Shown here in pieces: positions 1 to 64,000 of a stretch of 64,000 nt of DNA. The DNA lies in assembly GCF_000003815.2 (NCBI RefSeq), contig NC_049989.1, forward strand, positions 21,461,888 to 21,525,887, written 5' to 3'. Position numbers and translations under genes: made by a program. Position 1 is the stretch's first letter; each line of letters starts with the position of its first letter. The notes beneath the pieces were generated by a model. It was not told the origin of the DNA. It searched no databases and worked only from the letters and a program-made list of their open reading frames with translations. This stretch comes from Branchiostoma floridae. Lineage: Eukaryota; Chordata; Leptocardii; Amphioxiformes; Branchiostomatidae.

Positions 1-622
1 TACGAAATATCATCAAGACACAGCGTCTGTTCACCGTTTTAAAAATCAACAGTTACAAAGTGCACATAAAAACATGAAAAGTTAAGAATCGTCCTGTAAA
101 GGACAGCTCAGGACGAGTGTACGTTTAATGGTCCCCACCCCACAGATATTGTATTGTACTGTATAACGGTACTGCAAATAAACCCTTGAAAAACACCATA
201 AAAAATCAACAAGTTCCTTAACCCACCTTAAAGGCATACTACGGGATTTTTGAACAAAACAAAAAGTAGCTTTTCCTACTTTTTCTTTACATTGTTAGTT
301 CAATCAACCCTATAGCATTGCATACCAATATTCAGGGAGAGATGCTGCGACATCAATGCACCACATAAGCATGATGTATAAAAATTGTGATCTTCCAAGA
401 AACAGATGGGCACAGGCTGGTTACTGCCTCTGTGTGTTGTTGTTTCTTGCTTATCAGCCTGGCTTCCCAGTGGGGGGCCAGTTGACAGTTCCTCTGAGTA
501 CAGTAGACTAGCTTTCTGTACAAGGTTTCTTGCAGTTTTGAAGGGAGTATGACCTCAGCTTGTTGATATCCTACGAAATAGACTAATAAGTTCATGATTA
601 TATGCTATTTTAGAATGATTAG

Positions 623-650
623 ATCAAGGAGCTTTTGTTAGCTCCTTGAT
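623..650. repeat. Perfect 11-bp hairpin
   Basis: Arms ATCAAGGAGCT (623-633) and AGCTCCTTGAT (640-650) pair perfectly around a 6-nt loop. A related but imperfect hairpin with CAAGGAGG and CCTCCTTG arms occurs at about 44710-44741. Two dispersed copies suggest a small palindromic repeat family rather than a local regulatory structure, but this is inference. Confidence 0.6.
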
Positions 651-1812
651 TAGATATAGGTGTTTCCAAAGAAGATCTCCATTGTGTTCTTTATCTGCAG
701 TCTGCCATGCATGTGCTAACTGATTACACCACCCCGGGGGACCTACCGGTGGCAAGCAAGACCCGGAGGGTCTAACTTGGGGGGACACAAGGTTACAGGG
801 TGCCTAGAGCGAAATGTTTGTAGGCTAATCCTTTACGTTGCAAACGTGAAATAATGACACAAAAGTGTCAAAAAGTGACAAAAAGTAGTAGTAAAGCTGA
901 TATTTCTTAATTCTAGAATATTTCAAATTTGAGCGCAAAAAACTGCGTAGTATGCCTTTAAGCCTTCTTTAGTTGTCGCGGAACGGTTTTTGTGTCGTCC
1001 GTCGATCTGCAGCTTGGTCATGAAGTCACAAGACTTAGCACCTGCGTTTGATTGTTCCGTTCTGCGCTTTTAGTGGCCCTTTCTTTTGAAGCCGACCGAA
1101 GGCTATTGACCGAAGGAGGTCATATATTATAATAGTCTAATGGGGTGACGGGTATTCTTAATCGCGTACCGAACAGCAGCCATGCGTTAAGCAATTCCTC
1201 ATCCGGACACGCAGGTAGGCAAAGGTGTTTGTCTCGCGTGTGTCTGTCATGAGTTCCAAACAAGGCCAAACGTGTTCCAACTTCTTGAATATCTTAGACC
1301 TAGGAATGCAATGCTGTCTTCTCGGTTGCCAGCCGAGCCTACCAAAAACCTACCACTCCTAGTCTTTTTTGTGGAACGCTGCCAAGGGACATTAACTTTA
1401 AATTTAAAACTTAAAACGTGAATTCTTCATGCTGAAATTCAAAACAGACGCCCTGTACTTCACACAACATCTAACTAATCTGGTGCTTGATGGCTTTATT
1501 CCGTTTATTATACAAAAATTACAACTGCTGAAAGCATATTTGCGTATTCGGGTCCCACCGGATAAATCAACCGGTTCCAATAAACTGTATATTGGGAAAA
1601 TGAAACGTGTGTAAACATGTTTGTGACAGAAGCAGTTTTAGGTATTTGTTTCATGTATACAACCCAAAATGTGTTTTTACATCTCAAAGTACGACCAAAG
1701 GTGCCGTTACCTACGAGGGAACACGCAGAGCTACTGCCCAGCAGAAGAGGCAGGCCAGGAAGGAACGAGCAGCCAACCCCCCCCCCCCCCCTCGAGCATC
1801 ACTTTACTTCCC

Positions 1813-1872
1813 TGCCCGCACTGCAACAGACACTTCAGAGCGAAGATAGGGCTGTACAGCCACCTGCGAACT
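1813..1872 (+). mobile_element. Retroelement zinc-knuckle-like remnant
   Basis: The plus-strand frame reads CPHCNRHFRAKIGLYSHLRT. This resembles the C2H2-like knuckle (C-x2-C, then a K/R-IGL-x-SH-x-R core) often found at the end of non-LTR retrotransposon open reading frames in animals. The expected final histidine is missing, and the flanking frame is short and contains a poly-P/poly-C run at about 1780-1793. I treat it as decayed transposon coding sequence, not a host zinc finger. Confidence 0.4.
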
Positions 1873-3135
1873 CTTTTGACTACTTGAATGATGGACAAGA
1901 TGATGACGAAAGCGGTCCTCGTCGACTCGACGGACGAACAACACGACCAAAGAATTAATTTATGTCGGGCGCCCATCGCTGAGTGTAATGTTGCAGCTCT
2001 GGTGCCATAAGCTCCTAGTCTCTACCAGACCAAGGAAGTTAAAATCAGATCAGGCTCCGGAAACCCAACCCTTTAAATAGGGATGTCGGAATATTAACAA
2101 CACCTACGCAGCCTGATGAGGCGGTGACCTCACAAAAAGACAAACAACACAGGTATGGATACTTCCTCTTTTATATGATTCCTTTATTGTACATCAAGGA
2201 CAAAAAATGGTCCAAAAATGGCAGGTATGGTTGACTAATAGCCTGATGCTGTAACAACACAAACCAGTCCGTCACTACGCCAGCATGTCCATGTCTGTAC
2301 TGATTGCTTTTAGAACACTTTTTACTTCTCACCGTCCAGTCCACGTCACTACTGTAGCTACACGTACCACTAGTGCACAAAACTCAAATCATCACCATGG
2401 TTACCACAACAAAAATCATTATTGGTTTTGACAAGCAGATTTCTCGGTAACCTAAAAATATGTGCTATGTAAAATACTCTCGTATAGTCGGATTTCTTCA
2501 GGCGTAGGTTAAGTCCCAAACTTCTGTACTACATTAGACATATTCCCAAAGTCTCAGACTATTAGCAACACTGGGTTGAGGCCGTGCCAATTTAATTTGT
2601 TAGTTCTCGGATTTTTAAAAGAAAATATAGAAAAATTTGCTTAACTGGAAAAACAAATAGTCTGAGGACCAGGTTTATGCCGTGGAGGCACACGGTTTAG
2701 TGCCATAAATACAGTGATATTTAAGTTTTCCTCCCTGCCCTCTGCTTTTATGATGTCCACTTGCTACATTTTCACTTAAGAAAATCTGAGAACCAAGAAA
2801 TTTAACTGGTGTGGAGTAACCTTTTTTCCTGCCAATGTACCCCTTCTGGCACCACATTTTGCTGGTTCCAGTGTACGACAGGAGGGAGAGGGTTATGGTA
2901 AAGCTGGCACATGTACAATAACAAGCACACAACATCTGCAGAAGACTGGTCTTTGTTACATGAACGGTAAAACTGCCAGTTTTGTGCAGTTAGCTTTATA
3001 CAAGCTGCATAAGACTGTAAGGTTTGCTCTGCTGCCATAGGGATAGGCCCCTCCTCTAGATCTACTGTTAGTAGTGTTTGTGTTGTGGCTCTCCTCAAAC
3101 ATTCGGACCACCTAACCACCGATTAAATTTGTGCC

Positions 3136-3650
3136 CGAAATTGTGCCCTTGGGAAAGGAACAACTTTACACGAATCTCTCCACTTCCCTTAGGTGTAAAT
3201 TAGTACCTACATATAGCTGTAAATAAGGCATCGGATACGACTCGTATTTGAGGATAGCCAAACCTGGAGCACGTTAAAGAACCCACCGCACTTAGCAAAA
3301 AGATCAGGAGTCCTTCCCGGTGTCAGTAAAAAAAATTAAAGTTGCCTGTTCATCTGTATACAGATGCTTAGGGGTGGCACTCATCTCCATTTCTGTAGCC
3401 CTTAGGCCACACATTTGTGCAAGCCACTACAGCAGGGGGCTGATCCGCTGGTAATCATGTGTGTTTAACTCCCATACTCTTCCCCATCAGTGCTGAGTGC
3501 TAAGCAGAGAAAGCAGCATGTACCATTTTAAAGTCTTCAGTATGACTCAACCGGGGATCGAACACACAACCTACCGAATGCAAGGCGAACACTCTACTCA
3601 CTTGGCCATTGCCCCGGTGTGAGTGGATCAAATAAGTCTGTCTGGGTACT
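3136..3650. mobile_element. Nested SINE-like elements
   Basis: On the minus strand, 3551-3617 looks like a tRNA-derived SINE head. The B box GTTCGATCC is the complement of 3555-3563. The A-box region TGGCCAAGTGAGTAGAGTG is the complement of 3590-3608. The element body runs leftward to about 3330. It appears inserted into a second, plus-oriented repeat (3136-3330 continuing after 3617). GGTGTCAGT just left and GGTGTGAGT just right of the insert look like a 9-bp target-site duplication with one mismatch. Confidence 0.5.
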
Positions 3651-4196
3651 CTTCAGTACAAGCTGTTATTCCATATGGCAGTTTACCAGTATGCAATATG
3701 AACAAACAAATATCTCACAACAATGTTTAATGCATGTACATGTGATTGCCAAAAGATAACAAAACCTCAAACATGTTGAGTCTAAACCACAGAGAAAATG
3801 AAGTTTGTACAACAGTTTCCATACAAGGCTGTGTTTTTGATGACACATGATTCATCACATATACATACAGAATATAGTCATCAGATTAATAATTATTGCT
3901 CAGAAACAATATAATAGAAAACTCTACTCTCTCTCAAGTCTTTTAAATTTTCACAGTGTTCAAAATTTGGTTCTACTTATCTATAATGGTTATCCACATC
4001 TTTATATGCTCTATGTAAACAATCCAGTGTAAAATCTCACCAAAACCTTGATCAATTGCTTTAGAATTATTTACCAATATATACATGTGAGCAATGTTCT
4101 TTTCCTTTTTTCCACAGTAACATATTTTTCCACCCAACACACGCAACATGGAATTAACAATAAACAAATCTGTACAATTTCAAGGTCAAAGAGAAT

Positions 4197-4682
4197 TCAG
4201 ATGTCCATGATGGCTTCGTGTCTGCCATCATATGAACCATGACCTTTAACCTGTAACCTTCTGACCTCCTCCCCCAGTACACCTTGGAAGACGATGACAC
4301 ACTCAAAGGCCTTGCTGTGTCTGTAGCAACACAAGCACATTCAAATAAACCAAAGAACACTACCTCAATATAACAGAAATATTTGACAATGTCGGAACAA
4401 AGAGAGAAAGAGGCAGAAAGTAAAGGAGGCAGAGAGGGACAGATAAAAGGAAATGGAGAGAGAAAGAAGAAGATCTAAAGGAAAGGGAAAGAGAGGAGGG
4501 AGAGAGATGGGGATAGAGGGAGTAAGAACAACCATGCAGAGCGGAGCATGAGAGAGAGTGAGTAAGTGAGAGAGAGAGACTTACCGTGCCGAGAAGTTGA
4601 GTTTCAGCAGTGCCTTGTTCTGAGCAATGTGAGAGAGTGTGACGATGTGTATGTGCATGTGTGTGTGTGAGAGAGAGAGAAA

Positions 4683-4728
<46 letters not shown>

Positions 4729-5504
4729 TTGAGTGAGAGACTTACCTAGCAGAAAAGTTGAGTTTGAGTAGTGCCTTGTTCTGCGCAATGTGTGACAGCG
4801 CTCCCTGCAGCAGGCCGCTGGCCGGAGTCACCTGGAACGCCTGGTCCTTATCTCTGCTCTCTGAGGGTCAAGAGAGAAAAATTCAGTTACTGAGAAAAAT
4901 GACATTTCTTCATACCAAGCAGACTATAGTCTTTAACAAATTTATGCATCCACTGATGTTTTACTAAAGGTTGCAGTCCAGCAGCAGTCAGAAGTGTTGG
5001 GTTAGGGTCTGAGGTAGGTTTAGGATTCGGGTTCAGATTTGGGGTAAGGTCCAGGTTAGGTTAGGTTTAGGGTTAGGGTTAGGGTTAGGGTCCGGATTAG
5101 GATTAGGGTTTGAGTTTGGGTTACAGTTACCGTAAGGGTTCGGGCTCGGGTTTGCGGTTGGGGTTGGGCTAGGGTTAGGTTAAGGTTAGGGTCCAAGTTA
5201 GGTTCGGGTTTAGGTTAGGCGCAAGGGTTAGGGTGGGGGTCCAGATTAGGGTTAGGGTTCAGGTTCAGGCCAGGGTTCGGGTTAAGGTTAGGGCTAAGAT
5301 TAGGGTTAGGGTCACTAATACGAAGGTGGTAGGAAAAGGCTCAGCTGTACCGATAGTTGCAGTCCAGTAACAGTCTGAGGCGGTGGGGTTGGCGATAATG
5401 ATGTCCATCTCCCGCTCCTGTTCCACCATGCAGATGCCGAAGTCCACTGTCTCCACCGACAGGCTGATGGAGGGGATGACCAGGCTCGCCCGCAGGGGCA
5501 GGTT
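4197..5504 (-). CDS. DLEC1: DLEC1 C-terminal coding exons 31-33
   Basis: 5351-5504 encodes LPLRASLVIPSISLSVETVD, FGICMVEQ and SDCYWTATIG. 4746-4860 encodes QAFQVTPASGLLQGALSHIA and ends LLKLNFSAR. 4197-4320 encodes the terminal VIVFQGVLGEEVRRLQVKGH and GSYDGRHEAIMDI before TGA. These match the human C-terminus (VSPNSGLLE, VVEGVLGE and GQGSYDERY). Phases 1 and 2 agree across the two introns. Confidence 0.95.
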
Positions 5505-8500
5505 CTGCAGAAGGACGCATCATGCGATGAGACAAAATTTTAACCTTGACCGGAAATGTCCTAATCTAGGCCAGATCAAAACATGCTCCAAACCTTGTCA
5601 AGCTACTGATAGTCTGATGACAAAGTCACAACCTGCAGTGTACATCCAAGCTATGTCACTACATGTAGGTGGATTTGGCTCCTATTTTCAATAAAAAACT
5701 GACCTGTGTTGTGCCATTGTTGTACTCGATGACCATGTTCTGTGTGAGTGTAAGGCTCACCTGAGTTGTGCCATTGTTGAACTCGATGACCATGTTCTGT
5801 GTAAGTCTCACCTGAGTTGTGCCATTGTTGAACTCGATGACCATGTTCTGTGTAAGTCTCACCTGAGTTGTGCCATTGTTGAACTCGATGACCATGTTCT
5901 GAGTTAGTGTAAGGCTCACCTGAGTTGTGCCATTGTTGAACTCGATGACCATGTTCTGAGTTAGTGTAAGGCTCACCTGAGTTGTGCCATTGTTGAACTC
6001 GATGACCATGTTCTGTGTAAGGCTCACCTGAGTTGTGCCATTGTTGAACTCGATGACCATGTTCTGGGTGAAGTGCAGCCTCCGCTCGCCCCCGTGCCGA
6101 GTCAGCCACATCTTGTCGCCCTCCCGCCAGCCCGCCAGTTTGTCCACCAGATGCACCAGGTCCATGCTCACACGGAACGCGATGCTCACCTGGCAATACC
6201 AAAACGCAAAAGATTAAAGAGTGACCTACAACAAATGTCAAAGGTGAAAGAAATGGCCTGTGACATAGGTCAAAGGTACAAGGGACATCCTGCGACAAAT
6301 GTCAGAGGAATAACCTGCAACAAATTCAAACTATGTAATGGCTAGTTAACACCTGTATTGTGCTTTAATAGAAGTCAAAAGCAAAAGAGATGTAAGAGGT
6401 CAAAGAGAAAAGGTCACGGTTAGAAATATTTCATTTTTTTTTCATTTATCTTAAAGATGATGTACCTTCATGTTCTGCCTGGGGTTGAGTGTGTAGAAGC
6501 CGCTAGCCTGAGTACGAGCAAAGGCCCGACCTCTGACCCCTGCGACCTCCACCCCGACCAGCAGGAAGGGCGGGGTCGTGACCAGGCGGAACTGGAGTGG
6601 GGTCTCTGTCTTGTTGGTCACCGTGCACGACGTCGTCTTCAGGAACTCTGAGGACAGCTGTTCATGGAAAAAGAGTCACAGTAAGCTTCTCATTTCTACT
6701 TCCAAAAAGAGCAAGAAAAAGCAAGCTTTCCTTATCACTTTGGACAGTTTTGGACAGTATTNNNNNNNNNNNNNNNNNNNNNNNNNNNNNNNNNNNNNNN
6801 NNNNNNNNNNNNNNNNNNNNNNNNNNNNNNNNNNNNNNNNNNNNNNNNNNNNNNNNNNNNNNNNNNNNNNNNNNNNNNNNNNNNNNNNNNNNNNNNNNNN
6901 NNNNNNNNNNNNNNNNNNNNNNNNNNNNNNNNNNNNNNNNNNNNNNNNNNNNNNNNNNNNNNNNNNNNNNNNNNNNNNNNNNNNNNNNNNNNNNNNNNNN
7001 NNNNNNNNNNNNNNNNNNNNNNNNNNNNNNNNNNNNNNNNNNNNNNNNNNNNNNNNNNNNNNNNNNNNNNNNNNNNNNNNNNNNNNNNNNNNNNNNNNNN
7101 NNNNNNNNNNNNNNNNNNNNNNNNNNNNNNNNNNNNNNNNNNNNNNNNNNNNNNNNNNNNNNNNNNNNNNNNNNNNNNNNNNNNNNNNNNNNNNNNNNNN
7201 NNNNNNNNNNNNNNNNNNNNNNNNNNNNNNNNNNNNNNNNNNNNNNNNNNNNNNNNNNNNNNNNNNNNNNNNNNNNNNNNNNNNNNNNNNNNNNNNNNNN
7301 NNNNNNNNNNNNNNNNNNNNNNNNNNNNNNNNNNNNNNNNNNNNNNNNNNNNNNNNNNNNNNNNNNNNNNNNNNNNNNNNNNNNNNNNNNNNNNTCGATG
7401 TCCATGTTCAGTGTAAGTGTAAGTGTAACTTAAGCTGTCCTGTTGTTGATGTCGATGTTCAGGTTCAGTGTCAGTGTAAGTCTAACATTAGTGGTGCCAA
7501 TGTCGATCTCGATGATCATGGTCAGTGTAAGTCTAACGTTAGCTGTGCCAATGTCGATGTCGATGTCCATGTTCAGTGTCAGTGTAAGTCTCACCTTAGC
7601 GATGTCAATGTCGATCTCGATGATCATGTTCAGTGTAAGTCTCACCTGAGCTGTGTCATTGTCGATCTCGATGATCATGTTCAGTGTAAGTGTAAGGCTC
7701 ACCTTAGCTATGTCGATGTTGATGTCCATGTTCTGAGTTAGTGTAAGGCTCACCTGAGTTGTGCCATTGTTGAACTTGATGACCATGTTCTGAGTTAGTG
7801 TAAGGCTCACCTGAGTTGTGCCATTGTTGAACTCGATGACCATGTTCTGAGTTAGTGTAAGGCTCACCTGAGTTGTGCCATTGTTGAACTCGATGATCAT
7901 GTTCTATGTAAGGCTCACCTGAGTTGTGCCATTGTTGAACTCGATGACCATGTTCTGTGTAAGGCTCACCTGAGTTGTGCCATTGTTGAACTCGATGACC
8001 ATGTTCTGAGTTAGTGTAAGGCTCACCTGAGTTGTGCCATTGTTGAACTCGATGACCATGTTCTGAGTTAGTGTAAGGCTCACCTGAGTTGTGCCATTGT
8101 TGAACTCGATGACCATGTTCTGTGTAAGGCTCACCTGAGTTGTGCCATTGTTGAACTCGATGACCATGTTCTGGGTGAAGTGCAGCCTCCGCTCGCCCCC
8201 GTGCCGAGTCAGCCACATCTTGTCGCCCTCCCGCCAGCCCGCCAGTTTGTCCACCAGATGCACCAGGTCCATGCTCACACGGAACGCGATGCTCACCTGG
8301 CAATACCAAAACGCAAAAGATTAAAGAGTGACCTACAACAAATGTCAAAGGTGAAAGAAATGGCCTGTGACATAGGTCAAAGGTACAAGGGACATCCTGC
8401 GACAAATGTCAGAGGAATAACCTGCAACAAATTCAAACTATGTAATGGCTAGTTAACACCTGTATTGTGCTTTAATAGAAGTCAAAAGCAAAAGAGATGT

Positions 8501-11500
8501 AAGAGGTCAAAGAGAAAAGGTCACGGTTAGAAATATTTCATTTTTTTTTCATTTATCTTAAAGATGATGTACCTTCATGTTCTGCCTGGGGTTGAGTGTG
8601 TAGAAGCCGCTAGCCTGAGTACGAGCAAAGGCCCGACCTCTGACCCCTGCGACCTCCACCCCGACCAGCAGGAAGGGCGGGGTCGTGACCAGGCGGAACT
8701 GGAGTGGGGTCTCTGTCTTGTTGGTCACCGTGCACGACGTCGTCTTCAGGAACTCTGAGGACAGCTGTTCATGGAAAAAGAGTCACAGTAAGCTTCTCAT
8801 TTCTACTTCCAAAAAGAGCAAGAAAAAGCAAGCTTTCCTTATCACTTTGGACAGTTTTTGGACAGTATTTGAGTCCCTAAAGAGATGATTAAATATCACT
8901 TGGGACTTAGGAAGTAGTTTCTAACAGTATTTGCAAATATTTTATGATGTCAACTATAAGCCCTGACCCTGTAGTACTCAATCCCCTCCTCAGGATCACC
9001 CTACACCTGATGCTAACCCCTGACCCTTGACCTGACCATGACCTGTCCTTGCTGCATGAGGTCACTGGCTGCCGTGTAGTACACAATCCCCCCTCACCTA
9101 CACTGGATGCTAACCCGACCCTTGACCTGACCCTGACCTGTCCTTGCTGCATGAGGTCGCTGGCTGCCGTGTAGTACACCATCCCCTCCTCGTCAGCCGG
9201 TTCCAGGGTCAGCTGCGCCGGTTTGACGTGAGACGTCATCTCCAGCCGCAGGGGTGTCATGTGATACCCCTGAACCCGCGACACCTTCCCGGGCACGCTC
9301 AGGGCCACCTGCAGACAGAGAGCATCATGGGAACACGTGTTACCATAGCAATGACATATAGTAAAGATCAGAGGAATGCTTGGCTTGAATTTTTCTCTGA
9401 AACCAAAAGTTAAAGAATAATGAAGTTTTGCCAGGCTGAATACAGTATTACTAAACCTCTTTCTTTTAAACGTTTTAGAATTTTATAATTATCACATCTT
9501 GACATGATTTGTTCACAGTGGTTTTCAAGTACCGGTATGTCATGAAATTGTCATTCACAATATAAGAAAAAGCACAAATTTATGAAAACAAGTTCCCACC
9601 TTGCTGTCCAGACTCATGAAGCCCAGAGCGAAGGCATTACAGTCGATGCCGGTCTCAACATCCTGGTTATGCAGCGGCGTGAAGGTCACCTTGATGTTGC
9701 CATGGCTACGGGCCTGAATCACCAGCTGCTTGGGGGTGATGTCATATGGCTGGTTTGCCCTCTGACCCTCGTGGGGTCGTAGGTTAACCAGGACGACCTT
9801 TCTTCTCTCTGGGGCCTCCTCCTGTGGGGAGTCTGCTGGCTCCTCCTCTACTACTTCCCCCAAGCAGGCGTGGTGCCGAGGGTGTCGGGCGTCTCAAACT
9901 GCCTCCTTGGAGGCTCCTTAACCCTGCAGACATTGCACAAGGTCACACANNNNNNNNNNNNNNNNNNNNNNNNNNNNNNNNNNNNNNNNNNNNNNNNNNN
10001 NNNNNNNNNNNNNNNNNNNNNNNNNNNNNNNNNNNNNNNNNNNNNNNNNAACCTAAATGAATGAACACAGACCACCCTACAACTTTCATTTTTGATATGT
10101 GCTTTTTAATAACATGCTGGTCTGGTCCCTCTGTGGGAAGGCCTGTCCGTAGATAACCATGACTTAAGAGGCTATCCAACTGTCGCCAAGAGGAATAAAG
10201 AAACAAACAAACAAACAAACAAACCTCCGGAGGCACGATCTCCTCCCCGTTCCGGTCCCTCCGTGGGAAGGCTTGTCCGTAGCTCACCATCAGGTCCAGC
10301 AGCTGTGTGTCCTGCTGTCCGTAGTTAAAGGATTGCCAGTCCACGCGGATGTCGTGCGGACACGGGTTGTTCACGCGCATGTTCCGCACGATCGGAGCCA
10401 CGCCCGACACGTGCGTCCCGTACCGGACGACAGGCTGCTGGTCTCGGAACGCCGCCGTCATCTGGAAGTTGAGCGGGCAGCCGACGACGGTCATGCGTAT
10501 GGGGACGGACACCGGCGCAAGGTCTTTCACCTGGAGAAACACACATCCAATCAATGTACAATATCTACAAACATTTGTTCATGCCTATAGCAAAGTTATA
10601 ACACATGCATCTAAGCTGGAATAAGGTCTGGCATCTGGGTAAACACACAAAACATATGTACAGTAACAATAGACATTTCAGCACCTTGGTCATGCCAATA
10701 GCAAAGTTATAATACATGCATCTAAGCTTGCACAAGGTCTTTTACCTGGATAAACACACATCAAATCAATGTACAATAAGTACAAACATCTCAGCAACTT
10801 GGTCAAGCCAATAGCAAAGTCGTTATACATGCATCTAAGCTTGCACAAGGTTTTTATCTATGGATAAACACACATCACATAAATGTACAATAACTACAAA
10901 CATCTCAGCAACTTGGTCATGCCTATAGCAAAGTCATAATACATGCATCTAAGCTTGCACAAGGTCTTTCACCTGGATAAACAAGCATCAAATCAATGTA
11001 CAACAACTACAAACATCTCAGCACCGTGGCCATATCAATAGCAAACTAGTTATAATACATGCATCTAAGCTGGCACAAGGTCTTTCACCTGGGTAAACTC
11101 ACAAAACATCAATGTCCAATAACAATAGACATTTCAGCACTGTGGTCATGCCTATAGCAAAGTTATAATACATGCATCTAACCTGGTTATTCCTTGGATA
11201 TTCCCTATCAACCTATCAAAAATCAATCACTATCCAAACCATCAATGAATCATTTCCTGGTCGTACCTTGCAGATGAGCTGGTCGCGGTACTCCCCCCAG
11301 ATGTCGCTGTAGGAGGCTATCTCCACGGTAACGGTGTGGAACGGCATGAGCACGCCCGCGGCGGGGTGCACGAGGAACGCCGCGCCCTTCCCGTCCCGAA
11401 GCAGCGCCTGAGAGAAGTCCACCGCAGACTTGCTCGGCGTCTTGCTGAGCGGATCGGCGATGTTCGGCGTGCGGCCCAGGAGCTGACGTCTGGAACTGGG

Positions 11501-14500
11501 GGGGGCAAGAAAGGGAATACAGTCAAACCTGCCCAAGACGACCACCTGGGGGACCGGAAAAAAACGGTCGATTTGGACAGTTGGTCGCTGAAAAGAGTAT
11601 TGACTCAAAACATGACCGATGCAAAGTATAAATGGTTTCCGTTGTGTTTAATGACAAATAGCAAGCACACTGCACGCACGCAAAGAAGCGAGGTCTTTAA
11701 TGTCAAATACAACACGCACACTGTAAACTGTAAATTTAACCCCAAAATCCGACGCAAACTGGCCGATTTCGGCACAAAATCGCGCTAGTTATCATCAAAA
11801 ATCGATGAAAACCTCAATTTTGAAAATGATGCGGTCGTTATGGGTCCCAATTCGGGCCGGTCGGGGTCGCGTTGGCCAGGTGGTCGTTGAGAAAAGGTTG
11901 CATAATGCTTACGTCAATGGGAAAATAAATTGGGACAGAGAAAAAGCGGTCGAAATGGCCAGGTGGTCGCTGAGAAGAGGTGGTCGCTCGGGCAGGTTTG
12001 ACTGTACATCTGTAACCTTCAGCCTGCTGAGGTTGACGTTTTTAAATCTATGGAGATTAATTTTGACCTCTTATGCTATTTAGAACGTTCGCCATGAAAT
12101 AAAAATGGTGGAAAAATGTCAGTGATGTCATTTTTATTAATTTACGACAACCCAGTCCCCGGTCTTTGTCTGACCTCACACGTGGTCACCGCGTGTCCGT
12201 CCTTGCCTATTCACACTTCCGCCCACCGACACCGGGGCTCTCATTCTGTGTTTCGTCCGCGGGAAGCGAGGCGCACGGAGACTCGCTCCCCGGTTTTCGA
12301 CTCCAGTTGCTTTTAGTTAATTAGTCGAATTGGGAGGCAAACTCACTACTGTAAAAAAACCTTCTAGCTCCTCATGTGAAATATAATTTGTATAACAGAA
12401 TGCTCTACCTCTTTAAGATTCTAAGAATGGAAACATAAGAGTGTAAAAAATGCTGTGATTTCCTTATATAATTGAAACGATTGTGCAATAGAATTTATGT
12501 ATCTTTGGATCCGTGGTTGTATCTAATATATCTAATAAGTTTGTTTCAATTAGTGTTTCCTATCTCTATTTTATCTATGTAATCATTTCTGCTTCCACGT
12601 ATGAGTTAATGTTTGTTTATTTGAAATGCAATAAAAAAAAACACAAAAATAACACACACAATAGAACAAAACAAAACAAAGCCGTGCCAGCGCTGTGATG
12701 TTCGATCCTTACATACCACCTACCCTTTGGTAACAGGATGGAACACCCCTGCCTTCTGTCCGGGTGGGGAGGGGGGCCGCGCGTGGAAGTAGTCGACCTG
12801 GATGGAGAAGGGGGCCATGATGGCCGTGTGGTTGGTGATGTGGAGGAATCTGCGCGGGTTGCCGTGGATCTCCACATCCTTACCGAAATCCAGCACCAAG
12901 TCGCTGTTTGCATCTTCAACCCTTGAATAGAGTACAACAAGCACCAATTTAATGATAACTCCAACCCATTACTCCAACATGTAAAGTGGATATTACCTGA
13001 CATTGTGTTCCGTACCTTTAAGTTATTATGATTTCTTATCATCATTATTGTATTTCTTTGTACACTTGCAATTAGCCTGCGGGCATGAATTTTCAATAAA
13101 AGTTATTATTATTATTTACATGTCCAATCATATATTAATCTGGTTATCCTATAATTATGTTAATTATATATAAATATTATGCATATTACTGGTATCAAAG
13201 AAAAAATTATTTAGTATTAGGTAGGTATTAGTTATGATTGTAATGCACAAAAACTTGGTGGGAATTTTTGCTACGGATTCTAGCAAGGACCCATGATGAT
13301 ATCACAGGAGAAAACATTCTTCTTGCAAAGCTGGCAAACTTTGAAATATCTTCGAAACTTTCTTGCAAGACGTATCTGAGGGGTACTTGACCGTCTTCTT
13401 TGAATAGAGCGTTAATCAGCCTTTACTGATCTGTGTTGCCTTTATTGAAACCTTTATGAAAGATCTAATGAACAAAACTGTTCTTTGCATGTTATCGCTG
13501 TTACAACAAATATCTATTTTAAAACAGGAGAAAAACGCTCTTCCTGTAAAGCTTGTAGCAAACTGATCTGCCTGCCTTTCATCATAACTCTCATGCAAAT
13601 AATGTCTGGGAGGTTGGAATTCAAACTAACAACCAGTACTGTTGTTTGAATGGAGTGTTATTCACTCGTTACTACTGTATATGCAGAAATGTTCGCGGTG
13701 GATTAATGTTCGCGGTTTTCGCGGTGACCACTTCACTGCAAACTTAAAACTACCGCGAACATTTTTCTACTATGGTATTAGACTGCAGTCTATGGTGTTA
13801 CCACAAACTTAAATCCACCGCAAAAAGTCCTTTTCCCGCTACCGCGAAATTAAATCCCCGCGAACTTACATGCATTTACGGCAACTTGTGGTGCCTAATC
13901 TATAATTGAAGCTTTCATGCAGTCTGTGAGGCTGGAATTCAAACCAATGACTTTTTTAATTCTTTGAATAGGAGAGTGTTATTGTACTTACCAATCTGAT
14001 CACCCTATTCATGGATTAGTATAATTCACTGTTCCCAGTGATACTACCACTGTACAGCGAATACCCTTTTTCATTTGCAAAGATATCAGTAATCTATTCA
14101 CTACTGGCAACTCTTTTCACATGGCTTTGAAAGAATTATCAAATAGCCAATTACCATAATCACACTCTATTATAATAATATCTTTCCTTTTTCTGAGTAA
14201 TGAAGCTTTTATCATTATCAATAGTAAGAACCCATCATATTAGAAGCATTAAAGTCTTTTCAACACATGCAAAAATGCACACGTCAGTACCATTTGAAAG
14301 ATGCACATGCCATGTTGCCCATGGTAACAGTCTCACTGAACAACGGCTGTCATTACGTCCTGCTTTCAGGCCCATTGCAATCAGGTTTGGCTGGGACATC
14401 ATTTTTGCCTTTTAGTCCGCCGCTGCAGACTGCATCAAAGTCATCCACAAGTCAGGAATCTCACAACCTGCCTCAGACCAGAATCTGCTCCACCATGTTC

Positions 14501-17500
14501 AACAACAGCTCCGACCCATGGATGCTCACTGATCAGACATCTGCTCCTGAGTTTGCAGACTTGCTGTCCTGCTACAGGTGGTATATGCAGAACAATACCG
14601 CATCCATCGCACAAGCCGACGAAGCCTGCTCCATGCACGAGGACCTTGTGGGACTGGGAACAGGGGAAGGCATTGTCTCCTTGCTGGCAGGACTTATCAC
14701 AATCATCAGTAATGCTGCTGTGATCTTAGGAATCGTCAGTACAAGAGAACTCCGCACACCCGTCTACTTCTTCCTGGCAAATCTGGCGATGGCAGATGTT
14801 TTCGCAGGCATCGGACTTCTGTACCGCACAGTAGGCTATACTGGACACAATCTAATGTACGACTTTAATTTGAATTATTTCAACTTTGTCGTATTTAGTC
14901 AGATGACCTCAGCATCAGCCCTTTCTCTATTGTCTGTAAATAGCTATGTTGCCTTCTGGCTGCTCCCCCTCCTGCTGATGGCAGTGTGCATGAGCCACCC
15001 AGATGCCTGCGCTCGCAGGATCGGCCCCGTAATATTCTCATCCTTCTCCCTGAACTCACTCATCAACCCCATGGCAACCCTCTACCGCACAGCAGAGTTA
15101 AGAAACGCAATCTGGGAAAAGCTGACAGGCATCCATCAGACACTCGTCACCGTGATACGGAGAAACCGTGTGGACCCACAGGAAGACCAAGCTGGAACAG
15201 GAGATGCCCCAAATAATCTACAGGAAGGTCCTGAAAATGGAGACGGACAAAACACACCAAGACTGGCTCCAGATGAACAGCCTCCAGTGGGAAACTAAAT
15301 TTAGAACCAAGCTGGAACAAGAAGTGCCCCAAACCTACAGGAAGGTCCTGCATGTGGAAACGAACAAGCCACACCAAGTCTGGCTCCAGATGAACAGCCT
15401 CCGGTGGGAAACCAGAACCAAGCAGGAACAGGAGATGCCCCAAACCTACAGGAAGGTCCTGAAAATGGAGACGGACAAAACACACCAAGTCTGGCTCCAG
15501 ATGAACAGCCTCTGGTGGGAAACTAAATTTAGAACCAAGCTGGAACAGGAGATGCCCCAAATCTACAGGAAGATCCTGCATGTGGAAACGAACAAGCCAC
15601 ACCAGGTCTGGCTCCAGATGAACAGTCTCCAGTGGAAAACTAGAACCAAGCTGGAACAGGAGATCCCCCAAACCTACAGGAAGGTCCTGTAGAGGGTCCG
15701 AGGGACAAAACACACCAAGTCTCTCTCCAGATGAACAGTCTCCAGTGGGAAACTAGAACCAACTTGAAGGTGGAACAGGAGATGCCCCAAATCTACAGGA
15801 AGAGGGACATAGCTTGCCACACCAAGTTTCTCTCCAGATGAACAGCCTCTGGTGGGAAACCAACACTACATCATCCACGATGCCCACGGAATGGCATCGC
15901 ACAGGGCGCAACAAAGCGGAGACCTTGCCATGGTGGACATACTATTAGACTGAAATGAACCGATTCAGAACTGCTGAACACTGTACAACAAACAGCTGAA
16001 TCTGCACCAGCACTACAACAATGGCAAGTACTACATTGTGTTCATATTCCTTAGTTTGCCTATGCTGTAAATAATAGAAAATGAATGGTAGAGGCCATCT
16101 AAAAGAGCCATTGATCACAAATTAATAATCATATAAATTGCACTGTAAATTGTTGGCATCAATCCTGTAGAACCAAAATCATAATTCACATGAACTGTTT
16201 GAAATGTATTGAAATGTCACCTTGTACATGTATTTGACTGTGAATACTACTAGATACTTATAACAAGTCAGAAGAACGTTTAGTAACATGTTGTGTTGTT
16301 ATGCCCTGCCCACACACAAGGCCTAAGTACAGGATGTACATGAAATGTGGCATTAAATGGAATAATTGACAAACCTCTGACAGAGCTGCACCTTGTTATA
16401 GTCAGTGTTGTATATCTTTTGTATGCCCTTCCTCTAAGGGACAATATTTCAGTAGAATAGATATGGGCAACTCACCCATAATGTTGATGAGATATCAAGA
16501 CCCCCGTCCCCTCCGGGGGTCGACTAGGCAAGGCAAGGCAATATCATTAACTCTTACCCATTGTAGATGATGGTAATGGTTTATTTTAGGATTTAGGTGC
16601 AGTATGCACAAAGAGCAGAACGCACTGGAAAGGTATTTAAGTGCAAACTTCATTGTACTTGTGTCATTTAGCCTCTAGCCAGTGAAGAAGCTGTACAAAG
16701 CGAACCTAGTTTGGCCGACAGGCTGAATAAAAGTTCAAAACTTGAACTATGCGGCTCCAGATGTCTTTCTGAGGGATGACTGCAGTGTGCAAGATGTCGG
16801 TAGCTTGACAGATGAATCTACTCTACTATATAGTATAACATTGTAATGATTTATTTAGTAAGAAGTTTTTTAAGCCTTTACAACAATACAAGAGAAATGC
16901 AAATGATTTAAAACAATATTCAAGTGATCACCAAGGAGTTGAAAAACATCTGATGTGAATCTCAAGTCGAGGTAGGCACTAATATCTCAGTCTATATCTA
17001 CAAACTTTGAAGTTTCAACCCTTAAAATGCCAGAATTTCAGCACTATAAAATGCTAACAGTGCCAGGGTTGGCTGCTGACCTCCAAAAGAACCCCCCAAA
17101 CAAGCCAAAGTCCCTTACTTCTGGGGTTCGTGCGCTACGTGCTCGCAAAGTTCCTACAGCAGGGGAATACGCTATTCCAGATATATCCGAGTGCGGCACA
17201 CAGGACATGTATATGTGTGCCGGATAATATCCTGGTTTGGCAGTTTAAGGGTTAAGGTTATGACAGAAATCAAGATGTGCAGTTTTATGCACTATAACCC
17301 TTCTTACATCCCCTGGGACCCTTTAACTTTAAGAAAGCTACTCACTCCATTTCTGGTTCCTTGGAGACGTTGTAAGACACGGTGAGCCCCCGCACCTGGC
17401 AGAAGACGGTCAGGTACACGGGATCCGCCATGCCCTGGATCCGACAAGGGATCCGCACCTCCGAGATCTCACCCTGAAGCACAAGAAAAGTGCCCACACA

Positions 17501-20500
17501 TGAATTTCACATTGAACAGGCAACAGAAATGCAACACTCTAATTTTGTAAAACCCTAATAGTTTCAAAATAGACTGACTAAATGAATTAATTTTGTAGAT
17601 ACAATATATAGAAAAACACTTAACATCAAGTACAAGTACAGGACTAATTAAATGGACGAAAAACAACATGCAAAGTAACCGTAGAAATAGTCTTATACAG
17701 GTCTTTTTGCCATCTTCTATTTCCCCAAATGCCTAGTAGAATTAAATCTCAGACAGATATTTTCTCCAACATGTGACTAAACGAAAAACATTTCATAAAT
17801 CACTTTTAAGTTAAGCTAGTAAGCTAGCTGCAGTAGTGATGGGGGAAATTTGACCTTTGAACTCTCCTGCTTACCTGTGTGTGTCCTGTGAAGGTGACAG
17901 TGATGTCGACCTTCTCCCGAGGTCCAAGATGTCCGCAGGGGGTCCCGAACTCCACGCTGCAACGCTCCGCATGCGGGCCCTCCGGCTGGAGGCAGAGCAA
18001 CAAAAATCATATTATAAGAAAATCAGTGAAACGGGGGAAGAGGGGCAATATTAGGTCGCTATCTGGCACAAGAGGCAAGGATTACAGCGAGCAACCAGTA
18101 ACCGTTCGGGGCTGTGGAAACAATGACTGATGCCGTCAACTGTCTCCTTAGGCAAAGATGTCTGCCTAACCTCGCTTGGCAGTAGACGGGTCCATTCTGT
18201 GAACAGGGCCCATGGATTTACCAACAAGACAAACTTTTATGCTATGACATTGAAAATTGTTAACCCTACTCCAAAACACAGTGTACATCATGCATGAACA
18301 ACCTGTACATGTATTGCAGATTGACACACAAATATTTAGCAGAATTCATGTGTGTTGTGTTTTTACTTAAAACTTCATTTTGATTTTTGTATTTTTGATT
18401 TGTTAATTCCAAATGTGTGTTTTTAAGAAAAGGGCATTTTACTTTTTCCCAATTCTTCAATAAACAAAGGGGAATAAGATAGAGAAAATAAAACAAACAA
18501 ACAAACAAGCAGCACACCTGTCCCCAGGTGAAGTCCGTCTCCAGCAGAGTCTGATTGAGCAGAGTGATTTCCCGCCGCACGGGAACGTCCGAGTAGATCT
18601 CATCGATCATAATAAACACATAAACAAACAAACAAGCAGCGCACCTGTCCCCAGGTGAAGTCCGTCTCCAGCAGAGTCTGATTGAGCAGCGTGATTTCCC
18701 GCTGCACGGGAACGTCCGTGTAGATCTCATCGATCGAAATAAACACATAAACAAACAAACAAACAAGCAGCGCACCTGTCCCCAGGTGAAGTCCGTCTCC
18801 AGCAGAGTCTGGTTGAGCAGCGTAATTTCCCGCCGCACGGGAACGTCCGTGTAGATCTCATCGATCATAATAAACACATAAACAAACAAACAAACAAGCA
18901 GCGCACCTGTCCCCAGGTGAAGTCCGTCTCCAGCAGTGTCTGGTTGAGCAGCGTAATTTCTCGCCGAACGGGAACGTCCGTGTAGATCTCATCGATCATA
19001 ATAAACACATAAACAAACAAACAAACAAACAAGCAGCGCACCTGTCCCCAGGTGAAGTCCGTCTCGAGTAGTGTCTGGTTGAGCAGCGTGATTTCCCGCC
19101 GAACGGGCACGTCCGTGTAGATCTCATCGATCATAATAAACACATAAACAAACAAACAAACAAGCAGCGCACCTGTCCCCAGGTGAAGTCCGTCTCCAGC
19201 AGAGTCTGATTGAGCAGCGTGATTTCCCGCCGAACGGGCACGTCCGTGTAGATCTCATCGATCATAATAAACACATAAACAAACAAACAAACAAGCAGCG
19301 CACCTGTCCCCAGGTGAAGTCCGTCTCGAGTAGTGTCTGGTTGAGCAGCGTGATTTCCCGCCGAACGGGCACGTCCGTGTAGATCTCATCGATCATAATA
19401 AACACATAAACAAACAAACAAACAAGCAGCGCACCTGTCCCCAGGTGAAGTCCGTCTCCAGCAGAGTCTGATTGAGCAGCGTGATTTCCCGCCGAACGGG
19501 CACGTCCGTGTAGATCTCATCGATCATAATAAACACATAAACAAACAAACAAACAAGCAGCGCACCTGTCCCCAGGTGAAGTCCGTCTCGAGTAGTGTCT
19601 GGTTGAGCAGCGTGATTTCCCGCCGAACGGGCACGTCCGTGTAGATCTCATCGATCATAATAAACACATAAACAAACAAACAAACAAGCAGCGCACCTGT
19701 CCCCAGGTGAAGTCCGTCTCGAGTAGTGTCTGGTTGAGCAGCGTGATTTCCCGCCGAACGGGCACGTCCGTGTAGATCTCATCGATCACCAGCTGGCAGG
19801 ACATCAGGCACACCTGCGGGGTCTGAACTTCAACTTGGGCACCTACATGGCTGGGGAGGGGGGGGCTGTCATCACTTTGTGTGCAGTAATATTGTCATCA
19901 CTTTATGTGTATATTAAACTGTCATCGCTTTGTGTGCATATTATATTCTGTCATCGCTTTGTGTGCAGCAATATGGTCATCACTTTATGTGACACGTACA
20001 TTATACTGTCATCACTTTGTGTGCACATTATATTCTGTCATCGCTTTGTGTGCAGCAATATGGTCATCACTTTATGTGTACATTATACTGTCATCACCTT
20101 GTGTGCAGCAATATGGTCATCACTTTATGTGCACATTATACTCTGTCATCGCTTTGTGTGCAACAACATGGTCATCACGTTATGTGTACATTATACTTAG
20201 TCTAGACTCTAGTACTCTCTCATCACTTTGTGTGCAGCAACATGGTCGTTGCTTTATGCAATACTATCCAAACTCTGTCATCTCTTAATTTGTACCCAAA
20301 CTTTAGTTAGCATTGTCATCATTTCATGTGTATGTGTATTCTGTGTCATCAATTCATGTGTACAATGTGTGTCATCAATTTATGTGTACAAAATTAGTTA
20401 CATGACTTCGTGTGTACAATGAGCGCTGTTCTTACACACCTCTATTTCAGGCTAACAGACCAATCAGCATATCAATGAATAATACAATTTTGTGCCTAAA

Positions 20501-23500
20501 ATTCAAAAAGTTTCATTGGAGATGATACAGAGGTGTATTCTTCCTCAGCATTGTTGCCATGGTAACAGCTCACCTGTCCGGCCCATTGGGTACCATCAGC
20601 ACGAAGACCGTACGCACGCTTCGGCACCGCGCGGGTCTGAAGACTGCGCGGACGGCCAGGGAGCCGAGGGGCGGGAGTTCACCCGAGGACGGGGTCAGCT
20701 CAAACTCACTGGGGAGCTGGGGTGGACACGTGGGGATCAGATTACTGTATCACAATGTTCAGGAAGGTTCTTTAGGCACAACCAAGGAGTACTTACTTCC
20801 AACTTTTTGGTGTCTACTACATGAAAGCTACAGTACTAACTGCGCATTATGATGACTTACTTACACAATTAACCTCTAGAAAATGGGCTTTTATGACTGA
20901 TATGTAAACCCTTAAGTTAGTTTTCTGGACTTTTCATGCTGAGGGTAACAGTTGCAAAAGCTGAAACATCACAGAACTGAACTTACAACAGTGCTAATCT
21001 TAGAAAACAAGCAAAAGCAGTGTTAACGTACCACAGTGCCGTCCTCAGTCTCCAGGAAAGCGGCACTCTCCTGCAGCGACCACTTGGCGCGTATCTGGCA
21101 CGTGTTCCGCACATGGATCTCGCGAACCACCACGTCGCCCGGCTGCGCCAGCCCAAAGTCTAGCGATGGTGTCTCGATGATCACCTCAGGGCCCTGAAAA
21201 AATAGTGAACCAAAATCTCAACTCTTACAACTGTGTGAAATATTGGTAGTTTCTGCGAATTCCTTCTTTTTACTCATTATCATTGCAAATTTCTGACTAA
21301 TACAGCTGTCTATTTCATATTCCCCATGGAGACAACAGATATAATTTTTGCATACAGTTTGCATGTAGCCAGGAAGTTGAAAAAAGGTAATAAAATTTAT
21401 ACTAACTTGTTCTGGGACCTTTGACCTATATAGGTAACTCCCTGGATTCAAACCCCAACCACTTGGTCCAAAAGAGTCTATTTTTGGCTGGATTTGAACC
21501 CCAAACCATTCGGTCTAGAAGAGTCCAGCTTACAGGATTCGATCCCCAAACCTCCTTTGCAGAGGAAAGCAGTCTAGACTGGATTTGAACCCCAAACCAC
21601 TTGGCGAGAGTGCAGTTAAGGCTGGATTCGAACAAGGACCATGTGGTCCAGAAGTGGTTCTGGTACCTTGATGTTTGCCCTGATGTAGAGACTGACGGGT
21701 TCGCTCCTGTTCTGGATGTGACACAGCAGTCGATGTTCTAGCACCCCCGGCTGGCCCCCTGTGATGCTCAGCTGCATGTCCATCACATCGCCTGCTTCTG
21801 TAAAATTACAACCACAAAATATCAGGGCTGCTTCCAGTTGCATTGCTCACCCCACATCTACACTACTGTAAAGCGTTGCAGTCCTTATTCTGGGGCTTTA
21901 AGCTGTGGTCTACTAGTACTGTTTATTGTGCTTGTCAAAAAGAGCTAAGGGGAATTTCCATGGTACAATGAACCTGTATATATTCTACATAGCATCTATC
22001 TTCTCTGTCACAACTGGTGGAAGAGTAGCTCTTCAGTCAGTTAAACTGGTTCGAGATCCCTTTTTCCTATCAGAGCCAAACTCATCAAAGCCCAAAATAA
22101 CCACTCTGACATTACACAGTTTGTACATACTGTACAAAACTGGTCATAAAAAACAGACAAAAATCATAATTAAAACTCTAGCTCAAGATAGAGCATCAGT
22201 TTTTCAAATCATGAAGTAAGGCCTTATCACTGTATTTACATAATTCTTCAGCACTTTAAAGGGAAAATCGAGCAAAAAGGATGAGACATAAAAACAGGGC
22301 TTAGAGGAAAACTGGCATTTGACTCTATTCACCCTCTGGAAATATGTGAACGGTCAGAAGTTTCAGATAGTATCCACTATCTTTCGTCAGTGACACTGTC
22401 CATATCCAGTTGCTTGAGTAACTGCTTTTTGGCATATCTTATTACCCGGATGTCTATAATCTACATTACGACGTAATATGTGAACAACTTCGACTCAGAC
22501 TGTTTTTATATGATCTTTGGTATCATTCTATCAAAACCGAGAACCAGCCAATGGAGTTGGTGTGGCCCAAACTGACCTATGTGCCCAGCCGGCGGCTCCA
22601 CCTCCAGAATGTGGGGGTCACTCAGGGACTCCCAGGAGAAGGATAGCATCCACTGGCTGGTGTTGATCATCTGTACAAACACACAGGAAATAGTTAAATA
22701 TGGGAAAACAATGGTGGTATGTATTACTGCAGCCATATGGCAAGTATTTACAGCGGGGTAAAGGGAAAGGACAATATCAACTGATTGTCTCCAATAGCAT
22801 CTGGGGAAGAAAGCCTTTTCTCATGACATCTATAAAGATTTGTTTATTTGTTAGTTAGATTTATTGGCGCAAGCGGTCGACGAATGCACTTGGGGAATTA
22901 GCAGCACGTTGTTTCATAACACTTGAACATGCAATTTTGCAATGGATTTGCGTCAAATACAGCTGACTCTAAGATACCACTTTGCTGTTGGCCAGTCCAT
23001 GGTGCTGAATTTTGTGCAGCTGTTATCAGATATCACAAACATTACCCTGAAGTGCTTCTTGAGCGGCGTGGGGAGCAGCAGCTGCCCGGGAACGATGATT
23101 GCGTATGGGTCGAGCAGAACAAATGAATAAACAAACAAACAAATAAACATTACCCTGAAGTGTTTCTTGAGCGGCGTGGACATCAGGAGTTGCCCGGGAA
23201 CGATGATTGCGTACGGATCCAGCAGCACGTTGTACGTCCGGCACGTTCCTTTCAGCTCCACCTCCAGAGCGATGACATCGCGTACGCGCAGCCCGTCCTC
23301 CGAGGCTTTGGAGGAGGACTGGGACCCCAGGGAGTCGGAGGACCTGCCGAGGGAACGGCGAGGTTTTTATGGTACAGATGTTCATAATCCTGCTTTAAGA
23401 CCAAAGTTTGCAGGTTTAAATTACCTAAAGGTAGCAACTGTAGAGTCGCGTGGCGCAACTGCAGGGTGTGGGTTCAAATCTTGTCATGCTAACAAATCTT

Positions 23501-26500
23501 AATTCTTATTCTCTTGGGCGAGGCACTTTACACAACTTTTCTCAATCGACCCAGGTGTAAAAATAGGTACCTGAATTCAGTTGGAGAGGTAAACTTTGGT
23601 GTAAGGAGAGGGATGGGCTCCACCACCCAATACCATGCCTTAGACACACTACCCACAATAATAATTATTGTGGCCTGAAAAAGGCTATGCGACCTTTGCC
23701 AACCTTCACCATGGTATAGTGGTTAGTAATCCTGCTTCAAGACCCAAAGGCTGCAGGTTCAAATTAGCCAATGATATCTAAAAGTGCTTTGCAATAGAAA
23801 AAAGAATTTTTAACCCAACCTGATTATAACAAGATGTTACAGATTTTCTTATGTTGGTGTTCACTGTTTAGTAAGACTTGGTGGTACAATTTTGAGATAT
23901 ATTTGTATCGTTTATGCTATCTCGTAGTTTGGCAGTTGAACTGTCCTTTTCGTTTCATCAACAATGTGTCTTATTTACTATCCGGTACAAGGGGCTGTTG
24001 TCTTCATAGAAATCCCTAAATCAGTGGGGCATGAGTTCTTACTTTTGTCTGTGTATGTCTGCCTTCCCCTCGGGGGTGGGGGGCCTGTCCCGGGGGGTGG
24101 TGTCCTCATCGCTGTGCGGTATCTCTGGGATGTGGTGCAGGATCATGTGCAGAACACTGTTGTAGCTCGTCTCCTCCTGGAACCAGGGCAAAGGTCAACA
24201 CAACAGGACAAAGGTCAACACAGGTCATAGGTCAATCATGACAGGGAAAATGTCAAAGGTTAAATATGTGGTGAAGGATCATGTGCAGGACACTGTTGTA
24301 GCTCGTCTCCTCCTGGAACCAGGGCAAAGGTCAACACAGGTCATAGGTCAATCACAACAGGACAAATGTCAGAGGTTAACGATGTGGTGCAGGGTCATGT
24401 GCAGAACACTGCTGTCTGTGGTGTTCTCTGACTCTGTTCAGAAATATAATATCACAGTTAATGACAGATATTGGTCATATGAAAAATATGACTTTAAAAC
24501 ATCTGGGCACTTTAAAATCTTAAATTTCCAGTAATACCTGTAAAAATGCCAACAGCCAGGCTGCTTACCTGAGTAGGTGCGAAGGTGACCACAAACTCCT
24601 CGGTGTTGCTGGGCTGCAGGACTCCCCCCTCCGGAATAATGGAGAAGGCCGTCCCGACGTCGGGGTAACACTCGATGTTCCCCGAGACCTTCTCACCCTC
24701 GCCGGGGTCGGGGGGTTCAAGGGTCGGCTTCACGATCTGCCAGTGGAATGGCAGCTCCACGTCCCTGCGGTTACCATGGAAACAGTAAATGTGGTCACCA
24801 TGGACCAAGCTGTTACCATGCATACCGTCACCATGAACATGTCATTGGTAACCTCGGAAACACACAGTTGCCACGGAGACAAACCTACACTATGGCAAAT
24901 CAATTACTGTACAAACACAGAGTTACTTGGGTACTCTGTACTTGGGTAGGCTGACAACTCTCTCTTTGCAGCCAAGGGCCGAGTAGCAAGGAACTTACAA
25001 CTTACAAGTCACAAGTTTATGAAGTGGCTGCAATATGGCACTAACTCTTGTGACCTAACTACGACATTTGTTCCATGTGTGCCGATAGTTCAGCAAGGTT
25101 TTGAACCACTCACACCAAGGAATAATTATATAGTGACTTCAGACACTCGTACGGACTCACGTTGTGTTCCGGATGGCCATTGAGCGCTGTGCGAAGGTCA
25201 TGGGGTGAACCGAGTCGAAGCGGATCAGGTGTCGTGCCGTGGCGTCAAGGATCTCCCCCGGCAACGGCTCGCTCTCCCCGCCCGCAACCATCATCATCTC
25301 CACACCTGCCGTCTGGCCAACACCTGCAGCATTGAGATATATAGACATGTAAAGGTGCTGTGTCTACTGTTCTATGCTAATTCGATACAGGTGTTCCGGA
25401 CCGTGTGATAACTTTCCGTATCACGCAGGCTTCGAAGTTGTATCACACGGGCTTCCATTGATTAAATTGAACGGGCCGTCGAAAATTGGAAGCATGTTCC
25501 GTTAACCGGTTCGAAGCATGTTCCGTTAACCGGTTCGAAGCCTGTTCCTTTACCCTGTTCTTTTGTTCGAATAGACGAATAAAGTTGTTGTCGCAATGTG
25601 CATTACTATACTATGCTGTACTGTACTGTGCTGTACCTACCCTTGACAGTAAAGTGTTTGACCTGACAGTTGTCACACACCATGGTGACAGTCTGGTTGA
25701 AGGTCTTGATGGATGTTGGTGCAAACAGAATCTGGAAGAAGAAAACTGAATCAGAATAATTCTAACACCTAACATAAATCATTGACTTTCCTCATGGCCA
25801 GTAAGAGTTCAATGTTCCGTCATTTTCAGCCCTGTCACTAGGGTCTTGCTGAAACAATTTTCCATGACGTTCATGTGGGAATCATCACAAAGTGATTTGG
25901 GGTATGACACATTTACCATACACTATGTCAATCCGCCATTACATCCATACTCCTGTAGTTCTCAGAATAGAAAAAGAGCATAATTTGTTCTGCTTGCGTC
26001 ATTCCTGTTGCCATACATTGTATGGTTCAACTTAGTGTACAACTATCGAGCAATAAAATTCATCCTCCGAAAGTAATTTCATCAGGTACTGGGTAGAAGA
26101 CCGATTTGGATATTGGAGGATATTCTTTTTTCACAGCAACAAATACTGTCTGTCACTTGCTGATGTTTCAATGTCAGAAACTTAGTAAAACATAAGAAGT
26201 TGAGAGACAGTACTGGTTGTGTAAAAGATAACCCCAATATATAAATTCAATCATTCAATCAAATGACTTCACAGTCCCCTACACACTACCCCTGTCCGAC
26301 CCCTATAACCCCTGACCCCTATCTGATCTCCAACCCCTATAACCCCTGACCCGACTGACCTCCAGCAGGATGGCCTCCCCCGGCATGAGCTGAAAGACAG
26401 CAGGCCGCACCTCGAACGGGGCGAGCTCCACACGACCGGGGGTGGAGATGCTCTGTAGACCACAAACATAAAACGGTTAGTTTTTAATCCAGCTTCACAG

Positions 26501-29500
26501 CTACATGCAATACACAGTAGCTTGTCACACTTACAGTCATATGTTAGTTGAAAACTAAATATTCTTCATGAAAACTAAATATTCTTCAAACATCTTTTGG
26601 TGTAGGGTGGTGCCCATCTCACTTTATATAGCCCTCTGGCCACACAGACCACAACAGTAGGTCTAGTCCACAGAACAGATTTACAATGTATTATACAGTT
26701 TCTGTTCTGTAAGATTGTACTGTAACATATTTTTTGCTTTATATTGTTATTCAAACTTTACAGGACTTTGTCACCAACACACTAGCTTCTTACCCTGTAG
26801 TTTGCAGTCGGCCAGTTTTTCTTCGGCATGAGGCAGAACCTTCCCGGCCCTCCGTCATTCCTGCACAGGAACTGCACAACTCTGCACCCTCCTACCAGGC
26901 AGTGTCCGCAGTCTAGCACTGACGGTACTGAAATAACAGAACATCACAGAACCCTGGTTATTCTGCACAGAACTGCACAACTCTGCACCCTCCTACCAGG
27001 CAGTGCCCACAGTCTAGCACTGACGGTACTGAAACAACAGAACATCACAGAACTCTGGTTATTCTGCACAGAACATCATAGAACTCTGGTTATTCTGTAC
27101 AGAACAGCACAACTCTGCACCCTCCTACCAGGCAGTGTCCACAGTCTAGCACTGACGGTACTGAAATAACAGAACATCACAGAACTCTGGTTATTCTGCA
27201 CAGAACATCACAGAACTCTGGTTATTCTGCACAGAACTGCACAACTCTGCACCCTCCCACCAGGCAGTGTCCGCAGTCTAGCACTGACGGCACTGAAATA
27301 ACAGAACATCACAGAACTCTGGTTATTCTGCACAGAAAATCACAGAACTCTGGTTATTCTGCACAGAACTGCACAACTCTGCACCCTCCCACCAGGCAGT
27401 GTCCGCAGTCTAGCACTGACGGCACTGAAATAACAGAACATCACAGAACTCTGGTTATTCTGCACAGAAAATCACAGAACTCTGGTTATTCTGCACAGAA
27501 CTGCACAACTCTGCACCCTCCCACCAGGCAGTGTCCGCAATCTAGCACTGACGGTACTGAAATAACAGAACATCACAGAACTCTGGTTATTTTGCACAGA
27601 ACTGCATAACTCTGTAGTGAATATATATATTCTATGCCATAAGTAAGAGGGAGCACACTTTTCTATATATCATGGTTAATCTTGACAATGTAGTTTTTGC
27701 CATAGCACATACACACATACAAAAATATATCTTATAGACATTTCTAAGTACTTATAGACATTTCTAAGAATTGCTGCAATGGTGGCTGAACATAAAAACA
27801 GTTCTTAAGTTCTATATGTACTATGATGACTATCAACTGTCTAAGAGCCTGCAGTACTCACATGTGAGGGCAGGGGGCTCTCTTCTGCCCTTGATCTTGA
27901 TGAACATGGGCGTGGCAGACTGGGTCTGAACCTGCACACAGTCGTCATAGTCCGCCAGCGAGTCCGGCGCGAACCGGACTGTGTACTGGCAGCTCATACC
28001 GGGCGCTACGGTGCCCTGCTCGCCCGGGAACTGGCCTGGAGGGGGGAAGTTATATATTTTATGATTGGTTTATTTCAAAATACATGTACAACAACATTGA
28101 CACTGACATTACTGAATTGTGACAGGCCATTGCAATTAGTTATCATTAAAGCCGTCATTAAAATTGAAGGTGCAATAACAAGGTGCTCAAGAATCATTGA
28201 AGACGAACAAGTTATAATTAAAACAGTACTGCGATAAAATTGAAATACATTTGAAATAATTTTGCTTAACACAGTAATATCACTATTAATAACCTTATCA
28301 GAGAATGAAATAATATTCAAAGGCAAGTTTACTTTCAAAACTGTTTTCTTAAAGTACCATTCAACTTAAGCCATCCTCACAGACTTCTAGAGTGGCTGCA
28401 TTTATATCTTTGGGGGGAGGAGTGTTGATTCGTGATTTTCAACGTGTGCTAAGGTCATCTATGCTAGGAAAGGGAATTTTACGGCATAGAGTTGTACTTA
28501 GTGTTCATCACAAAACAAGGCTCGAGAAGCCACTCAAATTCCGCTAAATGATGTCACAGTGAACATGGCAACCAGTTTGGAACCTGGGACCGTAGCTAAT
28601 GAGAATGTTCTTTTGAGAAGTATTGGACCCAGGTGTTACATGAACTCTACTTCTCCTTGTCGCTTTGTGATGTGTAAGTAGAGGGATATAAGACAGGCAG
28701 TATGAGTATGATGACTTACCTAGTCCAACTGAGAAATGAGACGTCTTAGGAGGAATGACTCGACACTGCCGACTGGCTGTCGTCACATTCTTCAAGTCCA
28801 GGATCATCTAGATGGAGAAATTCCAGAATTTGCAGGTTAGGATCATTTTTTAAAATTTACCAAACATCAAACTTTTGATACATTCATGAAGGTTAGACAT
28901 TCAAGTAAACAATAGTCAAATACAATACTGTAACAATCTTTACAACTGGATAAAAATGAAGATTTACTTCAATGTAGTTCTAGTTAGCTGCACTTTTATT
29001 GAATTGTTTCTTCCAGTTCATTCTAGTGACCCTGAAGAAGAGTGATAGATGTCACTCAAAACTTCCAGAAGTAAATCATTCTGTTTTTATGCAATTGTAG
29101 AGATTTAGTTGTATTTCAAACTATTGATATCATTGTCTAAGCTTCAAGGATGTTCCCATTGGGTAATATTCTACTTAAACAAGAAAAGGAAAGTAACTGA
29201 TTAGCAAATTTAATTCAAAGAGTTTTTCTATGTAAGATGAGAGGAAGGTTACCTCATAGACTTGTCCCACGCTGTACTGCCTGAACACAACTTCTAACGG
29301 CGATGCCACGAAGACTACCGCTGGCTCCTTTTCTGTGGGGCTGAGGACAGGACAGAGTACACATTAACTATTGACATGTATGCATCAATCTACATGTATG
29401 ACATATTCTATTCATTTATATACATATGAGAACTAACTAGTACTTCCAGTGGCTCACAGTTGATATATGTTGAGTATGGAAAATATCTGGTGTATGGAAT

Positions 29501-32500
29501 ACAATGTTTATAGACAACAGACATAGTCTAAGAATGTCCGAATCCATCACATTACATCTCTCTCTCTCTGTCTCTCTCTCTCTCTCATATCATCAATGAC
29601 ATGTCACAAACATAGTGTGTACATGTAATACCATGTAAGTTTGCTTTTGAAATAACAATGAATACAGTATACTATAGAGCAGGATGCAGGATCAAAATCT
29701 TGTAGTGGACTGCACCAGTACAATACAATGGTCAGCCCATGCAGTGGTGCTGATTTGGATGCCATAAAATCATAACATTATCTCACCTTTCAACAAAAAG
29801 CACTGACACACTCAGTCAAGCAACTGGATATGATTTGGGAAACGGTCAGACGTTTCGACTAGCATCCACTAGTTTTCATGAATGAAGACAATTTTAGCAG
29901 GCTCATTTTAGATGTCCAATAGGAAATGTTGTATTGTAAGACAATTTTAGGCTGAAGACAATTTGGATTTATTTATTTATTTATTCATCTCAAAACATGT
30001 GGGTAGCCCCTTCAACTTGTTTGAAGTTGATTTCCAAGGGGGCCCACTACATAAATAACAAAAACGAAACGTGTTACATTCAGTAAGACAACCAGAGGAC
30101 AACAATTACAATATATACAAATAAACAGAAGCGTCTTTACCAAGAACAGTTGTCGATGTCAACCAAAAACGTCAACGGATTATCTCACCTATCTTCCACA
30201 TACACACTCCTCCCTCCCACCAGCTTGGGCAGTTTCTTCTTCTTCTTCACCAGAGTCCTGCCACCGTGGGGTGCCGAGGGTGGGATGTGTCGCGGGTTCC
30301 TTAAGAAGTTGTGCCGCTCCTCGAGGTTGGCCAGGACGGAGCGCTCCTTGACTCGAGACACGGGCGGCATCGCCTCCTTCCACACCTCGCGGAGACCTTC
30401 TTTGATCTGCACAAAAAATTAGAAGCGGTGAGAAGCAGAACTCCAGTTAGAAGCTCTGACGAAGGTGTCTGAGAGACATTGAAACGTAAGCTATGTAAGG
30501 ACCCACTGGTTGTGTAACAAGAATTCTCCTTCATCCAATAAAGAAGAAGTTAGGTGAGTCTCACAGATCAGCGGTATCCAGTATTTGCAAATAAGTGATC
30601 TAGCCAGAGTTTTTTCACAGCAAATCTGAGGTCAAGATAGTACTGCAAAGCCACGTGGCAAGCAGTGCAGACTTCAGTACTAATTTAGGGGATCTGGGGC
30701 ATCCTCCCCTCTGAAAATGCTGGAAATTTAATCTATAACTCTCAGAAACACTATCTACTGTATTGTGAGGGCCAAATTTTCTGAAATAAAGTCAAATCTT
30801 TTTACCTTTATGTAAAACAACCGAAAAGCCTTGTTCAATCATATTATAACACTACATGTAGGTTAGACCTACATTGTATGTATTGAATCATTTCAAAGTA
30901 GAATAAAAATTCTGAGATGTTCTGATTTTTGTTGTTTTGTTTAATGCTGGTTGAAAATGTAGAAGCCCAGATCAAAGCGTTAACGCATGTGCACATGCAA
31001 AAGCTAACAAAACAAAACCTTCTAGCAAAGGTACAATCATGCAATTAACAGTCTGCCACACTCACAGTTTTGGGCCTGCTCTCCTCCTGGGTTACCCTGG
31101 TCGTGGGTGACCTCTTCACCTCTTTCCTAGGCATCTCATCTGGGTCATCATACCCATCATCCACCGGGCTGGTGGAGACGTGCTCGTGGAAGGTGAGGGT
31201 GTCGCGCGCGTAGTTGGGCAGCTCCACAGCTGTTTGGGGGAGATGGAAAAAAAAAGACAGTTTTATCTTGTTTTAAACATCATAGAACTTTATTAATATC
31301 AGTTTATACTTTGAAGAAAAAGTACAGTGATTGGAAGACATGCTTGACGAAGACACACCTAAGACCTACAAGTAAACCCGCGTATGTTTCTTAAAACATA
31401 CCTAGTACAGGTTTTCTGAAGTTTCTACAGACACTCCTTAATTCAAGTAGTTTCTCAAAACATACCTTCAGGTGTTTTGTGAAGTTTCTAAAGACACTTC
31501 TTCAGGTGGTTTCTGAAGTTTCTTAAGGCCTACTTTCAGGTGATTTTTGAGGTTTGTTAAGATGTTCAGGTGTTTTCTCAAGTTTCTTAAGACATTCCTT
31601 CAGGGGGTTTCTGTACTTTCTTAAGATGTACCTTCAGGTGTTTTCTCAAGTTTCTTAAGACATACCTTCAGGCGTTTTCTAAAGTTCTTAAGACATACCT
31701 TCAGGAGGTTTCTGCGGAGGCGGCTCCTGTGTGGAGAAGTGTTCCGGCACCAGAAGTCCGTGTCTCTTCAGAAGTTCACTGTCCAGCAGGTAGCAGAAAT
31801 GGGAGCGGACTGCGGGGACAAGGAGAGGTAATCAGAGATGGCAGACTTCACACCTTTACCCTTATTACTTTGTTATCCTTTAAGCTGTACAAACTAGAAT
31901 ATTATAAGCACTCCAGAGGGTTGAGGATGTATGGCAATTCTGCATTTTGTTTACTGGAATCACAGAAGCACACACACACATGCACACAGAGTAACACACA
32001 GACACACAGCACTAGATACCAGGTAAGACTTTTGCAAATACAATTTTGAAATGCTGAGATTGTGTGTATTATGAAAATATGAAGATTATTCTAGGCCTAA
32101 ATTAAGATATTCCGCTGATGGCATCTAAAAACATTTACTTCACAAGGTTACAATAATTATAATTAGTTTGAAGCTTAATTAGCCATTCACATGCAGATAA
32201 CTCATAGCATTAAGACATTTTCTCACCTGGTGGGAGCCCCAGGTCGTGGTAGGTATTGTAGCCCTCTGCGACCCTGTTCAGCGCCCGTTCGTCGGCGGAG
32301 GTGGCGCGCGCCCGTGCCTGGATGATGTGTCGCTCCAGCATGGAGACTTCCTGCATCCGCCGCTCCCGCTCCGCCTGGATCTGGGGTGACAGGGTGTATT
32401 GGTTCATTGATCTTTTATTGATTGAACAGAGGCGACATTTCAGAGTTGATTTAAGAATATAGAACGCCGACAGAAAACACAACATCAAATTTCTACAAGC

Positions 32501-34230
32501 AACACCACGTGGTACATTAAAAATTTGAAATATCTTAGAACCATTTGTATATGACAATATAAGCATATGTTCCCTGGGTGCTGAATCGAAAAGACAAAAA
32601 AATTTTAAATTATAGTATAATTCAACATTTTAGGACCCCTCATTGAAAATGATAACGTTTCAGCTTTTCTTGTTGGCTGTATCAGTGTTATTTTGGGTGC
32701 TGCTTACAATAGCAATTTGACTAGGAAAAGAGATATCTTCTTCAGTAAAACTTTAAGTACACCTAAATTCAACATTCAAAATCCAACACTTGATAGCATT
32801 AAGCCATAACACCTATTCAATGAATACAGATGTTTGTATAAAATACACAACCTTCTGATGTTGTGTTGTATGTTAGTGTCATTGATGACAGAAGAAGTTA
32901 ACTTGATAATTAAGAAGCTCACCTTCCTGAGATCTTCCACGTATCTCTCATGGTAAACATCGTCACCATGACGAGACGTGTTCAGATACTTCACCGTGTC
33001 GGGTGTGACGACATCGCGCGTGAAGAGTTCGCGGAAAGTGCTTGCCAACACGTGGGAAATGTCCTAAAACAAGACAGCACCAGCTGAGTCACCAGCATAT
33101 TTCATATTAACTACTATCAATTAAACATTGCTCTCATCACATCCACCGCCAAGATTTACGTTCCCAATGTTTTTTCTGCTCATTTATATTGCAACCTGAT
33201 TGGCTGAATACAGGTTTTTAGGAAAGAAAGCAGCTTCAAATGCCTATAGAATCCTGGTCTTTGCTCATCCAATACTATGTGTGATGTACTTTATATTCTC
33301 CGAATGATTGTCCAATCTGGTCCTAAACTCGTTAAAGTTTTAGCATCGACCATAAGCTGTGGTAAGGAGTTCTTGTCCTTTAAAGTTTTGCTACTAAACG
33401 ACAGACCTCTAATTCTGTTCTTAATTAGAGTTACGGACCTCGAGTTACAACTAGCCCCTACTGACTGAGCCCCCAGCAGAGGTATTGTCCAGGTGAGTCT
33501 TACCTGAGATCTACCTGAGGACGGCCTCTGCAGGTACATGGGCGGCTCCGCCCCAGGTGTCTGCACCAGCGACATGGCTGTGGGAACACAGGTGTGTAAT
33601 TATCATACAGGTGTGTTCTTTTTCTCTATACAGGTGTAACACAGGTGAGTAAATAACAGGTGTACCACTAGTGTGCAACTGTGATACAGGTGTGTTCTTT
33701 TTCTGTACAGGTATATGTAACAGTGGGGGTTGAAGTGCTAACTGACCATGCCAAAAGTCTGTCAGGCTTTTGGCTCGATCAGTTAGACTGCTGGTATTGT
33801 GACCCTGAGGACCCGGACCCGGGGTCGGTCAGGATATTTGTATATATTGTTTATCTCTGTTCTACTCGCCCCTCGGACTTCTTACATATAACACAGGTGA
33901 GTAATTACAACACAGGTGTGTGATTTCTTTATACTGTAGATCTACAGTTATCTTTTCCTGCACTGTTCTCTATGCACTTTCCCTTTACAGAATCAAAGTA
34001 CAATGATTTATCAACAAAACATGACACGAAAACAATAAATCAATTTGTAGCGTAACTTGTGACCAAACTCCGCATAACAGTCTCAAAAATGTCAGTGACA
34101 AAACAGGAGATATATATCTTAAAACAAAGTATCGTACCTGTATGGATTATTTCGCTCTCTCTGACGAATAAATCAACTGAAAGAATTCACAGCAGCTCCA
34201 GCTGAACTTGTAGCGGCCATCTTTGTTTTT
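4197..34230 (-). CDS. DLEC1: DLEC1 (CFAP81), ciliary protein with MSP/ASH-type domains
   Basis: Complete gene; the exon translations follow vertebrate DLEC1 end to end. Coding exons in gene order: 33504-33577 (ATG at 33573-33575), 32923-33063, 32227-32380, 31699-31809, 31066-31229, 30189-30406, 29253-29340, 28720-28807, 27862-28035, 26794-26927, 26360-26452, 25641-25731, 25161-25323, 24569-24764, 24043-24176, 23154-23343, 22577-22670, 21667-21797, 21032-21193, 20574-20716, 19697-19850, 17875-17985, 17346-17473, 12724-12921, 11267-11495, 10225-10530, 9600 to about 9916, 9138-9308, 8573-8764 and/or 6466-6657, 8135-8296 and/or 6028-6189 (or 5704-6189), 5351-5504, 4746-4860, 4197-4320 (stop TGA at 4197-4199). 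A 5' untranslated exon ends at 34138. Phases agree at all junctions except around 9916-9923. One copy of the duplicated pair gives about 1,700 codons, close to the roughly 1,750 of the human protein. DLEC1 family members are flagellar/ciliary proteins. Confidence 0.96.
4585..4740. repeat. Partial exon copy plus GA microsatellite
   Basis: 4585-4638 copies the 3' third of the DLEC1 exon 4746-4860, including a good donor (CACG|GTAAGT on the minus strand) in the same phase as the real one. It is separated from the parent exon by a GT/GA-rich tract that includes a long pure (GA)n run at about 4690-4727. Splicing from the copy instead of the parent would leave the junction residue unchanged (arginine). 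Confidence 0.85.
4998..5325 (+). repeat. Degenerate TTAGGG-type interstitial repeat
   Basis: About 330 bp of G-rich hexamer-like sequence lies in a DLEC1 intron. It contains a clean run of four TTAGGG units near 5068-5092 and many variants (TTCGGG, TTAGGT, GGGCTA). It matches the animal telomere motif but is too degenerate and internal to be a chromosome end here. Confidence 0.8.
5704..6657 (-). CDS. DLEC1: DLEC1 coding exons 29-30, copy A, with in-frame repeat array
   Basis: 6466-6657 (64 codons) encodes LSSEFLKTTSCTVTNKTETP. 6028-6189 (54 codons) encodes VSIAFRVSMDLVHLVDKLAG and ends TQNMVIEFNNGTTQ, matching the human FTQNLLLEYTNQTTQ. Reading can continue through the donor at 6027 without a stop through six more copies of TQNMVIEFNNGTTQ (17- or 19-residue units) to another donor at 5703. 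The whole interval 5704-6189 is 486 nt, divisible by 3 and ending in phase 0. So either the short or the array-extended exon joins correctly to 5351-5504. Confidence 0.85.
5861..6761. repeat. Copy A of a ~900-bp near-identical tandem duplication
   Basis: This block matches 7968-8868 at a constant offset of 2107 bp, including the intron, and differs only by a one-base T-run length near its right end. It contains two in-phase DLEC1 exons, 6466-6657 and 6028-6189. The right end stops at an N gap (6762-7394). Near-identity including intronic sequence means either a very recent duplication or two haplotypes placed in series around the gap. Confidence 0.85.
6762..7394. other. Assembly gap, 633 N
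   Basis: Run of N between the two copies of the duplicated DLEC1 block. Open frames drawn across it are not real. Minisatellite on its right side suggests the gap marks a repeat that could not be assembled. Confidence 0.99.
7395..8134 (-). repeat. Degenerating 51/57-bp exon-derived minisatellite, copy B
   Basis: Copies of the exon 3' segment (TQNMVIEFNNGTTQ plus a VSLT or VSLTLT linker) run from the exon at 8135 toward the gap. The nearest copies are nearly perfect. Units beyond about 7730 decay to NMIIEIDIDIAKV-like sequence. Unlike copy A, the reading frame is broken by a TAG (complement of 7904-7906), where CAG has become TAG. The far end is lost in the N gap. Confidence 0.85.
8135..8764 (-). 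CDS. DLEC1: DLEC1 coding exons 29-30, copy B
   Basis: 8573-8764 and 8135-8296 repeat the exon pair of copy A without a sequence difference that I can see. Both exons start and end in phase 0, so a transcript could contain copy A, copy B or both without a frameshift. The known family has a single copy of this unit, so one pair is either a genuine duplication that lengthens the protein by about 118 residues or an assembly artefact. Confidence 0.75.
8960..9137 (-). repeat. DLEC1: Partial donor-side copies of DLEC1 exon 9138-9308
   Basis: 9043-9090 repeats the last ~48 nt of the exon (YYTAASDLMQQGQ) with its GTCAGG-type donor context. A shorter, more diverged fragment of the same exon lies near 8968-8993. 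Each is followed by the same intronic CCTGACCCTTGACC sequence, so the repeat unit spans the exon-intron junction. Confidence 0.8.
9138..10530 (-). CDS. DLEC1: DLEC1 coding exons 26-28, one with an apparent frameshift
   Basis: 10225-10530 encodes APIVRNMRVNNPCPHDIRVD, a family hallmark. 9138-9308 encodes YHMTPLRLEMTSHVKPAQLT. The middle exon (9600 to 9916 or 9923) encodes the conserved NAFALGFMSLDSK. Its 5' part reads in one frame to TTPAWG and then must shift by one base to read EVVEEEPADSP. The switch falls at a run of five C on the plus strand (about 9857-9861). With one added base, 9600-9916 would be exactly 106 codons. A sequencing or assembly error is the simplest cause; a missing exon in the nearby 100-N gap is the alternative. 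Confidence 0.88.
9950..10049. other. Assembly gap, exactly 100 N
   Basis: A placeholder-length gap in the DLEC1 intron between exons 10225-10530 and 9600-9916/9923. A small exon could be hidden here, which would offer another explanation for the phase problem in the next exon. Confidence 0.99.
10130..10224. repeat. Exon fragment copy and (AAAC)n tract at the donor
   Basis: 10131-10160 copies an internal piece of the exon 10225-10530 (the GQAFPRRD region, with differences). An (AAAC)n tract at 10199-10224 directly abuts the exon, so the splice donor itself is made of the microsatellite: GGAG|GTTTGTTTG on the minus strand. Confidence 0.75.
10531..11180 (-). repeat. ~115-bp acceptor-side minisatellite
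   Basis: About five units follow the exon 10225-10530 on its acceptor side. Copies of its first bases and acceptor lie near 10622, 10734, 10848, 10960 and 11079. Each keeps a CCAG|GTGAAAGACCTT-like junction on the minus strand, plus a shared intronic body ending in CATGCATCTAAGC. The repeat unit therefore includes a splice acceptor and roughly 12-15 exon bases. Confidence 0.85.
11267..17985 (-). CDS. DLEC1: DLEC1 coding exons 22-25
   Basis: 17875-17985 encodes a 37-codon strand unit ending in TVTFTGHTQ. 17346-17473 encodes VRIPCRIQGMADPVYLTVFC. 12724-12921 encodes DANSDLVLDFGKDVEIHGNP. 11267-11495 encodes LLRDGKGAAFLVHPAAGVLM and SYSDIWGEYRDQLICK, matching the human GKGAAF and MWGEYWDNLIC motifs. 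The 4.4-kb intron between 12921 and 17346 holds the GPCR-like sequence on the other strand. Phases are 0, 2, 2, 0 and agree. Confidence 0.93.
11518..12006. mobile_element. 489-bp MITE with perfect inverted ends
   Basis: The left end TACAGTCAAACCTGCCC (11518-11534) and right end GGGCAGGTTTGACTGTA (11990-12006) are perfect inverted repeats of 17 bp. They are bounded by TA, as expected for a Tc1/mariner-type target duplication. Internal sequence repeats a GGTCGCTGAGAA-type motif and has no transposase frame. It lies only 22 bp from the acceptor of DLEC1 exon 11267-11495. A diverged relative with the end GGACAGGTTTGACTGTA is at about 37620-37807. Confidence 0.85.
13673..13883. mobile_element. MITE-like repeat, TACTGTA ends, copy 1
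   Basis: Begins TACTGTATATGCA and ends TGCATTTACGGCA, imperfect inverted ends. The interior has GTTCGCGG and CCGCGAA motifs in opposite orientation and the stretch GGTATTAGACTGCAGTCTAT. The same family occurs at 41853-42016 with perfect 13-bp ends. No coding capacity. Confidence 0.75.
14495..15298 (+). pseudogene. Rhodopsin-class GPCR-like sequence with internal deletion
   Basis: An intronless frame inside a DLEC1 intron, opposite strand. I start at 14495 (CACCATG, then NNSS glycosylation site) rather than the in-frame ATG at 14267. Visible parts: extracellular N-terminus, TM1 (LAGLITIISNAAVILGIV), TM2 (FFLANLAMADVFAGIGLLY, with the class A LxxxD motif), the first part of TM3 (SASALSLLSVNSYVA), then directly TM6/TM7 sequence with NSLINPMATLY, a variant NPxxY. 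The end of TM3 with DRY, TM4 and TM5 are missing in frame. TM2 most resembles the LPA/S1P/cannabinoid group. The C-tail is a tandem repeat. A possible polyadenylation AATAAA is at 16726-16731. At 267 residues it is unlikely to be a working receptor. Confidence 0.75.
15174..15860 (+). repeat. ~110-120-bp tandem repeat over the GPCR-like C-tail
   Basis: About six units of sequence encode, in the GPCR frame, a GTGDAPNLQEGPENG, then TPSLAPDEQPP motif. A TAAATTTAG insert at two unit junctions creates the stop at 15296-15298 and a later stop. Units without the insert read straight through. The stop position, and so the tail length, depends on which repeat variant sits first. Confidence 0.8.
16499..16521. 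repeat. GC-rich hairpin
   Basis: GACCCCCG and CGGGGGTC arms flank a short loop downstream of the GPCR-like sequence. No T-run follows, and this is a eukaryotic context, so I do not call it a terminator. Confidence 0.5.
18528..19696 (-). repeat. DLEC1: Nine partial copies of a DLEC1 exon, 131-bp period
   Basis: Donor edges occur at 18528, 18645, 18776, 18907, 19042, 19173, 19304, 19435 and 19566, plus the parent exon at 19697. Spacing is mostly 131 bp. Each unit holds the last ~88 nt of the exon (from about the codons IDEIY to TWGQ), its donor, and a short AAACACATAAACAAACAAAC-type linker. Copies differ by a few bases in patterns shared among alternate units, as expected for unequal exchange. 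On the minus strand the T-rich linker is followed by ATGAG, a possible cryptic acceptor. Using it would give an 81-nt exon, 27 codons, phase 0 at both ends. Confidence 0.92.
19697..19850 (-). CDS. DLEC1: DLEC1 coding exon 21, parent of the 131-bp array
   Basis: Encodes AQVEVQTPQVCLMSCQLVID, then EIYTDVPVRREITLLNQTLL and ETDFTWGQ. The start at 19850 uses the C-rich acceptor CCCTCCCCAG, which supplies the base needed after the upstream phase-2 exon. The exon ends in phase 0 at 19697. This is the only copy with the 5' half of the exon; nine copies of its 3' part lie downstream in the transcript direction at 18528-19696. Confidence 0.94.
19860..20300. repeat. Intronic minisatellite next to an acceptor
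   Basis: Imperfect 20-50-bp units of the type GTCATCACTTTGTGTGCA fill the intron next to the acceptor of exon 19697-19850. Long open frames across it in several phases are a by-product of the repeat and are not genes. Confidence 0.85.
20574..23343 (-). CDS. DLEC1: DLEC1 coding exons 16-20
   Basis: 23154-23343 encodes a serine-rich stretch, then TYNVLLDPYAIIVPGQLL. 22577-22670 encodes SFSWESLSDPHILEVEPPAG. 21667-21797 and 21032-21193 follow with QPGVLEHRLLCHIQNRSEPV and GPEVIIETPSLDFGLAQPGD. 20574-20716 encodes EFELTPSSGELPPLGSLAVR. For 20574-20716 I chose the outer acceptor (after 20716) because the inner CAG would break phase. GT-AG signals are present at all edges. Confidence 0.93.
23046..23153 (-). 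repeat. DLEC1: Donor-side copy of DLEC1 exon 23154-23343
   Basis: 23046-23117 repeats the last ~70 nt of the exon (LLDPYAIIVPGQLL to KKHFR) with the donor GG|GTAATG. An AATAAACAAACAAACAAATA linker separates it from the parent. It has several substitutions, so the copy is not an assembly echo. Confidence 0.88.
23440..23720 (+). mobile_element. SINE-like repeat, copy 1
   Basis: Contains a B-box-like GGTTCAAATC, then the segment GGCACTTTACACAACTT, CCCAGGTGTAAAAAT and GAGAGGGATGGGCTC. The same order appears at about 56450-56730 and in part at 3136-3330, so it is a dispersed family. It lies in a DLEC1 intron. Confidence 0.6.
24043..26452 (-). CDS. DLEC1: DLEC1 coding exons 11-15
   Basis: 26360-26452 encodes RVELAPFEVRPAVFQLMPGE. 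25641-25731 encodes QTVTMVCDNCQVKHFTVKG, matching the family CDNCQ motif. 25161-25323 carries RHLIRFDSVHPMTFAQRSMA. 24569-24764 carries DVELPFHWQIVKPTLEPP and IECYPDVGTAFSIIPEGGVL. 24043-24176 carries EETSYNSVLHMILHHIPE. All are diagnostic of DLEC1. These repeats of beta-strand-rich units are the MSP/ASH-type Ig folds shared with other axonemal proteins such as HYDIN. Confidence 0.94.
24177..24430 (-). repeat. DLEC1: Acceptor-side copies of DLEC1 exon 24043-24176
   Basis: A copy of the first exon bases and the acceptor (EETSYNSVLHMIL region with CCTGGTTCCAG) recurs at about 24267-24330, and a shorter one at about 24380-24415. Each is followed by the same AGGTCAACACAGGTCATAGG intronic sequence. 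Confidence 0.85.
26794..26927 (-). CDS. DLEC1: DLEC1 coding exon 10 (LDCGHCLVGG exon)
   Basis: Encodes VLDCGHCLVGG followed by RFCLMPKKNWPTANY, matching the DCGYCLIGG and GRFCIMPK motifs of vertebrate DLEC1. The acceptor is TTATTTCAG reading leftward from 26928. The previous exon ends in phase 1 and this one starts with two bases, which restores the L codon. The first ~58 nt of this exon plus its acceptor are repeated about six times immediately upstream in the transcript direction (see 26861-27620). Confidence 0.93.
26861..27620 (-). repeat. DLEC1: Acceptor-side minisatellite of DLEC1 exon 26794-26927
   Basis: About six units of ~100-135 bp. Each contains the first ~58 nt of the exon (PSVLDCGHCLVGG) preceded by TTATTTCAG, and the linker CAGAACTCTGGTTATTCTGC on the plus strand. 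Only the leftmost copy continues into the rest of the exon. The others have an acceptor but no donor, so they would act as alternative 3' splice sites or as decoys. Confidence 0.88.
27862..31229 (-). CDS. DLEC1: DLEC1 coding exons 5-9, linker and first MSP-like unit
   Basis: Exons 31066-31229 and 30189-30406 encode an acidic-to-basic linker ending in a lysine run (KKKKK) and the DLEC1-typical RHNFLRNPRHIPPS motif. Exons 29253-29340, 28720-28807 and 27862-28035 encode the first beta-sandwich-like unit: a segment ending in QVYE, then MILDLKNVTTASRQCRVIPP, then APGMSCQYTVRFAPDSLADY. These match the human order exactly. The acceptor at 29341 is used rather than the internal CAG, because only it keeps phase with the upstream exon. 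Confidence 0.94.
31390..31698 (-). repeat. DLEC1: ~37-bp donor-side array of DLEC1 exon 31699-31809
   Basis: Roughly eight or nine diverged units of TTCAGGNGTTTTCTNAAG, then TTTCTTAAGACATACC on the plus strand. On the minus strand each recreates the exon end CCTGAAG followed by GTATGTCTTAAG, the same junction as the true donor. Units further from the exon are more decayed. Confidence 0.82.
31699..33577 (-). CDS. DLEC1: DLEC1 N-terminal exons (coding exons 1-4)
   Basis: Coding exon 1 (33504-33577) begins MSLVQTPGAEPPMYLQRPSS, with an acceptor 2 nt before the ATG, so the 5' UTR is spliced. Exon 2 (32923-33063) carries DISHVLASTFRELFTRDVVT, the conserved DISH-L motif region of DLEC1. Exon 3 (32227-32380) is rich in charged residues, contains EVSMLERHIIQARARA, and probably forms a coiled coil. 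Exon 4 (31699-31809) contains the conserved LLDSELLKRHGLLVPEHF segment. All four junctions have GT-AG signals and matching phases (0, 0, 1, 1). Confidence 0.95.
33716..33886 (+). mobile_element. tRNA-derived SINE, diverged copy
   Basis: Starts TGTAACAGTGGGG and ends near TCTGTTCTACTCGCCCCTC, as do the copies at 43841 and 44122, but the promoter boxes are decayed. It lies in the DLEC1 5' untranslated intron. Confidence 0.65.
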
Positions 34231-34530
34231 CGTTGCCAATGGAGCCAAATTGTCTCACACCAACGTTTCTGTGAATTGGCAAAAATTACATTCAGAAAAG
34301 TTACCTGAACGAACGAAGTATTTAAATATGCAACCTTTTTTTACCTTATACGTACCTTCGAAAGTTCTATATTGAAGGGAAAATGTCGTTAGAGGAGCGA
34401 AGTAGGCAGACGAAATTAAGCAATTAGAGGGAACTTTGGTAGGAGATAGTATATGACCTTTGACCTTAGAACCACACGTGTGAATGTTCCAACACATTTC
34501 TCCACTTTCCGCTGTGATTAAACGGCAAAA
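34138..34530. promoter_or_regulatory. Divergent DLEC1/UTP18 promoter
   Basis: The DLEC1 5' untranslated exon ends at 34138 (CATACAG|GTACGA on the minus strand) and the UTP18 ATG is at 34531, so both transcripts must start within under 400 bp. On the minus strand, AAGATGGCCGC (complement of 34213-34223) matches the YY1-type element common near animal transcription starts. It also contains an ATG opening a 15-codon upstream frame that stops before the splice site. No TATA box is seen. Confidence 0.7.
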
Positions 34531-37500
34531 ATGCTGAGAAGGGCTGTTCGGAGAAAAGACGAGACATCTGGGACGAAGAGAGAAGGCACTGAAGATGCAG
34601 GAGAAGATACAGAGGGCCCCAAGAAGGTTCTAAGAACGTTCCAAGACAAGAAAACGTGGAAGGCAGCTCGGAAGGCCAAGGAGGAGTCCGCCTTGGAGGA
34701 GCTTGTCCTGGGAAGACGGCAGGAGGAGCCGACAGACAGACTTCAAGACGCAGAACACCAGTCTGAGGATCCGTCTGAGGAGGTAAGGCTATATTTGGTA
34801 GTGCTGGAACTCTTCAATGGTTTGGGAGGTACTTGTACTTTCTATGGATGGGGAGGGGGGCAGATGGGGGTGGGGGGCAGCATACATTATGTATATGTAT
34901 GATAAATATGAATATACTGTATACAATTTGTCTTCCTCTGATTCTTTCAAACCCATGTTGGAGCTGTCAGAACCGTGTACAATAAGATCTGTCATGCGAA
35001 CAGAAATAGTAATTAATCAGAAAAAAGACCTACCCATATATGCCAGGTACGGAGGCTATGTTAATTGTTATAATGATAATAATCACCAGATGTATTTGCC
35101 AGCCAGTATGTACCCAAATTATGAGTAATGAGGCTGTTTAACTTGGTCGAGGCAACTCCTCGAGCACGGGACCACCCATTTTACGTCCCTCCCGGAAGAC
35201 GATTTCGTGAAAAGCTTCGTGAGACTGAGAGGCTACAGCAATCCGGTGTGACAGCGATCTCGCCCCCCCGGCGATCTCGCCCCCCCCCCGGGGGGGGAGA
35301 TCACTAGGGTTTTCGCCCCCCTTTAGGGTTTTCGCCCCCCCCCCCCCCCCCGCCAAGAGCAGCTGGTTATTACATATTACAGGTGCGCTACCTGGTACTA
35401 TACTGCACCTGGGAAGTAACGTGTATGGTGTGTTACCTGGTACCTTATGGCACCTTATTACCGTACCGTAAGATGCCTGTCATACCTCGAAAGTCGATAC
35501 TATATTGTTCGGTGCAAACATGACATTGAAATGAAAAAGACAATTTTTGCAGCTGAGGTGGCATAAAAACAGTGCTACTGCGAACGTATAAATCAACACC
35601 GTCTATGGTACGGAATACGTCAGCTATATGTTTTCAATTTGTCACAGTGTTTTCTTTCTTGTGCTGGAAACATTTCCAAAGCACTAACAAAAACACACGT
35701 GAAAAATAGTTTCTCATTATAAACACTATCTACACGCAAGTTGATATAGCTGTTGCTAGATGCTACACAAACACTGGTAAAGTACCAGTCTTAAGAAACA
35801 CGGGTAAATGCATCAGTTCCTAAATACTAGAAAAAACAGTCATGTTGGAGGTGAAGATATCCCTTGGCCAGGTGCATATACCAAAATGTGCGTTATTCTA
35901 ATTAATACCTAATATTTGCATAATTAATAAAGACATTACATAGTTCTTTTGTGGTCACTTCATGGTAGAGACTTCATATTGGAGATATATAGGTTGTTTG
36001 AGAACAGGTGAATACAATGAAATACATCTTATGTCAAGACTCAGGTATATGCAATAATGGGAATACAAGGGACCCAACCCTCCTTGTCTGAAACAAGTTC
36101 AACTATCTTATTACCATGTAATTACGTTAATATTGATACTATGAATGGATTTATGTATCAAACTTGTGTACTTATATCATTATGAAACTGCATTTTGCGA
36201 TTTATACAAATCAACTTCTAAAATGTCATGTAAACCCGTTTTTTTGGGGGGGGGCGAAATCGCTAAAGGGGGGCGAGGTAGGGGGGCGAGATCACTAGCT
36301 GGGGAGGGCGAGATCGCTAGCGATTTCGCCCCGGGGGGGCGAGATCGCTAGTGATTTCGCCCCCAGGGGGGCGAGATCACGGGGGGCGAGATCGCTGTCA
36401 CACCGGACGTCCTTGGTTGGTACCCCATCCAAGTACTGTCCAGACCGCGCATTGCTTAACTTTCGAAATCGAGGGATCGGGTGTACCAACGCGCCACGCG
36501 GCCGTAGCTAGTACAGAGTATACATTGAACATGCTAACTTAGCCTCATTAGTCATTGGCATAATTTGTGTATATTCCTTGGTAAATATATAACTTGCAAA
36601 TAAACTTCCGGTTTGGAAATGTGACCTAAGCCTTAGGAGGCTATGTAATGTTGCACATTGTGCGGAACTTCTTCCACTTCTACTTGGTGGGTAGCCTTGG
36701 GGCCGTGTGTGGTAGGCTTTGGGGGTACAACTGTTTGAAGCCTGTTTTTCAGCAGAAGACCCATTCAATGGGGCACAAATGGAAACATTGTTACGGTACT
36801 TACTGTGATTTTGATGTTCCTGCTCACCTCTGTAGGGTTCTGATGATGATGTGGACAGTCTGGGGGTCGTAGACACCCGGGAAGCTGCTTGGGTGGACGA
36901 TGATGATGATGATGATGACAGAACACGGTAAGTTAGAATCTCTATGAGAAATATTCTTTCGTACTTCCCCTCACCAACTTGTTATTGAACCAAACAGACC
37001 AGGTTCCATATGTGGACAGTCTACTTGTACTACTGAGGCATATCTTCTTCTTCTTTAATGCACTTTTCCTAAAAGAAAATTTGCACAAAACTTACACAAG
37101 CAAAAAAATAAAGGCAGGCATGTTTTAAACAAGTAAAGTGATGTGTCTTAACAACTCTTGCACATCTTAACACACATCTAAGAGCCTCAGGGTAAAAATC
37201 AAACATCAAGTTACCCATGGCAGTGGTAATGATTTGACCTTGTTGTTGACCTCTCTTGTTTCAGGGTTGAGAAGACGTCAGATGTTCCATCGTGGGCGCA
37301 AACGTCACAGGGAAGAAAACGTCAGCACGAGTCAGATGGTACGACTTCATGTTTATGTTCATTTTGTATCTGCTTTGTGAAACTAACCATCATTTCATGT
37401 ACATTCGCAAAAGTGTAGCCTGTTTCTATGCTGTCTTTAGTTGTGCAAACATGCAACAGTAACGTCATTGAGTGACCTATCAGTATCAAACATCAAACTC

Positions 37501-40500
37501 ATCATAAATTTGCCTGCCCGCAACTATGTTACAAATTTCGGTTGACCCCTAGATAATATTCCCGTTAATGATTAACACAAAAATTAAAGATCTTGTATGT
37601 ACTGAACACATGTTGTGAGTGGCCTTCTTGGGCAAGTGGACTGTAACATAAGGATTTCATAGGTCCCCTGAGTGGTCTTCTTTGGCAGGTTTGACCACCA
37701 ACTTTTTAGGTGCCCTTAAACCTGAGTGGTCCTCTTAGACAGGTTTTACTGAAGCAACCAATAATTTGTGTCCCCTGTGTGGTTTTCTTGGACAGGTTTG
37801 ACTGTACATTCTCACAGAGAAAGAGAGAAATCTTTATTGTCACAACAAAAAGTACGGCGACTTTCGTAAGGTCTATAACTATAAACTACTTACAATGCTT
37901 ATAGATATTTCCCCTCCCTCCCTGTGCAGACGACAGTGATGAGGAGTTGTTACAGCACACAGGAGACCTGCTGGCCGAGTCCTCGGCTCTGCCTCGCGGG
38001 AACATCAACATCAAACGCTGCAGCGACGTCAACAAAACATACCCACACCAGGTAAGATTGGGGGGTTCTGGGTTAGAGGGTATTTTGTCCATGTCAAATT
38101 CCAATATTTGTATCGGCCACATCAGCAGGCTAGTTGGGCAGCCCTGGCTGTGTGCTGAACAGCCAAACCTGCGTAATACCTCAGTGCCAAGGCCAGGGAT
38201 TGGTCCCTTGATCCACTCCGTGCCTCAATTTTGTGTGCTCCTGAACCATAGCCTCTGCTGCCTTTAGACTTAGTCCAGTATCAGAACAGCTAAAGCAATT
38301 AATAGGGAAGAGGCAAGAGTGAAGCATAAGCATATTGGTTTACCTTGGATGGCTCTTGTTTCACAGGGTTAATGAACAAACTGAACTGATTAGTAGATAA
38401 GAATTGAGATGTTAAACTTGTATTTTCCATTTTCAGGGCCCTGTTAGAAGAGTAGAGTTCCACCCATCAGCACAGGTGTGTCTGACTGCAGCACAGGACG
38501 TACTGGGGCTCTTCCAGGTGCAACACTTTATCTCATAATCAACTCTGTAACAGTCATGCCATTCATTGGTTGAGTCTCAAATTTAAAAGACAATGCTGAA
38601 CAACAAATGGAGAAAATTGACATGAAAACAGAATTAAGAGTCCTGTCCTACCTTGGTACACAAAGTTTAAGAAAGTAGAGTCAAGTTTTCCTCCTCTGTT
38701 TTCATGTGAAAAGTTTGCTTATTTCTTACTGGAAATGTGAGAGAACCCAAGACATAACATTGTGTGACCCAGTGCTGCCAAATCTGTAATGTAAAATAAA
38801 ATTGTATCTGTATGACAGCTTTTTAATCACCAATAGCACAATGAAATTTCAGTAAAGATACATTTATATGTCCATGTACTTGACCATCCAGGTTGACGGC
38901 AGGAACAACCCTAAGATCCAGACGTTACACCTTGAGAAGTTCCCAGTCAGGACGGCCCACTTCAGCACCTGTGGGAGGGAGGTCATCCTTGCATCCACCT
39001 TCAAGTGGTTCTTCGTGTATGACATGATCGCTGGCAAGGTCATCAAGATTCCCAAAATAAGAGGTGAGTCATGTCAGAACTGTCTCATGCTGCAACAGGT
39101 GAGTCTATTGGTGTGAGGATTGTTAGAAGCGGGGCGGGTACAAAATGTGTTTTTTTCCTTGTAGACCTCACCAGTTCATATTGGATTTTGGAAGAAAAAA
39201 GCTGTTTCAGAAAATCAACATAGAAAAGATTTGATGATCTATCTTCATTAATATTTATGACAGGTGTATACGACACCAGTGTCTCCAGATGGTTGGTTCC
39301 TACTGTTTGGGTTGTGTTTGTTGGAGAGTCTGCGTACTGAAAGTTAACATATTTGTGTTGATGTTTTATGACAGGAGTAGACGACACCAGTCTGTCCCGG
39401 TTCGAGGTGTCCCCAGATGGGAGGTTCCTGCTGTTTGGATTATGTTTGTTGGTTAGTCTGCGTACTGAAAGTTAACATATTTGTGTGTATGTTCTACAGG
39501 TGTAGATGACACCAGTCTGTCCCGGTTCGAGGTGTCCCCAGACGGGAGGTTCCTGCTGTTTGTGTTGGTGTGTGTGTGTTTGAGAGTCAGCGTACTGAAA
39601 GTTAACATGTTTGTGTTGATGTTTATGACAGGAGTAGACGATACCAGCCTGTCCCGGTTCGAAGTGTCTCCAGACGGGAGGTTCCTGCTGTTCCTGGGGA
39701 AGAACGGCTTCCTGCACCTGCTGTCTGCTAAGGTAGGACTCTGCTACAATCATACATCACACCAACAGGCGTCTTCCATATCTTACTAGTTAACACATTG
39801 TAGACTTTGTACTTTTTGTTGCCTCCACTGCCAGAAGAACCCTAAATCTTGAAACTTTTTGCAGTTGTTTTATTTTTGCAGTGACCTGTCCATCATGAAT
39901 TCATGATACTTCGAGTGTGCATTTCTAATGTATGACATGTTTAAATGGCAAATTTAAAACGCAGCAAAAAAACTACAGAATAGAAAGTTAATGAATTTAC
40001 AGTAAAGCCCAAGCAAGCTCATCTTTGATGTGATTGGTTTTCAAAGGAAGTGATTTAGTGGTAAATTTGTAATAAAAAAATCTTCGTTAGTCCAACCAAG
40101 TCAAGAATGATTTTTTGCTTCTCTTGATGTTAAAGATATGCCCAGATATGCCTCTACACTTAAAGGCATATCTGAGCAGATATGCCTCTACACTTAAAGG
40201 CATATCTGGGCAGCCTGTAATGTTGTTGTTGTTTATGTTGTTGTTTTTATTTAGACCAAGGAATGTATGAGCAGCCTGTATTGTTGTTGTTTATGTTTAT
40301 GTTGTTGTTATGCTATAGACCAAGGAATGTGTGAGCAACCTGTAATGGTGTTGTTGTTTATGTTGTTTTTATTTAGACCAAGGAATGTGTGAGCAACCTG
40401 TAATGGTGTTGTTGTTTATGTTGTTTTTATTTAGACCAAGGAATGTGTGAGCAGCCTGTAATGGTGTTGTTTATGTTGTTGTTGTTTTTATACAGACAAA

Positions 40501-42664
40501 GGAATGTGTGAGCAGCCTTAAGATGAACAGCGATGTTTCAGCAGGGACCTTCTCCAAGGACAGTCGACACCTGTATTCAGTAGGAGGTGAGGTGGCTTCC
40601 TTAAGATCATGTTATGTCTTGAAGACATTAGTCCTTCTTCATACAGACACTGCAGCTTGATATTTCTTTTGATATAATCCTGGTAGGACCAGCAGCAGAT
40701 TTCCATACCTCCCGGGGCTGGCCTAAGGTTTTTTTTCATTTTGGGGCTTAAACAGGGCTGTCTCCAGGACCCGCTCTGATGTCTGTCTGTCACTATTGAC
40801 AGGTAGATGTACCTTAACCTGTTCCTAACCCTGTTGTGACTGTTTTGCCCCTCAGATGATGGGGAGGTGTACGTGTGGGACGTGGGGACTAGAGACTGTA
40901 TCCACAAGTTTGTGGACGAAGGCTGCACACACGCAACCACCATCGCTCTGTCACACAACTCCAAGTACCTCGCTACGGGGTAAGTACCAAGTTTGAGGAG
41001 GGTCACACCTGGAGCATATTAAAAGATCCCACCACAATTATTGATTGATAAGGTAGGGGTCTCGGTGTGAGTGGATCAAACTTTACGGTCTGATCTCACA
41101 ACTGTAGGATGACTCGGGATAACAGAGGCACTTGCTGGATTAAGCTGGTGTTCAGAAAATTCCCTCCAGTCATGAACGGTATTGATGTGAGATATAAACT
41201 CAGTCATGTTTGGGACCGCATTCTTCCCACTTCAGCACCGACACAAAGTAGAACCAGTCAGTATTACCCTGAACAAGGTTGACAGGCAGACTAGGTATTA
41301 ACTCCCTCGTTGTGTAGAAAAAGAACATTTTTAACAGTGATTTACACTCCTGATGACACTATTCACGGACCCCATTCATGCTTGTGTACTACAGGTCCCA
41401 GAGTGGGGTAGTGAACATCTACGACACACAGCGCGCCCTGACCAGCTCTTACCCGACACCACTGAAGGCTCTGCTCAACCTGACCACACCCGTCACACAG
41501 ACGACCTTCAATCACACGGGAGAGGTCATGGCCATGTGCAGCAACGAGGTGTTCAAGGCTGCCAGACTGGTGAGCATGGCTGGGGTACACTATTTATAGG
41601 CTTCGGTCAATATTGACCATGGTAAAATCCTAATTGATATCAGCCTTACAGCGTCGGCTGTGGCTAAACAGTCCTATACAAGAATGACAGTATCTGCTAA
41701 ATAGGGCACATCAGATTCTGTAAGCTGACTCAGGTCTGTTGCAGAGTTCTTTTCACAGGATCTGCTTTTCTAAGTGATGTAAGTGGATACCTGTGCAGAG
41801 TTCTGGGGGACCAGTGCATTGTCAAAACACCAGTCACTTTCAAGCTGGGAAATACTGTAAATGCAAAGATGTTCGCGGTGGACAAATGTTTCATTTTTCT
41901 ATTATGGTATTAGACTGCAGTCTATGGTGTCACCATGAACTTAAATCCACCGTGAAAAGTCCCTTTTCCTGCTACCGCGAAATTAAATCCCTGTAAACTT
42001 AAATGCATTTACAGTATTCTGTAAATTTCAGGGGTACCCAGGTGATTTTTGTACATGTGTTTGGAAAAATTGTACATGTATTCTTTCACCTGTGAAAATG
42101 TCTATTGAAGTTTTAAACATGATTTTTCCTTCCATCTGACCTTCAGGTCCACCTACCGACCTTGAGCGTGTTCTCTAACTTCCCTGAGGCTGACAGCACG
42201 GTGAAGCGGGTGCAGTGTCTGGACTTCTCTCCACACAGCGGGTACCTGGCAATGGGCAACAACCAGGGAAGGGCAATGCTTTACAGGTGGGTGTGAAGGG
42301 GGAGGGGGGCATTCATAGGGTACTGCTGTACAGTGGTGTGAAGGGGGAGGGGGGCAGTCATAGGGCACTACTGTACAGGTGGGTGTGAAGGGGGGGGCAG
42401 TCATAGGGCACTACTGTACAGTGGTGGAGGGGGGAAGGCTAGGGGGGCAGTACACTGTATAGGTGGATATGGGGGGGGGGTCATAGGGCACTACGGTACT
42501 AATTAAAAAAATAAGAAGTGGTGTAAAGGATGAGGGGGCATGATTTGTTTGTGCAATTTTTCAACCCCAAGTCTAGTTATGAGTTTTGAAGCGGCTTTAT
42601 TCATGCGTAATTGACATGTCAACTTTTCTGTGCCTTCAGGATCAAACATTACAAGGACTTCTGA
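34531..42664 (+). CDS. UTP18: UTP18, small-subunit processome WD-repeat protein
   Basis: Complete; 12 coding exons: 34531-34782, 36836-36927, 37265-37338, 37930-38051, 38437-38517, 38892-39063, 39632-39732, 40496-40586, 40856-40979, 41395-41569, 42147-42286, 42640-42664 (stop TGA 42662-42664). All junctions are GT-AG with matching phases, giving 482 residues. The N-terminus is basic, then acidic with an aspartate run in exon 2 (WVDDDDDDDD). The C-terminal half is WD repeats: RRVEFHPSAQVCLTAAQD, DDGEVYVWDVGTRDC, SQSGVVNIYD and TLSVFSNFPEADS. It ends MLYRIKHYKDF, matching human MYRLHHYSDF. Known role: U3 snoRNP/UtpB subcomplex in nucleolar pre-18S rRNA processing. Candidate polyadenylation AATAAA at 43217-43222 and 43366-43371. 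Confidence 0.97.
35094..36515 (-). mobile_element. 5S rRNA-derived SINE split by a DNA transposon
   Basis: On the minus strand, 36510 to 36407 resembles the internal promoter half of 5S rRNA. GTTAAGCAATG (complement of 36450-36460) stands in the box A position, and AGTACTTGGATGGG (complement of 36424-36437) in the box C position. The element is interrupted at 36406 and resumes at 35242, continuing to a tail near 35094. A tail fragment of the same family (AATAATGAGGCTGC) occurs at 43741. It lies in UTP18 intron 1. Confidence 0.7.
35243..36406. mobile_element. ~1.16-kb non-autonomous DNA transposon
   Basis: CCGG then TGTGACAGCGATCTCGCC at the left, and GGCGAGATCGCTGTCACA then CCGG at the right, form inverted ends inside a 4-bp CCGG direct repeat, a likely target duplication. 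Subterminal regions carry many GCGAGATCGCTAG and TTTCGCCCC repeats separated by G or C runs. The middle has no transposase frame. It sits within the 5S-derived SINE. Confidence 0.75.
37620..37807. mobile_element. Diverged relative of the TACAGTCAAACC MITE
   Basis: Repeated TGGTCTTCTTGGACAGG-type segments end in GGACAGGTTTGACTGTA at 37791-37807, matching the right end of the 11518-12006 element. The left end is not clear. UTP18 intron 3. Confidence 0.55.
39255..39631 (+). repeat. UTP18: Three acceptor-side copies of UTP18 exon 39632-39732
   Basis: Copies of the first ~60 exon bases (VDDTSLSRFEVSPDGRFLLF) with the preceding ACAG acceptor begin near 39263, 39377 and 39502. The intronic segment GCGTACTGAAAGTTAACAT recurs between them. 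Only the copy at 39632 continues into the full exon with a donor. The first copy has an internal deletion. Confidence 0.9.
40133..40212. repeat. Tandem hairpins in UTP18 intron
   Basis: AGATATGCC and GGCATATCT arms with a TCTACACTTAAA loop occur twice in a row. No function is evident. Confidence 0.7.
40215..40495 (+). repeat. UTP18: Acceptor-side array of UTP18 exon 40496-40586
   Basis: Four or five ~58-65-bp units contain a TAG acceptor, ACCAAGGAATGTGTGAGCA (start of the exon, TKECVS) and a TTGTTGTTTATGTTG linker. Only the last copy (40496) leads into the complete exon. The units provide T-rich tracts ending in AG and could compete as acceptors. Confidence 0.88.
41853..42016. mobile_element. 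MITE, perfect 13-bp TACTGTAAATGCA ends
   Basis: 164 bp; the left end TACTGTAAATGCA and right end TGCATTTACAGTA are perfect inverted repeats bounded by TA. The interior matches 13673-13883 (GGTATTAGACTGCAGTCTAT). UTP18 intron 10. Confidence 0.85.
42280..42490 (+). repeat. UTP18: Donor-side array of UTP18 exon 42147-42286
   Basis: After the true donor (TTTACAG|GTGGGT), the sequence TGTACAG(GT)GGTGTGAAGGGG and a GCATAGGGCACTAC-type segment recur four times in about 200 bp. At least one unit recreates TGTACAG|GTGGGTGTG, an equally good donor. Confidence 0.85.
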
Positions 42665-43840
42665 TACAACCTGTGCCACGGCCATCTTGTCATCAAGGTC
42701 ATACCACCAACCTGCCTGTCCTACAGAGCACCCACAGCTCCACACGATTGGACAACCGTAGTCATCTGATCAGGATAATAATTATCATAGTTATATGGTC
42801 AAGCAGGGATTTTTCTCAAGAGAAAAAATAACTGAAAAAGAAATTTGCCTCAGTCTAGTTTTAGCTGAGTTGAAAAACTTTTGTACTGAAAGCATATGTA
42901 TCAAGAAGATATACATATATGTACAAAGCATATGCATGTTTGGTAGTATACCAGGGAAGTTCCTTAGCTCTTTTTGACAAGTACTATATGAACAGTGATT
43001 ACAGTGGTTCATCCCAGTGGCTCTAGGTACAGGGGGGTTTAAAATATTTAACACTCACTCACTCGCGGCCTATACCCACAATGGTCGTAACATTTAACAT
43101 CTGATTCAAAATTTGCCCATGGACTACTCATACTGGACCATGCTATGGTGCAAATTTGGGTCAAGGTTGATTTGAATGAATTCAACAGACTTCTACCTAT
43201 TGCACAACTGCATGTAAATAAAATGTACATTGCTTTCTTACAAGTCATAAACTTGTAGTTATCAGTCATTTTGTTAGTGGCATATACCGTGTAATTTCAT
43301 TGTACTTAATTTTATGCTACATTTCTACTGTGTATGGTTCCACGTACAATCTTCCTTTCAATGTCAATAAAATTTTATGGCATATATTTAATACATTGTC
43401 TGCAAGTATTTTCAAGTGAAATCCTGTGTTGAGGAATACATGTTTTATTTGGCCCAGAACTTTGGCTGCCCATACCCAATACTAGGTAGGATTCAATATA
43501 CCGGTAAACACAGGACCATGTATTGTAACATAGAAGCCGGACTGCGGTATCGCAAGTTCACCTTTATCTGTGGGGTAACCTATTTCTGTTGTTTTGGGGA
43601 TATGAACTCAACGAATGGTGGTTTCAATATGCCGGGCCCCAATACCCCAAATACCATTTTTAATGCAACAGATAAAAGTTAAATCTGGTGTATTACAACT
43701 GGTGCATTATTTGCAGCCAGTAGGTACCTAATTTTTGAATAATGAGGCTGCTTTACGTGCATGTGGCACCTCCTCGAACACAGTATGGTAACCTCTTACA
43801 GATAAAGGTGAACTATCCATATATAGTATCCTTGCACATA

Positions 43841-44285
43841 TGTAACAGTGGGGTTCTAGCGCTGCCAAACTGACCACGCCAACAGCTCTTGAGCTTTTGG
43901 CGTTGTGGTTAGCACGTTGGATTTGTGATCCGGCTGCCCGTGTTCGGCGCGGGTTCGAATCCCGGGAGTCGGGATGTTGTTTCTTTCTGTTCTACTCGCC
44001 CCTCTGGTTGTTTCACTGGTTCCCATGCCGACCCTGTGAGTAACAGGCTAGCGGATGTGCCACACAGGGATGTCGAACTCGGAGATTCGAGGACGAATCT
44101 TGAAAAGAAAGGGGGGAGTAGTGTAACAGTGGGGTTCTAGCGCTGCCAAACTGACCACGCCAACAGCTCTTGAGCTTTTGGTGTTGTGGTTAGCACGTTG
44201 GATTTGTGATCCGGCTGCCCGTGTTCGAATCCCGGGAGTCGGGATGTTGTTTCTTTCTGTTCTACTCGCCCCTCTGGTTGTTTCA
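43841..44285 (+). mobile_element. Duplicated tRNA-derived SINE
   Basis: Two copies, 43841-44003 and 44122-44285, offset by 281 bp. The first has an A box TGGTTAGCACGTTGG (43906-43920) and a B box GGTTCGAATCC (43952-43962), in tRNA-like spacing. The second lacks six bases around the B box. The 281-bp unit including the intervening tail may be a local tandem duplication rather than two insertions. Confidence 0.75.
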
Positions 44286-45059
44286 CATACACAAAAGTGG
44301 CAAGAACATTTATCTGCTTTGATAGAAGTAACAAGGAGGCTGAATCAACGATTAAACCTCCTAGGAAGTAATTGTAGTTGACTAGAACGCAGTGAAGTGA
44401 AGAAGTTGACCATTTTATAAAGTGCCTGAAAGTGTGGCAAAGATGTCATGTGAAAATGATCTAACAGTAAAAGTCCGACAACAGAGCTGGAAGATTTCTT
44501 TATTCAGAGTTTTTCACAGGATAGTGAAACAACCCCTAATGGGAAAACTGAGACACTTCGACAACTGTCTGAATTCTTTGATTATAGATAACGTTACATC
44601 AAGGTATATGGACTCCTTTGAATCTGACAAAGTAATACATGTAATAGTTGAACACTCAAATCCAAAACATTCCCTACGTTACAAAATGTGATTCCTTTTT
44701 TTAAGTGTGAACAAGGAGGTTAAAGAAAGCCTCCTTGGTGTGAACAAATACAAATAGACCTTTCAAGGTCACCCAGCCATGTCCGCATCCATCAATTATC
44801 AATAGTGCAGTGTGAATGTTGGTGTTTTTCATGAAAAAATGGAGACATTTGGACAACAAATTACGGCCTTATAATAGTACAAAAAACCTCACACAAGACT
44901 ACTGAGCAGAATCAGCGACAAGTAGGCCAAAGAAAGGTTTAGATAACTGTTAAACGTCAGCAGAAGAGATACGCATATTTTCCACCGCAACAACAATCGC
45001 GAATGATGAATGTGTTGGTGAGCCGCAGCCCAGTTTGTAAGGGTGCGTCTGATTGGCCA

Positions 45060-45080
45060 CCGGCCTAAATGGCGGCATTT
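45060..45080 (+). promoter_or_regulatory. Possible SETD1 promoter element
   Basis: AAATGGCGGC at 45067-45076 resembles the YY1-type initiator-proximal motif, with an inverted CCAAT box (GATTGGCC) just upstream at about 45051. It lies 0.6 kb before the proposed SETD1 ATG. Transcript data would be needed to place the start. Confidence 0.35.
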
Positions 45081-45708
45081 CCGCTTCGACGTAGTCTCGT
45101 CAACACGGCGTCTTTTCCCGCCGTTTTCTCAACTTCTCGTCGCTTGTGTTCCGCACCGCAAACAAACAAAACACACATGTCCTACACTAAAGGGCTTCAC
45201 TTGCAAAGTAGAGGGATAATCGCGCTTCGCTGAATAATTTTGCCCGCTCGCTAAGGATTTAGCGCCACCAATCACAGACCGCCTTGTACTCCAATCGAGG
45301 TATTGTATTAGATAGAACATGAGTAAAACTATTGGCAGCCATACTTACGAATATATTGCATATACTATATTTTCTGGACACCTTTTACGTTTACTAATTG
45401 TAATCATAAAATAATAACTTGTAATTTTTGTTTAATACACAATACTCACATATATCTTTTATCTCTTTTAGACGCATTTTGAAGCGGTCCACTTTGACTC
45501 GAATCTACAATCGAACCGCGTGCTCTGCTTACACTCCCCGGTCTCGCGGTCCTGGGTATTTGTTTGCAATGGCTGAGGAAAGGACCGACGGACTGTTACG
45601 AGTTTCGCACATTTTGCGTCCAGGCTCTCGTGCCGCCAGGCTTGTGTCGACGTCGCTGGTCGCGCTGTGACCGCCCTGAGACCAGGAGTCAGCCGATAGT
45701 CCAGAACG

Positions 45709-46038
45709 ATGGATAGTTTAGTGCATGCGTCCCGAAAACCGGAGTCGAGCAACAGTGGGTTGGATTCATGTGTTCAGAGTTGCGTACCCCCCTCCCTCCC
45801 TGGTTTCGATCTCTCGTCACTAATTTCCCCTTGGCGAAGCCTGACGCCTTCTTGATGTTTTATTTCAGGTCTCAACGGTTTGCCCGATCGGCGAGGGGGT
45901 CACGGGGACAGGAAGGGCGGCCATGCGGGGCACCACGGCCACTGGCGCGCCTACAAGCTGCTGGTCGACCCGGCCCTCCAGAAGGGGCACCAGCAGAAAC
46001 TGGACAAGGTGTACCGCTACGATGGAGTCGTGCAGGGG
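45709..46038 (+). CDS. SETD1: SETD1 exons 1-2, N-terminal motif
   Basis: Exon 1 is inferred: ATG at 45709 in good context (ACGATGG), [15 protein letters not shown], donor ACA|GTGGGT in phase 1. That fits exon 2, which supplies two bases and then [20 protein letters not shown], a histidine-glycine-rich stretch as in SETD1B. Then come the conserved [19 protein letters not shown] and KVYRYDG. In the family this N-terminal region recruits WDR82. Exon 2 is secure; exon 1 rests on phase and Kozak context only. Confidence 0.75.
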
Positions 46039-49000
46039 GTACGTATGGGGGGCGCTGTGGCACTTGCTGACGATGTCAGATGTCTGGCAAGGCGACACAG
46101 TGCTCAGCTACATGTCATCACAATCTCAAGACATTTTCAAGAAGTCTTAAGTCTACCAAGTTCGGAAGAAGATGTTCAAACACGTGGGTCCCTTAGGCCC
46201 CTTCATGACTACCTGAATTGCTGCGTACCTACCAAAATGCCTTCAAAGATGTATCTAAGTTCCAAGACAAATCCAAGAACTAGATCATCTTAAACTTAAA
46301 TCAGTTGCAGATCAAGGCACCCTACCAACTTCTATTTCACACCCATTTCCCATATAGCACATGCCACTTCTCTGTCTACACTAATAGTACCCATAAATGC
46401 TGACAAAGCTCTGCATACCCAATACTTAAGTACGCATTCTTGACCAGGGTGAGCAGTGGCTGGGATTTCTTGCCCCTGCCTCTCTTATGTAGCAGAGCCC
46501 CCACTCAGAACCCAAAACCCAAACCTCTGCTTGGAAAATAGACCAGAATGCATTCCTTAGCTTGTGTCAGGAGAAACCTCGACGCATGTGACAATTTTAA
46601 CAAAGCCACATGTTAGAGGATTGGTCAAGAATGTTTACCAGAGTGTTGGTTCTGACATTTTTCAAAGCAACAAAAATCAGATCTTTTGTAGCATTACCTT
46701 TAACCTTCTTCTGGCTGAAGTAGCCCTTTGGCAGCAAATTTGTATCGGTGATCAAGTTGGGCAACATTTTGGGGGTTAAGGACCTTCCATTCATCTCCAG
46801 AGCCCGGTTATTGGGAAGATGGTGGAGTGATGTTACCCCTAGGGTAGCCTGTGTTTACACAATCTCTCAGTGGCTAGGGTTAATGACCCCTCGCGGTGGC
46901 AACTGTAAGGTCGGCCACTAGGAGCACGATTTTAGTCAGGCTACCCCTAAAGACATGGTAGAGAGTATATGCTGGTGTGTGCCGCACAGAAACCTCTTGG
47001 GGGTGGTTAAGAATTTATTGAAAACTTCTTCGGGGTTACTGTGTTTTGCTTAAGTGCAGTCTGTAGTGAAGACGCAATGTACAAATACATTACAACTATG
47101 TTAACAAGAGTCATGCTTCACTTCAATGGAAGATGACAGAAAAAGAAGGGAGCATTTCGAAAAGGTACCCTTGCTTAACCCTACCAGGACTATGCTGGAA
47201 ATGTAATACATGTAGTGTGTCTACAAATCAGTGTGGTAAAATGGCTTCCAATTTTGAGGAGTAAAAAAGGAAGAAAAAGTTGTCAAACTTGTCAATGGTC
47301 AACAAATATCTAAAGAATTAATAACATACAGGAAGCCTCTTTATTATGTTTATCCATATGGCTCCACCTGTCATATGTAGAAACAAACTTAGACTGAGGG
47401 TAACTTTAAAAACAACATAATGTAAAAAGCTGAATGTCCAAAGGCAAAGGTTGATAACATATATAGCCCCTCCACTACTCATGGGTTTATGGAGACTTTT
47501 TGTTCACGTTTCTGATTATAGTGTAAGATAATGCTATTCAGCACCAAGGTTGGACAAGTCCACTAGCCCTATTGTCCCGGGCATGTGAAAGTGCTGTTTG
47601 GGCAAGTGCATGTCCTACCCCACTTGCCCGATCAGTCAAGTAAGATTTTTCCATTGAGAGTGATTTTGATGTACTTGTTACTTTTTACAGTCATAACAAC
47701 AAGCAATGGTCAACATAGAAAAATAGAGTTAATAATAAGAATTCCATTGCTGGAAGTGAAAATGCATATAACACTGACATTTGAATTTTTGGCAAGTGAA
47801 AAATTGATTCGGGCAAGTAATTTTTTTATGTGCTTGCCCGATAGGACAAGTGGATTTTCGAAAACTTGTCCAACCCTGAGCACTAGAAATCATTGACTCA
47901 AATTCTCATCCAGTATAGTGCATGTCATGATTTATGGCAGTATATTTCAAGAAAGTTTTCTTTGAAATCACAGTTAAAAGTTTTGACACTATGACAGTGT
48001 GAGATAAAAGGTAACATCACAACAGAAATGAAGTATTCCAAGCCCTGAGTGACTACTGCAAGCAAAACTCCTGTTTGCTTTACCAAGATAAAAAGAGCCA
48101 GATTTCAAACACAGTACGTTGACCTTGAATAACCTTGTGATGTTGCCTAGCAACTTGACACCCTGAGAATGTTTGGGCTGTTAGTGTCAGAACTGTGCAC
48201 AGTTAGCCTTTATTCATCCGTGAAGAATTAGATTTGGTCATGTAATCAGCAACTCATTATGGAGGGGCATCGGCAGCTCAGGCTTGAAGTCATGCACTTG
48301 TTAAACTTCAAGGATCGATGAGCGTTGCTTGGGGTCCAGTTGTAAGGCATGTAGGCTACACTCATTTGTTTTCTTGTTTCTTGGACTTTCACAGTAAAAA
48401 GTGAGTTACAAAATGGGAGCAACTGAGGAAAAAGGAAAACTTGAACCTGCAAAAATATTCACTCCCTGAAACTGTGTGTACTTAAGTGCAGAATTTCTCC
48501 TCAGAATCTGTTTTCATAATGTTCATCTAATTCAGCACTATCTTTTTTAGATCCAAAAACATACAAATTGAGTTGTTGTGGAAATCACAGAGGCACGGTC
48601 TGGCAAACACTGAGTCTGTTAACTAGCAATCTACCTGTGTTTATTCGATTACATGTACATTATATAGCAAGTGGCAGGACAGAGCTGGAGAGGCTGGTCA
48701 CCATATGTATATATGAAACTGTTTGAGTAAGAATAAACAGAGCAGCAGTTTGTTAGGCTAGATCATGTAAAGGTAGACATTATGTATTATAGAGTGTTCT
48801 CTGTACAAAGATACATGTAATACCCTTGTTAATGTTAAACTTGTAAAAGAGAAATATGCACACCTAACAAAGGCAGACTTGTTCAAATATCTAATGACAT
48901 CAACTAACTATGACATTTTGAAAGAACTGTGTAAGTTCGTTTACACTTGTTTTAAGAAGAGGGATGAAGCATGTAGGATATAGATATAAGTTAGGCATAT

Positions 49001-52000
49001 TGTTTACCTGTTGTTATTCACTTGTTATTCACTCTCTATTTTTCTCCACGCCCAGAAACCTGACCTGTACCCGCCCATTCACGTACGAGACCCTCGCCGC
49101 CTGTCGCGACTATGGCGTAGAAACGAGCCGGCTGACTTACCGGTTCCCAAGTTCAAGGTGGACGACTTCTACGTGGGGTCCCCACCGCGCCGCCAGATCA
49201 CGTTCTCCAACCTGAACGACAACATCAACTCTGGGTTCCTCCAGGTAGGGGGGCTGTTTAACAAAAATGCAGTAGAATAGCCTAAGCTAGATGGAATAAG
49301 AAGTAAATACTATGTACTTCTATAAAACTCTATGAACAAACTCACTCACTCATGACTATCCATTGTTTGATTCTGATGCTGGGATCCCTGACACGGGTAG
49401 GCAGCAGTCGGCTAGTCTTCACACTGCGCTTCCATGCAGCTCTGTCCAGTGGGTTCACCCCTGTAAGACCGCACGCCATGATGACCCTCCTTTTCCTAAC
49501 ACACTCCATCCAGGTTTTTCTCGGTCTACCACGACCTGTTGCCTGACACTTTCAGTTTGTTGATGGTGTTGATACAGTCACTTGATCTTTCAACATGACC
49601 AAACCACCTGAGACGGCGAGACTGCAAGACTGAGGTGATGTCCGGGATGGCAAGTTTAATGAGAAGGCTAGATGATGGGGTCTCATCCTGGGGTTTGATG
49701 CTGCAAATCCATCTGATCATGGCTTGGTCATTGCGGTGCAACCGCTGTAGATGTAACTAATCAAAAATAATCCCCCCTTCCCCCTCCAGGAGATGTGTAA
49801 GAAGTTTGGCACCATCGAGGAGATGAAGATCTACCACCACCCCAAAACCAGGAAGCACCTGGGGCTCGCTAAGGTCGTGTTCGCCACGACAACCGCAGCG
49901 AAGGACGCGTCCAACAAGCTCCACCGCACCTCCGTCATGGGGAACATCATCAGTGTGCAGATAGACTCAAAGGGTCGGTTGGAATTGCTTTTGCTTATGT
50001 TATGTTCTAGAGTTACCAAGACAACCCGAAAAAGTGACAGACAATTGAAAAGACCCGTTAAATCTTTTTATTAGCAATGCCACACTTTATTCTGTGCAGA
50101 TTGACTCCAAGGGTTGGTTTGAATTGTTTCTGCTTGGGCCTAGGAAAAAATGTCTCAAGTTGGATGATCAACCTTAAAAAGGGTTATATACATGTAGATT
50201 GAAAAAGACACACCAAACCTTTTTGTTAGCAATGGCACCCTTCATTGTTTTAACTGTAATTGTTCAATCACTATTTGCTGAAATCTTGATATAACACACA
50301 CCATTTTCCTATACCTATTTGTTGCTAGTGTCTTCACTACTTTTATGTCAAATACACTCTGTGTTACAATAATTCTAATATTCTTAGAATGGAATATTTT
50401 TGAGACATTTAACACTTTACTTTGATATACATATAAATCAATGATAGAATGATCCAAATCCAGCTTTTCAGAATTACTACTAAGAAAACACTTGTTAAGT
50501 TTAGTGTTTTACTCGTCATGATGATTGCTATGATTGACAGCTGTCGCTCCCCTGCAGGGAAGATCCGTGAGCAGCTGTACGACAGTATCGTGCACAACAA
50601 GCCGAGCCAGGAAGCGCCGCAGGTCAGCAAGGCCGACCCGCGCCGCTTGTCGCTGGACGAGCGCCCGCACGCATTCATGCCTCCGCAGCGAAACCTTCCC
50701 ATCATACCTGAGGTGAGCGCTCAGGAGCAATGAGAAAAACCTGTTAATGTTGTGTAAAATTTATCATGCAACTGGACAAATCCTCTTTTCAGATAGCATC
50801 CACTACACTGAATTTCAGTTAGTGAGGTCAGTGCTCTGATTAGGGGGAGAGAAGAAAACCTCTATAGCTTCTCAGTTTGGGGTCAGTCCCACTTGTTAAA
50901 ATCAATTTTCATTCTTCATCATTTTTGCAGCCAGTTGTCTGAATTGTGTTGACATATCATGGAATATGATGTTTAGCAATCAATGAAATTGTACCCACAT
51001 ACTCAGTTGAACTCACAGTGGTAAGTCGTCCAGCATTGGAAGACATAGATTGGATGCCGAAGGGAAAAAAGGAATGTCCAGAAAAACTCTTATTAAACAG
51101 TTGTGTTCTATCAGTTCATCATTGTGCTTCATAAATAGCTAAAAACCAGCAGGTTGTAGGGAGATCTCCAATATGATATCCGTTGGTAAAACTTACTGTT
51201 ACATCAGGAGGTTAGAAATTACTTCCCGACAATGAATGTAAGAAGTAGAGCTGGACGTGAACGTGAGTCTGCTTTTCTTGTTCTCTTTCAGGCCCACCAC
51301 AGACCTGAAGCCCCCCTCCCTCCTGCACCCCTACCTCCCGCACGGCATGACGTGGTACCTCCCGTGTACCCACCCGTCCCTCCTGAGGTGCACCCTGCAG
51401 GTGTTCCCCCAGGTGTGCCGCCAGGTGTTCCGCCAGGTGTTCCCCCAGGTGCTGCAGGTGTGCCGCCAGGTGTGTACCAGCAGCCCCCGAGGCCAGACGG
51501 ACACAAGGGGTACTACAGCGACCCCCGGCGGAGACTGTCCTCCGAGGGCGGCGCGTTCGCTCCTTACGACAACGTCTCCGCCCACAACTCGTTCCCGCGC
51601 CCGCCCGCGGGGATGGACGACCAGGGCTACTACAGCAACACGCCCTCCAGCTACTCTGGGCAGGGCTACCACGGCAACAGTTACCATAGCAACACGCCCA
51701 GCCTGTCGGAGAGCACGCCCAGCTACGTCCCCACCCCGTCCAGTTTCCACAGCAGTGGACAGACTCCGCAGAGCTATCCGGGCGGCGTACAGCCGCCAAA
51801 TTTCGCAGTCCACACGCCGGGGAGCTACTACTCAGGTACGCCTGTTGGTTTCCATGGCAACACGCCCCAATACTCCGGCAACACCACCGCTCCAGTTACG
51901 GTGGTCGCTACCACCGCTAGCACCACGGTGAGCGTTGCCACGCCGACCCAACCGCCGGAGGACCCTGCACAGAACGGCGGTGAGAAACCCGCGGATAAGG

Positions 52001-55000
52001 GCAGCCTGAGTCTGGACTCGCGTATCGAGTTACTGTTGAAGCAGCAGAGAACGTTTCCCGCGCTCGGCGGCATGTCGCCCAGCTACAGCGAGGAGGAGAA
52101 GGGTGAAAGGTCGCCCACGCCGCCCCCCCTGGAGTCCTTCACGCCCCCTCACGACGCCTCCCCCCGCCCCCCTCCCCAGAACTCCACCCCCTCCTCACTA
52201 CAGCTTCTCAAGACTGATGACCTGCTGGAGGAAATCTCGCCCGGCTCCTTGGCAGACAGTGATGAGGACAAGAACAAGGGGAAGAGCGCTGGCAAGGAGG
52301 AGGAGGCTGTTACTATGGTTACAGACAGGAATGCTGAGGTAGGTCTTCACTTAAGGTTATTGTATGAATGTAAATTATAACAATGATTTATATAATGTTA
52401 ATGATGAGTTTTCATGCACAATATTTCAAAATTAACAAATAAACACAAAGGGAAGATATCTGGTTAACTTGAAGTTGGGAAATGACACTGAAGGTTTGGA
52501 AAATATTGTTTTTTTATCAGTATAAAAGTTATTGAAGAAGGTAAGAGACCATAGCATAGAGGAGAACATGATCTTTCATTCAGCAAGTGTAATTTCTATT
52601 TTCAATAATGTGTTTGTGTCATCTAATTCTATAGTTGTTATCTGAATACCAAAAGCCTGACTTTCTTCCCAATGCCCAGGTGGCCATAGCACACTTGATC
52701 AGTGCCTGATTTTCCCCCCAGGTGTCCACATCACAGTTTTCTAAGTGCCTGTATTTTCCCCCAGGTTCCCACCCCAGTGATGGATGAAGAGAAGGGGGAA
52801 GGCGACATGGACATCTCTTCAGGAAACGACTCGGACGACGACGACAAGATGAGTCTCTCCCCCCTCAGCAGCCCCGAACAGTCCAAACTGGTCGTCAACC
52901 CTCCCCCGACTCCAGTCTACCCCCCGAACGTACCCCCTCCGAACTTCCCGCCCCCCAACATCCCTCCCCCCATGCTCCCCAACCCCAGCGTCCCCCCTCC
53001 TAACATCCCCCCTCCCAACATTCCACCCCCCGGGATGGAACCGTCCGCCCCCTCCATCCCCCCGCCTGGCCTCCCCCCTCCCCCTCTCCCCCCTGTGTCC
53101 AGTCTCCCCATGCCCCCCTCGTCCGTACCCCCCTACAGCAGTAACTTCACCAACCCCATGTTACCCAACCAGCAGCAGCAGCACCTGGCCCGCATGGGTC
53201 TGTGGCGACCCGGCATGCACAACTACGGTAACCATGGCAACCAGCAACCCAAGGGTCCCTTCCCCTTCCCGCCTCCGCTCTCAGCCAATCAGGGCCCGCC
53301 ACGCCAGCCGCAGATGCGGGGACCGCGCCCGTTCGGCCAGGGCGCGACCTTCCGCCCGTGGCGCCCGATGTTCGACCCCACGGTGCCGCCGCCCGGATAC
53401 GTGCCGCCCGTGGAGAAGGTGAGTCTCTATGGCAACCAAGGTTCAAACAAACAAACAAGAATCTTAGGGCTGAATTCCAGATAACACAATTTAAATGTGA
53501 ACCGCTTGATACCAGAAGAGTAACACTGCCTTTCCTGGGCAACACAGAAAATGCCACCAATAACACCTTAGACAAGCATAATTCTATGTTAAAAGTGAAT
53601 GTTGTGACATACGTAATGTTTAGCTTGCATCTATATCATTTGTTGCTTTTTGCTTTCTTACTTTTTGATTACTTTTAATTGTAAAATATACTGCATTTCT
53701 GGCAATAATTGTGTTGTGTCTAGCTGTCTCCAGGACCTGTCCTTCCGTCCCGAAAATTTGCTTGTTTGGACAGAAAATAATTATAACTCACTCATCCCAA
53801 AAATGACACGAAACTGTTGAATAAAACATCTTAAACTAGAGATAGCCCTGCTAGCAGCGAGAAAGCAAACCATTCATATAAATCATCGCAGGTTGACCCG
53901 CACAAGTAGATGATTGATGGAGTGATGGAGAGGATCGTGTGGGAGCTGATAAACAACTTACTTACTTACTTACTTAGTTCGAGCTCCCGCTCGAACCAAT
54001 CCAGAGAACTTCCTCCAATGCACTTGGTCCTCCATGGCCCTTTGTAGCTCTTTGGTATCATGCAGACTTGTGTCACTACGTAGATTGTCTAGGTAGGTCA
54101 CCCTGGGTCTTCCCCTACCTCTTTTTCCTTTAGTAGTAGGCTCCCAAAGTACAAGATGGTGTTCAGGGATTTCAGGGTGTCTAACACAATGCCCAGCCAG
54201 TTTCAATCTGCGCTGTTGTATTTTCTTGGTGACTGATGGTATGTCTTGGTACAGTTGCTTGTTTGTGAGCTTTTGTTGCCATGAAACGTTTAGGCACACG
54301 CGTAACATGTGGGTGTAACAGCCATTTAACCTTTTCTCGAGTGACTTGGTTAAGGTCCACGTTTCCGAGCCATATAACAATACAGATTCCACGGTGGCAA
54401 TGAATAACCTTACTTTAATCCTGCGTGGGAGATTGGATTTCCATATCTTGTTTAGCTTGTGACAACTTTTCCAGGCAAGAGCTTTCCTGACTTCTAAGTC
54501 TGTTTCTGAACTCTGCATCATTGAGCCAAGATATTTGAAGTTTCTGACCCTTTCTACGATATCACCACTTTTGGACCGAATGATGACAGGTGTTTTCTGG
54601 TTGAAGGTCATCATTTTGGTTTTCTTAGCGTTTAGATGTAGTCCAACTTTTCCAGCTTCGTTTTCGATAAACAAACAAACAAATAAACAAACCATTCCTG
54701 TACCTCCCCCAGGTGGACCCTCACAAGCAGACGATTGATGGAGTGATGGAGAGGATCGTGTGGGAGCTGATAAACAAACAAACAAACAAACAAATAAACA
54801 AACCATTCCTGTACCTCCCCCCCAGGTGGACCCGCACAAGCAGACGATCGACGGGGTGATGGAGAGGATCGTGTGGGAGCTGAAGGAGATCATGAGGAAG
54901 GACCTGAACAGGAAGATGGTGGAGTCTTCCGCCTTCAAGGCCTTTGAGACATGGTGGGACAGGGAGGAGGAGAAAACCAAGGTGGGTAGCTTCTTAAAGG

Positions 55001-58000
55001 AGATGGAAAAATGGTAATGTCAGTTCCTGGCCTTAAGTCTTCAGAAAATCTAGATGAACTTGAAAACCATGGAGGAAAATGAAAATACTCGAATACTTAA
55101 AGTAAGTTCTGGGCCTTAAGAAAATCCAGATGAAATACATGTATAGAATTTTGGAGGAGAAACCAAGGTGGGTCACTTCTTAAAGGAAAAAGTAAACTGT
55201 TGGTTGTTTGTTTAAGACTCAGTATGATTGGTTCTTCGGATTAAACAAAATCATGATAAACATGAAAATAAAGGAAGAGAAAGCCAAGGTAGGTCATGTA
55301 CGATGTAAAGGAGAATAATAGAGCCTTCCAGAAAAAATATCAAGAAACTTAAAGAAAGTCTGTAAGTTTCCACAGACCTCAACTTAATGAAAACTTTATC
55401 CAGGTCTTGACAATTTTTTTGTGTTCAGCCTGTGCACCTCTTAAAGATGTTTTCTTCTTTTCTCCAGGTTCCCGTTAAGTCTGAAGAGAAGGACGAGGAC
55501 AAGGTCGTGGAGCCAGAGGTCAAGGTCAAACCGAAGCCGAGCAAGTCGCTGTTTGAGCAGCCGGCGGCGCTGCCCAGTATCTCCAACATGGACAGCTTCA
55601 GCCCGTTCGGACCCTCAGGGCTAGGGGGCCTTGGTCTGGGCATAAGGGCAGCCATGCCTCGGATGCCTTCCTTCAAGGTAATCCTTGTTCTTTAGAATTT
55701 CTTGAAATTAAACCTCTGATAATATGTCTGAGTGGCATCTTAAACATTATTTTCATGCTAAGTTACAGATATTAATGTTAAAAGCAAAATGCATTATTTT
55801 TCTATTTTTGATTTTTGCTAAAGCTCGGCTGACTTGTAGTCCTCTCGGTGTGGCAGCTTAGATGATACTTTTGCTCTGCTACCTGTCTGAGTGGCATCTT
55901 TGACATTACTTTTATGCTAGATTGCAGATATTAATGTAACACAATATGCAGCAATTTTCTATTTTTGAAAGAAATTCAAGACCAAAAGATGGTAGCTCAT
56001 GTAAAAAGACTAGAGTGTGATAAAGCTCTGTTGACTCGTACCTCTTGTTTCTCTGTGTGACAGCTTAGTCTTTGATTCCTTGCTCAGTTGCAGAATTTTG
56101 ATAAAAAATGCATAATTTCTCTATTTTTGAGACCAATTAAAGACACTGAAATGGCTAATAGTCATTAGGTAATTTAAATCTTTACCACACAGAATTAGCC
56201 ATTCAACTACACATTGTTAATTGGCTATGAAGTTAGCAGGTAGAAGGTGAAAAGAACTGCATGTTCTGTGATGATAATGATGATGATGTTTGTCCCCACA
56301 GATGAAGAGAAAACCCCCAGACTCCCCTGCAGCGGAGGATGGACACCCCCGTAAGAGGTCCCGGTTGGCGTCTCCCTCCATGGACGACGGGTCAGCATCA
56401 GGTAAGGCTAAGACTCCTCTGTCTTATTGGAGTGGTCCAAAACGTTACCATGGGGTAACTAGGGCATTAGGTCCAGAACCCAGAGGTCCTGGGTTGGAAT
56501 CCTGTCATGCTAACAATCCTGTTTCCTTGGGAAAGGCACTTTACACAACTTTCCTCACTCCTCACAGCTTCCTCACTCCCTTCACCCCAGGTGTAAAAAT
56601 GCATACTGACTTTGGTTCGGTAGGTAAAAGGCAGTGGAAGGAGAGGGATGGGCTCTGCCTTCTAACACTGTGCCCCAGACACAGTGGGTAACAGTCCCTA
56701 TGACCTCAAAAAGGCTACCTTTACCTACCTGCAGTACCTTTGCTGAAACAAAATATTGGCCTTAACAACATTTTTTATGTCGGTCAATGACAAACAGGTC
56801 AGGGCCAAAATACTTGTGTTCAACTTGGAACTAAGCACCTTTTGTTCACTGTTGATGCACCAGTGCACCTAGACTATTGTGTGGGCCTGGGGTGCATATG
56901 TTAAGGTACCATTGTATACTGGTATACAGAATATTCTCAACATTTGGATGTCAGAAGAGCTTTGTTGTACTACTTAGCTGTTTAGGAAATTTGAAGTTAG
57001 CATCTGTTTTTAGGTGTGGTTCACGTATTTCCAAAAACAATTTCGGGCCCTGCTTCAAGTTAGCCTGATGTTGGGAAGTTTGTTAAACATTTGTGTTTGT
57101 TTGTTTGTTTGTTTGCCAGACTCAGACGCTGACAAAGAGGACATGTTGAGCCAGGACTCAGACCTGTCGCGCCACGGGACGCCGCTGTTACGGCGGGCGC
57201 ACAGCCTGGACAGCGAAGGGTCAGAGGTCAGGGTAGCGCCACGCCCGGAGGAGGAACAGAAGAGCATCATCGAAGATGATGATGATGAAGATGGGGATGA
57301 GGAAGAGGAGGATGAGGATTATGATGAGGACGAGGACCTCGCAGAAGCTGACGGTACTTCTCATTTTGTGTGCAAGTTTTCATCTTACTATTTATGTTTC
57401 TGTGACCTTCATGGAAGGGAAACATTGCTTTTGCTACATTTCCTCTCCTCCAAACAAATAAGGTCAATGACCTGTACCAGACGTCTGTCACCATGGTTAC
57501 TCGTAATGTAGCAGACACCCTGTGGTGTTTGGTTACATGATGTAGCAACTGGCAGGTAGGAGAGAGGGGCTGGTCATCATGGACAATGAATGTGTTTGAG
57601 GAAAAATAAACAGAGCAGTAGTTTGTTAGGCTAGACATAGCATGTGAAGGTAATTATGTATTTTGCTTGCAAATGTTGCCTTTGTAGTTTTCAATTCAAT
57701 CTTCTTTTATTTTTAAAATCAAGTTCAGAGAGCATGATGTTACCATCATGAAGATGAATATGTAGCAGCATCTCTTATCCCAGAAACATCAGGCTTACCA
57801 AAGCTTGACTTCACATAATCAGCAGGCAAATTAGGGGTTTATGAAGGTTGCTTGGGTGATTCTGTAACCCATTTAGGCCATAATGGTTTGATCCACTCAA
57901 ACTGAGTAGATCCCCTATACTTTTCGTTAAGTATGGAGGAGTCTTTAACTTCTGTCTGTTTTTTCTCCAGCCTCAGATGAGGAGTTTCCTGAGGATGAGC

Positions 58001-61000
58001 TGATGGTGTCTGATGATGAGGATGAGGCTGATGATGAGAGTGAGGGGAGTGAGAGCGGGGAGGACTCTGACTCTTATCTCAGCTCCTCAGACGAGGAGGA
58101 GACACTGGCAGATGTCACGGAGACGGAACGGTGGGTCGTTTCTCCTCAAGTCTTTGTATGTTCACAACTGCTAACAAAGCTAGACAAGTTCAAGAGATGC
58201 TTTTGGTTGGCTGACAGAATATTCAGATTCTCCTCACGTACAGTTTGTATGTTCAGAACTGGGTTTCGCCTGAAGTCCTCTCTGTTCAGAACTGCTAACA
58301 AGGCTAGACATCTTCAGGATATGACTTTTGTTGGCTGAAATAAGGTTCAGAGTAATGTATCCTTGGTAACCCTGTCTCCTTGGTAACCCTGTCTCCCTAG
58401 TAACCGAGTCACCTTGGTAAGCCTGTCTCCTTAGTAACCAAGTCTCCTTGGTAACCATGTGTTTCTCCCAGTGAGTTCAGCGAGGCGGAAGACTCGGAGC
58501 AGGTTCTGGACTCGGACGCGACTCTGTCGGTCTCCCACCAGCGTTCAGCAGAGCTGGGCCAGGACCAGGCGGGGCCCAGGGTTATGGTGTCTCCTGGTCA
58601 GGAACAGGCTCAGAGGTACGTCTTCATGGTCAGGGATTGTCAGGTTATGATGCCAACTCTGTCAGTCTGTGGAGGACTACAATCCAAGGAATTTTTCTGC
58701 TCTTTAGCTGATATTCATTTATCACCTTGTCTTTTTAAAGTGCGTTTGAACTTTTTTTGACAGAGGTTCCATGATTTTTGTTCCGCAGCATCCAGCCCCC
58801 TCCAACACTGGCTGCCAGGAAACAGGGCCTAGCAACCCCGGAACACGCCTACAGCAAACAGGCTACCTCGCCCTCCGTACTGTCACCACGGTTACCATCG
58901 CCACAGTTACCGGGCGTGTTGATCCCCGGCAGCGACAGTAGGACTCTCCCCGTAGATGGAGCGACTGTCGCACACGGGGAGGACATCAGGTCTATGCTGG
59001 ATCCTCACCTCCAGCTCAGGCACCTGCACAGAATCCCCGCGGTGCCTGCAGGACCGGAGGACAGGGTCGGAGCCTCGCCTGTCCGACCCACGCTGCAGCT
59101 TCCCGAGAGGAGCGCGTTCGGGTTCATGACGGAAGCGACCGGCGCGGTGTTGCCGTCATCGCCATTCCCCATGGAGGACCTCCCAAGAACGCCGGGCGGG
59201 AACATCGACCTACCCAGAACTCCCGGGCGGGGGATGACCCTACAACTCCCGACCGACCCGGCGGCCGTTCCCGGCTTCCTGGCGCCAACACGAGCGGGAG
59301 CGACAGCCATCCCGTCGTCCCCGTGGCGTGGAATCCCGCCATCGCCCTCCACCAGCTTGCCCGTACCGTCCTTACCTCCACTCCTCGCCCAGTTCGCGGA
59401 CATCGTGACTCACGAGGCCATGCAGAGAGACGTTGTCGCCAAGGACGACAGTTCCGAACCTCCCGCCGCTCCACCGGACGCCGCGACAACGCCTCCTCAA
59501 CTTCTCGCTTCTCAGGGGAAATTTTCCATTGCCAGTTTACTCTCGCCCCAGCAGCCCGCCCGTACGGAGCCGTTACCGCCCGCCAGGCTGCATCCCGGGC
59601 TGCCCATCACCAGTGAGGAACACCTGCGCATGCTGCAGGCCAACTGCCAGCTCCCCAGGTTCCAGTCCCCGCCAAGACCTGTACAGCCTCCCGTACAACA
59701 CATGTTGCCAAACCAGGACCAGCTGCTCTCCAGAGCGAACAATCAGACGGCAAACGTCCTGGCAAACGAGCTCTTGTCCCCGTCGAAGCAGACCGTCGCA
59801 GACTTGCTCGCGGCGAGTAGAACTCTTGAGAGAGACGTCGACGTGGAAGGGAGCGATTCGGAGAAGACTGAGACGTCTTCCGAGCCGGAAGTTTCCTTGG
59901 AGGAGTCTCAGGAGCGGACGCCGCGGCAGAGAGTCTGCCCCTACATGCTGGAGCACAACTACGCAGCACCGCTTCCCGAACACAACTACGCGGCCAGGCA
60001 GCCTCCATCGCCAGCCAAGCCGTCTCTCACACACAAACAATCCAAAACACGCACAGAGGAGCCGCCTGTTGTAGCGGCTCCCCCTGTCTGTTTGCCCGTG
60101 AACATCAAGACAGAACCTCTCCCCATAGAGGACCTACCCAAAGACAAGGAAAACGAGGCGCCGATCGAAGTTAGTATTCCTTCGGTCGACTTGGTCACGA
60201 CAGAGAAGGAAGAACCCAAACAGCATCGGAAAACTGCAGAGAAGGAGAAGGAGCAGATTCTCCGAGAGCAGATCACCAACAAGATCAAGGAGGAAGCCGT
60301 GAAACCCGAGCCGCTGAGGTTCAACCCCAGAGACAACCTCATGGAGATGGAGGTTTGAACTTTGAACTTTACTCTTTAACCTTACAACTGTCATGTCACA
60401 TGCAGAATACAAAATTTGGTCAGATTTATTTAAGATAAAGAAAACCCTAACAAACTGAATAGCAATCAAATTATAACCAATATTCTACTGTTAAAAAGCA
60501 TTTTCGACCAATTACTGATGTCATCTATCCGCAATATCACGTGTTAATAAGATCACGTGTCTGTAACTCTCGCAAGTTTACATTCTAAAGGGATTGGTCG
60601 TACCTTAATCCGTACCTTTGTGTACCAACACGATGAGCTTTCATGATCATTGGTGTAACCTTGTGGTACAGGTGCAGGTCCTGTAGAATAAATACTTAGA
60701 TCAAAGTAAGATAAAGGAAACCATACTAAATGAAATACAAAATTGTTAGCAATCAATCGTCTAGAGTTCAAAACCATTACCAGGGCTTGAAATACTGGGT
60801 GCATGTGCACCCAAAATTATAGCTGTGCACCCAAATATTTTCTTAGGTTTATGTAGGAAAAGATATCAAAGTAATGTCTAGTATACGTCATATTCTTGAC
60901 ATCTAAGTGTTAGAAAGATAATAGAAATATCTGTCTTGGTACTTGTTTAAGAATTTGATAGCTTGTAACTAAGTTTTATTATTAGGTTATTACTTAAACT

Positions 61001-62379
61001 TAAGTAATGCACCCAAAAATTTCACCCAATTTTTTAAGCTGGGTGCACCAGTGCACCTAATCCCAAAAATGAATTTCGAGCCCTGCATTACAGAAAGAAT
61101 ACTGACTATTTGAGGTTGCATTACCAAAAGAATACTGACTATTTGAGGTTGAGTGAAAATACTTGGTGTAACCTCCATGTGTCCTACATGTGCAGGTCCT
61201 GTACGAGTTCCTGAAGACTGGGATCGACCTGGAGGATGTGAAATATCTGCAGAGCAGCTACGACTCCCTGCTGCAGCAGGATAACAGTGGGGTGGACTGG
61301 CTCAACGACACCCACTGGGTCTATCATCCTCATATCCTTTCAGCTCACAAACTGGCAGGAATAGCTTAATAACACAGGTTCTGAATGTTTATTATAGTGG
61401 GTCTACCATCCTCATATCCTTTCTAACTATGGGTCTGCTCACATAAACTGGCAAGAATATCATAGTAGCACAGGTTTTGGGACAGTAGAGTTTTCTTTTA
61501 CACAACCATTTAATCTAACCTGCTGATGTTTTAATGCCTTTGAGACATCTTCCTCAGAGCTTCTATCTGAAGTTCTGCTTCTCACCGCTATATGTTAAGC
61601 TGAAGAAGTTGACGCTTTTTTGCGGTATCAAAACATCACCAGATAAGACTAACTGGTTGTGTAAAAGAAAACCAGTGTACAAAATACTTTTCTGAACCAG
61701 GTTGCACAGTGTGCAACCTGGAGCAAAAACTAGGTTGCACAATTGAATTTCAAGTTGCATCACCTACAATTCACTAATTTCTGAAAAAAGGCACAAGGCA
61801 TACATGTTTGGCTGATATGAAACAGAGCTGCCTCAGTCCATTTATTTCATTCAAGTAAATTGACAACAAAATCAAGTTCTGAGGCTCAAAATCTTAAGTT
61901 GCACCCTGTGCCACCTGAGTTTAGAAGTAAGTTGCACCAAGCAAAAAGTGGTTGCAATGTGCAAGTGTGCAAGTGGGTATTTTGCACACTAGAAAACTCT
62001 ACTTTCCTATGACCTACCAACCTAATGAAATCATTTTCAGAACACTGGTTTTGCATGCATTGTTTAACACTGGTTATTTCTGTATCAGATCTTCCTGTCT
62101 TTCAAACTTCAAAATAACTGGTATTTTGTATACTTGATGAACTGCTGTATGATAGCTGCTTTTCAGCATCAGGCCAGGTTAAGTCCTTAACACGTCTCAC
62201 CAACCAGAATTCCCAACCCTCCCCGCAAGCGGCGGAAAGACGACCCGACCCTGGGGGACCACAAAACAGGCTGCGCCAGGAGCGAAGGGTTCTACAAGAT
62301 CTCCTTCAAGGAGAAGACGAAGTACCTGCACCGGGCGCGGCTCGCAAGTGTGGTGGAGAAGCCGGAGGATGATCTCATG
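45709..62379 (+). CDS. SETD1: SETD1 (SETD1A/B pro-orthologue), N-terminal ~1,776 codons
   Basis: Exons: 45709-45754, 45869-46038, 49056-49244, 49790-49973, 50558-50712, 51292-52338, 52765-53418, 54826-54981, 55468-55677, 56302-56401, 57120-57353, 57971-58130, 58472-58615, 58789-60352, 61196-61331, 62201-62379; it continues past the window. Phases agree at every junction. Known role: histone H3K4 methyltransferase of COMPASS. Seen: [12 protein letters not shown] and VYRYDG N-terminal motif, an RRM, proline-rich and acidic low-complexity regions, the [18 protein letters not shown] and [12 protein letters not shown] motifs of SETD1, EHNY motifs, [11 protein letters not shown] and [12 protein letters not shown] at the start of N-SET. 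The SET and post-SET domains are not in the window. Features of both SETD1A and SETD1B are present. Confidence 0.95.
47545..47878. mobile_element. 334-bp MITE with 5-bp target duplication
   Basis: Left end CAAGGTTGGACAAGT and right end ACTTGTCCAACCCTG are inverted repeats with one mismatch. The direct repeat AGCAC flanks both sides (47540-47544 and 47879-47883). Internal GGGCAAGTG and CACTTGCCC segments are also inverted. No coding frame. SETD1 intron 2. Confidence 0.85.
49056..50712 (+). CDS. SETD1: SETD1 exons 3-5, RRM
   Basis: Exon 3 encodes [20 protein letters not shown] and [16 protein letters not shown], the start of the RRM. Exon 4 encodes [39 protein letters not shown] and [13 protein letters not shown], the rest of the RRM. 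Exon 5 continues [20 protein letters not shown]. Order and spacing match SETD1A and SETD1B. The donor at 49974 is GTCGGT, less typical but required by phase. Confidence 0.95.
49330..49755 (-). mobile_element. LINE 3' fragment (RT C-terminus), frameshifted
   Basis: The minus strand encodes [12 protein letters not shown], then in a shifted frame [17 protein letters not shown] and [20 protein letters not shown], the usual C-terminal end of a non-LTR retrotransposon polyprotein. The stop is followed by a short (TGAG)n tail. Only the 3' ~400 bp is present. SETD1 intron 3. Confidence 0.75.
51292..53418 (+). CDS. SETD1: SETD1 exons 6-7, low-complexity region
   Basis: Exon 6 (349 codons) is proline-, serine- and tyrosine-rich. 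It carries a VPPGVPPG coding minisatellite (about 51398-51475, 15-bp units) and the conserved [14 protein letters not shown] motif of SETD1 proteins. Exon 7 (218 codons) starts [20 protein letters not shown] with an acidic cluster, as in SETD1B GDDMEISDD, then long proline runs of the PPNIPPP type, and ends [16 protein letters not shown]. The regions between motifs are probably disordered. Confidence 0.93.
52665..52764 (+). repeat. SETD1: Triplicated acceptor of SETD1 exon 7
   Basis: Three similar segments, each ending in CCCAG followed by GTG or GTT and separated by AGTGCCTG-type sequence, lie in tandem (acceptors near 52680, 52721 and the true one at 52764). The copies include a pyrimidine tract, AG and a few exon-like bases. 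Confidence 0.75.
53890..54825 (+). repeat. SETD1: Two acceptor-side copies of SETD1 exon 8
   Basis: The first ~60 bases of exon 8 ([19 protein letters not shown]) with the CAG acceptor are copied at about 53893-53950 and 54714-54770; the true exon starts at 54826. The first copy has TAG instead of CAG at the sixth codon. Each copy ends GAGCTGATAAAC and runs into an (AAAC)n linker. A LINE has inserted between the two copies. Confidence 0.92.
53957..54665 (-). mobile_element. 5'-truncated LINE with target-site duplication
   Basis: The minus strand encodes a reverse-transcriptase C-terminus: [57 protein letters not shown]. It ends with a (TAAG)n tail near 53960-53975. The direct repeat GATAAACAA flanks it (53948-53956 and 54666-54674). 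The catalytic palm is missing, so it is a dead-on-arrival copy. The clade is uncertain (RTE- or CR1-like). Confidence 0.88.
54826..58615 (+). CDS. SETD1: SETD1 exons 8-13, central conserved motif and acidic tract
   Basis: Exon 8 encodes [20 protein letters not shown] and [13 protein letters not shown], the conserved SETD1 central motif. Exon 9 ends [19 protein letters not shown] and exon 10 begins [13 protein letters not shown], matching the family LRGAIRLPSFKVKRKEPP. Exons 11-13 encode serine/aspartate/glutamate-rich sequence, including a long D/E run (about 57265-57345), that resembles the SETD1A/B acidic region. Phases 0, 0, 1, 1, 2, 2. Confidence 0.93.
55150..55300 (+). repeat. SETD1: Donor-side copies of SETD1 exon 8
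   Basis: The exon end GAGGAGAAAACCAAG with the donor GTGGGT and the following CTTCTTAAAGG recurs, diverged, at about 55155-55195 and 55273-55300. The same exon therefore has edge copies on both its acceptor and donor sides. Confidence 0.75.
56450..56730 (+). mobile_element. SINE-like repeat, copy 2
   Basis: Carries GGGTTGGAATCCTGTCATGC, GGCACTTTACACAACTTTCC, CCCAGGTGTAAAAAT and GAGAGGGATGGGCTC in the same order as 23440-23720. SETD1 intron 10. Confidence 0.6.
58345..58471 (+). repeat. Minisatellite at SETD1 exon 13 acceptor
   Basis: Six imperfect ~17-20-bp units of GTCTCCTTGGTAACC end directly at the acceptor (TTTCTCCCAG at 58471). Each unit contains GGTAA(G/C), so it resembles both a pyrimidine tract and a donor. 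Confidence 0.7.
58789..60352 (+). CDS. SETD1: SETD1 exon 14, long disordered exon with EHNY motifs
   Basis: 521 codons. It contains LPRTPGR repeats as in SETD1B, alternating S/P-rich and acidic patches, and [20 protein letters not shown] at about 59946-60005. EHNY fits the (D/E)HxY HCF-1-binding consensus, and the human SETD1A counterpart is LLEHNYA. The C-terminal part is lysine/glutamate-rich and likely helical ([20 protein letters not shown]). The donor GAG|GTTTGA is weak but is the only one giving the conserved MEMEVLYEF junction. Confidence 0.92.
60660..60690 (+). repeat. SETD1: Diverged acceptor copy of SETD1 exon 15
   Basis: GGTGCAGGTCCTGTAG resembles the true junction TGTGCAG|GTCCTGTACG at 61196. 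Neighbouring sequence around 60420-60480 and 60690-60750 is also similar to each other. A weak example of an edge copy. Confidence 0.5.
60781..61085. mobile_element. 305-bp MITE with CAGGGCT ends
   Basis: Left end CAGGGCTTGAAAT and right end ATTTCGAGCCCTG are inverted repeats with one mismatch. CATTAC is directly repeated at both borders (60775-60780 and 61086-61091). The CAGGG start suggests a hAT-like element, although hAT duplications are usually 8 bp. SETD1 intron 14. Confidence 0.85.
61196..62379 (+). CDS. SETD1: SETD1 exons 15-16 across an AT-AC intron, entry to N-SET
   Basis: Exon 15 encodes [20 protein letters not shown] and [20 protein letters not shown], matching SETD1B [20 protein letters not shown]. 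It ends in phase 1 before ATATCCTTT (61332-61340). Exon 16 starts at 62201 after CTCAC, supplies two bases, and reads [40 protein letters not shown]. No GT-AG pairing that I tried keeps this frame, while the AT-AC pairing does. Confidence 0.85.
61332..62200 (+). other. SETD1: U12-type AT-AC intron of SETD1
   Basis: 5' splice site ATATCCTTT (61332-61340) is the exact U12 AT-AC consensus. The branch-site-like GTCCTTAAC (62183-62191) lies 10-11 bases before the terminal AC at 62199-62200, the usual short U12 spacing. Splice phase 1 matches on both sides, and the joined protein continues the SETD1 family sequence. Confidence 0.85.
61398..61425 (+). repeat. SETD1: Duplicated U12 donor edge
   Basis: GTGGGTCTACCATCCTC followed by ATATCCTTTCT copies the end of exon 15 and its U12 donor about 82 bp downstream. 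The copy keeps the full ATATCCTTT motif at 61414-61422. Confidence 0.85.
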
Positions 62380-63650
62380 GTAGGTTATTTACACTTCCAG
62401 GAAAGTTATAGTGGCTTCCAAGAAAGTTTTAGTGGCTTCCAGGAAAGTTTTAGTGGCTTCCAGGAAAGTTCTGGAGATGTCCAGGAAAGTTGTAGAAACT
62501 TTCATGGAAGTTGTAGACTTCCAGGTTCATGGAAGTTGTAGACTTCCAGGAAAGTTGTAGAGACTGCCAGGAAAGTTGTAGAGACTGCCAGGAAAGTTGT
62601 AGAGGCTTCCAGGAAAGTTTTAGTGGCTTCCAGGAAAGTTTTAGTGGCTTCCAGGAAAGTTGTAGAGATGTCCAGGAAAGTTGTAGAAACTTTCATGGAA
62701 GTTGTAGAGACTTCCAGGAAAGTTGTATAGACTTCCAGAAAGGATTTAGAGACTTCCAGTAAAGTTTTAGAGACTGCTTGGAAAGTTGTAGAGACTTCCA
62801 GGAAAGTTGTAGAGACTTCCAGGAAAGTTTTAGTGGCTTCCAGGAAAGTTTTGGAGATGTCCAGGAAAGTTGTAGCGACTTGCATGGAAGTTGTAGAGAC
62901 TTCCAGGAAAGTTGTAGAGACTTCCAGGAAAACTGTAGGGACTTGAAAGTTGTAGAGACTTTCAGGAAAGTTGTAGAGACTTTCAGGAAAGTTGTAGAGA
63001 CTTCCAGTAAAGTTGTAGAGACTTCCAGGAAAGTTGTAGAGACTTCCAGGATAGTTGTAGAGACTTCTAGGAATGATGTAGAGACTTCCAGGAAAGTTGT
63101 AGTGGCTTCCATGTATACTGTAGAGACTTTCAGGAAGGCTGTAGGGATTTTCAGGAAAGCTTAGTGACTTCCAGGATAGTTGTAGAGAGTTCCAGGAATG
63201 CTGTAGAGACTTCCAAGAAAGTTGTAGGGACTTCCAGGAAAGTTGTAGAGACTTCCAGTAAAGTTGTAGAGACTTCCATGAAAGTTGTAGAGACTTCCAT
63301 GAAAGTTGTAGAGACTTCCAAGAAAGTTGTAGGGACTTGCAAGAAAGTTGTAGAGACTTCCAGTAAAGTTGTAGAGACTTCCAGTAAAGTTGTAGAAACT
63401 TGCAAGAAAGTTGTAGAGACTTCCAGTAAAGTTGTAGAGACTTCCAGGAAAGTTGTAGAGACTTGCAAGAAAGTTGTAGAGACTTCCATGATAGCTGTAG
63501 AGACTTCCAGGAAAGTTGTAGAGACTTCCAGGATAGTTGTAGAGACTTCCAGGAAAGTTGTAGAGACTTCCAGGATAGTTGTAGAGACTTCCAGGATAGT
63601 TGTAGAGACTTCCAGGAATGCTGTAGAGACTTTCAAGAAAGTTGTAGAGA
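62380..63650 (+). repeat. 21-bp minisatellite after SETD1 exon 16
   Basis: About 60 units of AGAGACTTCCAGGAAAGTTG(T), with variants. The array begins within ~20 bp of the exon 16 donor. Because the unit is 21 bp and lacks stops, both strands show long open frames (RDFQESC-type and TTFLEVS-type). These are artefacts of the repeat, not genes. Confidence 0.95.
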
Positions 63651-64000
63651 CTTGCCTCTGGTGTCCCACAGGGGACAAAACTAGGGCCGATCCTGTTTCT
63701 AGTATATGTGAATGATGCAATGCAATTTTTTCTGGATAGATGGAAGTATGTTGATGATCTGTCGTTAAAAGAGAGTAGATTATTCAGTGAAGAGAGCTCA
63801 ATGCAGACAACAATTAACCAACTAGATACATGGTCATCCGAAAACCGTATGACATTGAACGATGATAAGTGCAAATTAATGTGTATTTCCTTCATGAAGG
63901 ATCCCCCTCTACCCCCTGTGTTATTACTGAATGGCAAAGCCTTGGAGTACACTGAAGATGCCTGTATACTAGGTATCTGGATGTCTGCGGACTTGAAATG
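63651..64000 (+). mobile_element. LINE reverse-transcriptase fragment, runs off the edge
   Basis: From 63657 the plus strand encodes SGVPQGTKLGPILFLVYVND and, after a short spacer, KYVDDLSL, the RT motifs with the F/Y-x-DD catalytic site. MTLNDDKCKLMCISF follows, then the GIWMS thumb start. The frame is open to the window end. The 5' part is missing and replaced by minisatellite, so the copy is truncated. It looks like the CR1/L2 group of non-LTR elements. Confidence 0.85.

Follow-up and report, generated by a model that had tools for sequence, protein, structure and literature searches.

Tandem repeats whose units span an exon–intron boundary, known as mirages, have been described in amphioxus for the globin genes BflGb6 and BflGb9 (PMC3087553) and for PGBD5 (PMC3902484). 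Both papers also cite mirages in Adh3, and the latter cites troponin C as well as a 2002 paper as the first report for Adh. According to the available text of PMC3087553, their units range from 10 to 160 bases, and globin RT-PCR suggested that they leave regular splicing undisturbed. A genome-wide survey was not announced in any of the titles or abstract openings listed by the literature search. The first-pass annotation of the Branchiostoma floridae sequence analyzed here (64,000 bases, referred to as the window) had named such minisatellites for amphioxus Adh, in agreement with the published record.

Boundary-spanning repeats in DLEC1, UTP18 and SETD1

The window contains three adjacent genes, DLEC1 (minus strand), UTP18 and SETD1 (both plus strand), which were modeled with a self-trained spliced predictor followed by hand editing and homology checks. 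The DLEC1 model matched PDB 9ijj_O in four collinear stretches (E 2.4e-288) and that of UTP18 matched PDB 7mq8_LS (E 7e-98); for SETD1, Pfam RRM_1 and N-SET were found on two of the three pieces submitted, the third being without a match. Based on PDB alignments, splice sites, and frames, false predicted exons located within arrays (18518-18550, 27385-27424, 53892, and 54713) or inside a retroelement (54140) were removed by hand, as were small, unsupported ones (e.g., 41236-41247, 46801, 51208, 56568, 35327, and 36367). DLEC1 acceptor 26927 was placed by eye, reading the exon against the DLEC1 homologue 9ijj_O. The junction set counted comprises 59 exons and 117 junctions, from an incomplete exon set (small exons may, for example, be absent between 17396 and 11495).

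Comparing the window with itself yielded 33 repeat intervals, which were merged by hand into 25 local loci by joining separated partner copies, uniting an assembly duplicate (see below) with the array at 7395, and dropping the hexamer tract 4992-5315. In 15 of the 25 loci, the repeat unit crosses a junction, corresponding to 15 of 117 junctions (17 when two weak sites are included). Thus, about one in eight junctions of DLEC1, UTP18, and SETD1 is copied head-to-tail into its own intron, with the original edge still readable. The other 10 loci cross no junction, and the fact that they exist means that a fair count has to take them in. The sites are as follows (identities of extra copies as percentages):

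4502..4798, minus strand: DLEC1 donor-side duplication, functional donor 4746/4745; 1 extra copy, 83%; (CT)n/(CA)n tract where the copies join
7395..8176, minus strand: DLEC1 donor-side array, functional donor 8135/8134; 13 extra copies in 51/57-base units, all in frame; seven exon-near copies 98-100% identical, six far copies 73-87%
8967..9191, minus strand: DLEC1 donor-side duplication, donor 9138/9137; 1 extra copy, 91%
10121..10290, minus strand: partial copy (at 10121-10160) of the 3′ end of DLEC1 exon 10225-10530, absent from the first-pass list; (AAAC/TTTG)n tract adjoining donor 10224, N gap close by; entered as non-spanning in the statistics
10514..11186, minus strand: DLEC1 acceptor-side array, acceptor 10531/10530; 5 extra copies, 75-80%, AG kept in 5/5
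18474..19788, minus strand: DLEC1 donor-side array, donor 19697/19696; 9 extra copies of ~131 bases, GT kept in 9/9; identity 100% beside the exon, down to 89% at the far end
23037..23228, minus strand: DLEC1 donor-side duplication, donor 23154/23153; 1 extra copy, 89%; (TTTG)n filler at the joint
24129..24477, minus strand: DLEC1 acceptor-side duplication, acceptor 24177/24176; 2 extra copies (87%, 68%), AG lost in the far one
26834..27614, minus strand: DLEC1 acceptor-side array, acceptor 26928/26927; 5 extra copies, 95-96%, AG kept in 5/5
31386..31717, minus strand: DLEC1 donor-side array, donor 31699/31698; 34-base unit, 9 extra copies, 72-91%, GT kept in 5/9
39203..39692, plus strand: UTP18 acceptor-side array, acceptor 39631/39632; 3 extra copies (62-91%)
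40197..40518, plus strand: UTP18 acceptor-side array, acceptor 40495/40496; 4 extra copies of ~58 bases
42270..42499, plus strand: UTP18 donor-side array, donor 42286/42287 (inferred, because the next exon was not found); 4 extra copies
49950..50246, plus strand: SETD1 donor-side old duplication, donor 49973/49974; 1 extra copy at 50093-50135, 86% over 43 bases
52701..52772, plus strand: weak SETD1 acceptor-side short copy (first-pass site 52665), acceptor 52764/52765; 30 aligned bases, 87%
53863..54883, plus strand: SETD1 acceptor-side duplication, acceptor 54825/54826; 2 extra copies (93%, 83%), interrupted by a retroelement fragment (~53957-54684); (AAAC)n at the joint
54966..55199, plus strand: SETD1 donor-side copy, donor 54981/54982; copy at 55153-55187, 92% over 36 bases
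61311..61423, plus strand: SETD1 donor-side short copy (first-pass site 61398), donor 61318/61319 with a weak donor model; 26 aligned bases, 96%

The first-pass annotation had listed about 16 such junction sites, 14 of which are clear (DLEC1 9/9, UTP18 3/3, SETD1 2/4); those at 52665 and 61398 are weak, neither being present among the BLAST matches, and one clear site (donor 49973) had been missed. As it had stated, both sides of exons are affected (10 donor and 7 acceptor sites among the 17, the two weak ones included). The number of extra copies per site, put at one to nine, is in fact 1 to 13. Units of the 15 spanning loci measure 34-187 bases, only two of them (4502 and 54966) exceeding 160.

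One of the listed sites, the array at 5704-6027, lies in a larger repeat:

5699..6761, minus strand: near-identical repeat of 7806-8869, 99.06% over 1,064 bases, ending at N gap 6762-7394

This array is in the sequence but is most likely the locus at 7395-8173 present a second time, as an assembly duplicate or perhaps another allele. The repeated stretch extends to the last base before the N gap, and the unit numbers on either side of the gap differ (7 versus 14), for which alleles or assembly error are possible reasons. That assembly artefacts or collapsed haplotypes account for the arrays in general is highly improbable. Such an origin would be in line with this 1,064-base repeat reaching an N gap, and with the PGBD5 repeat, whose copy number differs between two assemblies (PMC3902484); the latter case, however, was confirmed by re-sequencing according to the same source. 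Furthermore, most copies in the remaining arrays diverge by 3-38% from the functional unit (at 19696, two are identical to it), and additional tracts occur at several joints, which assembly stutter would not produce.

A mobile or introner-type element shared by the sites was considered and rejected, as the same unit was not found dispersed within the window. Only 10 of the 136 same-strand self-matches in the window reach beyond 3.5 kb; six of these involve no junction array, and four connect two of them (18747-19578 and 54667-54844) with 64-66% identity. No other pair of junction arrays in the window is linked by sequence, and in our reading the matches fall on the AAAC tracts of the two arrays.

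Copied splice sites

The outer edge, intact in the gene models, belongs at 17 junctions to the copy that joins the modeled exon; the inner copies are decoys with working-looking sites. GT or AG was kept in 58 of 63 extra copies; among the remaining GT/AG dinucleotides of these alignments, the figure was 210 of 260 (P 0.04, the copies not being independent). The copied splice sites are thus mostly undecayed, but with retention slightly above the control and the copies related, selection on them is not claimed. Scored with a generic matrix, an inner copy equals or exceeds the functional site in 12 of the 17 cases, indicating that site strength alone does not choose; in 12 of 17, too, splicing at the nearest copy would shift the frame. 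With distance, similarity to the functional unit drops in 8 of 10 multi-copy arrays, individually significant in two (8134 and 19696), and increases in the other two (10530 and 26927).

It is very unlikely that the copies are selected for, be it for acting as splice decoys or for supplying variable segments of the protein. The candidate for the latter would be the DLEC1 array at 7395-8176, where all 13 inner donors are in frame with the functional donor, 10 of them equal its score, and the frame stays open through the first four extra copies before a TAG. However, units of 51 or 57 bases put every copy in frame once one is; since a single unit frame accounts for all of them, coding selection on this array is not claimed either. 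The mixed frames at the other sites and the GT/AG retention only slightly over the control also argue against selected copies.

We favor, with a probability of roughly 0.6, the reading that the arrays are ordinary break-repair tandem duplications, tolerated since one intact site remains at the exon's outer edge, and that they are modestly over-represented at junctions. Each would start as a short tandem duplication of ~35-190 bases that begins in the exon and ends in the adjoining intron, most likely produced when a staggered break is repaired by end joining or when replication slips. The original exon edge would be left intact on the outer side and an extra edge placed inside the intron. Splicing could still use the site contiguous with the rest of the exon, that is, the one yielding the shortest exon, presumably chosen by exon definition; because the outer site remains usable, the allele would be nearly neutral. 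Unequal exchange may then expand some duplications to arrays of up to 14 units, whose far copies tend to decay. Duplications fully within an exon would mostly be purged by selection, so that the visible ones would sit in introns or on junctions. Within the unit, the junction lies at positions compatible with a uniform distribution (15 sites, KS P 0.69); no fixed break point is thus visible, which is what random break points would give.

The excess at junctions

When units were placed at their own lengths, 5.6 of the 25 loci were expected to span a junction, compared with the 15 observed (P 3e-5). In a wider set, 15 of 34 loci were spanning (6.5 expected), and in a strict count discounting the three least certain sites 12 of 34 (P 0.013). 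Among loci of at least 85% identity, 8 of 12 were spanning (2.45 expected). In contrast, placing whole arrays instead of units (TRF rows, with row 5702 omitted as the assembly duplicate) gave 10 of 15 versus 7.0, which is not significant (P 0.07). The excess accordingly amounts to 2.3- to 2.7-fold in the main counts, 1.8-fold in the strict one, and 4.8-fold when TRF rows of period ≥30 are placed as units. Per-position probes depended on the score cut: at the strictest of four, 15 of 117 junction and 42 of 790 intron or intergenic probes were positive (Fisher P 0.004), and at the loosest 19 of 117 and 97 of 790 (P 0.24). Unit lengths and best identities for the placement tests were entered by hand from TRF and self-comparison; for locus 19866, an identity of 80 was settled on by judgement, as BLAST gave 65-67% and TRF up to 89%. 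Locus 43841-44286, which resembles 33713-33899 and may be a dispersed repeat, was retained as non-spanning; leaving it out gives a gene-body count of 15 of 24 versus 6.3. All these statistics come from this one window, which was picked for showing junction arrays. That the repeats exceed chance by far, as had been stated, is only partly right: an excess at junctions does exist, yet it is modest, and its significance depends on counting choices.

This excess, overall as well as at ≥85% identity, counts against pure tolerance, which does not predict it. One tentative explanation, possible but not the probable one, is survivorship: duplications would arise evenly, with those at junctions persisting or staying visible for longer because deletions extending into the functional exon are eliminated and change accumulates slowly in the functional half of the unit. 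With a twofold odds advantage, 10.1 of 34 loci would be expected to span a junction (P 0.035), and with a threefold advantage 12.5 (P 0.2), although the excess stays at ≥85% identity, where decay should count least.

That breaks or polymerase stalling at the sharp change in composition, or at R-loops, raise the rate of tandem duplication at exon edges, with filler leaving AAAC/TTTG or CT tracts, is unlikely. The two- to threefold excess left once unit length and purging are taken into account, including its persistence at ≥85% identity, would fit such a process, as would the difference in GC content between exons (0.606) and introns (0.405). Of seven independent AAAC/TTTG tracts, six are no more than 31 bases from a junction (P 1e-5, chosen post hoc); four of the tracts are in or beside junction duplications, and the remaining three alone give 2/3 (P 0.03). 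Of the four joints viewed, three (4745, 23153, and 54825) show a longer tract on the inside than in the outer flank, that at 19696 being the exception. Microsatellites within 35 bases of a junction are likewise in excess (8 of 18 versus 2.0 expected, reached in 0 of 1,000 placements); five of the eight, however, are in or beside duplications, so that this signal is largely due to the duplications themselves and is not independent support. The uniform junction position offers no focus for such a process, the significance varies with the counting, and the window was selected for the pattern. With the strict P of 0.013, the whole-array P of 0.07, a threefold survival advantage absorbing the excess, and no fixed break point, the mutational process tied to splice junctions that the first-pass annotation had suggested was not upheld. 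The more far-reaching proposal is rather doubtful: that exon edges in this genome are hot spots of tandem duplication, possibly through breaks where GC-rich exon meets AT-rich intron, with short-repeat filler, such that minisatellites and microsatellites mark junctions and duplicated sites at about one-eighth of them provide raw material for alternative splicing and new introns. The remaining two- to threefold excess may be mutational, due to survivorship, or chance in a window chosen for the pattern.

If about one-eighth of junctions carry copies of their own splice sites, as 15 of 117 do here, the genome would provide a very large natural collection of competing and frequently identical sites, allowing a direct test of spliceosome site choice and constituting a standing source of new introns.

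Relation to known systems

A general mechanism for short tandem duplications is fill-in by Pol alpha-primase and subsequent end joining, acting on breaks whose 3′ overhangs are complementary (PMC8355091). It was described for induced breaks in human and mouse cells, the abstract naming no link to splice junctions, and would match the arrays by analogy only. Intron gain in potato RdRp (PMC4974935) likewise involved a duplication crossing an intron–exon boundary; a new intron was detected there, whereas the arrays show no sign of one.

The closest counterparts are the amphioxus mirages, and the arrays are minisatellites of this type. Published mirages are, as here, tandem repeats over the exon–intron boundary on the donor or acceptor side, with units of tens to ~160 bases and AG/GT kept in many copies; divergent end units and allelic copy-number differences are also on record (PMC3087553, PMC3902484). 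In the window, the unit spans the boundary in 15 of 25 loci, both boundary types are affected, unit lengths lie in the published range (the two longest aside), and AG/GT is kept in 58 of 63 copies. Such repeats were already described in lancelets, gene by gene in the available text of these papers; what is unusual here is their density, with 15 (17 including the two weak sites) of 117 junctions affected in three adjacent genes.

Junction-spanning repeats in the gene models

Gene models came from a simple spliced predictor that had the window itself as training data; exons and splice signals were then inspected and the proteins checked.

DLEC1: modelled exons 33577 down to 4266, minus strand (spliced predictor and protein match)
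UTP18: 34531-42286, plus strand (spliced predictor and protein match)
SETD1, 5' part: 45869-62379, plus strand (spliced predictor and Pfam matches)

The DLEC1 model aligned collinearly, over four stretches, with 9ijj_O, a solved chain of the same protein (E 2.4e-288; part of the alignment inspected), and that of UTP18 matched 7mq8_LS (E 7e-98). Two of the three SETD1 pieces searched matched Pfam, RRM_1 (1.5e-8) and N-SET (3.5e-17), and the third was without a Pfam match. The working set (59 exons, 117 junctions, 11,586 exonic bases) is probably short of some small exons; GC content was 60.6% in exons versus 40.5% in introns, and median length of 56 introns was 544 bases. We infer the status of the UTP18 donor 42286, because the exon following it was not found when searched for by its expected end.

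Same-strand self-BLAST (E ≤1e-4, spacing ≤3.5 kb) yielded 33 intervals, which were manually merged into 25 loci, one hexamer tract being left out. The duplicated stretch crossed a splice junction, with at least 8 bases on either side, in 15 of these loci. Together with two short copies outside the scan (52764 and 61318), 17 junctions were studied; they comprise 10 donors and seven acceptors, so both boundary types are affected, and they carry 63 extra copies (1-13 per site). Every unit comprises part of an exon, the splice site, and part of the intron. The copies sit in the intron and, according to the gene models, the outer one runs on into the exon. At the acceptor array 26834-27614, by-eye comparison with the DLEC1 homologue showed the true exon continuing straight through the last copy. 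The exonic share of the unit ranged from 0.09 to 0.91 (mean 0.47; 15 sites; KS versus uniform, P 0.69), which is what random break points would give.

The list of about 16 junctions in the first-pass annotation holds, with some problems. The stretch 5699-6761, which holds its array 5704-6027, repeats 7806-8869 at 99.06% and extends to the last base ahead of a 633-base N gap; we regard it as array 7395-8173 duplicated in the assembly, or as the other allele of that array, and the two arrays were counted once. The listed sites 52665 and 61398 are weakly based (30 and 26 aligned bases, respectively).

Other features were seen in introns of these genes. In DLEC1, a degenerate, telomere-like tract of the TTAGGG type (∼43 hexamers) occupies 5054-5312, and a plus-strand open frame at 14228-15298, whose match to 7tm_1 is weak (E 1.1e-5) and does not reach the Pfam cut-off, has its 3' end inside a 117-base tandem array (15186-15803). 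Two stretches of ∼120 bases in introns of different genes (13760-13879 and 41892-42012) are 90% identical and likely represent a dispersed mobile element. The first UTP18 intron contains inverted C/G-rich repeats with a GCGATCTCGC-like core (35242-36407).

Comparison with chance placement

Because exons are displaced, not overwritten, when an array grows, the null chosen was placement of single units on a map in which each array was reduced to one unit and only positions that were non-coding or held a single junction could be hit. Under it, 5.6 of the 25 loci were expected to cross a junction (P 2.7e-5 for the 15 observed). The corresponding values were 8/12 versus 2.45 for loci with at least 85% identity (P 4e-4), 15/24 versus 6.3 within gene bodies (P 1e-4), and 15/34 versus 6.5 when ten more short-unit loci from a tandem-repeat finder (TRF) were added (P 2.5e-4). 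Treating the three least certain loci as non-spanning left 12/34 (P 0.013); granting junction-crossing loci twofold or threefold better survival odds gave P 0.035 and 0.2, respectively. Among tandem-repeat finder rows alone, 10/15 with a period of at least 30 crossed a junction, compared with 2.1 expected by unit placement (0/3000 simulations reached 10) and 7.0 by whole-array placement (P 0.07); for non-coding rows with a period of at least 15, 10/27 compared with 2.3 (0/3000) and 8.7 (P 0.33). Per position, a strong local copy was found at 15/117 junction probes versus 42/790 intron or intergenic probes (P 0.004). The 42 include second copies of junction duplications, which makes this test a cautious one; with the loosest cut, no contrast was left (19/117 versus 97/790, P 0.24). 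Thus, an excess is present, but at about two- to threefold, in a window selected for this pattern, it is less than the initial description as far more than chance and cannot alone identify a cause.

Non-coding microsatellites also lay close to junctions (8/18 within 35 bases versus 2.0 expected with arrays collapsed; 0/1000 placements), as did six of seven independent AAAC/TTTG tracts (within 31 bases). This crowding is mostly the same signal again, because 5/8 and 4/6 of these, respectively, are in or beside junction duplications; the remainder outside them is 3/13 microsatellites and 2/3 tracts. At three of four joints examined, where two copies meet (4745, 23153, and 54825), the tract was longer than at the array's outer flank, and at the fourth (19696) it was not. 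Longer joint tracts would fit end-joining filler, a pattern spotted post hoc and in small numbers. Three further SETD1 repeats neighbor junctions: a 21-base minisatellite (62393-63653, ∼60 copies) starting 14 bases downstream of donor 62379, a 17-base unit (58356-58460, about six copies) stopping 11 bases short of acceptor 58471, and an intronic repeat (58138-58351) starting 8 bases past donor 58130.

Array growth and splicing

Similarity to the functional unit dropped with distance from the exon in 8/10 multi-copy arrays, individually significant only at 8134 and 19696 (rank correlations -0.87 and -0.89); the opposite trend was seen at 10530 (0.2) and 26927 (0.87, over a range of just 95-96%). 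The gradient was clearest in array 7395-8176, where identity to the functional unit is 98-100% for the seven exon-adjacent extra copies but 73-87% for the six far copies. A SETD1 acceptor array predates the insertion of a retroelement-like fragment (∼53957-54684), because the fragment splits it within the joint and is flanked by ATAAACAA at either end. The fragment's minus-strand open frame, whose match to DUF6451 is weak (E 1.2e-4) and falls short of the Pfam cut-off, presumably resembles a reverse-transcriptase protein.

GT or AG is retained in 58/63 extra copies, and the real site is equalled or outscored by an inner copy at 12/17 junctions (generic matrix); as predicted from sequence, the copies are not weak splice sites. 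Splicing at the nearest copy would alter the reading frame at 12/17 junctions. Exon definition would be the likely chooser of the real site among the copies, because that site yields the shortest exon. In the DLEC1 array 7395-8176, the 13 inner donors all share the frame of the functional donor, and this frame is open across the first four extra copies, up to a TAG; if inner donors were used, copy number could alter protein length.

Comparison with known mirages

Boundary-crossing tandem repeats like those at the DLEC1, UTP18, and SETD1 junctions are already known from amphioxus as mirages, and those at Adh, mentioned in the first-pass annotation, do exist in print. One paper describes mirages in the globins BflGb6 and BflGb9, citing Adh3 (PMC3087553), and another in PGBD5, citing Adh and troponin C (PMC3902484); both regard them as compatible with normal splicing, and the former calls the generating mechanism unclear. 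In potato, a boundary-crossing duplication is reported to have made a new intron (PMC4974935). The present analysis adds the density of junction arrays, a fair null in which non-fitting loci are counted, one further site, the exposure of one probable artefact, and the lead on short repeats.
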